From: a virus
Length of the DNA stretch: 38,845 nt
Direction: 5' to 3' (one strand)
IMG/VR virus record: IMGVR_UViG_3300049825_000283
Coordinates: 1 to 38,845 of that record
How positions within the stretch are numbered: position 1 is the stretch's first letter; the number at the start of each line of letters is the position of its first letter. The position numbers and the translations under genes were made by a program. Shown here piece after piece: positions 1 to 38,845 of the stretch. Under the pieces are notes generated by a model. That model saw only the letters and a program-made list of their open reading frames with translations. It was not told the origin of the DNA and did not search any database.

Positions 1-276
1 GGCCAATCCCCGCACACGACGCACTTTGGAATCAAAGAAGCGACGGATATGGGACTGATCGGAAAAGATAATTGGAAGAAGCAATTCGCGGTAATGGCCC
101 AATGGCGGGCTTTAGCGGCCAACCTGAGAATTACTTTCCCTGATGCTATTTCGGGACTTTATTTAATCGAAGAAATGATCCCAGGGGAAGAGACTGTTAC
201 GACTCGTGGACCCGTAGCAATGCCAAAAGCCCTAGAACAACCTAAACCAATCGAAACGGAGGTCACAAATGGTTAG
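1..276 (+). CDS. RecT-like single-strand annealing protein, C-terminal part
   Basis: The frame is open from base 1 and gives the last 91 residues of a protein whose beginning is at the other end of the window. The block around HFGIKEATDMGLIGKDNW followed by a W-R-A and a FPD motif is the pattern I know from the C-terminal half of RecT-type phage recombinases that anneal single-stranded DNA. The next genes encode an SSB-like protein and an exonuclease, which fits a recombination module. The family assignment is from memory; the 5' truncation is seen directly. Confidence 0.75.
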   Translation, partial: GQSPHTTHFGIKEATDMGLIGKDNWKKQFAVMAQWRALAANLRITFPDAISGLYLIEEMIPGEETVTTRGPVAMPKALEQPKPIETEVTNG

Positions 277-646
277 AGAAATTACCAGTACGACGGGGAA
301 ATACGAATCTGCCCCACTCCCAGAGGGTCGGAGAGCGTTTGTTGTGGCATCTGCCCCTGAGAAGAAGTATGGGAAGAACTCAGGAGCCGAATACTTCCAA
401 TGGAAATTCCAGTACGAGGGCGGGTTAGGGGATCAGATTCTTCTGCCGAACATGATGGGCGGCCTACTCAAAGCCCTGGGTTGTACCGAAACAGGCCCCG
501 GAGTTTACGACTGGGACACGTCGGAGGTTGAAGGGAAAGCCGTCATAGCCACCGTTACCATATCCCCCGACAAGAAAGACCCGACGAAGATGCGTCAGCG
601 AATGTCCGACTTCGCAAAACCCGATGATTCTGCCATCGGCTTCTAG
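269..646 (+). CDS. SSB-like phage protein (DUF669-type)
   Basis: This 125-residue protein has an ACGGAGGT ribosome site just before its ATG and overlaps the recombinase end by 8 bases. The central MMGGLLKALGC block and the closing MRQRMSDF stretch resemble small phage proteins that accompany RecT and an exonuclease and are thought to bind single-stranded DNA. No catalytic residues are visible. The role is inferred from position and general resemblance, so an unrelated OB-fold protein is possible. Confidence 0.6.
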   Translation: MVREITSTTGKYESAPLPEGRRAFVVASAPEKKYGKNSGAEYFQWKFQYEGGLGDQILLPNMMGGLLKALGCTETGPGVYDWDTSEVEGKAVIATVTISPDKKDPTKMRQRMSDFAKPDDSAIGF

Positions 647-1244
647 TCCTATCGCGGAGCCCGTTGTCTTTGAACCCGAAACCCATACGTACAGGGTTAA
701 GGGTAAAAAGATTCCTTCTGTTAGCCAGATATTGCAGAAGGTTGGCTTAACTAAGAACTATGAAGGGGTAGACAACTACTACCGCGACCGAGGCGTTGCG
801 ACGCATCTTGCCATCCGTTATCACCTGGAAGGCGTCCTTGACCCCAAAAGCCTCGATCCTGCCGTAGAACCGCATTTCCGTGCGTTCTTGGCCTATCAGA
901 AAGACCATCCGCTAGGGGGAATACTGGCACTAGAGAAACCCATGGGGAATTTGGATTTAACCTGGGCGGGTACGCCGGATATCGTGACAGACACTAGGTT
1001 GATTGATTGGAAATGTTCGCGGGATCACGACAAAGTGGCAGATTTGCAGGGACAAGCGTACAAGATTCTGGCTATGGCGAACGGGCTCCCGATCCTCCCG
1101 TTTGACGTGGTGGAACTCCATGATGACGCCTCATACGCCATATTCCATTACGGGGATGGATTTGAGCAATGGTCGTCAGTTCTTGATCTTTATAGGTGGC
1201 GAACACAAAGACGTGCTTCTAACCCCGCCCCGGCGAAGGATTGA
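624..1244 (+). CDS. PD-(D/E)XK exonuclease (Cas4/RecB-like)
   Basis: The 206-residue protein shows the RecB-type nuclease signature in order: RGVATH (His61), Glu104, GTPDI (Asp119), DWK (Asp128, Lys130) and a following Q-x-QAY motif near residues 142-146. Such enzymes degrade one DNA strand so that the neighbouring annealing protein can pair the exposed strand. The ATG lies inside the preceding gene by 23 bases without a clear ribosome site, suggesting translational coupling. It is short for a RecB domain but normal for phage exonucleases of this type. Confidence 0.8.
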   Translation: MILPSASSPIAEPVVFEPETHTYRVKGKKIPSVSQILQKVGLTKNYEGVDNYYRDRGVATHLAIRYHLEGVLDPKSLDPAVEPHFRAFLAYQKDHPLGGILALEKPMGNLDLTWAGTPDIVTDTRLIDWKCSRDHDKVADLQGQAYKILAMANGLPILPFDVVELHDDASYAIFHYGDGFEQWSSVLDLYRWRTQRRASNPAPAKD

Positions 1245-1245
1245 T

Positions 1246-1587
1246 ATGAGCGAATCAGCGTCGAAGAATCATGGGATAGATGACGGAGTAATTACGGACT
1301 GTTCTTATGGGCATAGACATCACGACGTTTGTCCCTGTCGGAATGATTATCAATCTAAGGTCAAAGCCTTGGAGTCGGAGTTGAAGGCAACGAAGGCGAG
1401 ACTCGAACAAGAATTAACGGATCACTCAGCCTTAATCAAGACTCATTTTGAAACAGAGGCGAAGCTGGCCGAGGCTTACAAGCTAGGTGATGCGATGAAA
1501 AAGGCGATCCTGAAAGATGGAATAGAGCGACGAGAAGAAGATGCCGCAAATGCTTGGAAGAAATTCCGCGCAGAAGGGAAGGGTTGA
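1246..1587 (+). CDS. Hypothetical coiled-coil protein
   Basis: I start this 113-residue protein at the ATG one base after the exonuclease stop, since the upstream open frame overlaps the exonuclease. The N-terminus has a Cys/His cluster (CSYGHRHHDVCPC) that could bind a metal ion. The rest, about residues 35-110, is rich in Lys, Glu and Ala with heptad-like spacing and should form a long coiled coil. I do not recognise the family. Confidence 0.65.
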   Translation: MSESASKNHGIDDGVITDCSYGHRHHDVCPCRNDYQSKVKALESELKATKARLEQELTDHSALIKTHFETEAKLAEAYKLGDAMKKAILKDGIERREEDAANAWKKFRAEGKG

Positions 1588-1588
1588 A

Positions 1589-1777
1589 GTGACTCAAGGA
1601 TGGGAGTGCCCAAAATGTGGGCAGGTATACGGTCCATTTGTACGTCAATGTGACTACTGTGTCCCACGAACAATGACAAGCAATGGGACTACGTCGGTCT
1701 ATTGTCGATTTTGCGGAGAATTGAACTGTCATAAAACTCACACAGAGTGTTCTTCTGCAAATGACCCCAAACGCTGA
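1589..1777 (+). CDS. Small zinc-ribbon protein
   Basis: The GTG start follows an AGAAGGGAAGGG ribosome site and lies just past the previous stop. An upstream ATG in the same frame would intrude into that gene. The 62 residues contain CPKC, CDYC and CRFC pairs plus further cysteines, the pattern of a two-knuckle zinc ribbon. Function is unknown; it may bind nucleic acid or simply be a structural mini-protein. Confidence 0.6.
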   Translation: MTQGWECPKCGQVYGPFVRQCDYCVPRTMTSNGTTSVYCRFCGELNCHKTHTECSSANDPKR

Positions 1778-1785
1778 GGTGAAAC

Positions 1786-1899
1786 GTGATTGAGATAAAT
1801 ATAGATACAGACAATTTCTATCTGTACCTAGGCGCGGAATCCCTTCACAGTACAGAACTAAACGAGCAATTTGTCGCACAGCTATTAGGCTGGGCCTAG
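1786..1899 (+). CDS. Hypothetical 37-residue protein
   Basis: A GTG start is preceded by GAGGTGAAAC, a good ribosome site, and the frame closes just before the next gene's start. The product is acidic with alternating hydrophobic residues at its N-terminus (IEINIDTDNFYLYLG). Its tight fit between two genes is the main support. I recognise no family. Confidence 0.45.
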   Translation: MIEINIDTDNFYLYLGAESLHSTELNEQFVAQLLGWA

Positions 1900-1908
1900 G
1901 GGATAACG

Positions 1909-2331
1909 ATGAACGATCCATGCAAAGGCGAAGGCGCGACGCATTGGGCTTGCGACTGTCAAATTAACCGAATGGCGGAGCTAGAAGTCAAGCTTGCCTC
2001 AATCCCTGAGTTTGTCCGGACGCTTTGGCCTACGGAGAAGGGAGACCTGGGAAGTGGGGTTACTTTCTCGACGGTAACCGCCGAAGCCATTGATCTGTTT
2101 ATTCAAGGCAAAGAGCATCTGCCCTGGGAATTTATCCGTGGCCGCCAGATTCAAGAGAATTTGAAGCGTGAGGAACGGGTGAAATATCTAGAGGCGATTA
2201 GGGAGGCGGCCATGGACTTACAGAACGTGATTCAGCTTGGGTATGACATTCAAGGGATGTCGGATGTTCTGCAAGAGAAACTAGATGCGTATACCAAGAA
2301 CCCAGAAGGCCGGAGCGAGGGGGTCGAATGA
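1909..2331 (+). CDS. Hypothetical protein
   Basis: A 140-residue protein after a GGGGATAACG leader. It begins with a small Cys/His cluster (CKGEGATHWACDC) and continues as a mostly helical, charged sequence. It overlaps the next gene by four bases (ATGA). It sits in the run of accessory genes after the exonuclease; no family is recognised. Confidence 0.65.
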   Translation: MNDPCKGEGATHWACDCQINRMAELEVKLASIPEFVRTLWPTEKGDLGSGVTFSTVTAEAIDLFIQGKEHLPWEFIRGRQIQENLKREERVKYLEAIREAAMDLQNVIQLGYDIQGMSDVLQEKLDAYTKNPEGRSEGVE

Positions 2332-2621
2332 GCAAGCCGATTTCAGCGGAGGATTGGAAGCATAACCAAATAAGCCTGGAAGATAGAGCCGATTTGATTT
2401 CTCACGGAGCGAGAGAAAAGCAAGACGTATACCGCATTTCGCTAAACCATCTCAAAGCCGCCGAGTCAGCCGCCAGGGAGAAGGCTTTGGAGGAAATCAT
2501 TGAGCTTGGGGAAAGAGCCGCGAACAATAGCCATTGTGGACACATAAGTCAGTTTTTAACGTTCGTCTACGCAAGAATCAGAGAACTTAAACGCGCCCCG
2601 TCGGATGGAGGAACAAAGTGA
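2328..2621 (+). CDS. Hypothetical helical protein
   Basis: This 97-residue protein starts at an ATGA overlap with its upstream neighbour. The middle (about residues 40-70) is Ala/Glu/Lys-rich and probably helical. The arrangement resembles generic small early phage proteins. No motif points to a function. Confidence 0.6.
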   Translation: MSKPISAEDWKHNQISLEDRADLISHGAREKQDVYRISLNHLKAAESAAREKALEEIIELGERAANNSHCGHISQFLTFVYARIRELKRAPSDGGTK

Positions 2622-2680
2622 ACGAGCTATGGGGAGCCGCAATTATTGGATGTCTGTGTTTCATTATTACGAGAGGCTGA
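2618..2680 (+). CDS. Tiny membrane peptide
   Basis: GTG at 2618 overlaps the previous stop (GTGA) and follows a GGAGG site with good spacing. The 20-residue product is nearly all one hydrophobic segment (LWGAAIIGCLCFIIT) ending in an Arg. It may be an inner-membrane micro-peptide. Its size makes it uncertain, but the ribosome site and the fit before the next ATG favour it. Confidence 0.4.
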   Translation: MNELWGAAIIGCLCFIITRG

Positions 2681-2681
2681 A

Positions 2682-2912
2682 ATGACCGAAGCGTTTACTG
2701 ACGACGATCTGGCGAGGCTGATAGATGAACCCGCAGATCGTCTATATCGAAAGACTTTCATGGCGTTGGTGCGGCGGCTTGAGGCCAGCGAAGCGTTGAA
2801 TCAATTCGCAGGGCACAAGGATTTCTGCGGGATAGGCGACATTACGCCATATTGCCAATGCAGACTACCGGAATTTAGCAAAGCGTGGAAAGCGGCGAGG
2901 GGGATTGAATGA
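2682..2912 (+). CDS. Hypothetical protein
   Basis: I place the start at the ATG following GAGAGGCTGA rather than at an earlier in-frame ATG that would overlap the tiny membrane peptide. The 76-residue product is acidic at its N-terminus and has a Cys-rich stretch (CGIGDITPYCQC) near the C-terminus that may hold a metal ion. It overlaps the next gene by four bases. No family is recognised. Confidence 0.6.
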   Translation: MTEAFTDDDLARLIDEPADRLYRKTFMALVRRLEASEALNQFAGHKDFCGIGDITPYCQCRLPEFSKAWKAARGIE

Positions 2913-3229
2913 AGCCCTACGAGATCGTCCTTGCCGTCATCATCATCGCCGGGTGCGTGGTTCTGGCGCGGGGAGAGGCGTTCATTGTGTTTAAGGCGCA
3001 GAAAAAGGACGAAGCGTACCACTACAAATGCGAGCGGGTCCCATATAAAGACAATGACTGTGTTTACCCAATCTGCGATGAGGACGAGGACCGTTGCAAA
3101 GATAACGCGGAAAGCTTAAACGCCGCGCATGAGAGAAGAACATTTGAGAGTCTTTCTGCAAAAGAAAAATGTGGTCGTTTCGGCGGATTTTATGCTGGCG
3201 GTAACACTTGCACTGGGACTAGCTATTGA
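2909..3229 (+). CDS. Membrane-anchored cysteine-rich protein
   Basis: A 106-residue protein with an N-terminal hydrophobic segment at about residues 5-20 (signal anchor or uncleaved signal). The remainder is hydrophilic with six or more cysteines (for example CVYPICDEDEDRC), consistent with disulfides in the periplasm. Position in the early arm suggests an accessory envelope function such as exclusion of other phages, but this is inference only. Confidence 0.6.
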   Translation: MKPYEIVLAVIIIAGCVVLARGEAFIVFKAQKKDEAYHYKCERVPYKDNDCVYPICDEDEDRCKDNAESLNAAHERRTFESLSAKEKCGRFGGFYAGGNTCTGTSY

Positions 3230-3243
3230 ATTTGAGGGCATCC

Positions 3244-3426
3244 GTGTCAGCAATCGCGGAATACCCCTCTAGGCTCATGCGGCGAAAGCTGGAAGTGATG
3301 TTAGATCAGTCGTCGTCGGGTCGGCTACTCCCGGCCATGAGCCTTAAATTTCCGTCGCCGGGGAACACAACACGCCTCATCAGGGCGTTATTTCAAACAC
3401 GGCGGCGGGATTCACTATGCAACTAA
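3244..3426 (+). CDS. Hypothetical basic protein (uncertain)
   Basis: GTG at 3244 follows GAGGG with five bases of spacing, which I prefer to a TTG at 3226. The 60 residues are Arg-rich with no recognised motif. It bridges an otherwise empty stretch and its stop overlaps the next small ATG. Composition is unremarkable, so this may be non-coding. Confidence 0.35.
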   Translation: MSAIAEYPSRLMRRKLEVMLDQSSSGRLLPAMSLKFPSPGNTTRLIRALFQTRRRDSLCN

Positions 3427-3500
3427 CGAACTGGCGCAGACACCCCTTCCTCTCTCTCCTCCGCGAAGCCTGGCGGTATCTGAGATGGAAAACGTCGTGA
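3417..3500 (+). CDS. Tiny basic peptide (uncertain)
   Basis: A 27-residue frame whose ATG overlaps the previous frame's stop region and whose stop lies 16 bases inside the next gene. The product is rich in Trp, Leu and Arg and may be amphipathic. Support comes only from the chain of overlaps. Confidence 0.25.
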   Translation: MQLTNWRRHPFLSLLREAWRYLRWKTS

Positions 3501-3766
3501 AAGAAATGATTCTGATGGCGGCTCTTTCCCTTCCTAGCACTCATCACCACCGCATGATCTTGGAAGAAGAACGGCCTCCCGTCTACAACCAACTGAAGGA
3601 TTTACAGCGATGGATCAACGAACACCACCCAGGGGCAGAAGTCCAGATCGTTCCTGATGGCCAGACCACGCCGATGATGGAGAAACTCCCCTTCACCTGG
3701 GGCGGGATGGATGTTTACATCAAAAGAAAGACTGTCTATGATAAACGTCCCTTGTACTCCGCATGA
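3485..3766 (+). CDS. Hypothetical protein
   Basis: A 93-residue protein ending four bases into the RusA gene (ATGA). The ribosome site is poor, so translation may be coupled to the upstream frame. A stretch with NQLKDLQRWINEHHPGAEVQ looks like an ordinary alpha/beta sequence, and the C-terminus is basic. I do not recognise it; tight coupling to RusA suggests a DNA-metabolism context. Confidence 0.6.
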   Translation: MENVVKEMILMAALSLPSTHHHRMILEEERPPVYNQLKDLQRWINEHHPGAEVQIVPDGQTTPMMEKLPFTWGGMDVYIKRKTVYDKRPLYSA

Positions 3767-4119
3767 AAATCATCGCTTTTCACGTCCCAGGTAAGCCTAA
3801 GCCTCAGAAACGACCCATAGTTATGAAGAGAGGGTGGACCATTGATCCCCCCGAATCAAAGAAAGCCAAGAAGATCATCGGCCAGTACGCCATGATTGCC
3901 ATGGCAGATCAAGCGACGATTCTAGAAGGCCCAGCCGCCGTGACCCTAACGTTCTATGGGGCGCATCCCCTATCAGACATAGACAACCTTTCTAAGCTCG
4001 TCTTAGACGCACTGAAGGGAATCTGCTGGAGGGACGACAGGCAAGTTAAAGAACTACATGTGTTCAATAAATCAAACGTCGGCCAGGGAACATACATCCG
4101 AATCGAGGGAGAACGATGA
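3763..4119 (+). CDS. rusA: RusA-family Holliday junction resolvase
   Basis: At 118 residues this matches the usual RusA length. RusA dimers cut four-way DNA junctions in a metal-dependent way. The diagnostic core is present: SDIDNLSKLVLDALKG with Asp72, Asp74, Asn75, Lys78 and Asp82, then WRDDRQV with Asp91/Asp92. Early residues are lysine-rich, as in the family. It probably resolves or trims branched replication and recombination intermediates produced by the RecT-exonuclease module before packaging. Confidence 0.9.
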   Translation: MKIIAFHVPGKPKPQKRPIVMKRGWTIDPPESKKAKKIIGQYAMIAMADQATILEGPAAVTLTFYGAHPLSDIDNLSKLVLDALKGICWRDDRQVKELHVFNKSNVGQGTYIRIEGER

Positions 4120-4643
4120 AACGAGCCATAATGACGTTAGTTTTAATGCTTGGGGTTTTAGGTAAAACCCTGGCAGGAAATGAGCATGGGCATAAAGGGG
4201 AGAAATGTGACATTACTCCAATCGTACAGCCGAAGGATGGCGTGGATGGCAAGGATGGCCGCGACGGTATTGATGGTGTTGGTCAACCTGGCCGCGCTGG
4301 TGTCGATGCTTCTGCTGATGCTTACCATGATGATCGCGGGCGCATGGCGGTTAATGTGGGGGCGGCGGTCCAATGGCATGAATGGGATAACCAGATATCC
4401 ATCAACTCCGGGTACAGATACGACCTCAATCACGGTGACCACTCGGTCGATGCGATCATCATTGGGTACAGGTTCGGGAAGAACGCATCAGACAGGAAGA
4501 TTGACGCGCTACAGGCGCAAGTAGCGGCTCTGACAGGCTATGTGGCTATGGCTCAGAAGGACTCGGCCAAGGCTCTCGCTATTGCTGGCGCACCACCCAG
4601 AGAGACAGTCAAAGTTAAGATTCGGTCGGAGGGGATTCGATGA
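4116..4643 (+). CDS. Exported collagen-like protein with C-terminal coiled coil
   Basis: The 175-residue protein starts with a Lys/Arg plus hydrophobic signal peptide (about residues 1-20). Residues 42-65 are Gly-X-Y triplets (GVD, GKD, GRD, GID, then GQP, GRA, GVD) with one break. After that come two probable beta-strands (residues about 85-125, ending IIIGYRFGK) and an Ala-rich coiled coil. The layout is like a small trimeric surface protein. It overlaps RusA by ATGA. A Sec-exported collagen-like protein in an early phage operon is unusual. Confidence 0.7.
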   Translation: MKRAIMTLVLMLGVLGKTLAGNEHGHKGEKCDITPIVQPKDGVDGKDGRDGIDGVGQPGRAGVDASADAYHDDRGRMAVNVGAAVQWHEWDNQISINSGYRYDLNHGDHSVDAIIIGYRFGKNASDRKIDALQAQVAALTGYVAMAQKDSAKALAIAGAPPRETVKVKIRSEGIR

Positions 4644-4951
4644 TTCGCCAGGTTGAACTAGAGATGGAAGGCAATATGCCCGTAGGCAACTACGTGGTGG
4701 GCAACTGTACGGATGGGAAAGATTTATGCTGGAAGCAGTGGCCTATGACCGTCACCAATCAAGTGACCAAAGAAGTCACCCACAACACCATCACCAAAAA
4801 AGAGATCCGCCAGGAAGGTGTGAAAGGACAGCTTGTAGCGTCGGCTATTGCCGCGACGACCATGTTCTTCCTGATCTTCCTTTATCTTTATTCCAGGCTG
4901 GCAAAAAGAGTCAATGGACTCGAAGAACAAGTCGGGGTTAAACGTCGGTAG
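4640..4951 (+). CDS. Membrane protein with C-terminal transmembrane segment
   Basis: A 103-residue protein overlapping the collagen-like gene by ATGA. Residues about 66-87 form one hydrophobic helix (ASAIAATTMFFLIFLYLYS) followed by a basic tail. The N-terminal part is polar with two cysteines. Being the last plus-strand gene and coupled to an exported protein, it may work at the envelope, for example as a spanin-like or holin-like partner. No family is recognised. Confidence 0.65.
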   Translation: MIRQVELEMEGNMPVGNYVVGNCTDGKDLCWKQWPMTVTNQVTKEVTHNTITKKEIRQEGVKGQLVASAIAATTMFFLIFLYLYSRLAKRVNGLEEQVGVKRR

Positions 4952-4970
4952 CCCCTCTTCCTGGGTGGCT

Positions 4971-5020
4971 CCCCCGCCTGGGAAGAAACTGAAGAGCCAT
5001 TGATCCCAGGTGGGAGGGGG
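4971..5020. terminator. GC-rich stem between convergent operons
   Basis: CCCCC (4971-4975) pairs with GGGGG (5016-5020) and CCTGGG (4977-4982) with CCCAGG (5005-5010), with an uneven internal loop. It lies exactly where the plus-strand arm and the minus-strand late operon converge. No clean T tract follows on either strand, so factor-independent termination is only probable. Confidence 0.4.
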
Positions 5021-5023
5021 AAT

Positions 5024-5443
5024 TTACCAGAGCAGGACGCTTGCTTTAAGTCCTGCGACCCATTGACGAACGCGGAAATCACGTCCACCGAACCCGCCTA
5101 GACGGATAGGGCCCAGATTCACAAAACGGTCCAGTGTGTTACCTAACGCAAGATCAAGCCCCACGAAAGGTGTTCCAGCCCCTTGCAGGGAAGTCACCCC
5201 TCCTGCCGTAGCAGAAACTTTATCCCACAAGGTCAGAATAGTTGTTTCAGCCCCGACAAGACTACGCTGGTTTAGACCGTCATATAGGTACACCACATCA
5301 GCCGTCTTGAATGGAACCGTTAGTTTCAGCGGTCCAGATTCAAAATAGATGTTGGTTTCCTGTGGTGCTGGGTCCGCCATCCCATGTGCATACTTTTGAC
5401 AGAAAACTATACATAGAGCAAGCAATATGTACATTTTTTTCAT
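5024..5443 (-). CDS. Exported beta-rich protein (outer-membrane-like)
   Basis: The start is an ATG after AAGGAGATACTTAA. Residues 1-21 form a signal peptide (MKKMYILLALCIVF then AHG). The mature part alternates polar and hydrophobic residues and ends in strands closing with an aromatic residue (VAGLKASVLLW), as in small outer-membrane barrels. It is the last gene of the late operon. A role in lysis or envelope modification fits the position, but function is unknown. Confidence 0.6.
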   Translation of the reverse strand: MKKMYILLALCIVFCQKYAHGMADPAPQETNIYFESGPLKLTVPFKTADVVYLYDGLNQRSLVGAETTILTLWDKVSATAGGVTSLQGAGTPFVGLDLALGNTLDRFVNLGPIRLGGFGGRDFRVRQWVAGLKASVLLW

Positions 5444-5646
5444 TTAAGTATCTCCTTGGGATCAAGTCCCGCGTACTGGCACAGCTTTGCTTGGACGGAA
5501 TCAACCAGTTCTTTGGCGAATTGCTCGGGAGGGATCGAGGCCGCTTTCTCCTGTCCCTCCCGAATTTTATCCGCAATCACTGGTTCAAGATCATCCATGC
5601 TTCGGATCAGATTGCCTAAGGCAAGCTTCTTGAGCCAGGTAATCAT
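5440..5646 (-). CDS. Hypothetical helical protein
   Basis: A 68-residue protein joined by overlaps to genes on both sides. It is helical and charged, with IADKIREGQEKAASIPPEQF in the middle and one cysteine. Nothing marks a function. It belongs to the lysis/envelope module by position. Confidence 0.6.
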   Translation of the reverse strand: MITWLKKLALGNLIRSMDDLEPVIADKIREGQEKAASIPPEQFAKELVDSVQAKLCQYAGLDPKEILK

Positions 5647-5969
5647 TAGGCAGTCGCAGTTCCAGCCGCGTCAATCGCCGCTTGGACAGCCGGGTTGTCA
5701 GACGCTACTTTAGCCGTGATGGCCTGGATCGCCGTGATCTGAGCTGAGACGTCAGCGGGAAGAGTCGTGGCCCCTAACTTCTCGATCAGCTTGTTAACCG
5801 CGACAATGACAGCCGCCGTCTGGGTAATATCCTCTTCCACCTTCGTGTTCAGTTCTTCAATTGCCGTGTTTAGTTCTTCGATTGTTGCCATGATGCGTTC
5901 CTCCGTTAGTTCAATTTTAACTACCAACAAAATCAGTGCGGCTGTTATGGCGAGTCCGATAATAATCAT
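5646..5969 (-). CDS. Membrane-anchored coiled-coil protein, possible dual start
   Basis: The longer form (107 residues) starts at an ATGA overlap with the upstream gene and has an N-terminal transmembrane segment (IIIGLAITAALILLVV). A second in-frame ATG at 5891 has an excellent ribosome site (CGGAGG) and would give an 81-residue soluble form starting MATIEELNT. The remainder is a Glu/Ala-rich coiled coil followed by an Ala/Thr-rich tail. Which start is used decides whether it is membrane-bound. Small coiled-coil proteins like the short form are common near phage tail and lysis genes. Confidence 0.65.
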   Translation of the reverse strand: MIIIGLAITAALILLVVKIELTEERIMATIEELNTAIEELNTKVEEDITQTAAVIVAVNKLIEKLGATTLPADVSAQITAIQAITAKVASDNPAVQAAIDAAGTATA

Positions 5970-6415
5970 GGGTTTACGATACCACCTGTTGATGTGAAAA
6001 CGTACCCATATCTTTGGCCGATTGTACTGATAACCACAGAATAGGTCTGCCAATAGGTTGTATCCCCCGCTTGCAAGCTACGGATCAAATTCAAGTCCTG
6101 CCGACGTTCCTCATCTAAGCCATTTGCAAAACCGTAGGCAATGCAAGAATCAAACGCGGTCGATGTCAATATGGGCTTCTCAACAGGAGGCAATGAAGTC
6201 CTGCGCCCCTGAATCTTGAAGTACATGTTCCCTGGGAACACAGAACTCGCGCTTAAGGCTCCGTTATAGTACGTCGTTGCGTAAGCAATGAGTTCTTTCT
6301 GAAACGCCGCCTCCTGCGCTTGTACGGTGAAATCAACCCCATGTCCAACAGAGGTTGATCCAGTGAGAAGAAGGCCGAATAAGACATATTTCCGATAGGC
6401 CTTAGGAATGAACAT
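5966..6415 (-). CDS. Exported protein of unknown function
   Basis: I choose the ATG at 6415 because AAGGAG lies eight bases upstream; a TTG two codons earlier is less likely. The 149-residue product has a basic start and hydrophobic segment (residues 6-21, YRKYVLFGLLLTG), a likely signal peptide. The mature part contains one cysteine and is mixed alpha/beta. Its first 163 bases overlap the upstream zinc-motif gene in another frame. No family is recognised. Confidence 0.6.
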   Translation of the reverse strand: MFIPKAYRKYVLFGLLLTGSTSVGHGVDFTVQAQEAAFQKELIAYATTYYNGALSASSVFPGNMYFKIQGRRTSLPPVEKPILTSTAFDSCIAYGFANGLDEERRQDLNLIRSLQAGDTTYWQTYSVVISTIGQRYGYVFTSTGGIVNP

Positions 6416-6639
6416 GGGCAAGACTCCTTTTTTGATTCGTCACAAAACGGGATAAATTCTTGCGACAAATGCCTGTGTTCCAGGTGACGACAGACGCACT
6501 TCTTCTGGACTCGCTCAATGTATTTCCGACACGCACAGGCAATCTCATTTACGCCCCCACAAATCCACGCTGAATTGTGGTACTCCGAATGGTCGATTTG
6601 CTCATGACCGCATTTGCATAGAATTGTTGGATCATCCAT
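6253..6639 (-). CDS. Protein with two zinc-binding Cys/His modules
   Basis: I start at MDDPT. The first about 75 residues hold two similar modules: CKCGHEQIDH ... C ... CAC, then CVCRHLEHRH ... C ... CPC. Each could bind a zinc ion. The last about 50 residues are basic, lack that pattern and run across the next gene's signal-peptide coding region in another frame. The tail may be read-out rather than functional. It lies just after the DUF5675-like gene. Confidence 0.5.
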   Translation of the reverse strand: MDDPTILCKCGHEQIDHSEYHNSAWICGGVNEIACACRKYIERVQKKCVCRHLEHRHLSQEFIPFCDESKKESCPCSFLRPIGNMSYSAFFSLDQPLLDMGLISPYKRRRRRFRKNSLLTQRRTITEP

Positions 6640-7075
6640 TTTCCCAGTCTTCCGCTTTGTATCCCCCCACAATGGTGAGGTACAAACGTCCTTCTTTCAA
6701 TAGCTCCCTGACTCTTGGAATAACAAAATTGTTTAGGGCCCTCTGGCTGTCTAAGATGCGGTCTTTGGCTTGCTCTAGCCCGACAAGGATGCACCCCTGG
6801 CTGTCTTCTGCGGTGTTCCCTCCGTGAATGAATATGCCCGTATAAAATGGAACATTGAGCAAATAGGGGTATTCTCTCCCTGTGCTTCCAAACTCCTGCA
6901 TAATTATCTCGTAGCGTCCTGCGGGAATAGCCGTAATCCCTGCTTCTTTGTGCCGCCTCACGGTATCTTCCAGCGTGTAGCAGATCATCGACTCGCCATT
7001 AGTATCTAACAAATCCCCAATGGTGGATTTATCCGTGTAGGTGTGGCGTTTAAGGATGAGCTGGTTTTCAGACAT
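6632..7075 (-). CDS. DUF5675-family protein, putative peptidoglycan-related
   Basis: I start at MSENQ, overlapping the previous gene by eight bases; a longer frame has no ribosome site. The 147 residues follow the DUF5675 pattern: CYTLEDTVR, then TAIPAGRYEI, LLNVPFYTGIFIHGGN, AEDSQGCILVG and a closing beta-strand. The H-x6-D-S-x-G-C arrangement (His84 to Cys95) recalls the catalytic motif of L,D-transpeptidases, so it may act on peptidoglycan. That link is inference. It is the closest thing to an endolysin in the lysis region. Confidence 0.75.
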   Translation of the reverse strand: MSENQLILKRHTYTDKSTIGDLLDTNGESMICYTLEDTVRRHKEAGITAIPAGRYEIIMQEFGSTGREYPYLLNVPFYTGIFIHGGNTAEDSQGCILVGLEQAKDRILDSQRALNNFVIPRVRELLKEGRLYLTIVGGYKAEDWENG

Positions 7076-7256
7076 TCTTTTTGTATTTCTCCCCGCAAAA
7101 GTCCAGGGAATCGGAACCGTTAACGAAACTCTGGGTTCGCTTGAAGTGTTGGGGTTTAACCGGACAAAGAACCTCAAGGCCACCGCCCCAATCTGCTTTA
7201 ACCAATCTATTCCCGCAGACAACACAAAACTCAGGCCGGAATGTTTCGTCGCTCAT
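7068..7256 (-). CDS. Small zinc-knuckle protein
   Basis: A 62-residue protein with CVVCG near the start and further cysteines at CPV and DFCG, so one zinc site is possible. It begins 26 bases inside the upstream gene and ends overlapping the DUF5675-like gene. Similar CxxC mini-proteins occur through the window. Confidence 0.55.
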   Translation of the reverse strand: MSDETFRPEFCVVCGNRLVKADWGGGLEVLCPVKPQHFKRTQSFVNGSDSLDFCGEKYKKNV

Positions 7257-7422
7257 AGGAGCGTCGGCCCTCGAACGGGATCGAGACGTCTAGATGACGA
7301 CGCTCTATCGCCTTTGGCCTGCCTGCCAGGATACGGTCAGCAATCTCTGCCTTGCGTTTCAGCGCGGCCTCCAATAAGGAAGTCCCTGTTGGGGTCTTCT
7401 TACGTCTTAACCATTCGAACAT
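7231..7422 (-). CDS. Hypothetical basic protein
   Basis: A strong ribosome site (GGGAGGACGT) precedes the ATG. The 63 residues are rich in Arg and Lys (MFEWLRRKK start, RRHLD and RRSYERR later), with an amphipathic helix in the middle. No family is recognised. It lies between the holin candidate and the zinc-knuckle gene. Confidence 0.6.
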   Translation of the reverse strand: MFEWLRRKKTPTGTSLLEAALKRKAEIADRILAGRPKAIERRHLDVSIPFEGRRSYERRNIPA

Positions 7423-7431
7423 ACGTCCTCC

Positions 7432-7692
7432 CTATCTATGGGGGAGCCTCTCCGAGATGATGATTCTAAACTCCTCTAACTCATCGACCATCTTGGCTAA
7501 GGCATCCGCCGTCTTATTTTCTGCAATGGCCTGACTGGTACGTAATTCCTGCGTTTCATTGTCTTTTTTGTATTTGTCCCAGCCGAGCCATAACACCAAT
7601 AATGAGAGAAGCGCATCTTTTGGCAATTCGCCGAACTTGATTCCAATCTTTAAAATTTGGTCTATGGTTTGCCCGAAAGCTGACTCGATCAT
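7432..7692 (-). CDS. Holin candidate
   Basis: An 86-residue protein with one hydrophobic stretch (ALLSLLVLWLGW, about residues 27-38) followed by a charged coiled-coil tail ending in Arg. It overlaps the preceding exported protein by ATGA and opens the lysis/envelope module. Small size, one membrane segment and position are what suggest a holin; there is no specific family match. It could also be an unrelated membrane adaptor. Confidence 0.5.
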   Translation of the reverse strand: MIESAFGQTIDQILKIGIKFGELPKDALLSLLVLWLGWDKYKKDNETQELRTSQAIAENKTADALAKMVDELEEFRIIISERLPHR

Positions 7693-9776
7693 TTGTAAGT
7701 CCCTCTCCCTCTGAATATCCCATTCCCCCTAAAAGCCCTTGGCAAGCTCCCGTTGGCTGGAACAGTGCTGATGCTGATTGGAATCAAGCTCCAAGAATTG
7801 ACAAGCGTGAACCCGGATGTTTCTGGGTAACGAAATGCCAGGTAAAAATTGTTGTCAGAAACAGTCACCACGGCAGATGAGAAAGCCGTCGTATATGGCG
7901 TGGATGTAAGTTTGGCCACGAAAGCAGTTGAGGAAATAATCGTTGTGTTTTGAGACTCAATCGCCTGGACTCTGTTTGTTACAGGGCTTTCGTCCCAGGC
8001 ATAGTTGACCTTCAAGGCATAGCTCCCGTTTGGAACAACTGCCGAATAAGCTCCGTCTGCAATCCCATGCCTAGCTGTGTACCAAAGGCCAACATCCGTA
8101 GTCCCCGGCCATGCCGCTTGGGGGAAACTCATGTCGTCTTGTCCGTACCACGGAGGATTCATCCCGACAGCATCAGCGAACCAAAGGTTCCCCGTAGCGT
8201 CTGGCCCATAGTTTGAGGCTGAATAGGGAATCACAGGGCTTGAGATGGTGGACGCCTTACCCCCCACGTCCACCCGTATCCCATTCGTCGAATAGACCAC
8301 CAGGGGGAAAAATACTGAGTTTGTGGCATCGGCCCCGGTCGGGGTAATAGTGACTGTGGTGACCTGCACTTGGTTGTTCTGTGCGGAGGGCGGGGTATAG
8401 AGACAATCCGACGTTAGACTTCCTACCGTAGGGGCCATGGTACAGCTTACGGTTGTCGTGGTTGCCCCGTTCACCCAATAGGGGATTTGGAATTGGGGGG
8501 TTCCCGCCATGACGTTTAACGCCCCATCGTTGGCTGGGAAGGCGGGGTTCTTCCATCCAACTGTGACAGGCTGAAGAGCGATATGGATCGTTGTGCTGGT
8601 GTGGTTTACGGTATCGGATGCCAAGACAATCGCGAAGTCCACGGGGGTTGTGTTTGTGGAATTGGGGTACTTTACCCGCCCCGTCGCGCTTGAAACCATA
8701 AGGCTGGACTCGTCCACTATCTCGAAATCCCCGGAGTCTAAAGCACTTCCCGGAATCTCGTTGATCAGCGCGGCGTATGTAGAGGTATCTGTGAAGACAT
8801 CCCCCATCGACTGCACATGGAAATTTATCCCGCCATCGGACATAAACATTCCGTGCTTTTTTAATGCCCGTATGACGGCCAATGCTGGGGGGCTAAACCC
8901 AGCTTCGCTAAATGTTGATTTCAGTCTAAACCTAGAACCATAGGGGACGCAGGTTGCGAGCGTCCCGCAGTTGGCCGCGAAGTTCGTTCCAGGCCATGAA
9001 AACCCGCTGTAGTTGTACCCATTGGATAGAGTGAACCGAAGGGCATGGTTCACTTGACCCCTTTTCATTTCGTCATAGCGTAAAGCAAGCGGCTGGAGAT
9101 AGAGTCCAGCGGCATCCGTCGCTCCATCTCCGTTTGCCAATTGGTAGGACGTTCCATCCCATCTAACACCAGACTGTGCATTGCAGGTCGGGCACCCGTT
9201 TACCGTGGCCGTTCCTACGGGGTAGTAGTTATATATTTCAAAGAATTCACAGTTGTCTGTATTAAGCCCAAGCTGGTGCCGATCCTGGGCGAAATAATCG
9301 GCAGGATAAAGATTGGTTTCTACCCCGCGATATGGAGCGGCCAATATGGGGTATTTCTCGCCATCACTACTGTCGGTGTAATAAAACTTCATGGTGTCCG
9401 ACGATGTGGCACTCGTCATTATGTTTACAGGGAATTGATCGTCGGTGAAATTAAGAGGTATCCCTGATCCGATATTCGCCATTCGTCCGGCACTGTTCGA
9501 ATCCACCGGAAGACTCGTGATGTCCACGTTGTAAATATGGTCATTGGGGACTATCGGACACCCAGCAATTTGGTTTCTTACCGTCATTGTTGAGGGGGCG
9601 GTATAAAGACCCCCGGAAGTTATAGACCCTCGGCTTCCAGCGATCATGGTGTACGTTACGGTGTTTGTTGACGAAAACTGGATTGTGTTCCCAAGCTTAA
9701 CTGTGGCCGTCGAAGGAGATATCGTCGGCCCTGCGAAGACTGGGATCGCCATCAATAATAGAATGAACTTCTTCAA
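7689..9776 (-). CDS. Large exported protein of a conserved secreted bacterial family
   Basis: I choose TTG at 9776: it overlaps the previous stop (TTGA), follows GGGAGG at ten bases and begins a clear signal peptide (MKKFILLLMAIPVFAG). The 695-residue product has a short Ig-like start (PTISPSTATVKLG). Residues about 165-328 then carry DRHQLGLNTDNCEFFEIYNY, DAAGLYLQPLALRYDE, VNHALRF, WPGTNFA and GSRFRLK. I recall this signature from secreted bacterial proteins of unknown activity. Beta-rich domains follow. Its place after the fibre genes suggests a surface-binding or glycan-related role. Confidence 0.65.
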   Translation of the reverse strand: MKKFILLLMAIPVFAGPTISPSTATVKLGNTIQFSSTNTVTYTMIAGSRGSITSGGLYTAPSTMTVRNQIAGCPIVPNDHIYNVDITSLPVDSNSAGRMANIGSGIPLNFTDDQFPVNIMTSATSSDTMKFYYTDSSDGEKYPILAAPYRGVETNLYPADYFAQDRHQLGLNTDNCEFFEIYNYYPVGTATVNGCPTCNAQSGVRWDGTSYQLANGDGATDAAGLYLQPLALRYDEMKRGQVNHALRFTLSNGYNYSGFSWPGTNFAANCGTLATCVPYGSRFRLKSTFSEAGFSPPALAVIRALKKHGMFMSDGGINFHVQSMGDVFTDTSTYAALINEIPGSALDSGDFEIVDESSLMVSSATGRVKYPNSTNTTPVDFAIVLASDTVNHTSTTIHIALQPVTVGWKNPAFPANDGALNVMAGTPQFQIPYWVNGATTTTVSCTMAPTVGSLTSDCLYTPPSAQNNQVQVTTVTITPTGADATNSVFFPLVVYSTNGIRVDVGGKASTISSPVIPYSASNYGPDATGNLWFADAVGMNPPWYGQDDMSFPQAAWPGTTDVGLWYTARHGIADGAYSAVVPNGSYALKVNYAWDESPVTNRVQAIESQNTTIISSTAFVAKLTSTPYTTAFSSAVVTVSDNNFYLAFRYPETSGFTLVNSWSLIPISISTVPANGSLPRAFRGNGIFRGRGTYK

Positions 9777-11110
9777 AAGAAGGTCAACCTCCCGGTCCCA
9801 GACGTTGCTGTCCAACTCCCTGATCCAGAGGTGAAGGAAATCGGGCCATTTGATGTACTTCCCCCGCCACCCCCTGCACCTGTTGGCGTAAACTTGCTTG
9901 AGATGGAGGAGTAATACATCGTCCCTGATCCAGACGGAGAATCCCCTAGATAGGCAATCGTGTCGCTTGAAACTGTCGTAATTGTATGGGTGTTGTCGCA
10001 GAACGTCCCTGTCGAGGCCGCTGGAATGGTGATAACCATACTGGCATCCGTTACGCCGTTCTTTCGGAACTTGAGCGTGGAAACTGTCGAGCAATCGTTC
10101 TGAGCGGTCGTCATACAGAAGTTGCTAAGTGTTCCAGTAGATAGGGCAGGAAGAAGGTACTCGTCCCCTCCGAAGGACAGAGCAGACTTATAAGGGATCG
10201 TCCAAGTCTCCCCGGCGTTCTGAGGTTTGTCGTCTGTGCCCACGGCGTACTCGTATTCCGATCCGCTGTTCACAAACTCAAGCGAAACGAAGTTGACTTT
10301 GATGAGATTGGTGTCCCCCTCATCTCCACCAGTGGCGGAGAGAGCGATAGTAACCGTATCCCCTGCCACCACGCTTACCGTGGTAGTGGTCTGCTGGATA
10401 AGGCCCCATTTGCCGGATACCGCCGCTGTCGATAGGGCGGTAGGAACCCCGTTTTTGCTCAAGTAGAAATTGGTGTTGTGCGTCCTCGAATTAGTGGAGA
10501 CATAGACGGCCAGGTTCTTGAACGTTCCAGCGGTGCGCATATAGTGGACGGCGTGGCTTTCGTAGAAGTTTAGCCCAAGGATGCCCGTCACGTTTGAGTA
10601 GTAGGGCTGATATCCATTCGTGTTGTCGAGGCCGCCAGCCGGAGCCGCCGGACTGAATCGCTGGTAGTAAGACCCGTCGTCTGGCGTGAAATTGATCGAA
10701 TTGGCAACTGGTAAAAGGGTCGTTCCCGCTCCCGTCACAAGCATATAGCTCACTTTGTCGCCAAAATTGATGTGGTCGGTGTGGATAGTATCGCTTCCGA
10801 TCTTGACCCCAGCTGGAAGTACGACCTTGCTGTTGACCGTCGCCCCATTCACGCGCAGGTAGAAAGTGCAGGATCCGGAAAGCGAGTTGTCCTCTAGCCG
10901 AACGTACATCTGGGAGAAAGTGCCGGAGCTGTAGAACGGAACCTGGACAGCGACTTCCGCCGCCGCACTTGAAATAACCGTATCGCCAACGGGCATATAG
11001 ACTGTCTGATTCGCCGCTACCGTTCCGTAGACGTGACTGTGGGAGACTAGAGGAACCGTCGCGCTAAACGAGAGGGTGGGAAGAAACAGGAGAACAACCC
11101 ATTTCTTCAT
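9773..11110 (-). CDS. Exported beta-rich fibre/adhesin-like protein
   Basis: The start is the ATG overlapping the previous stop (ATGA) and opens a signal peptide ([17 protein letters not shown]). The 445-residue product is Ser/Thr/Gly-rich, with repeated beta-sandwich-like stretches and a GAGGGGGSTS linker near the C-terminus. The final about 25 residues look like a small separate tip (GPISFTSGSGSWTATSG). It probably forms part of the host-binding apparatus. Confidence 0.6.
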   Translation of the reverse strand: MKKWVVLLFLPTLSFSATVPLVSHSHVYGTVAANQTVYMPVGDTVISSAAAEVAVQVPFYSSGTFSQMYVRLEDNSLSGSCTFYLRVNGATVNSKVVLPAGVKIGSDTIHTDHINFGDKVSYMLVTGAGTTLLPVANSINFTPDDGSYYQRFSPAAPAGGLDNTNGYQPYYSNVTGILGLNFYESHAVHYMRTAGTFKNLAVYVSTNSRTHNTNFYLSKNGVPTALSTAAVSGKWGLIQQTTTTVSVVAGDTVTIALSATGGDEGDTNLIKVNFVSLEFVNSGSEYEYAVGTDDKPQNAGETWTIPYKSALSFGGDEYLLPALSTGTLSNFCMTTAQNDCSTVSTLKFRKNGVTDASMVITIPAASTGTFCDNTHTITTVSSDTIAYLGDSPSGSGTMYYSSISSKFTPTGAGGGGGSTSNGPISFTSGSGSWTATSGTGRLTFF

Positions 11111-11859
11111 CGGACGGTAATATTCCCTGTCCCTGGCGTTGTTTTTATTGATCCGGTTCCCGGAGACGTCGAGATAGTCCCTCTTGCGGAAGAAGATACC
11201 CCTTTGAATAAAACGAGAGCAGTCCCCCAATTATTAGACCCATCAAGTGTCCATGTTCCATTTGTCGCTGTTGGTGTAGCAACAACCTTATCTTCGATTG
11301 ATATTTTTGTGGTTACCTGGGTTCTCTCGGTATACCCTGCCCCGGCAGTAAATTCTGCGTCACCGTTTACGCTACAAGCCGAAAATGCCAGAACATCGCT
11401 AACTGTAGGAGTCGCTGACCCCGTATCTGGCGTCGTACTGCTTCCAATCGCCGAACTCGATACATCAATGGAAGCAGAAGGGATTCCGCTGTATTCAGCG
11501 ACAATCCAGCGGAGAGACTGTGTCTCGTCCATGTTTATCGTGACGGTATTGGCTCCTCCCGTTGGAGAGTTCGCATACCAAACGCTGACCGTGTATCCAG
11601 CGGCATCCCCGACCCGCTTCCCCTGTTGCCAGGTATTGCCGAGAGTGTCTGTTATCGAAGTCACACTGGCTGTAGCACTTCCATGCCTTGCGGCGACGAT
11701 TAAAAGACTCCCCGCCGTGACATTGCTTGTATACGCCAGAGTATCCGACGCTGGAACCCCAGAATCTTCCCCGTTGCTTTGGACATAGGCAATCGCCGCG
11801 AAAGATGGAGCCGAGAAGGCCAGAAGTCCAAAAACGGACAGACGGATTGCGTTTTTCAA
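11107..11859 (-). CDS. Exported beta-sandwich protein, phage/bacterial surface family
   Basis: A TTG start overlaps the previous stop (TTGA) and follows GAGGTG. The first about 22 residues are a signal peptide ending in FAA. The mature sequence has the order I know from a widespread family: [53 protein letters not shown]. It ends with a GTG/TPGTG linker-like tail. The 250 residues probably form one jelly-roll-like domain plus a flexible end. A fibre or adhesin role is inferred from the neighbours. Confidence 0.6.
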
Positions 11860-14261
11860 TTTCGCACCTCGACGTATCCGTTGTTAATTGTGATGCTATT
11901 GACCGTACTTGCTGTTCCGTATAAGAGGGTCCAATCTAACCGTTGGTCCGCCGTCGTATCGACGGTGTTGCCCGTGTTAAACAGAGGCCAGGTCGAGAAG
12001 GTCGCCTTCGTGTTTGAGGTCAAGAACTGGCCCGTCGTGTAAATCTGGCCTGATGCTCCCGTCACCCGGCACGTCATCATCACGCGTAATTCCCATATTC
12101 CGTTCCCTGGGCCGGTTGCGACACCAGCGATGGCCCCAGACGACGCCACAATCGTCGACCCGATCCTTATCGTCTGCTGTAGGGTGTTCGTGCTGTTGTG
12201 CGTGTTGGTTCCCATCATCACCATGTAGACCGTTTTCCCAACCGTCCAGAAGTTGGCAGGGAAGGTCAGACCCCCGACGCCTTTTGCTGGATCAAGCATA
12301 TAGCCCGTCGTCGCCGAGTTGAGATGGTTCGAGCTTCCCGTCACCGTCCACATCGTTCCAGATATCGTCTGTGTTGCCCCTGATACGACGGTCCTTATGG
12401 ATTTCTGCGTCGAATCGTTCCATGTTGTGCCTTCTACGTATTTCCCAGATGGAGCCGCCGTCGCCCCAAGAGTCAGCGAAACCCCAGACAAATTCAAGTT
12501 GGACACATTGGTCACGGTCATTGAACTAGTGACGTTCAATGTCGATAGGTACGTCTCGTAGGTTCCGCTCGATATCACGATGGAGCTTGTGTAGACGTTC
12601 CATCCACCGACCCCCGCGAACGTGCCAGTCGAATTACGCTGAACGCTCCGGTCTGACCCTCCAGGAGCCCCGGACCCGCCCTGCGTCGCCGCGTTGATCG
12701 TCTGGTTAGGCCAGGTTCCTGTGATGCTTGTGATGTTCGTTCCGGCTACGAGTCCAGGGGAAGCGGTTCCTGTTCCACCGTTTGCGACCGCCAGGAGGTT
12801 CACGACTTCCGAGGAAACGTCAATCTTGGAAGCTGTTCCTAGCCCTTTCAGCGCATTGGTTTTAACGAACTCCGAAGCGTTAAGGCCAGACACCGTAATC
12901 GTCGAAACCGTCAGTCCGTTCACCGTGGCAGATGTCACGCGAAGCCCGTTGACCGTCATAGACGATTGGCCGAAGTTCTGTGTAGCCGACCATTGTTGTG
13001 CGACATCCAGGTAGGCGATGTTGGTCGGAAGTTCTCCCGACGTAATAGAAGGACCAAGCAATGTGAAGCTTGATCTGTCGATGTCTAGGGTGAGAGTGGC
13101 CCCGGCGCTCCCAGCTGATCCACCAGTCAAAGGGCTCGTCGTCTGGGCGTTGGCAACATAATTCCCTGTCGTTTCAGCTCCAAGGCCAACGGACGGACCC
13201 AGAAGCGTCACACTGGAAGGATCAAGATCAAAGTTGGCGGTTGCTCCCCCGGCGAGCGAAATAATGAACTGCGACCCATTTGCGTTAATGATCGCCGTAG
13301 GACTTGAAATTTGAACTCCTCCGTCGAATATCGCTAAACTGGACGCGCCCCCTCCTCCTCCTCCAGCCGGAGTCTCCCACGTCCCATCGCCACGCCAAAA
13401 TGTCGAGGACGTAGCACTAGCCCCACCGTTAAGACTGTTAACGGACAGATTCCCCGTTACTCCCGTCGAAAGACTGACAATCTTGTTATCAATGGCGGTT
13501 TTGAGCGTATTCGTGGATGTAGCGATAGCCGTTTTGCTGGATTGAAGATCAGCGTTAATCGTGCCAGTCGCTAGACTGACGGAATTAATGTTTGTTTGAA
13601 GCGTTGTGGTAGTGACAGCAATAGCGGTCTTGGAAGATTGAAGGTCTGTATTCATCGTGCCAGTTGCAAGTTGAACCGTTAGAAGCGTAGTGTTGATCGA
13701 ACCTGTAGCAACCCCGACTGCGTTTATATTTGCCTGCAACGTGGTCGTCGTCACCGCGATGGCGGTCTTAGAGGCTTGCAAATCCACGTTAATGGTTCCG
13801 GTCGCAAGCTGGACCGTTAAGAGTGTCGCGTTGATCGTTCCGGTCGCCACGCCCACCAGATTGATTTTCGTTTGGAGCGTGGTCGTCGTAACGGCAATAG
13901 CGTTCTTGCTCGTCTGAAGGTCGGAATTGATGCTCCCCGTTGCAAGCTGAACGGTTAAGAGGGAGGCATTGATCGTCCCCGTATCTCTGGCGATCTGAGC
14001 AATGTTAAAGTTGTTCCCCTGTAATGTAATGCTTGAAGGATTTGCCGCCCAAGAAGCCGTAGCACCTCCAACCAAACTGACAGAAAAAGCAGAACTTGCG
14101 TTTATTATGGCGGTCGGGCTTGAAACTTGAACCCCGTTGTTAAATACAGCAAGAGAAGAGGAACCGCCACCCCCACCCCCTCCAGTTCCAGACCCAGGGT
14201 TAAATATCCCCGACGCTAGAGATAACGCAGGGATGAATAGAAGAGATAGGGCCCTTTTCAT
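11856..14261 (-). CDS. Tail-fibre-like protein with signal peptide and internal repeats
   Basis: The 801-residue protein overlaps its upstream neighbour by ATGA. Residues 1-17 look like a signal peptide and are followed by a polyglycine hinge. Residues about 36-80 and 308-355 are two copies of a SLAVF...GVQVSSPT module. Residues 93-265 are 46-residue repeats. The C-terminal about 160 residues end in a binding-type domain with [20 protein letters not shown], a pattern common at phage fibre tips. It likely forms a trimeric fibre. A signal peptide on such a protein is unexpected. Confidence 0.7.
13467..13985 (-). repeat. 138-bp (46-residue) tandem repeats inside fibre gene
   Basis: Three full copies and a partial fourth encode units of the form [26 protein letters not shown]. 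The pattern suggests a repeated coiled or beta-helical rod whose length could vary by recombination. The copies are clearly related but not identical, so they have had time to diverge. Confidence 0.75.
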
Positions 14262-14596
14262 CTAGCCAGCTCAATCCAATAGACCGTTCCTGAGATTTGG
14301 GCTGTTCCCGACTGGCTGATAACGAACGCTTCAGCGACATCCGTCGTAAACCACGGCTCCCCCGTAATATCGAAGGTAATCCCGCCGTTGGCCCCCATCG
14401 CCATTGCTCCAGATAACGAAGTCGATCCTCGTTTAAAGGTCAGGTTCGTTGCCGCGCTACAGACCAGCATCAACCTATGAATTAAGACTCGTTTCCCAGA
14501 AGCCGCCGCCACAACGGTGTTATCCCCTGTGTTTGAAAAATCAATCACCTGCGACTTGAGATGCGGGATTGTCGAATATAAGAACTGTGCTCCCAT
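14258..14596 (-). CDS. Small beta-sandwich tail protein
   Basis: The 112 residues follow a pattern I know from many phage tail regions: [41 protein letters not shown], then [19 protein letters not shown]. It lacks a signal peptide, unlike its neighbours. It lies between the two large fibre genes and may be a receptor-binding tip or adaptor. The ATG at 14596 is 12 bases after the previous gene's stop. Confidence 0.65.
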
Positions 14597-14607
14597 TTAG
14601 TCTCTCC

Positions 14608-17364
14608 CTAATTGCACGATTGAGTCCTGGAGCTTATAGCGACAAAAGAATTCACGCCGCCCGTGCTTGTACAGATCGTATCCCGCACACAATCCGAACA
14701 AGCGTAAGAATCCCCAAAAACGGGCCGTGGGCTTGAGATCGCTTGGATTTGAGCTTTCGTCTTAGATTGGAATTGGACCGCTCCGCCAAATGCTGAAACA
14801 CCCATCGTGGAAACCGTTAAGTGATATTGGCCCGTTCCGGTCGGGGCGGTTCCCACGACCATGTCGTAGGCGTAGGCCGAACTGCTTAGGACAACGAGTT
14901 TCGAGTTGGCATTATTTGTGACCGTACCCACCAGGACGGAATATTCAAAAGCGGATTCCGCGTTATCGAGTGTGCCAACCGTCGTGGTGGTGAAGCTGTA
15001 GTAGCTCGGTCCTGCCAGGATACGTTTGGCGTTTAACCCGGAAGGGCTATTATCAATCGGGCTCGCCAGGGAAACCCCGTTTACCGCACGAAGAGCCATT
15101 CCTCCGTTGAAAGTTCCATCGTGATAAATCTGCATCCCGAAACCGTCATTATCGCGGTTCATGTTGATGTAGGGAGGCCCGATCATTCCGCTTCCACCGA
15201 CCTGAATGATTTGACCGGAGATCTGGCCGTTCACAAACAAAGTCGAATTTCCAGAATATGAGGGAGTTGAAATAGCCAGCTTCGATAACGTCATGGTGCT
15301 TCTAGACAAATCCCAGTAAACCCCCGACGAAGTAACGGTCGAAGCCGTCATCGAAAGACTTCCGGCAGACAGATTTGTCGCTGTCATGCTCGTCACCGTC
15401 ATGGTGCTGGTCGCATAGTCGAATAAGATCGACCGTCCCGTCATGTTCGATGTCGTCAGGGTTGTCGAGGTGTCGTACATGTTCCAGAACCCTGATCCGG
15501 CCAGCGTCCCCGTAGAGTTGTATTGAATGCTCCTATTTGACCCACCAGGAGTAGAACTTCCTCCTCCTGTTCCAGGAACGCCGCCATCGACAAAAACCCC
15601 GTTCGTACTGCTGGCGACAAGCATATGTCCAACTGTTATCGTCGAGGTTGTCCCTGCGATCTTAAAAGGCCCAATATTCGTATCCCCGGCATCTAGCGTC
15701 GGCCATCCTGCCCCAGTCAAAACGATGGATTGAGCGGTCATCGTTGAACTGAATACGCCCGTGGAAGATTGGACTCCAAACTTTGAATTAAGGCCACCTG
15801 ATCCCGTCACCGTAACGCTGGTTAATGAAGAATTGAAGGCTGTGGCAGATATGGTCGAAACAGATAGACCTTTGGCGAGATTAAAAGTCACCGTAGCGGG
15901 TTCTACGTTATAGCCTCCGCTCCCGCTTCCTCCCGTATTGTTATCAGCGGCTAAAACCATCGACATCTTCCCGTTGGAGTCTGGGCCTAGGACTTTGATA
16001 ACGGGAACTGTCCCATCGACAGAGACGATATTTGTTGAGTTCATCAAGAAATACGAACTTTGGTGCGTAATGGTAGGGCTGGAGGCAAGTTCTGTATAAC
16101 TCGAATGATTCCTTACATCGTAAAAACGAAGCGTGGATGAAGACAAAAGACTTATTCCGTAATTGGAGGCAGTTCTGACGATGACGGAGGGAACACCGTT
16201 AGCGTCAATGTATTGCATCCCTGCCGCGACAGCGGGATTAAATCCGTCCGTGCTATTGGAGAATCTAAGCCCTGACCGTTTACTCCCGCCGACATAGAAT
16301 GGGATTTCGGCAAAAGAACCAATGGACCCGTTCGAGACAAGCCGTATAAATTCATCCGCTGTTATCGCACTCCCAAGCCCTCTTACTTCCAACCCAGTCT
16401 GAGAAAGAGACGTGTTCCCTATTGTTGACGATGATCCAACGTAAAGAAAGTCAGGATACGCTGTCGCTCCGGCCTGAAGCGAAGATATGTTTTGGATGTA
16501 GTTGGTTGCTCCACCCGCTAGAGGCAATGGGCTCCCATCAGTGATCGTGATAAGGGCTGTAGCTCCACCTGTTAACGTGGCTGTAACATTGGGTCCAACG
16601 AAGTTCATTAATTGGGTCGGGCTTGAAACTTTAATCCCTTCATCGAATACCGCGAGGAATGGCGTTGCTCCGCCTCCCCCGCCTCCACACACCGCCCCGG
16701 TAGTGGTTAGTCTCCCCCCGGCGGCAGTTTGAACACATTCACCAGATGGCAGATTGGCGACAGAAAGATTCCTAATTGTCGCGCTAGATGTGATGGTGGC
16801 GGTAGACGCGCTGAATACTCCGTTATCTACGTAAACCCCATTTTGAGCATTGATTCTTAATTGGCTTTGTCCAGAAGTTGATCCCCCTCCAAGATAAGAC
16901 TGAGAATCTCCTGCAGTATTTTCAATCACGAAGAAGGCCCCTGTCTTGGCCGTCACATTCCCCTGGAAACTAGAACCAGCACTGGTCACGCTAGTACAGT
17001 TCTGCCAATTCGAGTCACAGGCGTACCAAGCTCCACCAGTTCCACCCCCAGACCTAGCCGGACCAAGGACCGCCAAACGATCTGATCCCGTAAAAGATGG
17101 CGTAGCGATCCAGACCCGGTAGAACGTTGGACTTGAAATAGAAAGAGGGCCAGCGAAAGAGTTTGTCCCAGTCCAGGTGTTTGTTCCAGAAAGAACGCCA
17201 ACCGATGAATCAATAACATTGAAATTCTGGTTTACGGCTTCTCCCCAACCTATCTCATGAACGCTCGGTTTGTAAAGATTAAGCCTCGTGGTGCTGGTCC
17301 CAGCATGAACAAACCCACCAGCCAATCCAAGCAGAATCGCTACTTTCTTTAAGAAACGCCGCAT
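14608..17364 (-). CDS. Large tail-fibre-like protein with signal peptide
   Basis: A strong AAGGAGT site precedes the ATG. Residues 1-21 form a signal peptide (MRRFLKKVAILLGLAGGF then VHA). Next is a phage-fibre-like start (TTRLNLYKPSVHEIGWGEAV). The 918 residues alternate Ser/Thr-rich beta repeats (SSTMTV-type), polyglycine hinges and one SSPT module shared with the next fibre gene. The C-terminus is Cys-containing (ACSDCVRDTIC), possibly disulfide-linked. It is probably a fibre shaft; export of such a protein is unexplained. Confidence 0.7.
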   Translation of the reverse strand: MRRFLKKVAILLGLAGGFVHAGTSTTRLNLYKPSVHEIGWGEAVNQNFNVIDSSVGVLSGTNTWTGTNSFAGPLSISSPTFYRVWIATPSFTGSDRLAVLGPARSGGGTGGAWYACDSNWQNCTSVTSAGSSFQGNVTAKTGAFFVIENTAGDSQSYLGGGSTSGQSQLRINAQNGVYVDNGVFSASTATITSSATIRNLSVANLPSGECVQTAAGGRLTTTGAVCGGGGGGATPFLAVFDEGIKVSSPTQLMNFVGPNVTATLTGGATALITITDGSPLPLAGGATNYIQNISSLQAGATAYPDFLYVGSSSTIGNTSLSQTGLEVRGLGSAITADEFIRLVSNGSIGSFAEIPFYVGGSKRSGLRFSNSTDGFNPAVAAGMQYIDANGVPSVIVRTASNYGISLLSSSTLRFYDVRNHSSYTELASSPTITHQSSYFLMNSTNIVSVDGTVPVIKVLGPDSNGKMSMVLAADNNTGGSGSGGYNVEPATVTFNLAKGLSVSTISATAFNSSLTSVTVTGSGGLNSKFGVQSSTGVFSSTMTAQSIVLTGAGWPTLDAGDTNIGPFKIAGTTSTITVGHMLVASSTNGVFVDGGVPGTGGGSSTPGGSNRSIQYNSTGTLAGSGFWNMYDTSTTLTTSNMTGRSILFDYATSTMTVTSMTATNLSAGSLSMTASTVTSSGVYWDLSRSTMTLSKLAISTPSYSGNSTLFVNGQISGQIIQVGGSGMIGPPYINMNRDNDGFGMQIYHDGTFNGGMALRAVNGVSLASPIDNSPSGLNAKRILAGPSYYSFTTTTVGTLDNAESAFEYSVLVGTVTNNANSKLVVLSSSAYAYDMVVGTAPTGTGQYHLTVSTMGVSAFGGAVQFQSKTKAQIQAISSPRPVFGDSYACSDCVRDTICTSTGGVNSFVAISSRTQSCN

Positions 17365-18062
17365 TGCGACTCCTTCATAACCGAATCCGCCTGAGTGATC
17401 TGTTTTTCAAGCAAGTGGCCGCATTGGACTTTAGGCGTACAAACCAACTGGACCCCGGATTTCTTGAACCCCGACCAAAGCGTCATTTCTTCCGAAATCT
17501 TGCCTAACGTATGATCCCCGTCTTGATGCCCATTGAAATACCGAAACCAAGGCTTCTCAACCTTCTTTAATGCATCGGCTCGCATCAGCACGCATCCCAT
17601 GCCCGTGACATCGGCCAAGAATGGTTCTTGTCCCGCACATTGCGCTACGGCTGGTTTGTAGAACAACCGCTGGCGATTGCCTTCCATGAACCCCTTCGCC
17701 TCAAGCGTTTTCGCGTAAGGCTCCATCTGTTCTGACCATTCGGTGTAGTTACCGACGACGGGATAGTGCGGATACTTCTTGCGGTAGTAGACGCCCGTTG
17801 CCACATCCGCCAGACAATCTAGGAGCATCTCAATGGTTTTGGGCGGGTGCGTCATATCGCAATCCAGCCACAACAGGTAATCAGCCTTCTCGATATCGAT
17901 AGCCCTGGTTGCCAGCTCGTTACGGCATAGGTCTAAAGGGACGTCCGTCCGGACAATTGTTTTTACCTCTAGGCCATTTGGAATCTCTAGTTTGCAGTAG
18001 GATTCAAAGAACGCGCGAGGAACGCGGTCCCAGGAACAGGGGATGCAGATGACGAGTTTCAT
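17349..18062 (-). CDS. GT-A-fold glycosyltransferase
   Basis: The 237-residue protein has the start of a nucleotide-sugar transferase (MKLVICIPCSWDR), an R-N-E-L/A stretch and DYLLWLDCDM with a DxD-type Asp67/Asp69. A later block has a Gly-rich DVTGMGCVLM strand and a final CGHL. Its 3' end overlaps the fibre gene by 16 bases. It may decorate virion proteins or host glycans. Similar genes occur next to tail genes in other phages, but the acceptor here is unknown. Confidence 0.75.
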   Translation of the reverse strand: MKLVICIPCSWDRVPRAFFESYCKLEIPNGLEVKTIVRTDVPLDLCRNELATRAIDIEKADYLLWLDCDMTHPPKTIEMLLDCLADVATGVYYRKKYPHYPVVGNYTEWSEQMEPYAKTLEAKGFMEGNRQRLFYKPAVAQCAGQEPFLADVTGMGCVLMRADALKKVEKPWFRYFNGHQDGDHTLGKISEEMTLWSGFKKSGVQLVCTPKVQCGHLLEKQITQADSVMKESQCGVS

Positions 18063-18985
18063 TCGAGAGCCTTATATAGACCATAAGCCCCGCCAGTCGC
18101 CAAACCACCATATCCCAATACTTTCGCCGTAGTCTTTGCCGCAGAAACAATCTTCCCAGGGATCTTTCTTATGTTCTTAGAAAGGCCATAAACCTTGTTT
18201 AGTTCTGCCCTTCCTGGGACAACCGCCTCGTGTAAAGAAGAAACTCTAGATTTAAGATCAGAAAGGTCTGCATATAAGGGATCTCCCGAGAGCCCCTCCC
18301 TTTCCATCCTCGTTATCTTGGTCGAAAGTATTCGCTTGTAGTCATTTAATTCCTGCGGGTTTAGCTTTATGTTCTTCGGGTCAGAAGCAAAAGCCTTTAA
18401 GCGAGAATCCGCAAAGTTGTAGAAAGAAGCTGGATCATCTGGGTACTTTAACGGCGTCGAAGTTGGTAAGGGTTCTGCTGGGAGTTCCGGCTTAGGTCTT
18501 GGGAATTTCCCTCCCCTAGGATTAGAAAGACTTGATGGGTACTGATAAGGATTTTCAAACTTTGCAGACCCGGCGAGTTCTGGAGGTCTACGAGAAATCC
18601 CGGCATCCTTTAGCCCCGCTCTCATTTCTTGACCAATAGCTCTGGGTGATTTAAACAAGGCTTGGCTTAATTTTGACCCAACCGCATCCTCGGCTCCAGC
18701 TCCTCCAACAGACATAGAGAGAACATCGGGGATCATGGCGACGGCAGTCCCCGTGGCGGCAGGAATTTTTGGAGACTTGAGAAATTCTGGGGTATGCGGA
18801 GAAGACTGAAGTTCCCCGCCTTTCTCCGCTATGTAATCCCCTGCTTTTTGGAAATACCCTGGAATCTTTTTTAATCCCTCTAGATAAGGATCGGCCGGAG
18901 GCGGCCCATAGGATTTTGGCTCATCCAAATACTTTATTTTGGAAGCTTGGGGGGAAGGAGAGTCGTCTATATAGCGGATAGCCAT
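18059..18985 (-). CDS. Putative ejection/internal virion protein
   Basis: The 308 residues start with MAIRYIDDSPSP, are Pro-rich, and have a hydrophobic stretch near residues 75-100 (ATGTAVAMIPDVLSMSVGG) and an Ala/Gly-rich end (LGYGGLATGGAYGLYKAL). Such sequences resemble phage proteins that are ejected with the DNA and cross membranes. Position between ejection-type genes and the glycosyltransferase fits. No specific family is recognised. Confidence 0.5.
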   Translation of the reverse strand: MAIRYIDDSPSPQASKIKYLDEPKSYGPPPADPYLEGLKKIPGYFQKAGDYIAEKGGELQSSPHTPEFLKSPKIPAATGTAVAMIPDVLSMSVGGAGAEDAVGSKLSQALFKSPRAIGQEMRAGLKDAGISRRPPELAGSAKFENPYQYPSSLSNPRGGKFPRPKPELPAEPLPTSTPLKYPDDPASFYNFADSRLKAFASDPKNIKLNPQELNDYKRILSTKITRMEREGLSGDPLYADLSDLKSRVSSLHEAVVPGRAELNKVYGLSKNIRKIPGKIVSAAKTTAKVLGYGGLATGGAYGLYKALE

Positions 18986-20025
18986 TATTCGATGACCGCC
19001 CGTTTCCCAGCAATAATCGCCGGACCTTTGTACCCGGACGCTTCCGCTTCTTCTGGAGAATTGAATTGTCTTGGACCTGATTGAGGCGTTGTCGAAGGTT
19101 GAATCTTGTTTTGGAGCATCCCTCTTAGTGGAGCCCCGGCAGGGCCAAGAAGATTCGCCGCCTGAAGTAGATCAACCTTGCCGGTGAAGTAGTCCTTTAG
19201 CAACGATCTCTTTTGCTCAAGAGATGCGGCGTTATCCGTAGCTCTTGGGAAAAATGCGCCGAAGACGACTTGTTTCTCTTGTCCTGTTAAATTCTTACCG
19301 CCGAAAGTGAAAGCCGCCAATCTGAGAGAGTTCTCAACTTGTTTTGATTCCGGGTCTAGGATACTGCCTATCGGCGTGGCCTGGGCTCTGGCCGCAATTG
19401 GCCCTTTGTTCTTGTAGGAATCGAACAACTTGTCGATGTTCCCCGCTTGACTCTGCATTAAGGCAACGTCACTAATGGCTTGCTCATTCCCCTGCTTCAA
19501 AACTGGAGTTCCTGACCCACGCGATGCGGTGGGAGCAAGACCCCTCCCAGGAGTGAACTGCAATGGTTGGCCAGTCCCTGGATCAGCATAGGGAGAAAGC
19601 GTCGGGCTAACAGCCTTAGGAAGAATCGGCTGATCGCTATTGGCGTTAGGCAATGGGATGGTTGAGATAGTCCCAGGACCGCCGCCCTCATCATCTGGGC
19701 TATACACGAGCCCTTGGCCGCCTTGCGTTCCAAACAACTGAGTTGCACGATGACGGGCTTCTTTCTTGGCCTTCTGAAGCGCAATCAAATTCCCTATGTT
19801 TTTATCCTGGAGTGCCCCCGTCTCTCCAGTCAATTTAAGAATCCCTTCTTCAAGCGGGAGCCCACCAAGAGCATCGCCAAGCGACTGTTTTTCAAGCTGA
19901 CGTTTTCTGTATGTTTCAAGCCCTTTATCAATGCCTGTGACCGCATTAGCCGCTGTCTCAGCGTCCCTATATCCACGGCTTGGCTGTCCATAGGCTTCCG
20001 CCAACATCGTGTATAAATCGCTCAT
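18985..20025 (-). CDS. Putative internal virion protein
   Basis: A 346-residue hydrophilic protein. The N-terminal part is helical and Gln/Ala/Lys-rich (MLAEAYGQPSRGYRDAETAA); the middle is Pro/Gly-rich and unstructured; the C-terminal part, about residues 190-300, is helical (SLRLAAFTFGGKNLTGQEKQ). This profile matches DNA-ejection proteins of short-tailed phages, as does the position between smaller ejection-type genes. The role is inferred. Confidence 0.5.
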   Translation of the reverse strand: MSDLYTMLAEAYGQPSRGYRDAETAANAVTGIDKGLETYRKRQLEKQSLGDALGGLPLEEGILKLTGETGALQDKNIGNLIALQKAKKEARHRATQLFGTQGGQGLVYSPDDEGGGPGTISTIPLPNANSDQPILPKAVSPTLSPYADPGTGQPLQFTPGRGLAPTASRGSGTPVLKQGNEQAISDVALMQSQAGNIDKLFDSYKNKGPIAARAQATPIGSILDPESKQVENSLRLAAFTFGGKNLTGQEKQVVFGAFFPRATDNAASLEQKRSLLKDYFTGKVDLLQAANLLGPAGAPLRGMLQNKIQPSTTPQSGPRQFNSPEEAEASGYKGPAIIAGKRAVIE

Positions 20026-20528
20026 TAGAGTCCGTACCTCCCAGGTCCCGTCTGACTGTTGTTGAATAGCGAAAGACTCGAAGGCAAGCTATTGCTTGCT
20101 CCGCTTGTCCCCATGCTGTTGTAGAGAGATTTAGCCCCACCCGCTAACGCAGGCATCGCTGGCGCAAAAGCTCCGATCCCTCCAAGAACTTCCTGTAACG
20201 TAGAGGGTTTGTTTGCACCACCGATCATCTTGGCTAAAGCCATCTTGCGCTGATGATCCCGGACAGCAAGTTGGTCTTTGTAGCTGGCATTTCCTAAGAC
20301 CCCGTACAGCGAGTCTTCAATCCCGCGCTGGCCTTGGGCTTGCGCCTGTCCAAACTGCTGATCGAAATAGGGGGAAGCCGGGCGACCCGTGGCAGAAGCT
20401 CCAGCATTGAAACGATTGCGGATCATGCTGGCCGAATCGTTCAATCGCCCGGACGTTTGGCCGCCGATCCCCGCGAGAGGGTCTTTCAGCATTGAATTTA
20501 GATTTACGCCAGACGCTAGAAGTGCCAT
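20025..20528 (-). CDS. Small ejection-type protein, paralogue of its neighbour
   Basis: I start at MALLASG after GGAGGACTAAGCTA; a longer frame upstream has no ribosome site. The 167 residues contain HQRKMALAKMIGGANKPSTL, closely matching the block in the next gene upstream, then a Gly/Ala-rich hydrophobic region. The start overlaps the previous stop by one base (TAATG). It likely takes part in DNA ejection or the tail tip, by analogy. Confidence 0.55.
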   Translation of the reverse strand: MALLASGVNLNSMLKDPLAGIGGQTSGRLNDSASMIRNRFNAGASATGRPASPYFDQQFGQAQAQGQRGIEDSLYGVLGNASYKDQLAVRDHQRKMALAKMIGGANKPSTLQEVLGGIGAFAPAMPALAGGAKSLYNSMGTSGASNSLPSSLSLFNNSQTGPGRYGL

Positions 20529-20974
20529 TAGCTTAGTCCTCCGAGTAACCCACCGCCAACTGCTCCGATCCCTGCTCCCCATGGTCCAAATGCCGCCCCA
20601 GCTCCACCTAATGAACCTGCCCCACCAAGAACCCCGGAAAGTTTGCTCGGCTTATTCTTTGCCCCAATCAACTTCGCCAAATCAACCTGCCGCTGGTAAT
20701 CCTGGCTCGACCCAAAGTCCTCCGCAGGAACACCGCCCAATGCTTCCGACAAAGACTGATCGACTCCCGCGATATCGCCAAGCTGTTGCGTATCAAGACC
20801 CGTCAGGCTGTAGTTGGCAACGCCAGACCCAAGCCGACCACCAGCCGCTTGAGAACTAATCAATTTGCGTCTTTTATTCGCATAGTTTTGATCTATGCCC
20901 ATAGTGGCCGTATCAGCTTGTCGGCTGAGGACGTCTTGCAAAGTCTGAGGTGCGCCTGAATCAAATAATCCCAT
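20528..20974 (-). CDS. Small ejection-type protein with glycine-rich tail
   Basis: I start at MGLFDSG after TAGGAGAAACT. The 148 residues have a helical first two thirds with YQRQVDLAKLIGAKNKPSKL, then a very Gly/Ala-rich end (LGGAGSLGGAGAAFGPWGAG) that may insert into membranes. The next gene downstream has a matching block, so the pair looks like a tandem duplication. It sits where T7-like phages keep ejection proteins. Confidence 0.55.
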   Translation of the reverse strand: MGLFDSGAPQTLQDVLSRQADTATMGIDQNYANKRRKLISSQAAGGRLGSGVANYSLTGLDTQQLGDIAGVDQSLSEALGGVPAEDFGSSQDYQRQVDLAKLIGAKNKPSKLSGVLGGAGSLGGAGAAFGPWGAGIGAVGGGLLGGLS

Positions 20975-20982
20975 AGTTTCTC

Positions 20983-21231
20983 CTAAGCCGCCGTCCATGC
21001 GATGTAGTAAAGAACACCGTTTATTTTTGAATACAGACGCGGAGGACTCACGCCTTTATCGACGACATATGTACCTTCCTTCAAATTCCCTAAAACTGGC
21101 GGAGTGCTCCGAGCAGGTGGCATATGGCCTTCTATTGCATAACGAAAAGCCGCCTGAACGTCTGTGAATGTTCCCGCCTCATCATTAAAAACACTGTTTT
21201 TAAGCATGGGAGGACGAGTCTTAACGGTCAT
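20983..21231 (-). CDS. Hypothetical tail-region protein
   Basis: An 82-residue protein overlapping the large propeller protein's stop by four bases. It ends with a beta-rich segment (PPRLYSKINGVLYYIAWT) that resembles the end of small tail-associated proteins. No family is recognised. Confidence 0.6.
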   Translation of the reverse strand: MTVKTRPPMLKNSVFNDEAGTFTDVQAAFRYAIEGHMPPARSTPPVLGNLKEGTYVVDKGVSPPRLYSKINGVLYYIAWTAA

Positions 21232-23951
21232 AGAATTGATCCTCTCTGGGGGCTGGTACGGTGATACTCGGTAATGCTGTCAACGCTGAAAGGTTGGTCC
21301 GCCGCGTTGATCCGAACCCGAAACCGCACCTGATCCCGCATATACGAGATGTTCAATCGCTTAGTGAAGCTCAACGATTCTCCTGTTTCCCTGGTCAAAT
21401 CAATGCTCTTGTCGGTCCAGTTCAGGCCGCTATCAACGGAGTACCCGACCGTTAAGTTGTAAGGCCCCGATCTGTCCGTTTGAACCAGAAGCTCCCTGCC
21501 CTTCAGGAAGAAATTGTCCTCCGAGAAATCTTTGGTTTCGTAATAAGAATCCATCGCTGATCCATTCTTGGAATACCCAGTTTCTAGCTGATAGAGAGAG
21601 CCATCAACGCTGGAACCTGCGATGAAGATGTCTTGAAATCGGCAGAAGGTAAGAAGTGCGAAGTCTTTGGTATGCCAGGGACTATCGAACGTGGACTTCC
21701 CACGGACGATCACGATATCGTTATTGTCTGCCGATAGTGTCGCCGCCGACAACCAGTACCGATTAAGCCAGACAAAAGATGCGACGTTCTGCAAAACAGA
21801 AGCCCCTGAAGACGACGACAGAACCCAGTTTACCGTGAACCCTTCGACAGTCGGGTGCTGTTCGTTCGGGTTTTCTTGTGAAAACTCTATCTTGATCTGA
21901 ATAAATGTATTTGTGATGGCTGTGCTAGGAACAGCTCCGGGTGCGATTTCCGTCCATGATTCCGCTGAAACCCCGCCGCTAGTGGACGCCGCCCGGAAAT
22001 AGACACGAATTGTATGCCCTCCACGATCCATCGGAACCTGGATTGCCGCCCACTGAAGGATATTCCCTCCTGTATCGTGAATTTCAGAAAGATACGTTCC
22101 CCCCACATAGACTTTATCAATGAGGGGAGTACTGACTCCCGTAGATGAGTAAAGGTACGCTCCCCATCTCAGATACCGTTTAACGGTGGAAGTGATTTCC
22201 TGTCCGCTTGTAAGGTTAACCTCGGCATCCCATGTTGACCCGTCAGAGGAGGATTGGGTGAAGAACTGGTACGCTTCCCCGTTCGCCTCAATAAAAGCAA
22301 TCAGAGTCCCGTAAGTCCTAGGAACAAATCCGTAATCTAATGCCCTGGAAGTAAACTTACCGTCTGGCTCATACCCCGCCGAATACACTTCTATCTCTGT
22401 GCATACAATTCTCGACCCGTTGTAAGAATGGAAGAATAACCGTACATATCGAGCAGATACCGTCGTAAAATCCTTCGTATAGGTGGTTGCTGAAAAATCG
22501 GTCGTCCCATCAGGAAAAAGTTCTGATCCTGCATCCGTCCACGAAGAACCATCCGTAGAAACCTGGAATCCCGTGTTATCCATCCTCCCTGTTGCGAAAG
22601 GAGCCACGTGAGAAAGAGCTAAGTCCTTTGCAACCATTCGCCCAATCGACATCACAGACCCCAGATCAATTCTGAACTCGCACGAAACGAAGGACCCCCC
22701 TCCTACTAATAAGCCAACCTGATTGGACGTGTTCCCGTCAGTAAAATAAGTGGTTGATCCAATAACAGAACTTCCTGCGCCACTAGCACTGGCTGTCTTC
22801 CCGACAGAAATAAGCGACCCTGGGCTCCCAGAAGTAACCAAATCAAGCTCAAGGAATCCCGCCGATCCTGCTCCCGAAATCGCTACAACATCATCTTTCG
22901 TCCCAGCATTAAAATCGGTTTCCGTATCGTCAGCAGGAGCTAAGGTGAGGTTGTCTCCTGTGGTTAAATTGGCAGGAACCGTCCCTGTGTCAAAATCCGC
23001 TTCCTCGGACACATTCCAGAATTTTGAGCTTAACAGCGGCTGTTGGAGGTTCCTGAAAGAAAACACCCCGTCTTCCGTAGACCCCGTATCAATGATGTCT
23101 GAGATACGAGTCGCATCTTCCCCGTCGAACGTATAGAGCCCATCCACTCCAATAAAGTGAACGAGGTTGTCGTTGATCTGAATGGATTCCTGGAAGCGCG
23201 TTCCAGTTGAAGATCGGGTCTTCGTGCGAGTGTAGGTGTCTTCGTCGTACCCCGTAATGCGCCAAATGGAATACTGTTTGGAACAAAACAGAAAACCTCG
23301 ATAAACGAATATCCCTGTCCCCTGGTCGGCATCTCCCTCGGATATCTGAAGTTCGTTATCCGCTGGCCACGCGGAAGCGTTGTCTGGGGCTATTTCCGTT
23401 CCTGAAGAATCAGCCAAAGCAGAAAAACGGCAAGAAGATAAGTCGCTTGCGATCCCGTAAATCCATACTCGTTCGTCGTGGTATTCAATGTATTTCCCGG
23501 TCGGAACATCGGGGGTCAGTCCCGATCCATTTAACTGGACATAGTTCGTTCCATCCCATGTGGCCACGTCATCTGATCCATTCGTAAACCAAACCTTGTC
23601 TCGAATGACCTTCGCTCGAAGCTGGAAGAAGGCCGAAAGCCCAGACTTGATTACCGTGTAATTCACGTAATCAGTTGTCCACCAAATAGATTCGTTGTTG
23701 GAGACGATCAACTGGCTTGATCCATCGGATGTCTTAAAGAAATTTAAAAGAAGCGTAGCGGGGCCGGACGGGATATCGCCTAGTTTGGTGTATCCATTCG
23801 CCGTGACAATGGACCCAGGTTTCTCGTCCATCCAGACGTTCTGGTTCCTGGGGGAATGACCATCGGGCAAACGCGCAGGGGAGGCCGCAGTGTTCAGCGT
23901 CCCCCACTTATCAATCACGAACTGTTTAGCGTCTTCTAATACCGCTGTCAT
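21228..23951 (-). CDS. Large tail protein: beta-propeller plus discoidin-like domain
   Basis: The 907 residues start with an acidic N-terminus. Residues about 40-290 are repeated WTTD/VWFTNG/WIYG blades typical of beta-propeller tail proteins in short-tailed phages. Residues about 385-526 read like an F5/8-type C (discoidin) carbohydrate-binding domain, with FTDGNTSN and SARYVRL. Beta-rich modules follow. It probably plugs or stabilises the tail tube and may contact sugars. No signal peptide is present. Confidence 0.7.
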   Translation of the reverse strand: MTAVLEDAKQFVIDKWGTLNTAASPARLPDGHSPRNQNVWMDEKPGSIVTANGYTKLGDIPSGPATLLLNFFKTSDGSSQLIVSNNESIWWTTDYVNYTVIKSGLSAFFQLRAKVIRDKVWFTNGSDDVATWDGTNYVQLNGSGLTPDVPTGKYIEYHDERVWIYGIASDLSSCRFSALADSSGTEIAPDNASAWPADNELQISEGDADQGTGIFVYRGFLFCSKQYSIWRITGYDEDTYTRTKTRSSTGTRFQESIQINDNLVHFIGVDGLYTFDGEDATRISDIIDTGSTEDGVFSFRNLQQPLLSSKFWNVSEEADFDTGTVPANLTTGDNLTLAPADDTETDFNAGTKDDVVAISGAGSAGFLELDLVTSGSPGSLISVGKTASASGAGSSVIGSTTYFTDGNTSNQVGLLVGGGSFVSCEFRIDLGSVMSIGRMVAKDLALSHVAPFATGRMDNTGFQVSTDGSSWTDAGSELFPDGTTDFSATTYTKDFTTVSARYVRLFFHSYNGSRIVCTEIEVYSAGYEPDGKFTSRALDYGFVPRTYGTLIAFIEANGEAYQFFTQSSSDGSTWDAEVNLTSGQEITSTVKRYLRWGAYLYSSTGVSTPLIDKVYVGGTYLSEIHDTGGNILQWAAIQVPMDRGGHTIRVYFRAASTSGGVSAESWTEIAPGAVPSTAITNTFIQIKIEFSQENPNEQHPTVEGFTVNWVLSSSSGASVLQNVASFVWLNRYWLSAATLSADNNDIVIVRGKSTFDSPWHTKDFALLTFCRFQDIFIAGSSVDGSLYQLETGYSKNGSAMDSYYETKDFSEDNFFLKGRELLVQTDRSGPYNLTVGYSVDSGLNWTDKSIDLTRETGESLSFTKRLNISYMRDQVRFRVRINAADQPFSVDSITEYHRTSPQRGSIL

Positions 23952-24170
23952 CTAGGGTTCATCCACATTCGTCCACGCCGTGTTCGAGTTAATTTCAATG
24001 ACTGTTTCTTCTCCACCCCAAGGGATGTCTCCCCATCCACCATCGCCCCATCCAACGGATTCGACAGTAAACGATCCGCCGTCCCCGACATTGCGGAAAT
24101 CAACGCCAGTGTCTTCTTCAACCGAAGAAAACGAACCAGAAGATTCAATGATGTTCGTGAAATCGCTCAA
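23952..24170 (-). CDS. Hypothetical protein
   Basis: A 72-residue acidic protein, Gly/Ser/Trp-rich in its middle (VGWGDGGWGDIPWGGEE), that overlaps the adaptor gene's stop by ATGA. The composition suggests a flexible or tail-surface peptide. The alternative frame on the same strand that would run to 24148 is basic and less credible. Confidence 0.55.
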   Translation of the reverse strand: MSDFTNIIESSGSFSSVEEDTGVDFRNVGDGGSFTVESVGWGDGGWGDIPWGGEETVIEINSNTAWTNVDEP

Positions 24171-24808
24171 TACATCCTCGTGTCAGACCATTTGAAACTC
24201 ATGTTGTTCTGGGAGAACCCCTGAACCTTCGACTGAAGCTTTTTACGGTGATATTCGTAATCCGTCAGGTGTTGCTGTGCCGTGACCTTGTTCCCCATGC
24301 TCTTTTCGCACAAATAAGCCGCATAGAACGGTAAACAGTCCGTCAATGCCACGTGAAGGTCAGGAGCCGTCGTATCGTCCGATAGATCAGGCGGAACTTT
24401 GATGTATTGAATTTGAATTGTCTTGGAAGCATGATCCGCGTCAGGTTTAGGCCATACGCCGAACTTCGCGTTGTCGGATTTATAGGCGTAATAGGGCGAT
24501 CCGCTATCCCTTGTCTGCCAGCTCGTATCTAACCCCGCCAAATCAGCTCGTTCAATGACTAAAAGCTGGTTGTCGTCGAAATACACGTCCAGAAGCGACA
24601 CGAAATCATCTGGGAGCGTATAAACCGCTTGATCTTCTATCGAAGTCGCCTCCGCTGTCTGCAAAGGCCATTCCAGATCAGTCCCGATGAAGCGAATCGC
24701 CTGATTTAGGAACCCGTAAATCTCCGTATCGGTGAAATGACTGTTATCGGCGTCTTTCTCGTCGATATAGAGTCTTACGGTCGATGCTAACGTGACGCGA
24801 TTCGTCAT
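24167..24808 (-). CDS. Head-completion/tail-adaptor protein
   Basis: The 213 residues read like the adaptor that sits below the portal in short-tailed phages: VRLYIDEKDADNSHFTDTEI, IYGFLNQAIRFI, YTLPDDFVSLLDVYFDD, then a C-terminal helical part with LPFYAAYLCEKSMGNK. The order after the capsid region matches. The specific family is recognised only generally. Confidence 0.7.
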   Translation of the reverse strand: MTNRVTLASTVRLYIDEKDADNSHFTDTEIYGFLNQAIRFIGTDLEWPLQTAEATSIEDQAVYTLPDDFVSLLDVYFDDNQLLVIERADLAGLDTSWQTRDSGSPYYAYKSDNAKFGVWPKPDADHASKTIQIQYIKVPPDLSDDTTAPDLHVALTDCLPFYAAYLCEKSMGNKVTAQQHLTDYEYHRKKLQSKVQGFSQNNMSFKWSDTRMY

Positions 24809-25215
24809 TCGACTAAGCTATAGGCCCTTTGGACAGACACCACGAAGTTATCCAGCTTGTTTTTTCGAGACTGGACGATATTGCCGATCTTCTCCGCTTC
24901 CGATTTCGCGTTCTGCGCCTCAATCTTGATCGCGGTGGCTTCAGCGACCATAGTTTCAAGCTCCGCTTTCGCCTGGGCGATCTTTTTACGTTCTTCCGAA
25001 TGGGCATTTTCCTGTTTTTTCAGCAAAGACCGCTGGGCATCAAGCCACGTCTGCGTATCATTCTTTTGTCGAGCAATCTGCCCTTCAAGTTCTTCTTTTT
25101 GTTTCTGCAATCCGTCCAAATCGTTCTTCATAGAAGCTAAACGATTCGACCAAATCGTAATTTCCTGGTTAATGTCCTTCATGTTCTTCTCTGCAACCGC
25201 TAATTTCTCGCTCAT
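24805..25215 (-). CDS. Coiled-coil structural protein
   Basis: Residues 1-120 of this 136-residue protein are an almost unbroken coiled coil rich in Lys, Glu, Gln and Ala (LQKQKEELEGQIARQ). Overlaps with both neighbours suggest coupling. It lies between a zinc-ribbon protein and the adaptor, so it may be a head or tail assembly factor. No catalytic motif is seen. Confidence 0.65.
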   Translation of the reverse strand: MSEKLAVAEKNMKDINQEITIWSNRLASMKNDLDGLQKQKEELEGQIARQKNDTQTWLDAQRSLLKKQENAHSEERKKIAQAKAELETMVAEATAIKIEAQNAKSEAEKIGNIVQSRKNKLDNFVVSVQRAYSLVE

Positions 25216-25496
25216 TTAGAGCCTCCTAGAAAATGGAATGACCTTTCGCCCCTGTATCTGATTATTCCTCCCGGTTTATCCGGGTCCATACGTCTAGACT
25301 TAATATCCCGAACATGTGCCGTAGACCCTTTTGGATCAGCCGGGTTCTCTCGCCCTCGTTCAAACATCTGACACGTATCCATGAGAGGAGGCCGAGTAAA
25401 GCAATGGCCGCATACAAAGAAGTTCCCCTGCAAATATCTTGTAGGGCTTATCTTCTTGCACGTTGCACATTCCATCCTCGGCCTCTCCATGGACAT
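25212..25496 (-). CDS. Zinc-ribbon protein in the head module
   Basis: A 94-residue protein with CATCKK near its start, CGHC about 20 residues later and a further CQMF. It is basic in its C-terminal half (IKSRRMDPDKPGG). It lies next to the capsid gene, so a role in head assembly or DNA contact is possible but unproven. Confidence 0.6.
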   Translation of the reverse strand: MSMERPRMECATCKKISPTRYLQGNFFVCGHCFTRPPLMDTCQMFERGRENPADPKGSTAHVRDIKSRRMDPDKPGGIIRYRGERSFHFLGGSK

Positions 25497-25499
25497 TAC

Positions 25500-25913
25500 T
25501 TATTGATTCTGTAGGTTGATGCCCTTCTCGTATGTAATCAACGCCTGGTTAAGCCCAGCCGAATGAGACGCAATCAAGCCATTTTTGAAAATGACCGGCG
25601 GATCAAACGTATAGACCGTATTCACAGTCGCTACCCCATACAAGCGTGTTTTCAACTGAGTCGTTCCAGGACCAGAAAGACCCACAATGCTGTTCGAGTC
25701 GAACAAAGCAATGTAGTCTCCAGCCGTCATGGTCGACAGATTGACTTGATACAGCGTCACTGCCGTAGACGACACTCCCACCAACGCCGCATTGGTCGTA
25801 AAACCAACCATCGTTGCCGGTTTTGCACCGCCACGAGCCGAGGCCGCTTGCGACGTAGACGACATCGCAAACACCATGCCAATTAAGAAAGACAATCCAA
25901 GTAGTTTCTTCAT
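25500..25913 (-). CDS. Exported protein beside the capsid gene
   Basis: I start at the second ATG because AGGAGG sits six bases before it; the first ATG directly touches the site. The first about 23 residues form a signal peptide (MKKLLGLSFLIGMVFA, ending SQA). The mature about 114 residues are beta-rich (TLYQVNLSTMTAGDYIALFD) without cysteines, like a capsid decoration protein. Why a presumed head protein carries a signal peptide is unclear. Confidence 0.55.
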   Translation of the reverse strand: MKKLLGLSFLIGMVFAMSSTSQAASARGGAKPATMVGFTTNAALVGVSSTAVTLYQVNLSTMTAGDYIALFDSNSIVGLSGPGTTQLKTRLYGVATVNTVYTFDPPVIFKNGLIASHSAGLNQALITYEKGINLQNQ

Positions 25914-25927
25914 GGTCATCCTCCTAA

Positions 25928-26794
25928 TTAAGCGCGAGTGAGGTAAGCGATACCGTGGTTGTCACGGAGTTCGCCTACGCCATAGAGCGCATTAGCCGCG
26001 TAAGGGGTCGAGAACTGCGTCCGAGCGAATTTCTCCATCTTGAACTCTCTCTGCATAACAATGCCGAGACATTCACGATGCGCCAGGTAGTTGTACCGCG
26101 CACCACCAGAAGTCGCCACAACCGACGTGACGGTCACCGGGGTACCGTACAACCCAACAATCCGGCCATCCGCCACTTGAACGCCCTTGGTGAATCCAGT
26201 CGTGTTAGCAAGCGTGAACTTGTCAACCGCCAGGATGTCCGAGTGCGCCGAGGGACAAATAACCCAGTTCCGATCTTCTTTCGGCACTTCGCCGTCGTCT
26301 AGAACGCGCTGGCAATACAAAATGCCCGCGTCCGTAAACGCTGATCCGTTGTCACCGAAAGGCGTGTTGACCGTAAGGCTAGTAGCCAGAGCCGCCACGT
26401 TCGTGTCCTGGACCGCCGAGATCGACTTGCCAAACGCATCAGCAAGTTCTTCATCGAAGTTCAGCACAGACTGTTGACCAGCAATGTCTACGACGTTTAC
26501 GACAGCACCTTTCCACCTGTCAACCGTGATCGTCGCCTGAGTAGGCGTGATGACCTGATTAGCAAGCGTTCCATCAGCGGTCGAAATGTCTCCAACCGTG
26601 ATAGAAGGGAAGATTTGGAATGTGACCCGATCTCCCGCTTTGGTGATGTTTCCCTTAACAAGCGCGTCGCCCTCGACGGCGTTTAACGCAAGTTTCCAAA
26701 CTTTCGAGGATGCGTACCGAGCTTTGAGAGCTTTGGCACGTAACCATGCGGGAATCGCCCCCGACTGTGATGCTAATGATGTTTCGTTAGCCAC
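25928..26794 (-). CDS. Major capsid protein
   Basis: The 288 residues have the layout of a short HK97-fold coat protein from P22/N4-type short-tailed phages: a helical N-terminus (AWLRAKALKARYASSKVWKL), DRVTFQIFPSI, ITPTQATITVDRWKGAVVNV, NFDEELADAFGKSI, VICPSAHSDIL and a C-terminal GELRDNHGIAYLTRA. It starts with GTG after AAGGAG. It follows the scaffold gene, the usual order. Virion protein abundance would confirm the role. Confidence 0.8.
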   Translation of the reverse strand: MANETSLASQSGAIPAWLRAKALKARYASSKVWKLALNAVEGDALVKGNITKAGDRVTFQIFPSITVGDISTADGTLANQVITPTQATITVDRWKGAVVNVVDIAGQQSVLNFDEELADAFGKSISAVQDTNVAALATSLTVNTPFGDNGSAFTDAGILYCQRVLDDGEVPKEDRNWVICPSAHSDILAVDKFTLANTTGFTKGVQVADGRIVGLYGTPVTVTSVVATSGGARYNYLAHRECLGIVMQREFKMEKFARTQFSTPYAANALYGVGELRDNHGIAYLTRA

Positions 26795-26817
26795 TTTAGT
26801 GGCTCCTTATAAGATTT

Positions 26818-27639
26818 TTATCTTATTCGGCCTTCCGCGTAGACAGAACGAAGTTCTGCCTCAACATCGGGAGTAAGCTTACTTGGGTTGAGTTCCAGAT
26901 CTCTTACCCAGGCATCCATCTCACCTTGAGAATACGTCCTCTTATGAGAAGCACCCGGAGACTGGCCTACTGAAGGCATTGAAGCTCGCGCCTTCAGATC
27001 GGATTTATCGGATATCCCTTTGCGCTCTTTCCACAGAGCTAAAGCCAGACGCGCGGCACGCATCGGCGGTTGATCGTCAAGTTCTTCGTCACGAAGAATA
27101 TCTCGGATCTCCTGGACATCATCTTCCGTCATCCCTTTCTGCGACCGAACAAATTTGGCGGCATCCCTTAACTCTGCGGATTGCGCCTCGGCTTGCCGTT
27201 CTTCTTGCCGAATCCGTTGGAAGTTCTCCAACATCTTCTGATTCTGGGCTTCAAAGTAAGCGTCCGGGTCACTCCACAAGTCAGGTTTAGTCTGCGGCTG
27301 TCCAGTTTTTCCGCCCTTCAGTGCTTCGAGGAGTTGCTGTTTCTCAGCGTTGAGTTGCTGAATCTGGGAATCTCGTTGACGCCGATCTTCCCGCAACCGC
27401 TCGATATCTTGTTTCCATCGGGGCTTGTTTCTAGACGCTTCAGACTTTCCACCTTCGGCTTCATCATCAGGGAGGGTTCGGCCCTCTTCAGCGACATTGC
27501 CGTTAGTCTTCGATGTGTCACCACTTCCAGGGTCAGCGGGCCCTGTGCCTGTCGAAGCAGGAGTTTCTTTAGTTTCGGCTGTTCCCGGTTGATCGTTGAT
27601 AGGAGCATCAACGGTCCCGGACGTTATGGAATCACTCAT
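26818..27639 (-). CDS. Scaffolding protein
   Basis: I start at MSDSIT, which has a GGAGGG site nine bases upstream. The 273 residues are strongly acidic and Pro/Gly/Thr-rich at first, then a long coiled coil (RWKQDIERLREDRRQRDSQI), then a basic and helical end. This composition and the position just upstream of the capsid gene are characteristic of scaffolds, which guide head assembly and leave before packaging. Confidence 0.75.
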   Translation of the reverse strand: MSDSITSGTVDAPINDQPGTAETKETPASTGTGPADPGSGDTSKTNGNVAEEGRTLPDDEAEGGKSEASRNKPRWKQDIERLREDRRQRDSQIQQLNAEKQQLLEALKGGKTGQPQTKPDLWSDPDAYFEAQNQKMLENFQRIRQEERQAEAQSAELRDAAKFVRSQKGMTEDDVQEIRDILRDEELDDQPPMRAARLALALWKERKGISDKSDLKARASMPSVGQSPGASHKRTYSQGEMDAWVRDLELNPSKLTPDVEAELRSVYAEGRIR

Positions 27640-27685
27640 CGGGGGATTCCCTCCACGCAAAGGCCCGTAGGCCCGATTTTCACTT

Positions 27686-28048
27686 CTACTGACATCGGAA
27701 AAGGATCGTCACGCCAGCGGCATTATTTTTCAGAAACGACAGCCCGTTAGGGAAGTCGGTGTCGTAGTACCGACAGGTGTTAGTCGCCGCATCAATCGTT
27801 TCTATAAATTTTGAATTCCCGACCTGCGTCCACGACGAATTCCAGACTGTCATGCTGGCGGAAGCCACCGCAAAGTCCGTGCAAACTCCATGCAAAAAGG
27901 CCCGCTTCGCATAACTCGTGGGCCCCGCACAAAGCGGCGTAAGAACGCCCACCGTCGCCTTAGTGCTAGACGATTGCCATACATCCACCGCTTTAGCCGA
28001 GGATGTCCATAAACCTAAAAGACCTAACAACAAAACGATTTTCTTCAC
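27686..28048 (-). CDS. Exported cysteine-containing protein between portal and scaffold
   Basis: A GTG start overlaps the previous stop (GTGA) and follows AAGGAG at eight bases. Residues 1-20 form a signal peptide (MKKIVLLLGLLGLWTSS, then AKA). The mature about 100 residues carry four cysteines (LCAGP, GVCTD, NTCRYY, FRCQ), which could form two disulfides outside the cytoplasm. Nothing in this part of other short-tailed phages that I know is exported, so this is odd. Confidence 0.6.
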   Translation of the reverse strand: MKKIVLLLGLLGLWTSSAKAVDVWQSSSTKATVGVLTPLCAGPTSYAKRAFLHGVCTDFAVASASMTVWNSSWTQVGNSKFIETIDAATNTCRYYDTDFPNGLSFLKNNAAGVTILFRCQ

Positions 28049-28344
28049 TTGTTTTTCTCCTTGATGTCGTTTAGACGCGCATCGACATCGATGTCGGCGT
28101 TTCGGTTGTCGACTTCTAGCTCTGCTTGAATAAGAGCCCGTTCAATCAGCGTCACGGCTGTTTCAAACCCAGACATCTCTCCAGCCCTATATCTCCATGC
28201 CGTTTCAGACCCACGAGAAGCGGCAGACTTAACCGCATCAATTATCTTGGCTCCTTGTTTCGCCCAAAGAGCCTGTAGCACCTGAAAGTCCGGGCTCGAT
28301 TTGAGCCTTTTTAACGCCATGTAATCTTCGTATTCGTTGCTCAT
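28045..28344 (-). CDS. Hypothetical protein next to portal
   Basis: A 99-residue helical protein (YMALKRLKSSPDFQVLQALW, then IERALIQAELEVDNR). It overlaps the portal and the exported protein by four bases each. Similar small helical proteins often follow portal genes in short-tailed phages. No function is assigned. Confidence 0.65.
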   Translation of the reverse strand: MSNEYEDYMALKRLKSSPDFQVLQALWAKQGAKIIDAVKSAASRGSETAWRYRAGEMSGFETAVTLIERALIQAELEVDNRNADIDVDARLNDIKEKNK

Positions 28345-30173
28345 ACGGTCGCTGTATCCCCTGTTCTCGCGGCGGCTCCGAGTTCTCCAGCCATCGAACG
28401 GACACGACTCATCGCATCCATCTGACCACCTACCTGATCCATCGCTGGTTCGGCCCCCGAAGGCGGCGTCCCTGGAGGGGTCGATCCTGGAACGCCGGGT
28501 TCTTGGGCCATTCCCAGCAAAGCTTGAACAACTAATTTGGGGTCGATCTGTACGCCACGCGCCAGTTCTTGAACGAAAGGCAAAATAAGATTGATCGACC
28601 CAGGCGTGAGTTGATTGCGAATAGAGGTGGCAATTTGGATGAACTGCATGATGTCTTTGTTGCGCTGGGGACGGAAATCTTTGTCAGTGACAATCTTCGT
28701 CTGGACCGTGCAATCGGTGGGAAGATCCATCGGGAATACACGTTCTGGCCCACGATCACCCGTCGCCCCGATCCAGAAGATTTGGTCAAGGAACTGGAGA
28801 TTGTTCTCATGCATCAGTTCGGTGTGGTGTCGGACTAGCCCTTCAGAAGCGTTCTCAGCCATGACAGAAAGCCGCCTGACCGCTTCAGTCTGGGCAATGG
28901 AAGCCTCTGTTGCAGACGCCTCCGTAACAATCGCTTGTAAATTATCTGTCGCTCCCGTTGTTGCACGGAATTCCTCCTTCATCATCTTTTCAATTAAAAG
29001 GCCGAAGTTAATGCCTTCTAATTGGGGACGTATCGGCTCAAGCCCCTTCGTTCCGCCTTCTACTTCCACAACACCCCACGGGCGAACTTTGAGCTGGCTG
29101 GTTTTTATGTTGGAAGACCTATCTGCTATCCACATGTTGAATAGCGAGAACGTCGCCGTATCGTGCATCCGTCCACGGTTCTGGTTCATCTCTGGTTGCA
29201 TGGCCTGTGCCACATTCCCGATGCCGTAACCATAAGGCTCTAATTCAAATTCGTTTAGATGCGAAAAAACGAATGGCTTGCGTCTATAAGCCGACTCATG
29301 CCCGCGCACGATCTTGTTGTCGTTGACATACGCTACGCACCAGTCTTTCCCGTTCTGGGTCTGGTTGTCTTGAAGCGATCCGTGGTAAGTAACCAAAAAA
29401 CAAAGATTGGATGAGTATTTTCCGCCATCTCCATAAGTCTGGTATCCAGCGGCGGCAAGACGGGCTCTCATGGTTGGCGTGAGCGTTCCGTCTTGTGTCT
29501 TGGTCGATCTGATTGCATCTTCTATCGCCTCCCCATCCCAGACTTTCGGCATTGTTCGCGCCAGATCACGTAAGTATTCTGGAGTCACAATGTCCAAGGT
29601 GGCGTACCAAGAAGAGTTCGAGATATCCCATGCCATCGGATCGAAGGCCACTTGAAGCAAAGACCGAGGAACAAAGTCTGTCCCTTCGTAATAGGGAGTC
29701 GAAACCCAAGGAGCTTCCACGACCATCGTCCCGAACAACGCGCCGCTTCTAATTGTTCGTAGGAGCTTCCGGTTGTGTTGCATGGCTTCTTTCTGCCAGG
29801 ACAACACTTGCTCGGCTTTCCAGATATCGTCTTGTGTTACGTTTGGGTTACGGCTGAGAAGCTGAAAATTGGGGTTGGCTGATGTCATGGCACGATACAG
29901 GAACGTCGCAATCGCTTCTGTCGCGCGGGTTGTTTCGGTCAACTGCGGGTTCGAGAACCCATCCATCTGTTTTGTGCGCGCAGGACGAAGCAAACGCCAG
30001 AAATCAGCCATCTGGTTGAACCCGTTTAACTTCCCTTCCATGCGGTTCTGCCAAAAATCAACCTTGGCTTTAATCTCCCCCATCGGATCGCCCTGGAACG
30101 CCGATACAACTGGCTCAGGAGCCATCATCGGCATTGCCACACCAGGGTCCATCGGAGGCATATCTCCCATCAT
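28341..30173 (-). CDS. Portal protein
   Basis: The 610-residue protein lies directly after terminase, overlapping it by ATGA. It begins with a Pro/Met-rich stretch and then VDFWQNRMEGKLNGFNQMAD and RPARTKQMDGFSN, followed by a helical and beta-rich body with LLQVAFDPMAWDISNSSW and LNEFELEPYGYGIGN. The C-terminus is Pro-rich. Size and order fit the large dodecameric portals of P22/T7-type phages, through which DNA enters and leaves the head. Confidence 0.8.
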   Translation of the reverse strand: MMGDMPPMDPGVAMPMMAPEPVVSAFQGDPMGEIKAKVDFWQNRMEGKLNGFNQMADFWRLLRPARTKQMDGFSNPQLTETTRATEAIATFLYRAMTSANPNFQLLSRNPNVTQDDIWKAEQVLSWQKEAMQHNRKLLRTIRSGALFGTMVVEAPWVSTPYYEGTDFVPRSLLQVAFDPMAWDISNSSWYATLDIVTPEYLRDLARTMPKVWDGEAIEDAIRSTKTQDGTLTPTMRARLAAAGYQTYGDGGKYSSNLCFLVTYHGSLQDNQTQNGKDWCVAYVNDNKIVRGHESAYRRKPFVFSHLNEFELEPYGYGIGNVAQAMQPEMNQNRGRMHDTATFSLFNMWIADRSSNIKTSQLKVRPWGVVEVEGGTKGLEPIRPQLEGINFGLLIEKMMKEEFRATTGATDNLQAIVTEASATEASIAQTEAVRRLSVMAENASEGLVRHHTELMHENNLQFLDQIFWIGATGDRGPERVFPMDLPTDCTVQTKIVTDKDFRPQRNKDIMQFIQIATSIRNQLTPGSINLILPFVQELARGVQIDPKLVVQALLGMAQEPGVPGSTPPGTPPSGAEPAMDQVGGQMDAMSRVRSMAGELGAAARTGDTATV

Positions 30174-31567
30174 TCGAGGTATCCCCCGGCTCCGCTCATC
30201 GACATCCCGCTTTCTTCGCGCTCGCTGTGGAGCTTGAACCTTACAGGTTGGCTCCGTTCTTTCTCAATGGCTTCCATGATCTCTGACATCGGACGCTGGC
30301 GTTCTTCGTTACTCTTGGTGAACAGCTCGTACTGAAGAAGCTCCACCATACTGTGAAGCGAATCAACTAAATCATCTCCGCCGTCTTCGGTCTTCTCCAT
30401 CGCCGTATCCTTCCAGGAGTATGAGAGAAGCTGACGGCGGAGCTTGCGACATTCGGGATGAATGACTAGACGGTCTTCGGCTAAAAGCTGTTGAATCATG
30501 GCGCGGTTGTTTTCTTTCTTCCGTCCACCGACTGACAAAGGGATAATTCCCGCTTCCGTGAAATGCCATTTGATCGTAAGGCCCTTCATCTCGACGTCAG
30601 ACCGCGCCGCGTCATGGCCGATGATGTTGCGGTAGATGTTCTCTCCGGCGGGAGTCATATTGCGAACAATCAAAGCCTGGTTCTGGGGCGCGAGATCATG
30701 CTCGGCGTACTCGCGGTAGATATGGAGTCTCCGATCCCTAACGTTCGACCAAAGAACTCCCGTATCGTCACGAAGCCCCCAATCAATGCTTCGGTAACAT
30801 TTTTCCCCCGACTGAGGCCTAGGGAATTCCCTCATGTGGCGAGGCGTGTCTTGGAACTCATGGAACACCCGGCCCACGCTTGATTCGTAGTTAGCCATGT
30901 ATTCCTGCGACCAGACACGAGGATCGACCGATGTCGCAATCTTGTCGATTTCAGCCCTGTCGATATGCGGGTTGGAATACACGTTGTAATGGAAGACGGC
31001 CCATTCGGACGCCGCGCCGTTTAATTCAATGTCTTCCAAGGCTCGGTCCTCTAAATCTTTGAACCAGTTGAATCCGTTGGGGCTGGAAATGAACAAAGCT
31101 GGGGCTTTATGGACCATCAGGTTAGGACGGATGATGTTTTCCCAGGCGTCGGCTTTGTGATATGCGGCTTCCTCAAAAATTACGGCTGTGGGTTTAGGTC
31201 CTCGTAGAGAATCAGGATCATCAGAGCCCATAAGGTAAAGTTCTGATCCATTCTTGAGTTGAATATGAAGTTCGGAATCATTGGGTTTTCGTGCGAGAGC
31301 TTCCGCCGGGATCGTTCGTTTAATATCCGACCAGGCAATCAGTTTTCCTTGGCGGTACGTCGGCGAGATGAGCCATACGCAAGAATTAGCAGGGCCAAGC
31401 CACTCCAACACCTTCTTTCTGGCATACGTCGTTTTACCGAACTTACGTCCGGCTCTAACAATCGTGAAGCGTTTAAAATTCCTGTCAATCTCTTTCTGGG
31501 CTGGCGTTAAATGAAGGCCAATCTTGAAGACTTTCTCTTTAGCTTGCGATGCGGGTAGAAGATTCAA
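30170..31567 (-). CDS. terL: Terminase large subunit
   Basis: The 465-residue motor has a clear ATPase half: Walker A RAGRKFGKTT (38-47), Walker B TAVIFEEA (127-134) and the SSP coupling motif (161-163). The nuclease half shows SIDWG (Asp262), HDAARSD (Asp319) and DDLVDSLHS (Asp398/399/402). It cuts and pumps DNA into the prohead. The start codon is TTG without a good ribosome site, so it is probably translated by coupling with the small gene before it. Confidence 0.93.
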   Translation of the reverse strand: MNLLPASQAKEKVFKIGLHLTPAQKEIDRNFKRFTIVRAGRKFGKTTYARKKVLEWLGPANSCVWLISPTYRQGKLIAWSDIKRTIPAEALARKPNDSELHIQLKNGSELYLMGSDDPDSLRGPKPTAVIFEEAAYHKADAWENIIRPNLMVHKAPALFISSPNGFNWFKDLEDRALEDIELNGAASEWAVFHYNVYSNPHIDRAEIDKIATSVDPRVWSQEYMANYESSVGRVFHEFQDTPRHMREFPRPQSGEKCYRSIDWGLRDDTGVLWSNVRDRRLHIYREYAEHDLAPQNQALIVRNMTPAGENIYRNIIGHDAARSDVEMKGLTIKWHFTEAGIIPLSVGGRKKENNRAMIQQLLAEDRLVIHPECRKLRRQLLSYSWKDTAMEKTEDGGDDLVDSLHSMVELLQYELFTKSNEERQRPMSEIMEAIEKERSQPVRFKLHSEREESGMSMSGAGGYLE

Positions 31568-31572
31568 ATGGG

Positions 31573-31770
31573 CTAGTAAATATTCCCCTTGTGTGTCGCC
31601 ATCCCTTTAGGCGGTTGAGGTTTCCCCATGATCGGTTCGTTGCCGTGTTTCAAATTCATTCGCTTAATTGTCATGCGTGCTTTAAACGTATTGTCGAGCG
31701 CGTCACTTAGTTTGTTTGGGCCTTGGGTCAGAGCGGAGGAAGGCGGCGGGACAGGCGGCTGATAGTTCAA
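31573..31770 (-). CDS. Hypothetical protein between terminase subunits
   Basis: A 65-residue Pro-rich and basic protein that overlaps the small-subunit gene by four bases. It ends five bases before terL starts. The proline-rich N-terminus (MNYQPPVPPPSSA) is probably disordered. No family is recognised; a terminase accessory role is suggested by position only. Confidence 0.6.
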   Translation of the reverse strand: MNYQPPVPPPSSALTQGPNKLSDALDNTFKARMTIKRMNLKHGNEPIMGKPQPPKGMATHKGNIY

Positions 31771-32387
31771 GCGGCATCTCCTTCGACGAACTTGAACGTC
31801 TCGCTAGAGAACTCATGCTGAACCCGTTCGATTTTAGGGACCAACCGATTTCCAATCCCATCCCAAAACTGCACTTGCTCCCGTGATGGGCGCACGTCTT
31901 CGCGCTTCAGTTCAATCGCTAACGATTGCATGCAATTACTACAGGTTGCGCTAAAGGTCATGTCGTCTTGGCGAAAGGCTTCCGCTTCATTTTCTGTAAA
32001 AACATTAAGGACGGAACAAATCAAGCAATGGCCTTCATACCAGGCTTTAAACCCACGCATGCCTTCGATCCCGGTCTGCCACCACTCATCAATCAAATCC
32101 CCGTGCCGCGCTTTGACGATAGCGATTTTGGTGTTTCGGTAAGACCGCCATTTTCGCGAAGCAATAAATTTATCCGCAAAGGATCGTGTTACTCCAGACA
32201 TCCGACAAGAATCTTCTAAGTCTCCCTTTGTTTTTTGCATTGCATAAATAAACCGAATGCGAGGCGCGTCGAAACGGTAAGACTTTCCACCGACAACCAA
32301 CGGCGGATAAATAACTTCATCCCCGCATCGGATCGGTTTTAAATCTTCGTCAAGTTCTTTGCTTAGGTCGAAGGTTTCTTTATCCAT
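31767..32387 (-). CDS. Putative terminase small subunit
   Basis: The 206-residue protein has a helix-turn-helix-like segment at residues 55-82 (LEDSCRMSGVTRSFADKFIA), a zinc-type set of cysteines (121, 124, 149, 152) and then a helical C-terminus. Together with its position as first late gene before terL, this fits a DNA-recognising small terminase. The ATG is preceded by seven Ts and no ribosome site. Confidence 0.6.
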   Translation of the reverse strand: MDKETFDLSKELDEDLKPIRCGDEVIYPPLVVGGKSYRFDAPRIRFIYAMQKTKGDLEDSCRMSGVTRSFADKFIASRKWRSYRNTKIAIVKARHGDLIDEWWQTGIEGMRGFKAWYEGHCLICSVLNVFTENEAEAFRQDDMTFSATCSNCMQSLAIELKREDVRPSREQVQFWDGIGNRLVPKIERVQHEFSSETFKFVEGDAA

Positions 32388-32434
32388 AAAAAAAGCGGGT
32401 CATAGAAGAGATAGAGGCTCCTCTATAGCCCGCT
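32388..32434 (-). terminator. Intrinsic terminator abutting the terminase start
   Basis: On the minus strand AGCGGG pairs with CCCGCT (32394-32399 with 32429-32434) and ATAGAGG with CCTCTAT (32411-32417 with 32420-32426), followed by seven Ts (32388-32394 region) that directly touch the ATG. An alternative longer pairing uses ATAGA at 32402-32406 with TCTAT. This would stop transcription from the upstream promoter unless an antiterminator acts. Confidence 0.7.
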
Positions 32435-32477
32435 TCATTTACGTATTTAGTTGTAAAAAAGTTCTACTTCGGTACGC

Positions 32478-32506
32478 TATTTAGCACACTTCTTCTTAAA
32501 TTTCAA
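32478..32506 (-). promoter_or_regulatory. Probable late promoter
   Basis: TTGAAA (32501-32506) and TAAATA (32478-32483) are 17 bases apart on the minus strand. The site lies just after a small gene's stop, and transcription would run through the hairpin into the terminase genes. The -35 is a near match; the -10 is weaker. Confidence 0.55.
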
Positions 32507-32511
32507 GTCCT

Positions 32512-32670
32512 CTACTCGCGTTCCACATAAGCAATCAACTCTTTAGGCTCCGGCTGATCTTTCACCCATACCGCCGGACATCTCGCGCACAGCTTAATGC
32601 TCTTGGGTTCTTTATCAATCCATGTTTCAGACTGAGTACTCCAGCGATGCGCGCAATAGACCTTCATCAT
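32512..32670 (-). CDS. Small Cys/His protein
   Basis: A 52-residue protein (start MMKVYCAHRW) with Cys/His near the start and CARC in the middle, suggesting one zinc site. The ATGATGA region overlaps the previous gene's stop, so translation is coupled. It ends just before the late promoter. Function unknown; its position just upstream of the late leader makes it one candidate for a late regulator, but this is speculation. Confidence 0.55.
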   Translation of the reverse strand: MMKVYCAHRWSTQSETWIDKEPKSIKLCARCPAVWVKDQPEPKELIAYVERE

Positions 32671-32756
32671 TCCCAACCAAGCCTCAGCGTATCAAGCCAG
32701 ATCAGATACGCCCACATCCCCGCTAGAAACAATCCCCACCCAATGACCCGCTTCAT
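32667..32756 (-). CDS. Small membrane peptide
   Basis: A 29-residue peptide, ATG overlapping the previous stop (ATGA), nearly all hydrophobic (VIGWGLFLAGMWAYLIWL) with a basic start and acidic end. It probably spans the inner membrane once. The chain of overlaps supports it. Confidence 0.45.
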   Translation of the reverse strand: MKRVIGWGLFLAGMWAYLIWLDTLRLGWE

Positions 32757-32899
32757 TTGTTCGCCAACATATATTCCCGGTCAATCTCTTTTTCTTCTTT
32801 CTTATCCCTGATCGTCAACGCACAGATCCACCCCACCAATATGATCGCTACCGCAATCAACCCGAAATCCCCCCGCTCGCTACCAAAACTTCTGCGCAT
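32753..32899 (-). CDS. Small single-span membrane protein
   Basis: The ATG follows ATAGGACGT. The 48 residues have a transmembrane segment (FGLIAVAIILVGWICALTI) and a charged helical tail (RDKKEEKEIDREYM). It starts 20 bases inside the preceding gene. It might be a spanin-like or exclusion protein; the sequence does not tell. Confidence 0.5.
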   Translation of the reverse strand: MRRSFGSERGDFGLIAVAIILVGWICALTIRDKKEEKEIDREYMLANK

Positions 32900-33077
32900 A
32901 CGTCCTATAGGGGTGATCTTTAGCGGGCTTCCATGGCCACGCTGGAGTAGCCATAGAACGGTCCAGGCTTCGTTCTAAGGCGTCCATTCCCAATTTCTTG
33001 ACCCAGGACACGTACTGCCCTTTTAAGCCCTTCTTTCGCTTCGTATCGCTGGCTTTACGATGGCTGTCGTTCATCAT
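32880..33077 (-). CDS. Small basic protein
   Basis: A GAAAGGGGCCC stretch precedes the ATGATG start. The 65 residues are strongly basic at the N-terminus (HRKASDTKRKKGLKGQYVSW) and end with an aromatic tail. It could bind nucleic acid. No family is recognised. Confidence 0.55.
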   Translation of the reverse strand: MMNDSHRKASDTKRKKGLKGQYVSWVKKLGMDALERSLDRSMATPAWPWKPAKDHPYRTYAQKFW

Positions 33078-33123
33078 GGGCCCCTTTCATCTTTAGAACC
33101 ATCACGTCCCACATAAACCGCAT
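33055..33123 (-). CDS. Tiny peptide (uncertain)
   Basis: A 22-residue Met-rich frame (MRFMWDVMVLKM) with a TAGGGAACTG leader that overlaps the next gene's start. Small size makes it doubtful. I list it because it fills the gap between two better-supported genes. Confidence 0.25.
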   Translation of the reverse strand: MRFMWDVMVLKMKGAHDERQPS

Positions 33124-33130
33124 CAGTTCC

Positions 33131-33331
33131 CTAAAGGACAGCTTTGCACCCCTTACACTTATGAACCACCAGACTAGGACTGCCCCCATGTCCAATACTC
33201 AGACTAAATCCCATCGTGTGCTTACAATCCCCTGTTTCAGGGGGAATGTCTTTCACCTCAACGACGGGCTTAGCAACAACCACTTCTTCAACCTTCGCCT
33301 TCTTCGTGTACTTCCGTTTCACCTTTTCCAT
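33131..33331 (-). CDS. Small zinc-binding protein
   Basis: The start has an excellent AAGGAGAAAGGTTT leader. The first half of the 66 residues is Lys/Val-rich and probably disordered; the second half has DCKHTMGF and KCKGCKAV, which could form a small zinc site. Function unknown. A similar architecture recurs in small phage proteins. Confidence 0.6.
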   Translation of the reverse strand: MEKVKRKYTKKAKVEEVVVAKPVVEVKDIPPETGDCKHTMGFSLSIGHGGSPSLVVHKCKGCKAVL

Positions 33332-33439
33332 AAACCTTTCTCCTTAGACCTCTACCCTCTTAACGTCAACACCAACTGCTAGGTTGTGAGGCACGACCCC
33401 TTCATTTAGACCAACACGGCATGTTCGTCTCCGGCGGCA

Positions 33440-33652
33440 CTATCGTGCCTTCTTCGACTCACTACGACAACATCTAGCTTTAGTGTACTCCTCAATAATC
33501 GCATCCAATTCTATAAGCGTTTCTACTAGGTTAAGCACCCCTCTACCTCGGGTATTTGTGTGAAATTTGTGGGGAGGATCAGAACTATCACTATGGGTGG
33601 GAGGGTAAGACACCCTACCCCGGGTGGGGGTACTCTTGCCTCTCAGTCTCAT
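33440..33652 (-). CDS. Hypothetical Arg-rich protein
   Basis: A 70-residue protein. It contains STPTRGRVSYP and HTNTRGRGVLN, a repeated TRGR motif encoded by a GC-rich DNA repeat, then a helical acidic segment (ETLIELDAIIEEYTKARCC). The leader AAGGGCCTAAGCTT is acceptable. A TATAAT box lies 37 bases upstream. No family is recognised. Confidence 0.45.
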   Translation of the reverse strand: MRLRGKSTPTRGRVSYPPTHSDSSDPPHKFHTNTRGRGVLNLVETLIELDAIIEEYTKARCCRSESKKAR

Positions 33653-33784
33653 AAGCTTAGGCCCTTTGTCCTATACAATACAGTACGTATTATAGAGTTG
33701 ATTAATAACACTTCTTGATAACTTCCGATTTCAACAATTAGCTTTCATTTCTAATCAACCTGGTGATTATTAAGGTTTTGAGTG

Positions 33785-34015
33785 CTAACTCTGACCGGAA
33801 GTCCTAGAAATATCTCCTTCTGGGTCTATCCAAACCTTTCTAACCTTTGGGGATTCAGCATCTCCGTTAAAGTATTTGCAGTCCACAATCACCAACCTCT
33901 TGCATTTACACCGTTCGATCCAATTAGAACCATAGTCTGTAGTTTTGTAAGACTTTCTAACGATTGAGTATTTGCAGAAGTGTTTTAGAGGATTGTCTGA
34001 GTTTAGATTATTCAT
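33785..34015 (-). CDS. Hypothetical protein with CKC motif
   Basis: A 76-residue basic protein with HFCKYSIV, ERCKCKRLVIVDCKYFNG and a Trp/Asp-rich end. The cysteine pattern resembles the N-terminal knuckle of small HNH-associated proteins. The leader includes GAAGG ten bases before the ATG. The 132-base stretch below it (33653-33784) is AT-rich and holds a TATAAT box at 33689-33694 (minus) and an inverted GTTGATTA/TAATCAAC pair. Confidence 0.45.
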   Translation of the reverse strand: MNNLNSDNPLKHFCKYSIVRKSYKTTDYGSNWIERCKCKRLVIVDCKYFNGDAESPKVRKVWIDPEGDISRTSGQS

Positions 34016-34193
34016 TTAACGACAGCCTTCGGCAGAGTGGTAAAAGTTCCCCTCCAACGTCTTTATACGTTGATGGTTCCCCGTTCGTTGACTGGTTAGC
34101 TTTTGCATCTGCTGAGTTTATCCATGCACCGCAATTCGTGTTCGATGGATGCTCTACGATCCTCTGTACTTTAGCTCAGTTGTCTGACGGGTG
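34016..34193. other. Intergenic stretch without supported gene
   Basis: This 178-base stretch between the HNH gene and the CKC-motif gene has no convincing frame with a ribosome site. Fragments such as TAGCTCAGTTGT and GGCAGAGTGGTA look like tRNA D-arms, but no cloverleaf can be built from either. It may be the decayed remains of a tRNA or mobile insert. Confidence 0.4.
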
Positions 34194-34610
34194 CTAATCC
34201 CCTGGTTCTTGCAAAGACTCGACAAGGTTAGCTCGCGTCTGTTTGTTTGTCAAGTGGGGGCAATGTTCACGACGACGTTCTCCGTAATTACAATTCATGC
34301 ACAAGATTCTCAGATCATCGGGATAATTAAAATCCACAATCCATTTATAAAACGCTGTTCCGAGCCCAGTCATTTTCCTATGCTCTTTCCCGTTCTTCTT
34401 CAAATGGTCAATGGTTAAGAAGGCTTCCTCACTCTCACCACAACAAGCACATTCCATCCCATAATGAGCAAAAACCATCCCCTTGAAGCGCCGCATTCTC
34501 TCTCTCTGCCTCTTATGTAATCGCTCCGCGTTAGCTTTATTCCATGCCTTGGCACGAGCTAATCTAATCTCTCTATTCTTCAGATAATACGCCTTATCGT
34601 CAAATACCAT
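34194..34610 (-). CDS. HNH endonuclease
   Basis: I start at MVFDDK, which has GGAAGG seven bases upstream. The 138 residues hold a basic helical N-terminus, then CACCGE, LTIDHL with Asp-His (68-69), FYKWI, YPDDLRILCMNCNYG and a basic end. That is the zinc-containing HNH fold of phage free-standing or homing nucleases (Cys54/57 and Cys104/107). It is the first gene of the minus-strand cluster and may be a mobile gene. Confidence 0.8.
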   Translation of the reverse strand: MVFDDKAYYLKNREIRLARAKAWNKANAERLHKRQRERMRRFKGMVFAHYGMECACCGESEEAFLTIDHLKKNGKEHRKMTGLGTAFYKWIVDFNYPDDLRILCMNCNYGERRREHCPHLTNKQTRANLVESLQEPGD

Positions 34611-34654
34611 TATCACACCTTCCTTATAGATAATTAACTGGTCACTATCATATC

Positions 34655-34683
34655 ATTATCAGACCCTCCGTCGATCATTTCAA
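34655..34683 (-). promoter_or_regulatory. Promoter for minus-strand small-gene cluster
   Basis: TTGAAA (34678-34683), a 17-base spacer and GATAAT (34655-34660) read on the minus strand, both near consensus. Transcription would start about 40 bases before the HNH gene. It is divergent from the plus-strand early promoter, as in many phage control regions. Confidence 0.6.
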
Positions 34684-34731
34684 CCCATTATAGGCCCTTT
34701 GATTCATATTTATATCACCTTATAAAATAAC

Positions 34732-34760
34732 TTGACATATTATCCTGCTCCTGCTATCCT
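34732..34760 (+). promoter_or_regulatory. Early rightward promoter
   Basis: A consensus TTGACA (34732-34737) is followed after 17 bases by TATCCT (34755-34760). Transcription would begin near 34767. It drives the chain of tiny genes and ends, in the absence of antitermination, at the tandem terminators near 37.35 kb. The surrounding DNA is AT-rich. Confidence 0.7.
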
Positions 34761-34799
34761 TGACTCATGAAAGCCACTAACCAACGGGAGGATCAGACG

Positions 34800-35024
34800 A
34801 TGAAAAGCCGACCTACTAATCTACTAACGAATTCACTAGGAGAAATAAAAATGAATGAAGCGGATCGAATAAATGAAGCCATGATCGAATCATTAAAGCT
34901 TGACCTAGAAAAATATGAACTTCTACGGAAGGGACTTCGTGGGGATCAGGTATCACAGGCTAACGCTCAAGTCGCTATTGAGATTAAACGGACCTTACGC
35001 CGACTAACCCAAGAGGTGGCCTAA
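34800..35024 (+). CDS. First early gene, small helical protein
   Basis: The frame has three in-frame ATGs: 34767 (at the likely transcription start), 34800 (GGGAGG eight bases before) and 34851 (AGGAG eight bases before). I report 34800 (74 residues); 34851 would give 57 residues. The conserved-looking part is helical and charged (EADRINEAMIESLKLDLEKY). Two good ribosome sites suggest two forms or a leader-like extension. No family is recognised. Confidence 0.6.
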   Translation: MKSRPTNLLTNSLGEIKMNEADRINEAMIESLKLDLEKYELLRKGLRGDQVSQANAQVAIEIKRTLRRLTQEVA

Positions 35025-35025
35025 C

Positions 35026-35214
35026 ATGATCAAGACCGGAGCTAAAAAAATGTATCGGTTCGATCAGCCAACATGGCAAGGATGGATCGAGGTTCGCAAT
35101 GTCGGAGGGTATGAGAAGCTTTATCGGGAGTACTTCCCCGTTCACAGGATCAGCCTAGAGGATGCCAAGCAGGATGCTCAACGCATGGTTAGCAATATCA
35201 AGGAGGCCATCTAA
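35026..35214 (+). CDS. Small early protein
   Basis: A 62-residue basic protein with several aromatic residues (MYRFDQPTWQGWIEVRNVGG). It follows the first gene after one base; GAGGTGG is the ribosome site. It looks like a compact alpha/beta mini-protein. Function unknown. Confidence 0.6.
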   Translation: MIKTGAKKMYRFDQPTWQGWIEVRNVGGYEKLYREYFPVHRISLEDAKQDAQRMVSNIKEAI

Positions 35215-35357
35215 TGCTTAGAAAACTAATCGCCATCCTCATCCTCGTTGCCTGGTGGATATGCCTAGACTATGCCTTGCTTCATGCTGAGGACATCACT
35301 ACAGCCGGACAGACCCACGCCGACACTGAGCCTTTCTATAAGGGGGCCACACAATGA
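35214..35357 (+). CDS. Small membrane or exported protein
   Basis: The ATG overlaps the preceding stop (TAATG) and follows AAGGAGG. The 47 residues begin MLRKLIAILILVAWWICL, a membrane anchor or signal, followed by a short hydrophilic tail (EDITTAGQTHADTEP). It could anchor in the inner membrane with the tail in the periplasm. Too short for a family call. Confidence 0.5.
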   Translation: MLRKLIAILILVAWWICLDYALLHAEDITTAGQTHADTEPFYKGATQ

Positions 35358-35458
35358 ACCGCCCCCAAGCCATCCTTGAGCTGTTTTGGCGGGAACAAAT
35401 CGTGATCGAGGAAAACGCCGTCTTTTTACCCATTCAATATGTTCTACTTGTAAGCTAG
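35354..35458 (+). CDS. Hypothetical 34-residue protein
   Basis: It starts at ATGA of the previous gene, with AAGGGGGCC nearby as ribosome site. The product is amphipathic (MNRPQAILELFWREQIVIEE) and ends hydrophobic. Its last bases overlap the next promoter. I recognise no family. Confidence 0.4.
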   Translation: MNRPQAILELFWREQIVIEENAVFLPIQYVLLVS

Positions 35459-35476
35459 GCTGTTATAAGCTAGGAT
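35448..35476 (+). promoter_or_regulatory. Internal early promoter candidate
   Basis: TTGTAA (35448-35453) and TAGGAT (35471-35476) are 17 bases apart. They sit in a 15-base-spaced direct repeat of TAAGCTAGG (35451 and 35466), which could be an operator or mere duplication. An AT-rich leader with CGGAGG follows before the next gene. Confidence 0.4.
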
Positions 35477-35502
35477 AAAATATCTTAATAAACGGAGGAT
35501 TC

Positions 35503-35691
35503 ATGCAAACGAAAAAGCAGAACTGGATCAGCATTACTGTACCGCTGGGCGGGATCGACATAGCCCAAGAAAGGCGCGGAGCGTATGAAGCGGAAGCTCT
35601 AGCATCAGGAAAGAAGCTCGCCGCATGGTGTCGTGAAACGTTAGACAAAGCCGCCAAGTTCAACGGGAAGGCGGTCGTTGAACATGAGTGA
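35503..35691 (+). CDS. Small early protein
   Basis: A CGGAGGATTC leader gives strong initiation. The 62 residues begin with a beta-strand (NWISITVPLGGIDIAQ) and continue as a helix with a single cysteine (LAAWCRETLDKAAKF), a shape like a ribbon-helix-helix-type DNA-binding domain. That similarity is weak, so no function is assigned. Confidence 0.6.
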   Translation: MQTKKQNWISITVPLGGIDIAQERRGAYEAEALASGKKLAAWCRETLDKAAKFNGKAVVEHE

Positions 35692-35815
35692 CTATGCCCG
35701 TTGTCCCCATTGCCATAAACCCATGCACAAAGAAATCGGGTTTTCGCTTCCTACGTGGGTATGCGAAACGCACGGAAGTATTTCGTTCTGTGAAGATGAG
35801 ATTGAAGCCGCCTAG
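35684..35815 (+). CDS. Small zinc-ribbon protein
   Basis: The ATG overlaps the previous stop region. The 43 residues are MSDYARCPHCHKPMHKEIG onward, then VCETHGSISFCED, giving CxxC...C-x6-C spacing of a zinc ribbon. The ribosome site is weak, but the cysteine pattern supports a real gene. A longer frame read out of phase here lacks such a pattern. Confidence 0.55.
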   Translation: MSDYARCPHCHKPMHKEIGFSLPTWVCETHGSISFCEDEIEAA

Positions 35816-35849
35816 AACAAACGCTAGTAGGCCTGGGAGGGCCAAACCT

Positions 35850-36023
35850 ATGCCAAATGGGGATAAGTACCAAATAGAGGACTTGACCGCTAAAACCGAA
35901 GCCTGGGCCGCTGACATCATGGACGCTGTGCAATCAGCGGATTATCTCCATACGAAACTAGGCCATTCGGTCCGAGTCACCAACATGGACACGATGGCTG
36001 AGTTCAAATGGGGGTTGCAATGA
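35850..36023 (+). CDS. Small early protein
   Basis: I use the ATG at 35850, which has GGGAGGG eight bases upstream, rather than ATGs earlier in the frame that overlap the zinc-ribbon gene. The 57 residues are acidic and helical (YQIEDLTAKTEAWAADIMDA) with a short C-terminal beta-strand (FKWGLQ). No family is recognised. Confidence 0.6.
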   Translation: MPNGDKYQIEDLTAKTEAWAADIMDAVQSADYLHTKLGHSVRVTNMDTMAEFKWGLQ

Positions 36024-36286
36024 GAATCACACAAACCGACCGCGCCGCCGTCCATGATCTCATGGATTGTTTTTTAGATTCGTGCGATAGGCACTATTGC
36101 AAAACGCACCGTCTTTTGTGGCGTTCTTGTGAAACCGCTATCAAAACAATGGAAGGGGATCGAGAAATCGGGCTCCATGTAATTTATGAAATGGCCGGAT
36201 GTCCGGATTGTGAATCAGAGGACCATACTCGCGCAAAGCATTACGAAAACTGGAGGAAAAACCGTGACCTTAAACCAACTCTATAG
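36020..36286 (+). CDS. Cysteine/histidine-rich small protein
   Basis: I start at MRITQTD, overlapping the prior stop by four bases (ATGA). The 88 residues contain CFLDSCDRHYCKTH, then CPDCESEDHTRAKHYENW, both metal-type clusters. It probably folds around one or two zinc ions. Function unknown. Confidence 0.6.
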   Translation: MRITQTDRAAVHDLMDCFLDSCDRHYCKTHRLLWRSCETAIKTMEGDREIGLHVIYEMAGCPDCESEDHTRAKHYENWRKNRDLKPTL

Positions 36287-36542
36287 TTCCAGCATGAAGC
36301 CTGACCCGGACCGCCCAACCATCGAAATCAAACTAGCGCAACTCTACGCGCTAAAAGACGAGATGATTTTCAAAGCCGATCAGGCCGCGCTACGGGTCCA
36401 GCATTATGCCGAGGAGCTGGAATCCATCGAAGCGCAGATCGACCATTTCGAGGATGCTAAGGCCAGAGCCAATATGCGCCGACAGTCAGGCTCCTGGTTA
36501 GAGGCCGAGCTTAATCGCTGGCTCAGGAAGCTTGACTCATGA
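36264..36542 (+). CDS. Helical coiled-coil protein
   Basis: GTG at 36264 has GGAGG seven bases upstream, which I prefer over an ATG at 36186 that would overlap the previous gene. The 92 residues are largely an Ala/Glu coiled coil (AALRVQHYAEELESIEAQID) with a basic end. It is coupled to the next gene by ATGA. Confidence 0.6.
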   Translation: MTLNQLYSSSMKPDPDRPTIEIKLAQLYALKDEMIFKADQAALRVQHYAEELESIEAQIDHFEDAKARANMRRQSGSWLEAELNRWLRKLDS

Positions 36543-36727
36543 AAAGCGCGCTAGGCAACCTCCTTGAGCAATCCATCATTGCCCTGATGCTCCTTGAACG
36601 CTTAGACCCTGAGAGTTTTACTGTCACTAAGCGCGAATTACGCAAGGCGATCAAAGAAGCCCAAATCAATGAGAAGCGGTACTTCATGTTCTATGAAGGC
36701 GTTGAACGCGGGAAGAAAAAGCGATGA
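36539..36727 (+). CDS. Small helical protein
   Basis: A 62-residue protein joined to both neighbours by ATGA overlaps. It is helical and basic toward the end (FTVTKRELRKAIKEAQINEK, then RGKKKR). No specific motif. A host-interaction or regulatory role is possible. Confidence 0.6.
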   Translation: MKSALGNLLEQSIIALMLLERLDPESFTVTKRELRKAIKEAQINEKRYFMFYEGVERGKKKR

Positions 36728-36909
36728 AACTCCTCGAACGGATCATCAGCAAACTAAGGAAACCAGTACCAGAAGAAATCTGCTTCTACAACCACCACAA
36801 CTGGTCTAAATGGGCTCCACAAGAATTAGAAGATTCCGGCGAACACACCGCCTTAATGAAGACCCGTAAATGCGCTGATTGCGGCCTCAAGCAAAAGAGG
36901 TTCGCATGA
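36724..36909 (+). CDS. Small protein with C-terminal zinc knuckle
   Basis: The 61 residues have a basic helix at the start (LLERIISKLRKPVPEE), a His-rich stretch (CFYNHHNWSKW) and CADCG near the end, likely one zinc site. It overlaps the next gene by four bases. Function unknown. Confidence 0.6.
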   Translation: MKLLERIISKLRKPVPEEICFYNHHNWSKWAPQELEDSGEHTALMKTRKCADCGLKQKRFA

Positions 36910-37133
36910 CCCAGACCGACCAACTAAAAGAAATGTTCCGGCTAAATGGATATCGCTTAACCTTGGGATACTTACTAAGTCACCCATCAGGCATCGGATA
37001 CAAGAGCGTTTCCCGTATGGCTGACCTTAGAAAAAAAGGCTGGCACATCATCTTCACGAAAGGCAAAACCCCTAGCGACAATACTTACACCGCTTTCACC
37101 CCACAAACCGACGGACAAATGAGGCTTATCTAA
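36906..37133 (+). CDS. Winged-helix-like small protein
   Basis: I start at MTQTDQ, the ATGA overlap. The 75 residues show helices followed by MADLRKKGWHIIFTKG and a short beta wing, the pattern of small phage winged-helix proteins that contain 'R..DLRKKGY.I'. It may regulate or help replication, by family analogy. Its C-terminus is near the lipoprotein gene. Confidence 0.6.
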   Translation: MTQTDQLKEMFRLNGYRLTLGYLLSHPSGIGYKSVSRMADLRKKGWHIIFTKGKTPSDNTYTAFTPQTDGQMRLI

Positions 37134-37244
37134 ATGAAATACATGCTCGCTTCAATTCTCTTAGCTAGTCTCGCGGGGTGCGCCACCTACCCTCTTCCTA
37201 ATTCCCTGGGATGTACGGGGATAGAGCCAGGGACTTGCCGATGA
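37134..37244 (+). CDS. Small lipoprotein
   Basis: A 36-residue protein, first residues MKYMLASILLASLAGCATYP. This is a classic lipoprotein signal with the lipobox L-A-G-C, Cys16 being the lipidated residue. The mature part would be only about 20 residues with two further cysteines. It lies one codon past the winged-helix gene. Small phage lipoproteins often block receptors or act as outer-membrane spanins; position in the early arm favours an exclusion role. Confidence 0.6.
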   Translation: MKYMLASILLASLAGCATYPLPNSLGCTGIEPGTCR

Positions 37245-37282
37245 AAAATAGTTCTTGCATTGTTTGTAAAGGAATCCAATAA
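37241..37282 (+). CDS. Very short CxxC peptide (uncertain)
   Basis: A 13-residue frame (MKNSSCIVCKGIQ) that overlaps the lipoprotein stop (ATGA), follows AGGGAC and whose stop overlaps the next ATG (TAATG). The chain of overlaps is suggestive, but the size is minimal. Confidence 0.25.
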   Translation: MKNSSCIVCKGIQ

Positions 37283-37443
37283 TGCTTGCAAATGGTGAGA
37301 GCGAATGGAACTTCTTTACACGACCGACGCGACTAATCGCGGACGGTCTTTTTTATTGCCCTCACCTAGGTTGCTCTCACCAGATCTTCCTAGCTCTGAG
37401 GGCACTTCTTTTTTCTAATGATCGGGTTCTATCCAATGCCTAG
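37282..37443 (+). CDS. Leader frame spanning two terminators (uncertain)
   Basis: A 53-residue frame with AAAGGA before its ATG. It runs across both terminator hairpins and ends at the start region of the initiator gene (its TAG lies inside the overlap with ATG 37436). Translation could keep the hairpins open. Composition is unremarkable (FFTRPTRLIADGLFYC), so it may be a regulatory leader rather than a functional protein. Confidence 0.35.
   Translation: MLANGESEWNFFTRPTRLIADGLFYCPHLGCSHQIFLALRALLFSNDRVLSNA
37294..37381 (+). promoter_or_regulatory. Alternative stem enclosing the first terminator
   Basis: GGTGAGAGC (37294-37302) is exactly complementary to GCTCTCACC (37373-37381). Forming this stem would enclose the first terminator and occupy the loop of the second. 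GGTGAG could also pair with CTCACC at 37361-37366. The arrangement suggests a switch between mutually exclusive folds. Confidence 0.5.
37322..37354 (+). terminator. First intrinsic terminator
   Basis: GACCG (37322-37326) pairs with CGGTC (37344-37348) and CGCGA (37328-37332) with TCGCG (37337-37341), loop CTAA, followed by six Ts (37349-37354). It is a strong textbook-type terminator at the end of the early tiny genes. Confidence 0.85.
37357..37414 (+). terminator. Second terminator-like hairpin
   Basis: TGCCCTCA (37357-37364) pairs with TGAGGGCA (37397-37404), with inner CTAGG/CCTAG (37366-37370 and 37389-37393), and six Ts at 37409-37414. It ends three bases before the initiator ATG at 37418. 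The GAGGG that could serve as a ribosome site is locked inside the stem. Confidence 0.65.
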
Positions 37444-38233
37444 AGACTTAGCGGAAAACATCGAAACACTTCTAGCCGGTGATGACTTCAAACTGTTTCA
37501 TCATCTGATTCGCCGCGCATCATTCAAAGACACAATGGCATGCAAAAAGGGATGGCTTTTCGATAGCCTGGAAGGTCTTTCTGAGCGCACAAACCTTGGT
37601 CTTAAAACAGTCCGAAACGGGCTAAGACGCCTTGAAAAATTCAATCTAATTTCAGTAAATCGGGCACAAAGAAGGCACGATATTTGCATCTTAAATTACG
37701 ATCAATTCAATTTATCAATTAAAGAACGGGCACAAGATGGGCACGAGACGGGCACACAAGGGGCACCGTTAGAAGAAGTAAAGACGTTAAGAAGGGAAGA
37801 AAAAACAACTTCTTATGTGCCTAGCGGCACAAAGGAACAGGTTTCGCTTCGCTTCATAAAGCCAACGGCGGAAGAGGCAACGACCTATGCCCGTAGTTTG
37901 TCGTTTCGATTAGATGGCGCGGCGTTCTGCGACTTCTACGAGTCTAAGGGATGGAAGGTTGGCAGTACCCCAATGAAGGACTGGAAAGCGGCAGTTCGGA
38001 CTTGGAAGAGAAAGCACCAGGAGAGTAAACCCTATGCATCCCATGGTAGCAAGAGCATTGACGAACAGGTTGCTGAACGCAGACGAACGGAAAGGACTAC
38101 GAGCCTTGGAAAAGTCGCTTCCGCAGGGGAGATACTTGCAGGGCTACGAAATATGCCAAATGTTCAATCTGCACCCAGAACCGATCCCGGAGCAGGAGAC
38201 GGAACATCTCCAATTCCTCTGGCAGGAATATGA
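37418..38233 (+). CDS. Replication initiator (lambda-O-like)
   Basis: The 271 residues contain a winged-helix domain (51-80, LEGLSERTNLGLKTVRNGLR) like that of phage replication initiators and a C-terminal helical domain (168-199, FYESKGWKVGSTPMKDWKAA) of the DnaD/DnaT-like type. It probably binds the iterons inside its own gene and recruits the host helicase loader. No good ribosome site precedes ATG 37418 or the ATG at 37436. It overlaps the next gene by 200 bases in another frame. Confidence 0.75.
   Translation: MIGFYPMPRDLAENIETLLAGDDFKLFHHLIRRASFKDTMACKKGWLFDSLEGLSERTNLGLKTVRNGLRRLEKFNLISVNRAQRRHDICILNYDQFNLSIKERAQDGHETGTQGAPLEEVKTLRREEKTTSYVPSGTKEQVSLRFIKPTAEEATTYARSLSFRLDGAAFCDFYESKGWKVGSTPMKDWKAAVRTWKRKHQESKPYASHGSKSIDEQVAERRRTERTTSLGKVASAGEILAGLRNMPNVQSAPRTDPGAGDGTSPIPLAGI
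37662..37766 (+). repeat. Probable origin: 11-bp-phased GGGCAC iterons and AT-rich tract
   Basis: GGGCAC or AGGCAC occurs at 37662, 37673, 37728, 37739, 37750 and 37761. The spacing is exactly 11 bases within each cluster and 55 bases between clusters, so all are on one face of the helix. Between the two clusters lies an AT-rich stretch (about 37679-37724). The position inside the initiator gene matches the lambda origin inside gene O. Confidence 0.7.
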
Positions 38234-38339
38234 GCGTAAGCACGTTTGGGTTAATGATGCCTGGGAAGAACAGCACCCAGAAGTCGTGGCTTTAACAACG
38301 ATTGAGAAGATTCATAAATGGGAAGACTCGCAGAACTGA
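38034..38339 (+). CDS. Hypothetical protein overlapping the initiator
   Basis: AGGAG lies about ten bases before ATG 38034. The 101-residue product is a normal-looking helical sequence (NADERKGLRALEKSL ... PEPIPEQETEHLQFLWQEYE). It overlaps the last 200 bases of the initiator in a different frame and extends 106 bases past it. Either both frames are used or the gene starts later within the overlap. Confidence 0.5.
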   Translation: MHPMVARALTNRLLNADERKGLRALEKSLPQGRYLQGYEICQMFNLHPEPIPEQETEHLQFLWQEYERKHVWVNDAWEEQHPEVVALTTIEKIHKWEDSQN

Positions 38340-38340
38340 A

Positions 38341-38502
38341 ATGACCCCCAACCCCGAAATCTACTTTGACCCGGAGATAGAAGGAGTCCTGATTGAAGGG
38401 CTCTCTGTAGGGCAGATCAAGATGCTCAAGAAATATTACTGCTACATGACCAAGGACGTTGACCTGGAACGCCTGGATCTGGCGACTAAGAGGATGCAAT
38501 AG
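38341..38502 (+). CDS. Small acidic protein
   Basis: I start at MTPNPEI, one base after the previous stop. The 53 residues are acidic then basic with an aromatic centre (MLKKYYCYMTKDVDLERLDL). No family is recognised. It immediately precedes the RecT-like gene. Confidence 0.55.
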   Translation: MTPNPEIYFDPEIEGVLIEGLSVGQIKMLKKYYCYMTKDVDLERLDLATKRMQ

Positions 38503-38510
38503 GAGAACAA

Positions 38511-38845
38511 ATGACAACTGAAATAGACTTGAAAGCAAAACCAGGAGCATTTATCCCGGCATTGCCAGCCGAAAGTGAGTGGGATGTCATGCGGCAGAAG
38601 GCCGACGTTTTAGTTAAGTCGGGGTTTCTCCCGCAAGCAATCAATACGCCTGAAAAGTGCTTGATGATAATGATGAAAGGGCAGGAGCTTGGGATTCCGT
38701 ATACCGAAGCACTCTCCCAAATCAACGTCATATTGGGAAAGCCCAGCGTTAGCCCCCAGCTCATGTTGGCCTTGGCTCGCAAAACAAAAGAGCTTGAGGA
38801 CTTGAAGATGGAGTCTGACGATAAAGGCGCGACTGTAACGATTAA
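38511..38845 (+). CDS. RecT-like single-strand annealing protein, N-terminal part
   Basis: The ATG follows AGGAGAACAA. The visible 111 residues include KCLMIMMKGQELGIPYTEAL and ILGKPSVSPQLMLALA, the hallmark of RecT-type phage recombinases that pair single-stranded DNA. The frame runs off the end and its rest is at the start of the window, missing about one to ten bases. It heads the recombination module (SSB-like, exonuclease, RusA). Confidence 0.75.
   Translation, partial: MTTEIDLKAKPGAFIPALPAESEWDVMRQKADVLVKSGFLPQAINTPEKCLMIMMKGQELGIPYTEALSQINVILGKPSVSPQLMLALARKTKELEDLKMESDDKGATVTI

Follow-up and report, generated by a model that had tools for sequence, protein, structure and literature searches.

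The analysed window comprises the 38,845 nt of viral record IMGVR_UViG_3300049825_000283, and its late operon has a podovirus-type order: the terminase, portal, capsid and adaptor genes match phrog_2, phrog_332, phrog_267 and phrog_399, marking a tailed phage whose clade is probably of the short-tailed type. On the minus strand lie the genes for the terminase large subunit (30170..31567; phrog_2, 4e-35), the portal or head–tail connector (28341..30173; phrog_332, 2e-17), a scaffold-like protein (26818..27639; assigned from position and composition, with no PHROG match), the major capsid protein (25928..26794; phrog_267, 6e-18), and a tail nozzle-like protein (21228..23951; assigned from a weak phrog_511 match plus position). 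All five lack a signal peptide. A nucleotide search in phages returned no match to the window. On the same strand are nine genes whose products begin with apparent Sec signal peptides, most of them with no clear family in Pfam or PHROGs.

The original prediction put at about eight the proteins that open with a basic start, a hydrophobic segment and a small-residue end; the pattern is real, and the number is nine, as many as the starts listed with it. We called signal peptides with a rule requiring a positive N-region, an uncharged hydrophobic core of 8–12 residues, and small residues at −3/−1. The rule calls all nine named proteins as Sec-type and zero other late genes in the window. The minus-strand starts at 28048 (GTG), 25913 (ATG), 17364 (ATG), 14261 (ATG), 11859 (TTG), 11110 (ATG), 9776 (TTG), 6415 (ATG), and 5443 (ATG) are exact in all nine cases, and were recovered by a gene caller whose scoring is limited to start codons, ribosome sites and spacing and is thus blind to signal peptides. 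As to the ribosome sites or translational coupling claimed for most of these starts, seven share a few bases with the stop codon or end of the gene upstream, and a strong ribosome site, GGAGG, precedes the start at 25913. When the first 44 residues were shuffled, 0.56 calls were expected among the 34 late genes, against 9 observed. In a calibration on 49 kb of E. coli K-12, 6/6 known exported proteins were called, the false calls being the membrane proteins TolA and YbhI and a weak call for BioD (score 3.94, which falls under the cut-off of 4.1 adopted later). No call was made among about 52 structural proteins of T7, Pelagibacter phage HTVC111P and Vibrio phage 1.206.O (Fisher test, 9/34 window late genes versus 0/52 control proteins: p = 1e-4), or among 29 late-module proteins of Tunturi_3. 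Elsewhere in the window 4 of 113 other ORFs pass the rule, including one (4116-4643, plus strand) that probably encodes a real exported protein. Judged from sequence, export of the nine proteins by Sec is strongly supported.

Two of the nine genes adjoin the head genes. SP1 (27686..28048, minus strand; 120 aa) lies between the portal and scaffold genes and has a predicted signal peptide and cleavage site MKKIVLLLGLLGLWTSSAKA^VDVW together with four cysteines; SP2 (25500..25913, minus strand; 137 aa), directly after the major capsid gene, has MKKLLGLSFLIGMVFAMSSTSQA^ASAR. Both are predicted to be exported jelly-roll proteins, their AF2 models (pLDDT 80 and 77, respectively) consisting of an N-terminal helix followed by a jelly roll. 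The PDB fold matches of these models are middling and say nothing on function; they include the small jelly-roll cement protein of Helicobacter phage KHP40 (7dou; Z 6.5–6.6), of comparable fold, as well as the HFTV1 turret and the disulfide-linked Ena pili. Nucleoplasmin matches were also obtained, and were set aside as generic jelly-roll similarity. A distant paralogy of SP1 and SP2 is possible (hhalign, 80%), part of that score reflecting their common signal-peptide character. The four SP1 cysteines are conserved, with the exception of the orthologue in contig G004, in which Cys2 and Cys3 are both missing; this joint loss suggests that SP1 would pair C1 with C4 and C2 with C3, with Cys40–Cys119 and Cys56–Cys92 as the candidate disulfides.

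The fibre block holds five further exported candidates, all on the minus strand. FIB1 (14608..17364; 918 aa) is a tail fibre whose signal peptide, MRRFLKKVAILLGLAGGFVHA^GTSTTR, is followed by a canonical tail-fibre N-terminus; in ten orthologues the signal peptide stands directly before the motif TTRxGLxxP..WG..N..xID. The FIB1 of contig G011, used as a query, matches phiM5 gp19 (E 0.01), ctvy9321 (0.001), and Tunturi_4 gp112 (0.01); these values are modest, and the case is carried by the motif common to the alignment with the ten FIB1s. By this homology FIB1 is a true tail-fibre relative, its N-terminus held in common with a virion protein, phiM5 gp19. FIB2 (11856..14261; 801 aa, fibre-like) has a signal peptide with cleavage predicted at about residue 17–18, and has segments in common with fibres of Flavobacterium elemoA, Bradyrhizobium ppBjS10J-1 and ctKR88, all of which lack a signal peptide. 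FIB3 (11107..11859; 250 aa, predicted exported) has a TTG start coupled to the FIB2 stop, FIB4 (9773..11110; 445 aa, a predicted exported fibre-like protein) is coupled through ATGA, and FIB5 (7689..9776; 695 aa, predicted exported, MKKFILLLMAIPVFA^GPTI) through TTGA. For FIB2–FIB5, the window itself gave no clear virion homologue, and a PDB sequence search with three of the fibres gave nothing useful; in contig G013, a fibre bearing a signal peptide matches the tail spike phrog_4636 (4e-19) and the virion structural protein phrog_6002. Between the exported fibres lies a conserved gene for a 112-aa protein, p112 (14258..14596, minus strand), which has no signal peptide and serves as an internal negative control; it is possibly a cytoplasmic partner, and its comparison with SP2 gave no support for a relation. 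No fibre-like gene without a signal peptide was seen in the window as a candidate receptor-binding protein; because all fibre-like genes of the operon encode one, no other receptor-binding protein is apparent.

The remaining two genes qualify the earlier placement of all nine in the virion operon. SP8 (5966..6415, minus strand; 149 aa) and SP9 (5024..5443, minus strand; 139 aa, with an aromatic C-terminal residue) both have signal peptides, and lie in a lysis/accessory block downstream of a lysis-type gene (phrog_1501); their membership of the virion set is therefore not clear. A virion role for SP8 is doubtful, and the two are probably separate exported envelope proteins. An SP9 orthologue is present in G013.

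The original prediction proposed looking for the same pattern in related phages, and it is kept: the signal-peptide-bearing positions are the same in 14 related contigs, the held-out L054 among them, at capsid identities of 51–63%. These relatives, which are uncultured phages known here from contigs alone, were reached with a capsid profile plus portal alignment; single-sequence scans with FIB1 and with the portal found none. A search for host relatives with the capsid profile and FIB5 in 84,980 genomes likewise found none. The signal peptide is present in 14/14 contigs covering SP1 (the G002 call is borderline, charged residues in its c-region failing the rule), in 15/15 covering SP2, and in 10/10 FIB1 fibres. 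The signal regions of SP1 and SP2 keep their physical pattern, with a sequence conservation that does not exceed that of the mature parts (28% versus 39% in SP1; 33% versus 36% in SP2).

Large exported proteins contain 1.10 Cys per 100 aa, compared with 0.45 for the large late proteins that are not exported (p = 1e-7, with orthologues not being independent samples). This excess arises from the relatives, and partly from SP1; in the window alone, neither content (0.78 versus 0.71 per 100 aa) nor parity (4 even, 3 odd) is significant. Cysteine parity looked very strong over all contigs, at 46:10, and falls to 27:10 without SP1; because of this weakening and the window result, cysteine content and the paired loss in G004 are weighted above it.

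Among viruses the tailed phages are the most common, and the usual teaching is that they assemble entirely in the cytoplasm. Several features of the sequences point to a different arrangement: signal peptides that are conserved and selective, the N-terminal homology of FIB1, and the cysteine enrichment. On balance we favor a clade whose virion would be built in two compartments, with fibres and jelly-roll proteins exported and then attached at lysis. The fuller scheme, in which a cytoplasmic head and tail core would be joined at lysis by Sec-exported fibres and capsid-side jelly-rolls that had been oxidized in the periplasm, we regard as evenly poised. Under it, terminase, portal, scaffold, capsid, tail nozzle, and internal proteins would remain in the cytoplasm and yield DNA-filled heads with a tail core, while all of the fibre-like proteins, along with SP1 and SP2, would be made from the same late operon as Sec preproteins. 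In a host that we infer to be diderm, the preproteins would cross the inner membrane, lose their signal peptides to signal peptidase I, and fold in the periplasm, some of them presumably forming disulfide bonds, most clearly SP1. Cleaved FIB1 would then start with the same N-terminal domain that begins at residue 2 in ordinary tail fibres, so that docking on the tail could still occur. Lysis would bring the two pools together, and the exported fibres and jelly-rolls would then attach, becoming part of the virion. A point against the two-compartment reading is that fibres, once exported, would serve no purpose unless a sufficient number stayed near the head at lysis.

Among the three options named in the original prediction, export of appendages with attachment at or after lysis fits best, in view of the FIB1 homology, the G013 fibre, the lack of lipobox or anchor and the signal peptides on all fibre-like genes; of the other two, display on the infected cell and a novel assembly route, display is a possible role mainly for the two lysis-block proteins. 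More broadly, the proteins might be exported without being virion parts, and might instead serve in adhesion, exclusion or receptor blocking, either on the infected cell or on its debris. Such a role would have company, in that other phages export lipoproteins that act in exclusion (PMC11893012); SP8, SP9, and ORF 4116-4643 all lie outside the fibre block, and the aromatic end of SP9 resembles that of small outer-membrane barrels. For the fibres it fits poorly: none of the family's listed signal-peptide-bearing proteins has a lipobox cysteine, as a lipoprotein exclusion signal would need, or a recognized surface-anchor domain at the Pfam level, the N-terminal domain of FIB1 recurs in a fibre that was detected in the phiM5 particle, and with all fibre-like genes off the virion no receptor-binding protein would be left. 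We consider this reading unlikely.

Less probable again is that the hydrophobic N-termini escape cleavage and stay in the particle as membrane or virion anchors, for instance to insert into the host membrane at infection. Five of the nine named proteins do have uncharged hydrophobic stretches of 17–23 residues, and the cleavage sites are predictions of the rule, a strict AXA motif falling within residues 14–30 in 17 of 67 cases. Against anchors stand the short cores and small-residue ends of most of the proteins, the coincidence of the mature FIB1 start with the residue-2 start of ordinary fibres, the higher cysteine content, and a divergence typical of signal peptides. The remaining alternative, fibre genes captured from exported bacterial adhesins with a useless signal peptide retained and assembly cytoplasmic, draws on the domain that FIB5 has in common with hypothetical proteins of Streptomyces-family plasmids (which fail the signal-peptide rule as annotated, and therefore give no proof of exported origin) and on the phage-like fibres with signal peptides made by Bdellovibrio (PMC10769870), and is the least credible, given that SP1 and SP2 adjoin scaffold and capsid genes and keep their signal peptides in every covering contig, that a useless signal peptide exporting virion parts should vanish quickly, and that FIB1 has a phage-type N-terminus.

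If the two-compartment reading is true, the virion is completed in part in an oxidizing space beyond the cytoplasm, where fibres could use disulfides, avoid premature contacts, and tie assembly to lysis, and Sec function joins the limits on phage production. For annotation, virion proteins bearing signal peptides may pass for host or cell-surface proteins. Phage endolysins and exclusion lipoproteins are described as carrying signal peptides (for exclusion, PMC11893012); in the open-licence literature searched, we found no precedent for a set of tailed-phage fibre or decoration proteins that do.

Several known systems resemble the clade in part. The Bdellovibrio MAT fibres are phage-tail-like trimeric fibres that have signal peptides, as the FIB set does, and are exported, with a beta-rich domain of about 130 aa directly after the signal peptide (PMC10769870). 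They differ in being bacterial and used in predation, and many contain S74, although 8/21 lack it (PMC10769870); the fibres scanned here gave no Pfam S74 match up to E 0.1 (window fibres) or 0.01 (ten proteins of relatives). The nearest cultured capsid relatives, Pelagibacter phages HTVC111P and HTVC112P (24–26% identity), have a similar head gene order, but HTVC111P, unlike the window, has zero structural proteins with a signal peptide. Sinorhizobium phage phiM5 has a podovirus-type tail module as here, and its gp19, in the virion proteome according to its record, and related tail fibres have the N-terminal domain of mature FIB1 (TxxLTKPExGxxxxxWGxKxNxxxDxID); in gp19, unlike FIB1, there is no signal peptide and the domain starts at residue 2. 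Tunturiibacter phage Tunturi_4, for which the main text of PMC11924767 gives no virion proteomics, is a siphovirus with a different genome and only two such proteins, none of them beside the capsid gene. Its tail-module proteins gp113 and gp114 have clear signal peptides, as here, and the phage is cultured (on Acidobacteriota), which makes the export idea testable.

The late operon of this uncultured virus record (38,845 bases) lies on the minus strand and runs through genes for a terminase (phrog_2), a portal/connector (phrog_332), a scaffold-like protein, the major capsid protein (phrog_267), an adaptor-like protein (phrog_399), and a 907-aa nozzle-like protein. After these come genes for internal proteins, a glycosyltransferase-like protein, and five fibre-like proteins, and then a lysis/accessory block. 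The original prediction placed Sec signal peptides on about eight of its products, naming nine starts (28048, 25913, 17364, 14261, 11859, 11110, 9776, 6415, and 5443); all nine positions are exact, and a gene caller blind to signal peptides returned identical starts. We applied a rule-based test requiring a net positive N-region, a core of 8–12 residues without charged or strongly polar residues, a short c-region, small residues at -3 and -1, and no proline at +1; it called 9/9 named proteins and no other late gene in the window, and shuffled N-termini of the 34 late gene products gave 0.56 expected calls vs. the nine observed. When calibrated on 49 kb of E. coli K-12 sequence, the rule called 6/6 known exported proteins, with false calls for two membrane proteins and (weakly) BioD. 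It made no calls among approximately 52 structural proteins of T7, Pelagibacter phage HTVC111P, and Vibrio phage 1.206.O, nor among 29 late-module proteins of phage Tunturi_3.

The signal-peptide pattern is real, well beyond chance, and conserved: As had been proposed as a check, it recurs in related phages, found by capsid protein search (51–63% identity) with a few contigs added by portal alignment. SP1 (27686..28048, minus strand), whose gene separates portal from scaffold, carries a signal peptide in 14/14 covering contigs, the one in G002 failing the rule owing to a charged c-region; there are two tandem copies in the near-duplicate contigs G011 (L042/L043) and G012 (L047), and three in G008 (L032). 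SP2 (25500..25913, minus strand), after the capsid gene, has one in 15/15 (the gene caller initially overlooked the gene in two), and contig L054, held out when the idea was formed, behaves identically. Five starts in relatives (a pair in G007 and single ones in G001, G006, and G008) were chosen manually on inspection, so that start and signal peptide are not independent there. Across all contigs, no terminase, portal, scaffold, capsid, adaptor, or nozzle protein has a signal peptide. The same holds for p112 (14258–14596, minus strand), encoded between exported fibres and 47–53% conserved in four relatives, none of which exceeds the 4.1 cut-off. Relatives also encode three predicted exported proteins of approximately 250 aa (L022:1793-2560, L024:909-1655, and L029:14391-15158) that end in a glycine-rich linker and a K(M/L)xxMERxE-like tail.

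Export of the signal peptide–bearing late proteins is strongly supported by their predicted signal sequences. The most likely explanation is that they are virion appendages, which would mature in the periplasm and, we infer, become attached to the virion at lysis. For the fibre FIB1 (14608..17364, minus strand), homology supports virion membership. Its predicted mature N-terminus in ten contigs, (A)xTxTTRxGLxxP...WG...N..xIDSS, belongs to a domain that also opens phiM5 gp19 (a Sinorhizobium phage tail fibre whose record notes detection in the particle proteome), three Manatee Spring phage fibres, and Tunturi_4 gp112; BLAST E-values are modest for this short domain (0.001–0.04), with a clear motif alignment. 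FIB1 differs from phiM5 gp19 and the other homologues in that none of them carries a signal peptide. The domain begins at residue 2–3 in phiM5, Tunturi_4, and two of the Manatee Spring phages, and thus the FIB1 signal peptide sits exactly before the normal virion-fibre start. In relative G013, a signal peptide–bearing protein of 401 aa has hits to a tail-spike PHROG (4e-19) and a virion-structural one (5e-17). Residues 68–371 of FIB5 (7689–9776, minus strand) are approximately 30% identical to hypothetical proteins of Streptomyces and Kitasatospora plasmids (E 4e-26). The glycosyltransferase-like gene (17349–18062, minus strand) overlaps the FIB1 start and is kept before FIB1 in G004, G011, G012, and G014; glycosylation of the fibres is possible.

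Position and modelled fold support SP1 and SP2 as probable virion members. In the AlphaFold2 models (pLDDT 80 and 77, respectively), a helix at the N-terminus leads into a beta sandwich of eight strands. Their structural matches, with middling Z scores, are jelly rolls (nucleoplasmins, Ena disulfide-linked pili, the KHP40 cement protein, and the HFTV1 turret), a fold that would be compatible with, although not proof of, capsid-side decoration. Many small, unnamed proteins from uncultured tailed phages are also similar to SP2. SP1 has four conserved cysteines, and G004 lacks the second and third together, as expected for two disulfide bonds. Family-wide, exported proteins above 200 aa have 1.10 cysteines per 100 residues vs. 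0.45 for non-exported late proteins in that size range (p = 1e-7), and even:odd cysteine counts are 42:10 for exported (27:10 without SP1) vs. 31:52 for non-exported proteins, but these are supporting evidence only, since orthologues do not count as independent samples and no such excess is seen in the window by itself.

The open-access literature searched yielded no paper on signal peptides across a tailed-phage fibre or decoration-protein set. Known exported phage proteins include endolysins with signal peptides (PMC8951688) and exclusion lipoproteins (PMC11893012). The nearest case that works alike is that of the phage-like Bdellovibrio MAT fibres, made with signal peptides (PMC10769870), which are bacterial. 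Tunturi_4, a cultured phage with an Acidobacteriota host (PMC11924767, in whose main text we found no virion proteomics), resembles the window phage in having clear signal peptides on tail-module proteins, but on two only (gp113, L063:4946-6313, and gp114, L063:6313-8619), while the Tunturi_3 late module has none; gp113 and gp114 offer a cultured system in which to test the idea.

Although all nine named proteins have signal peptides, they may not all belong in a virion set: SP8 (5966..6415) and SP9 (5024..5443, both minus strand) lie in the lysis/accessory block, downstream of the phrog_1501 gene, and should not for now be counted among virion proteins. SP9, with an orthologue in G013, has an aromatic C-terminal residue preceded by amphipathic strands; both may be envelope or exclusion proteins. 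Outside the late operon, 4116–4643 (plus strand) encodes a 175-aa protein whose signal peptide is clear (MKRAIMTLVLMLGVLGKTLA^GNEHGH) and which also contains amphipathic strands and a short collagen-like repeat; it is possibly an outer-membrane or exclusion protein.
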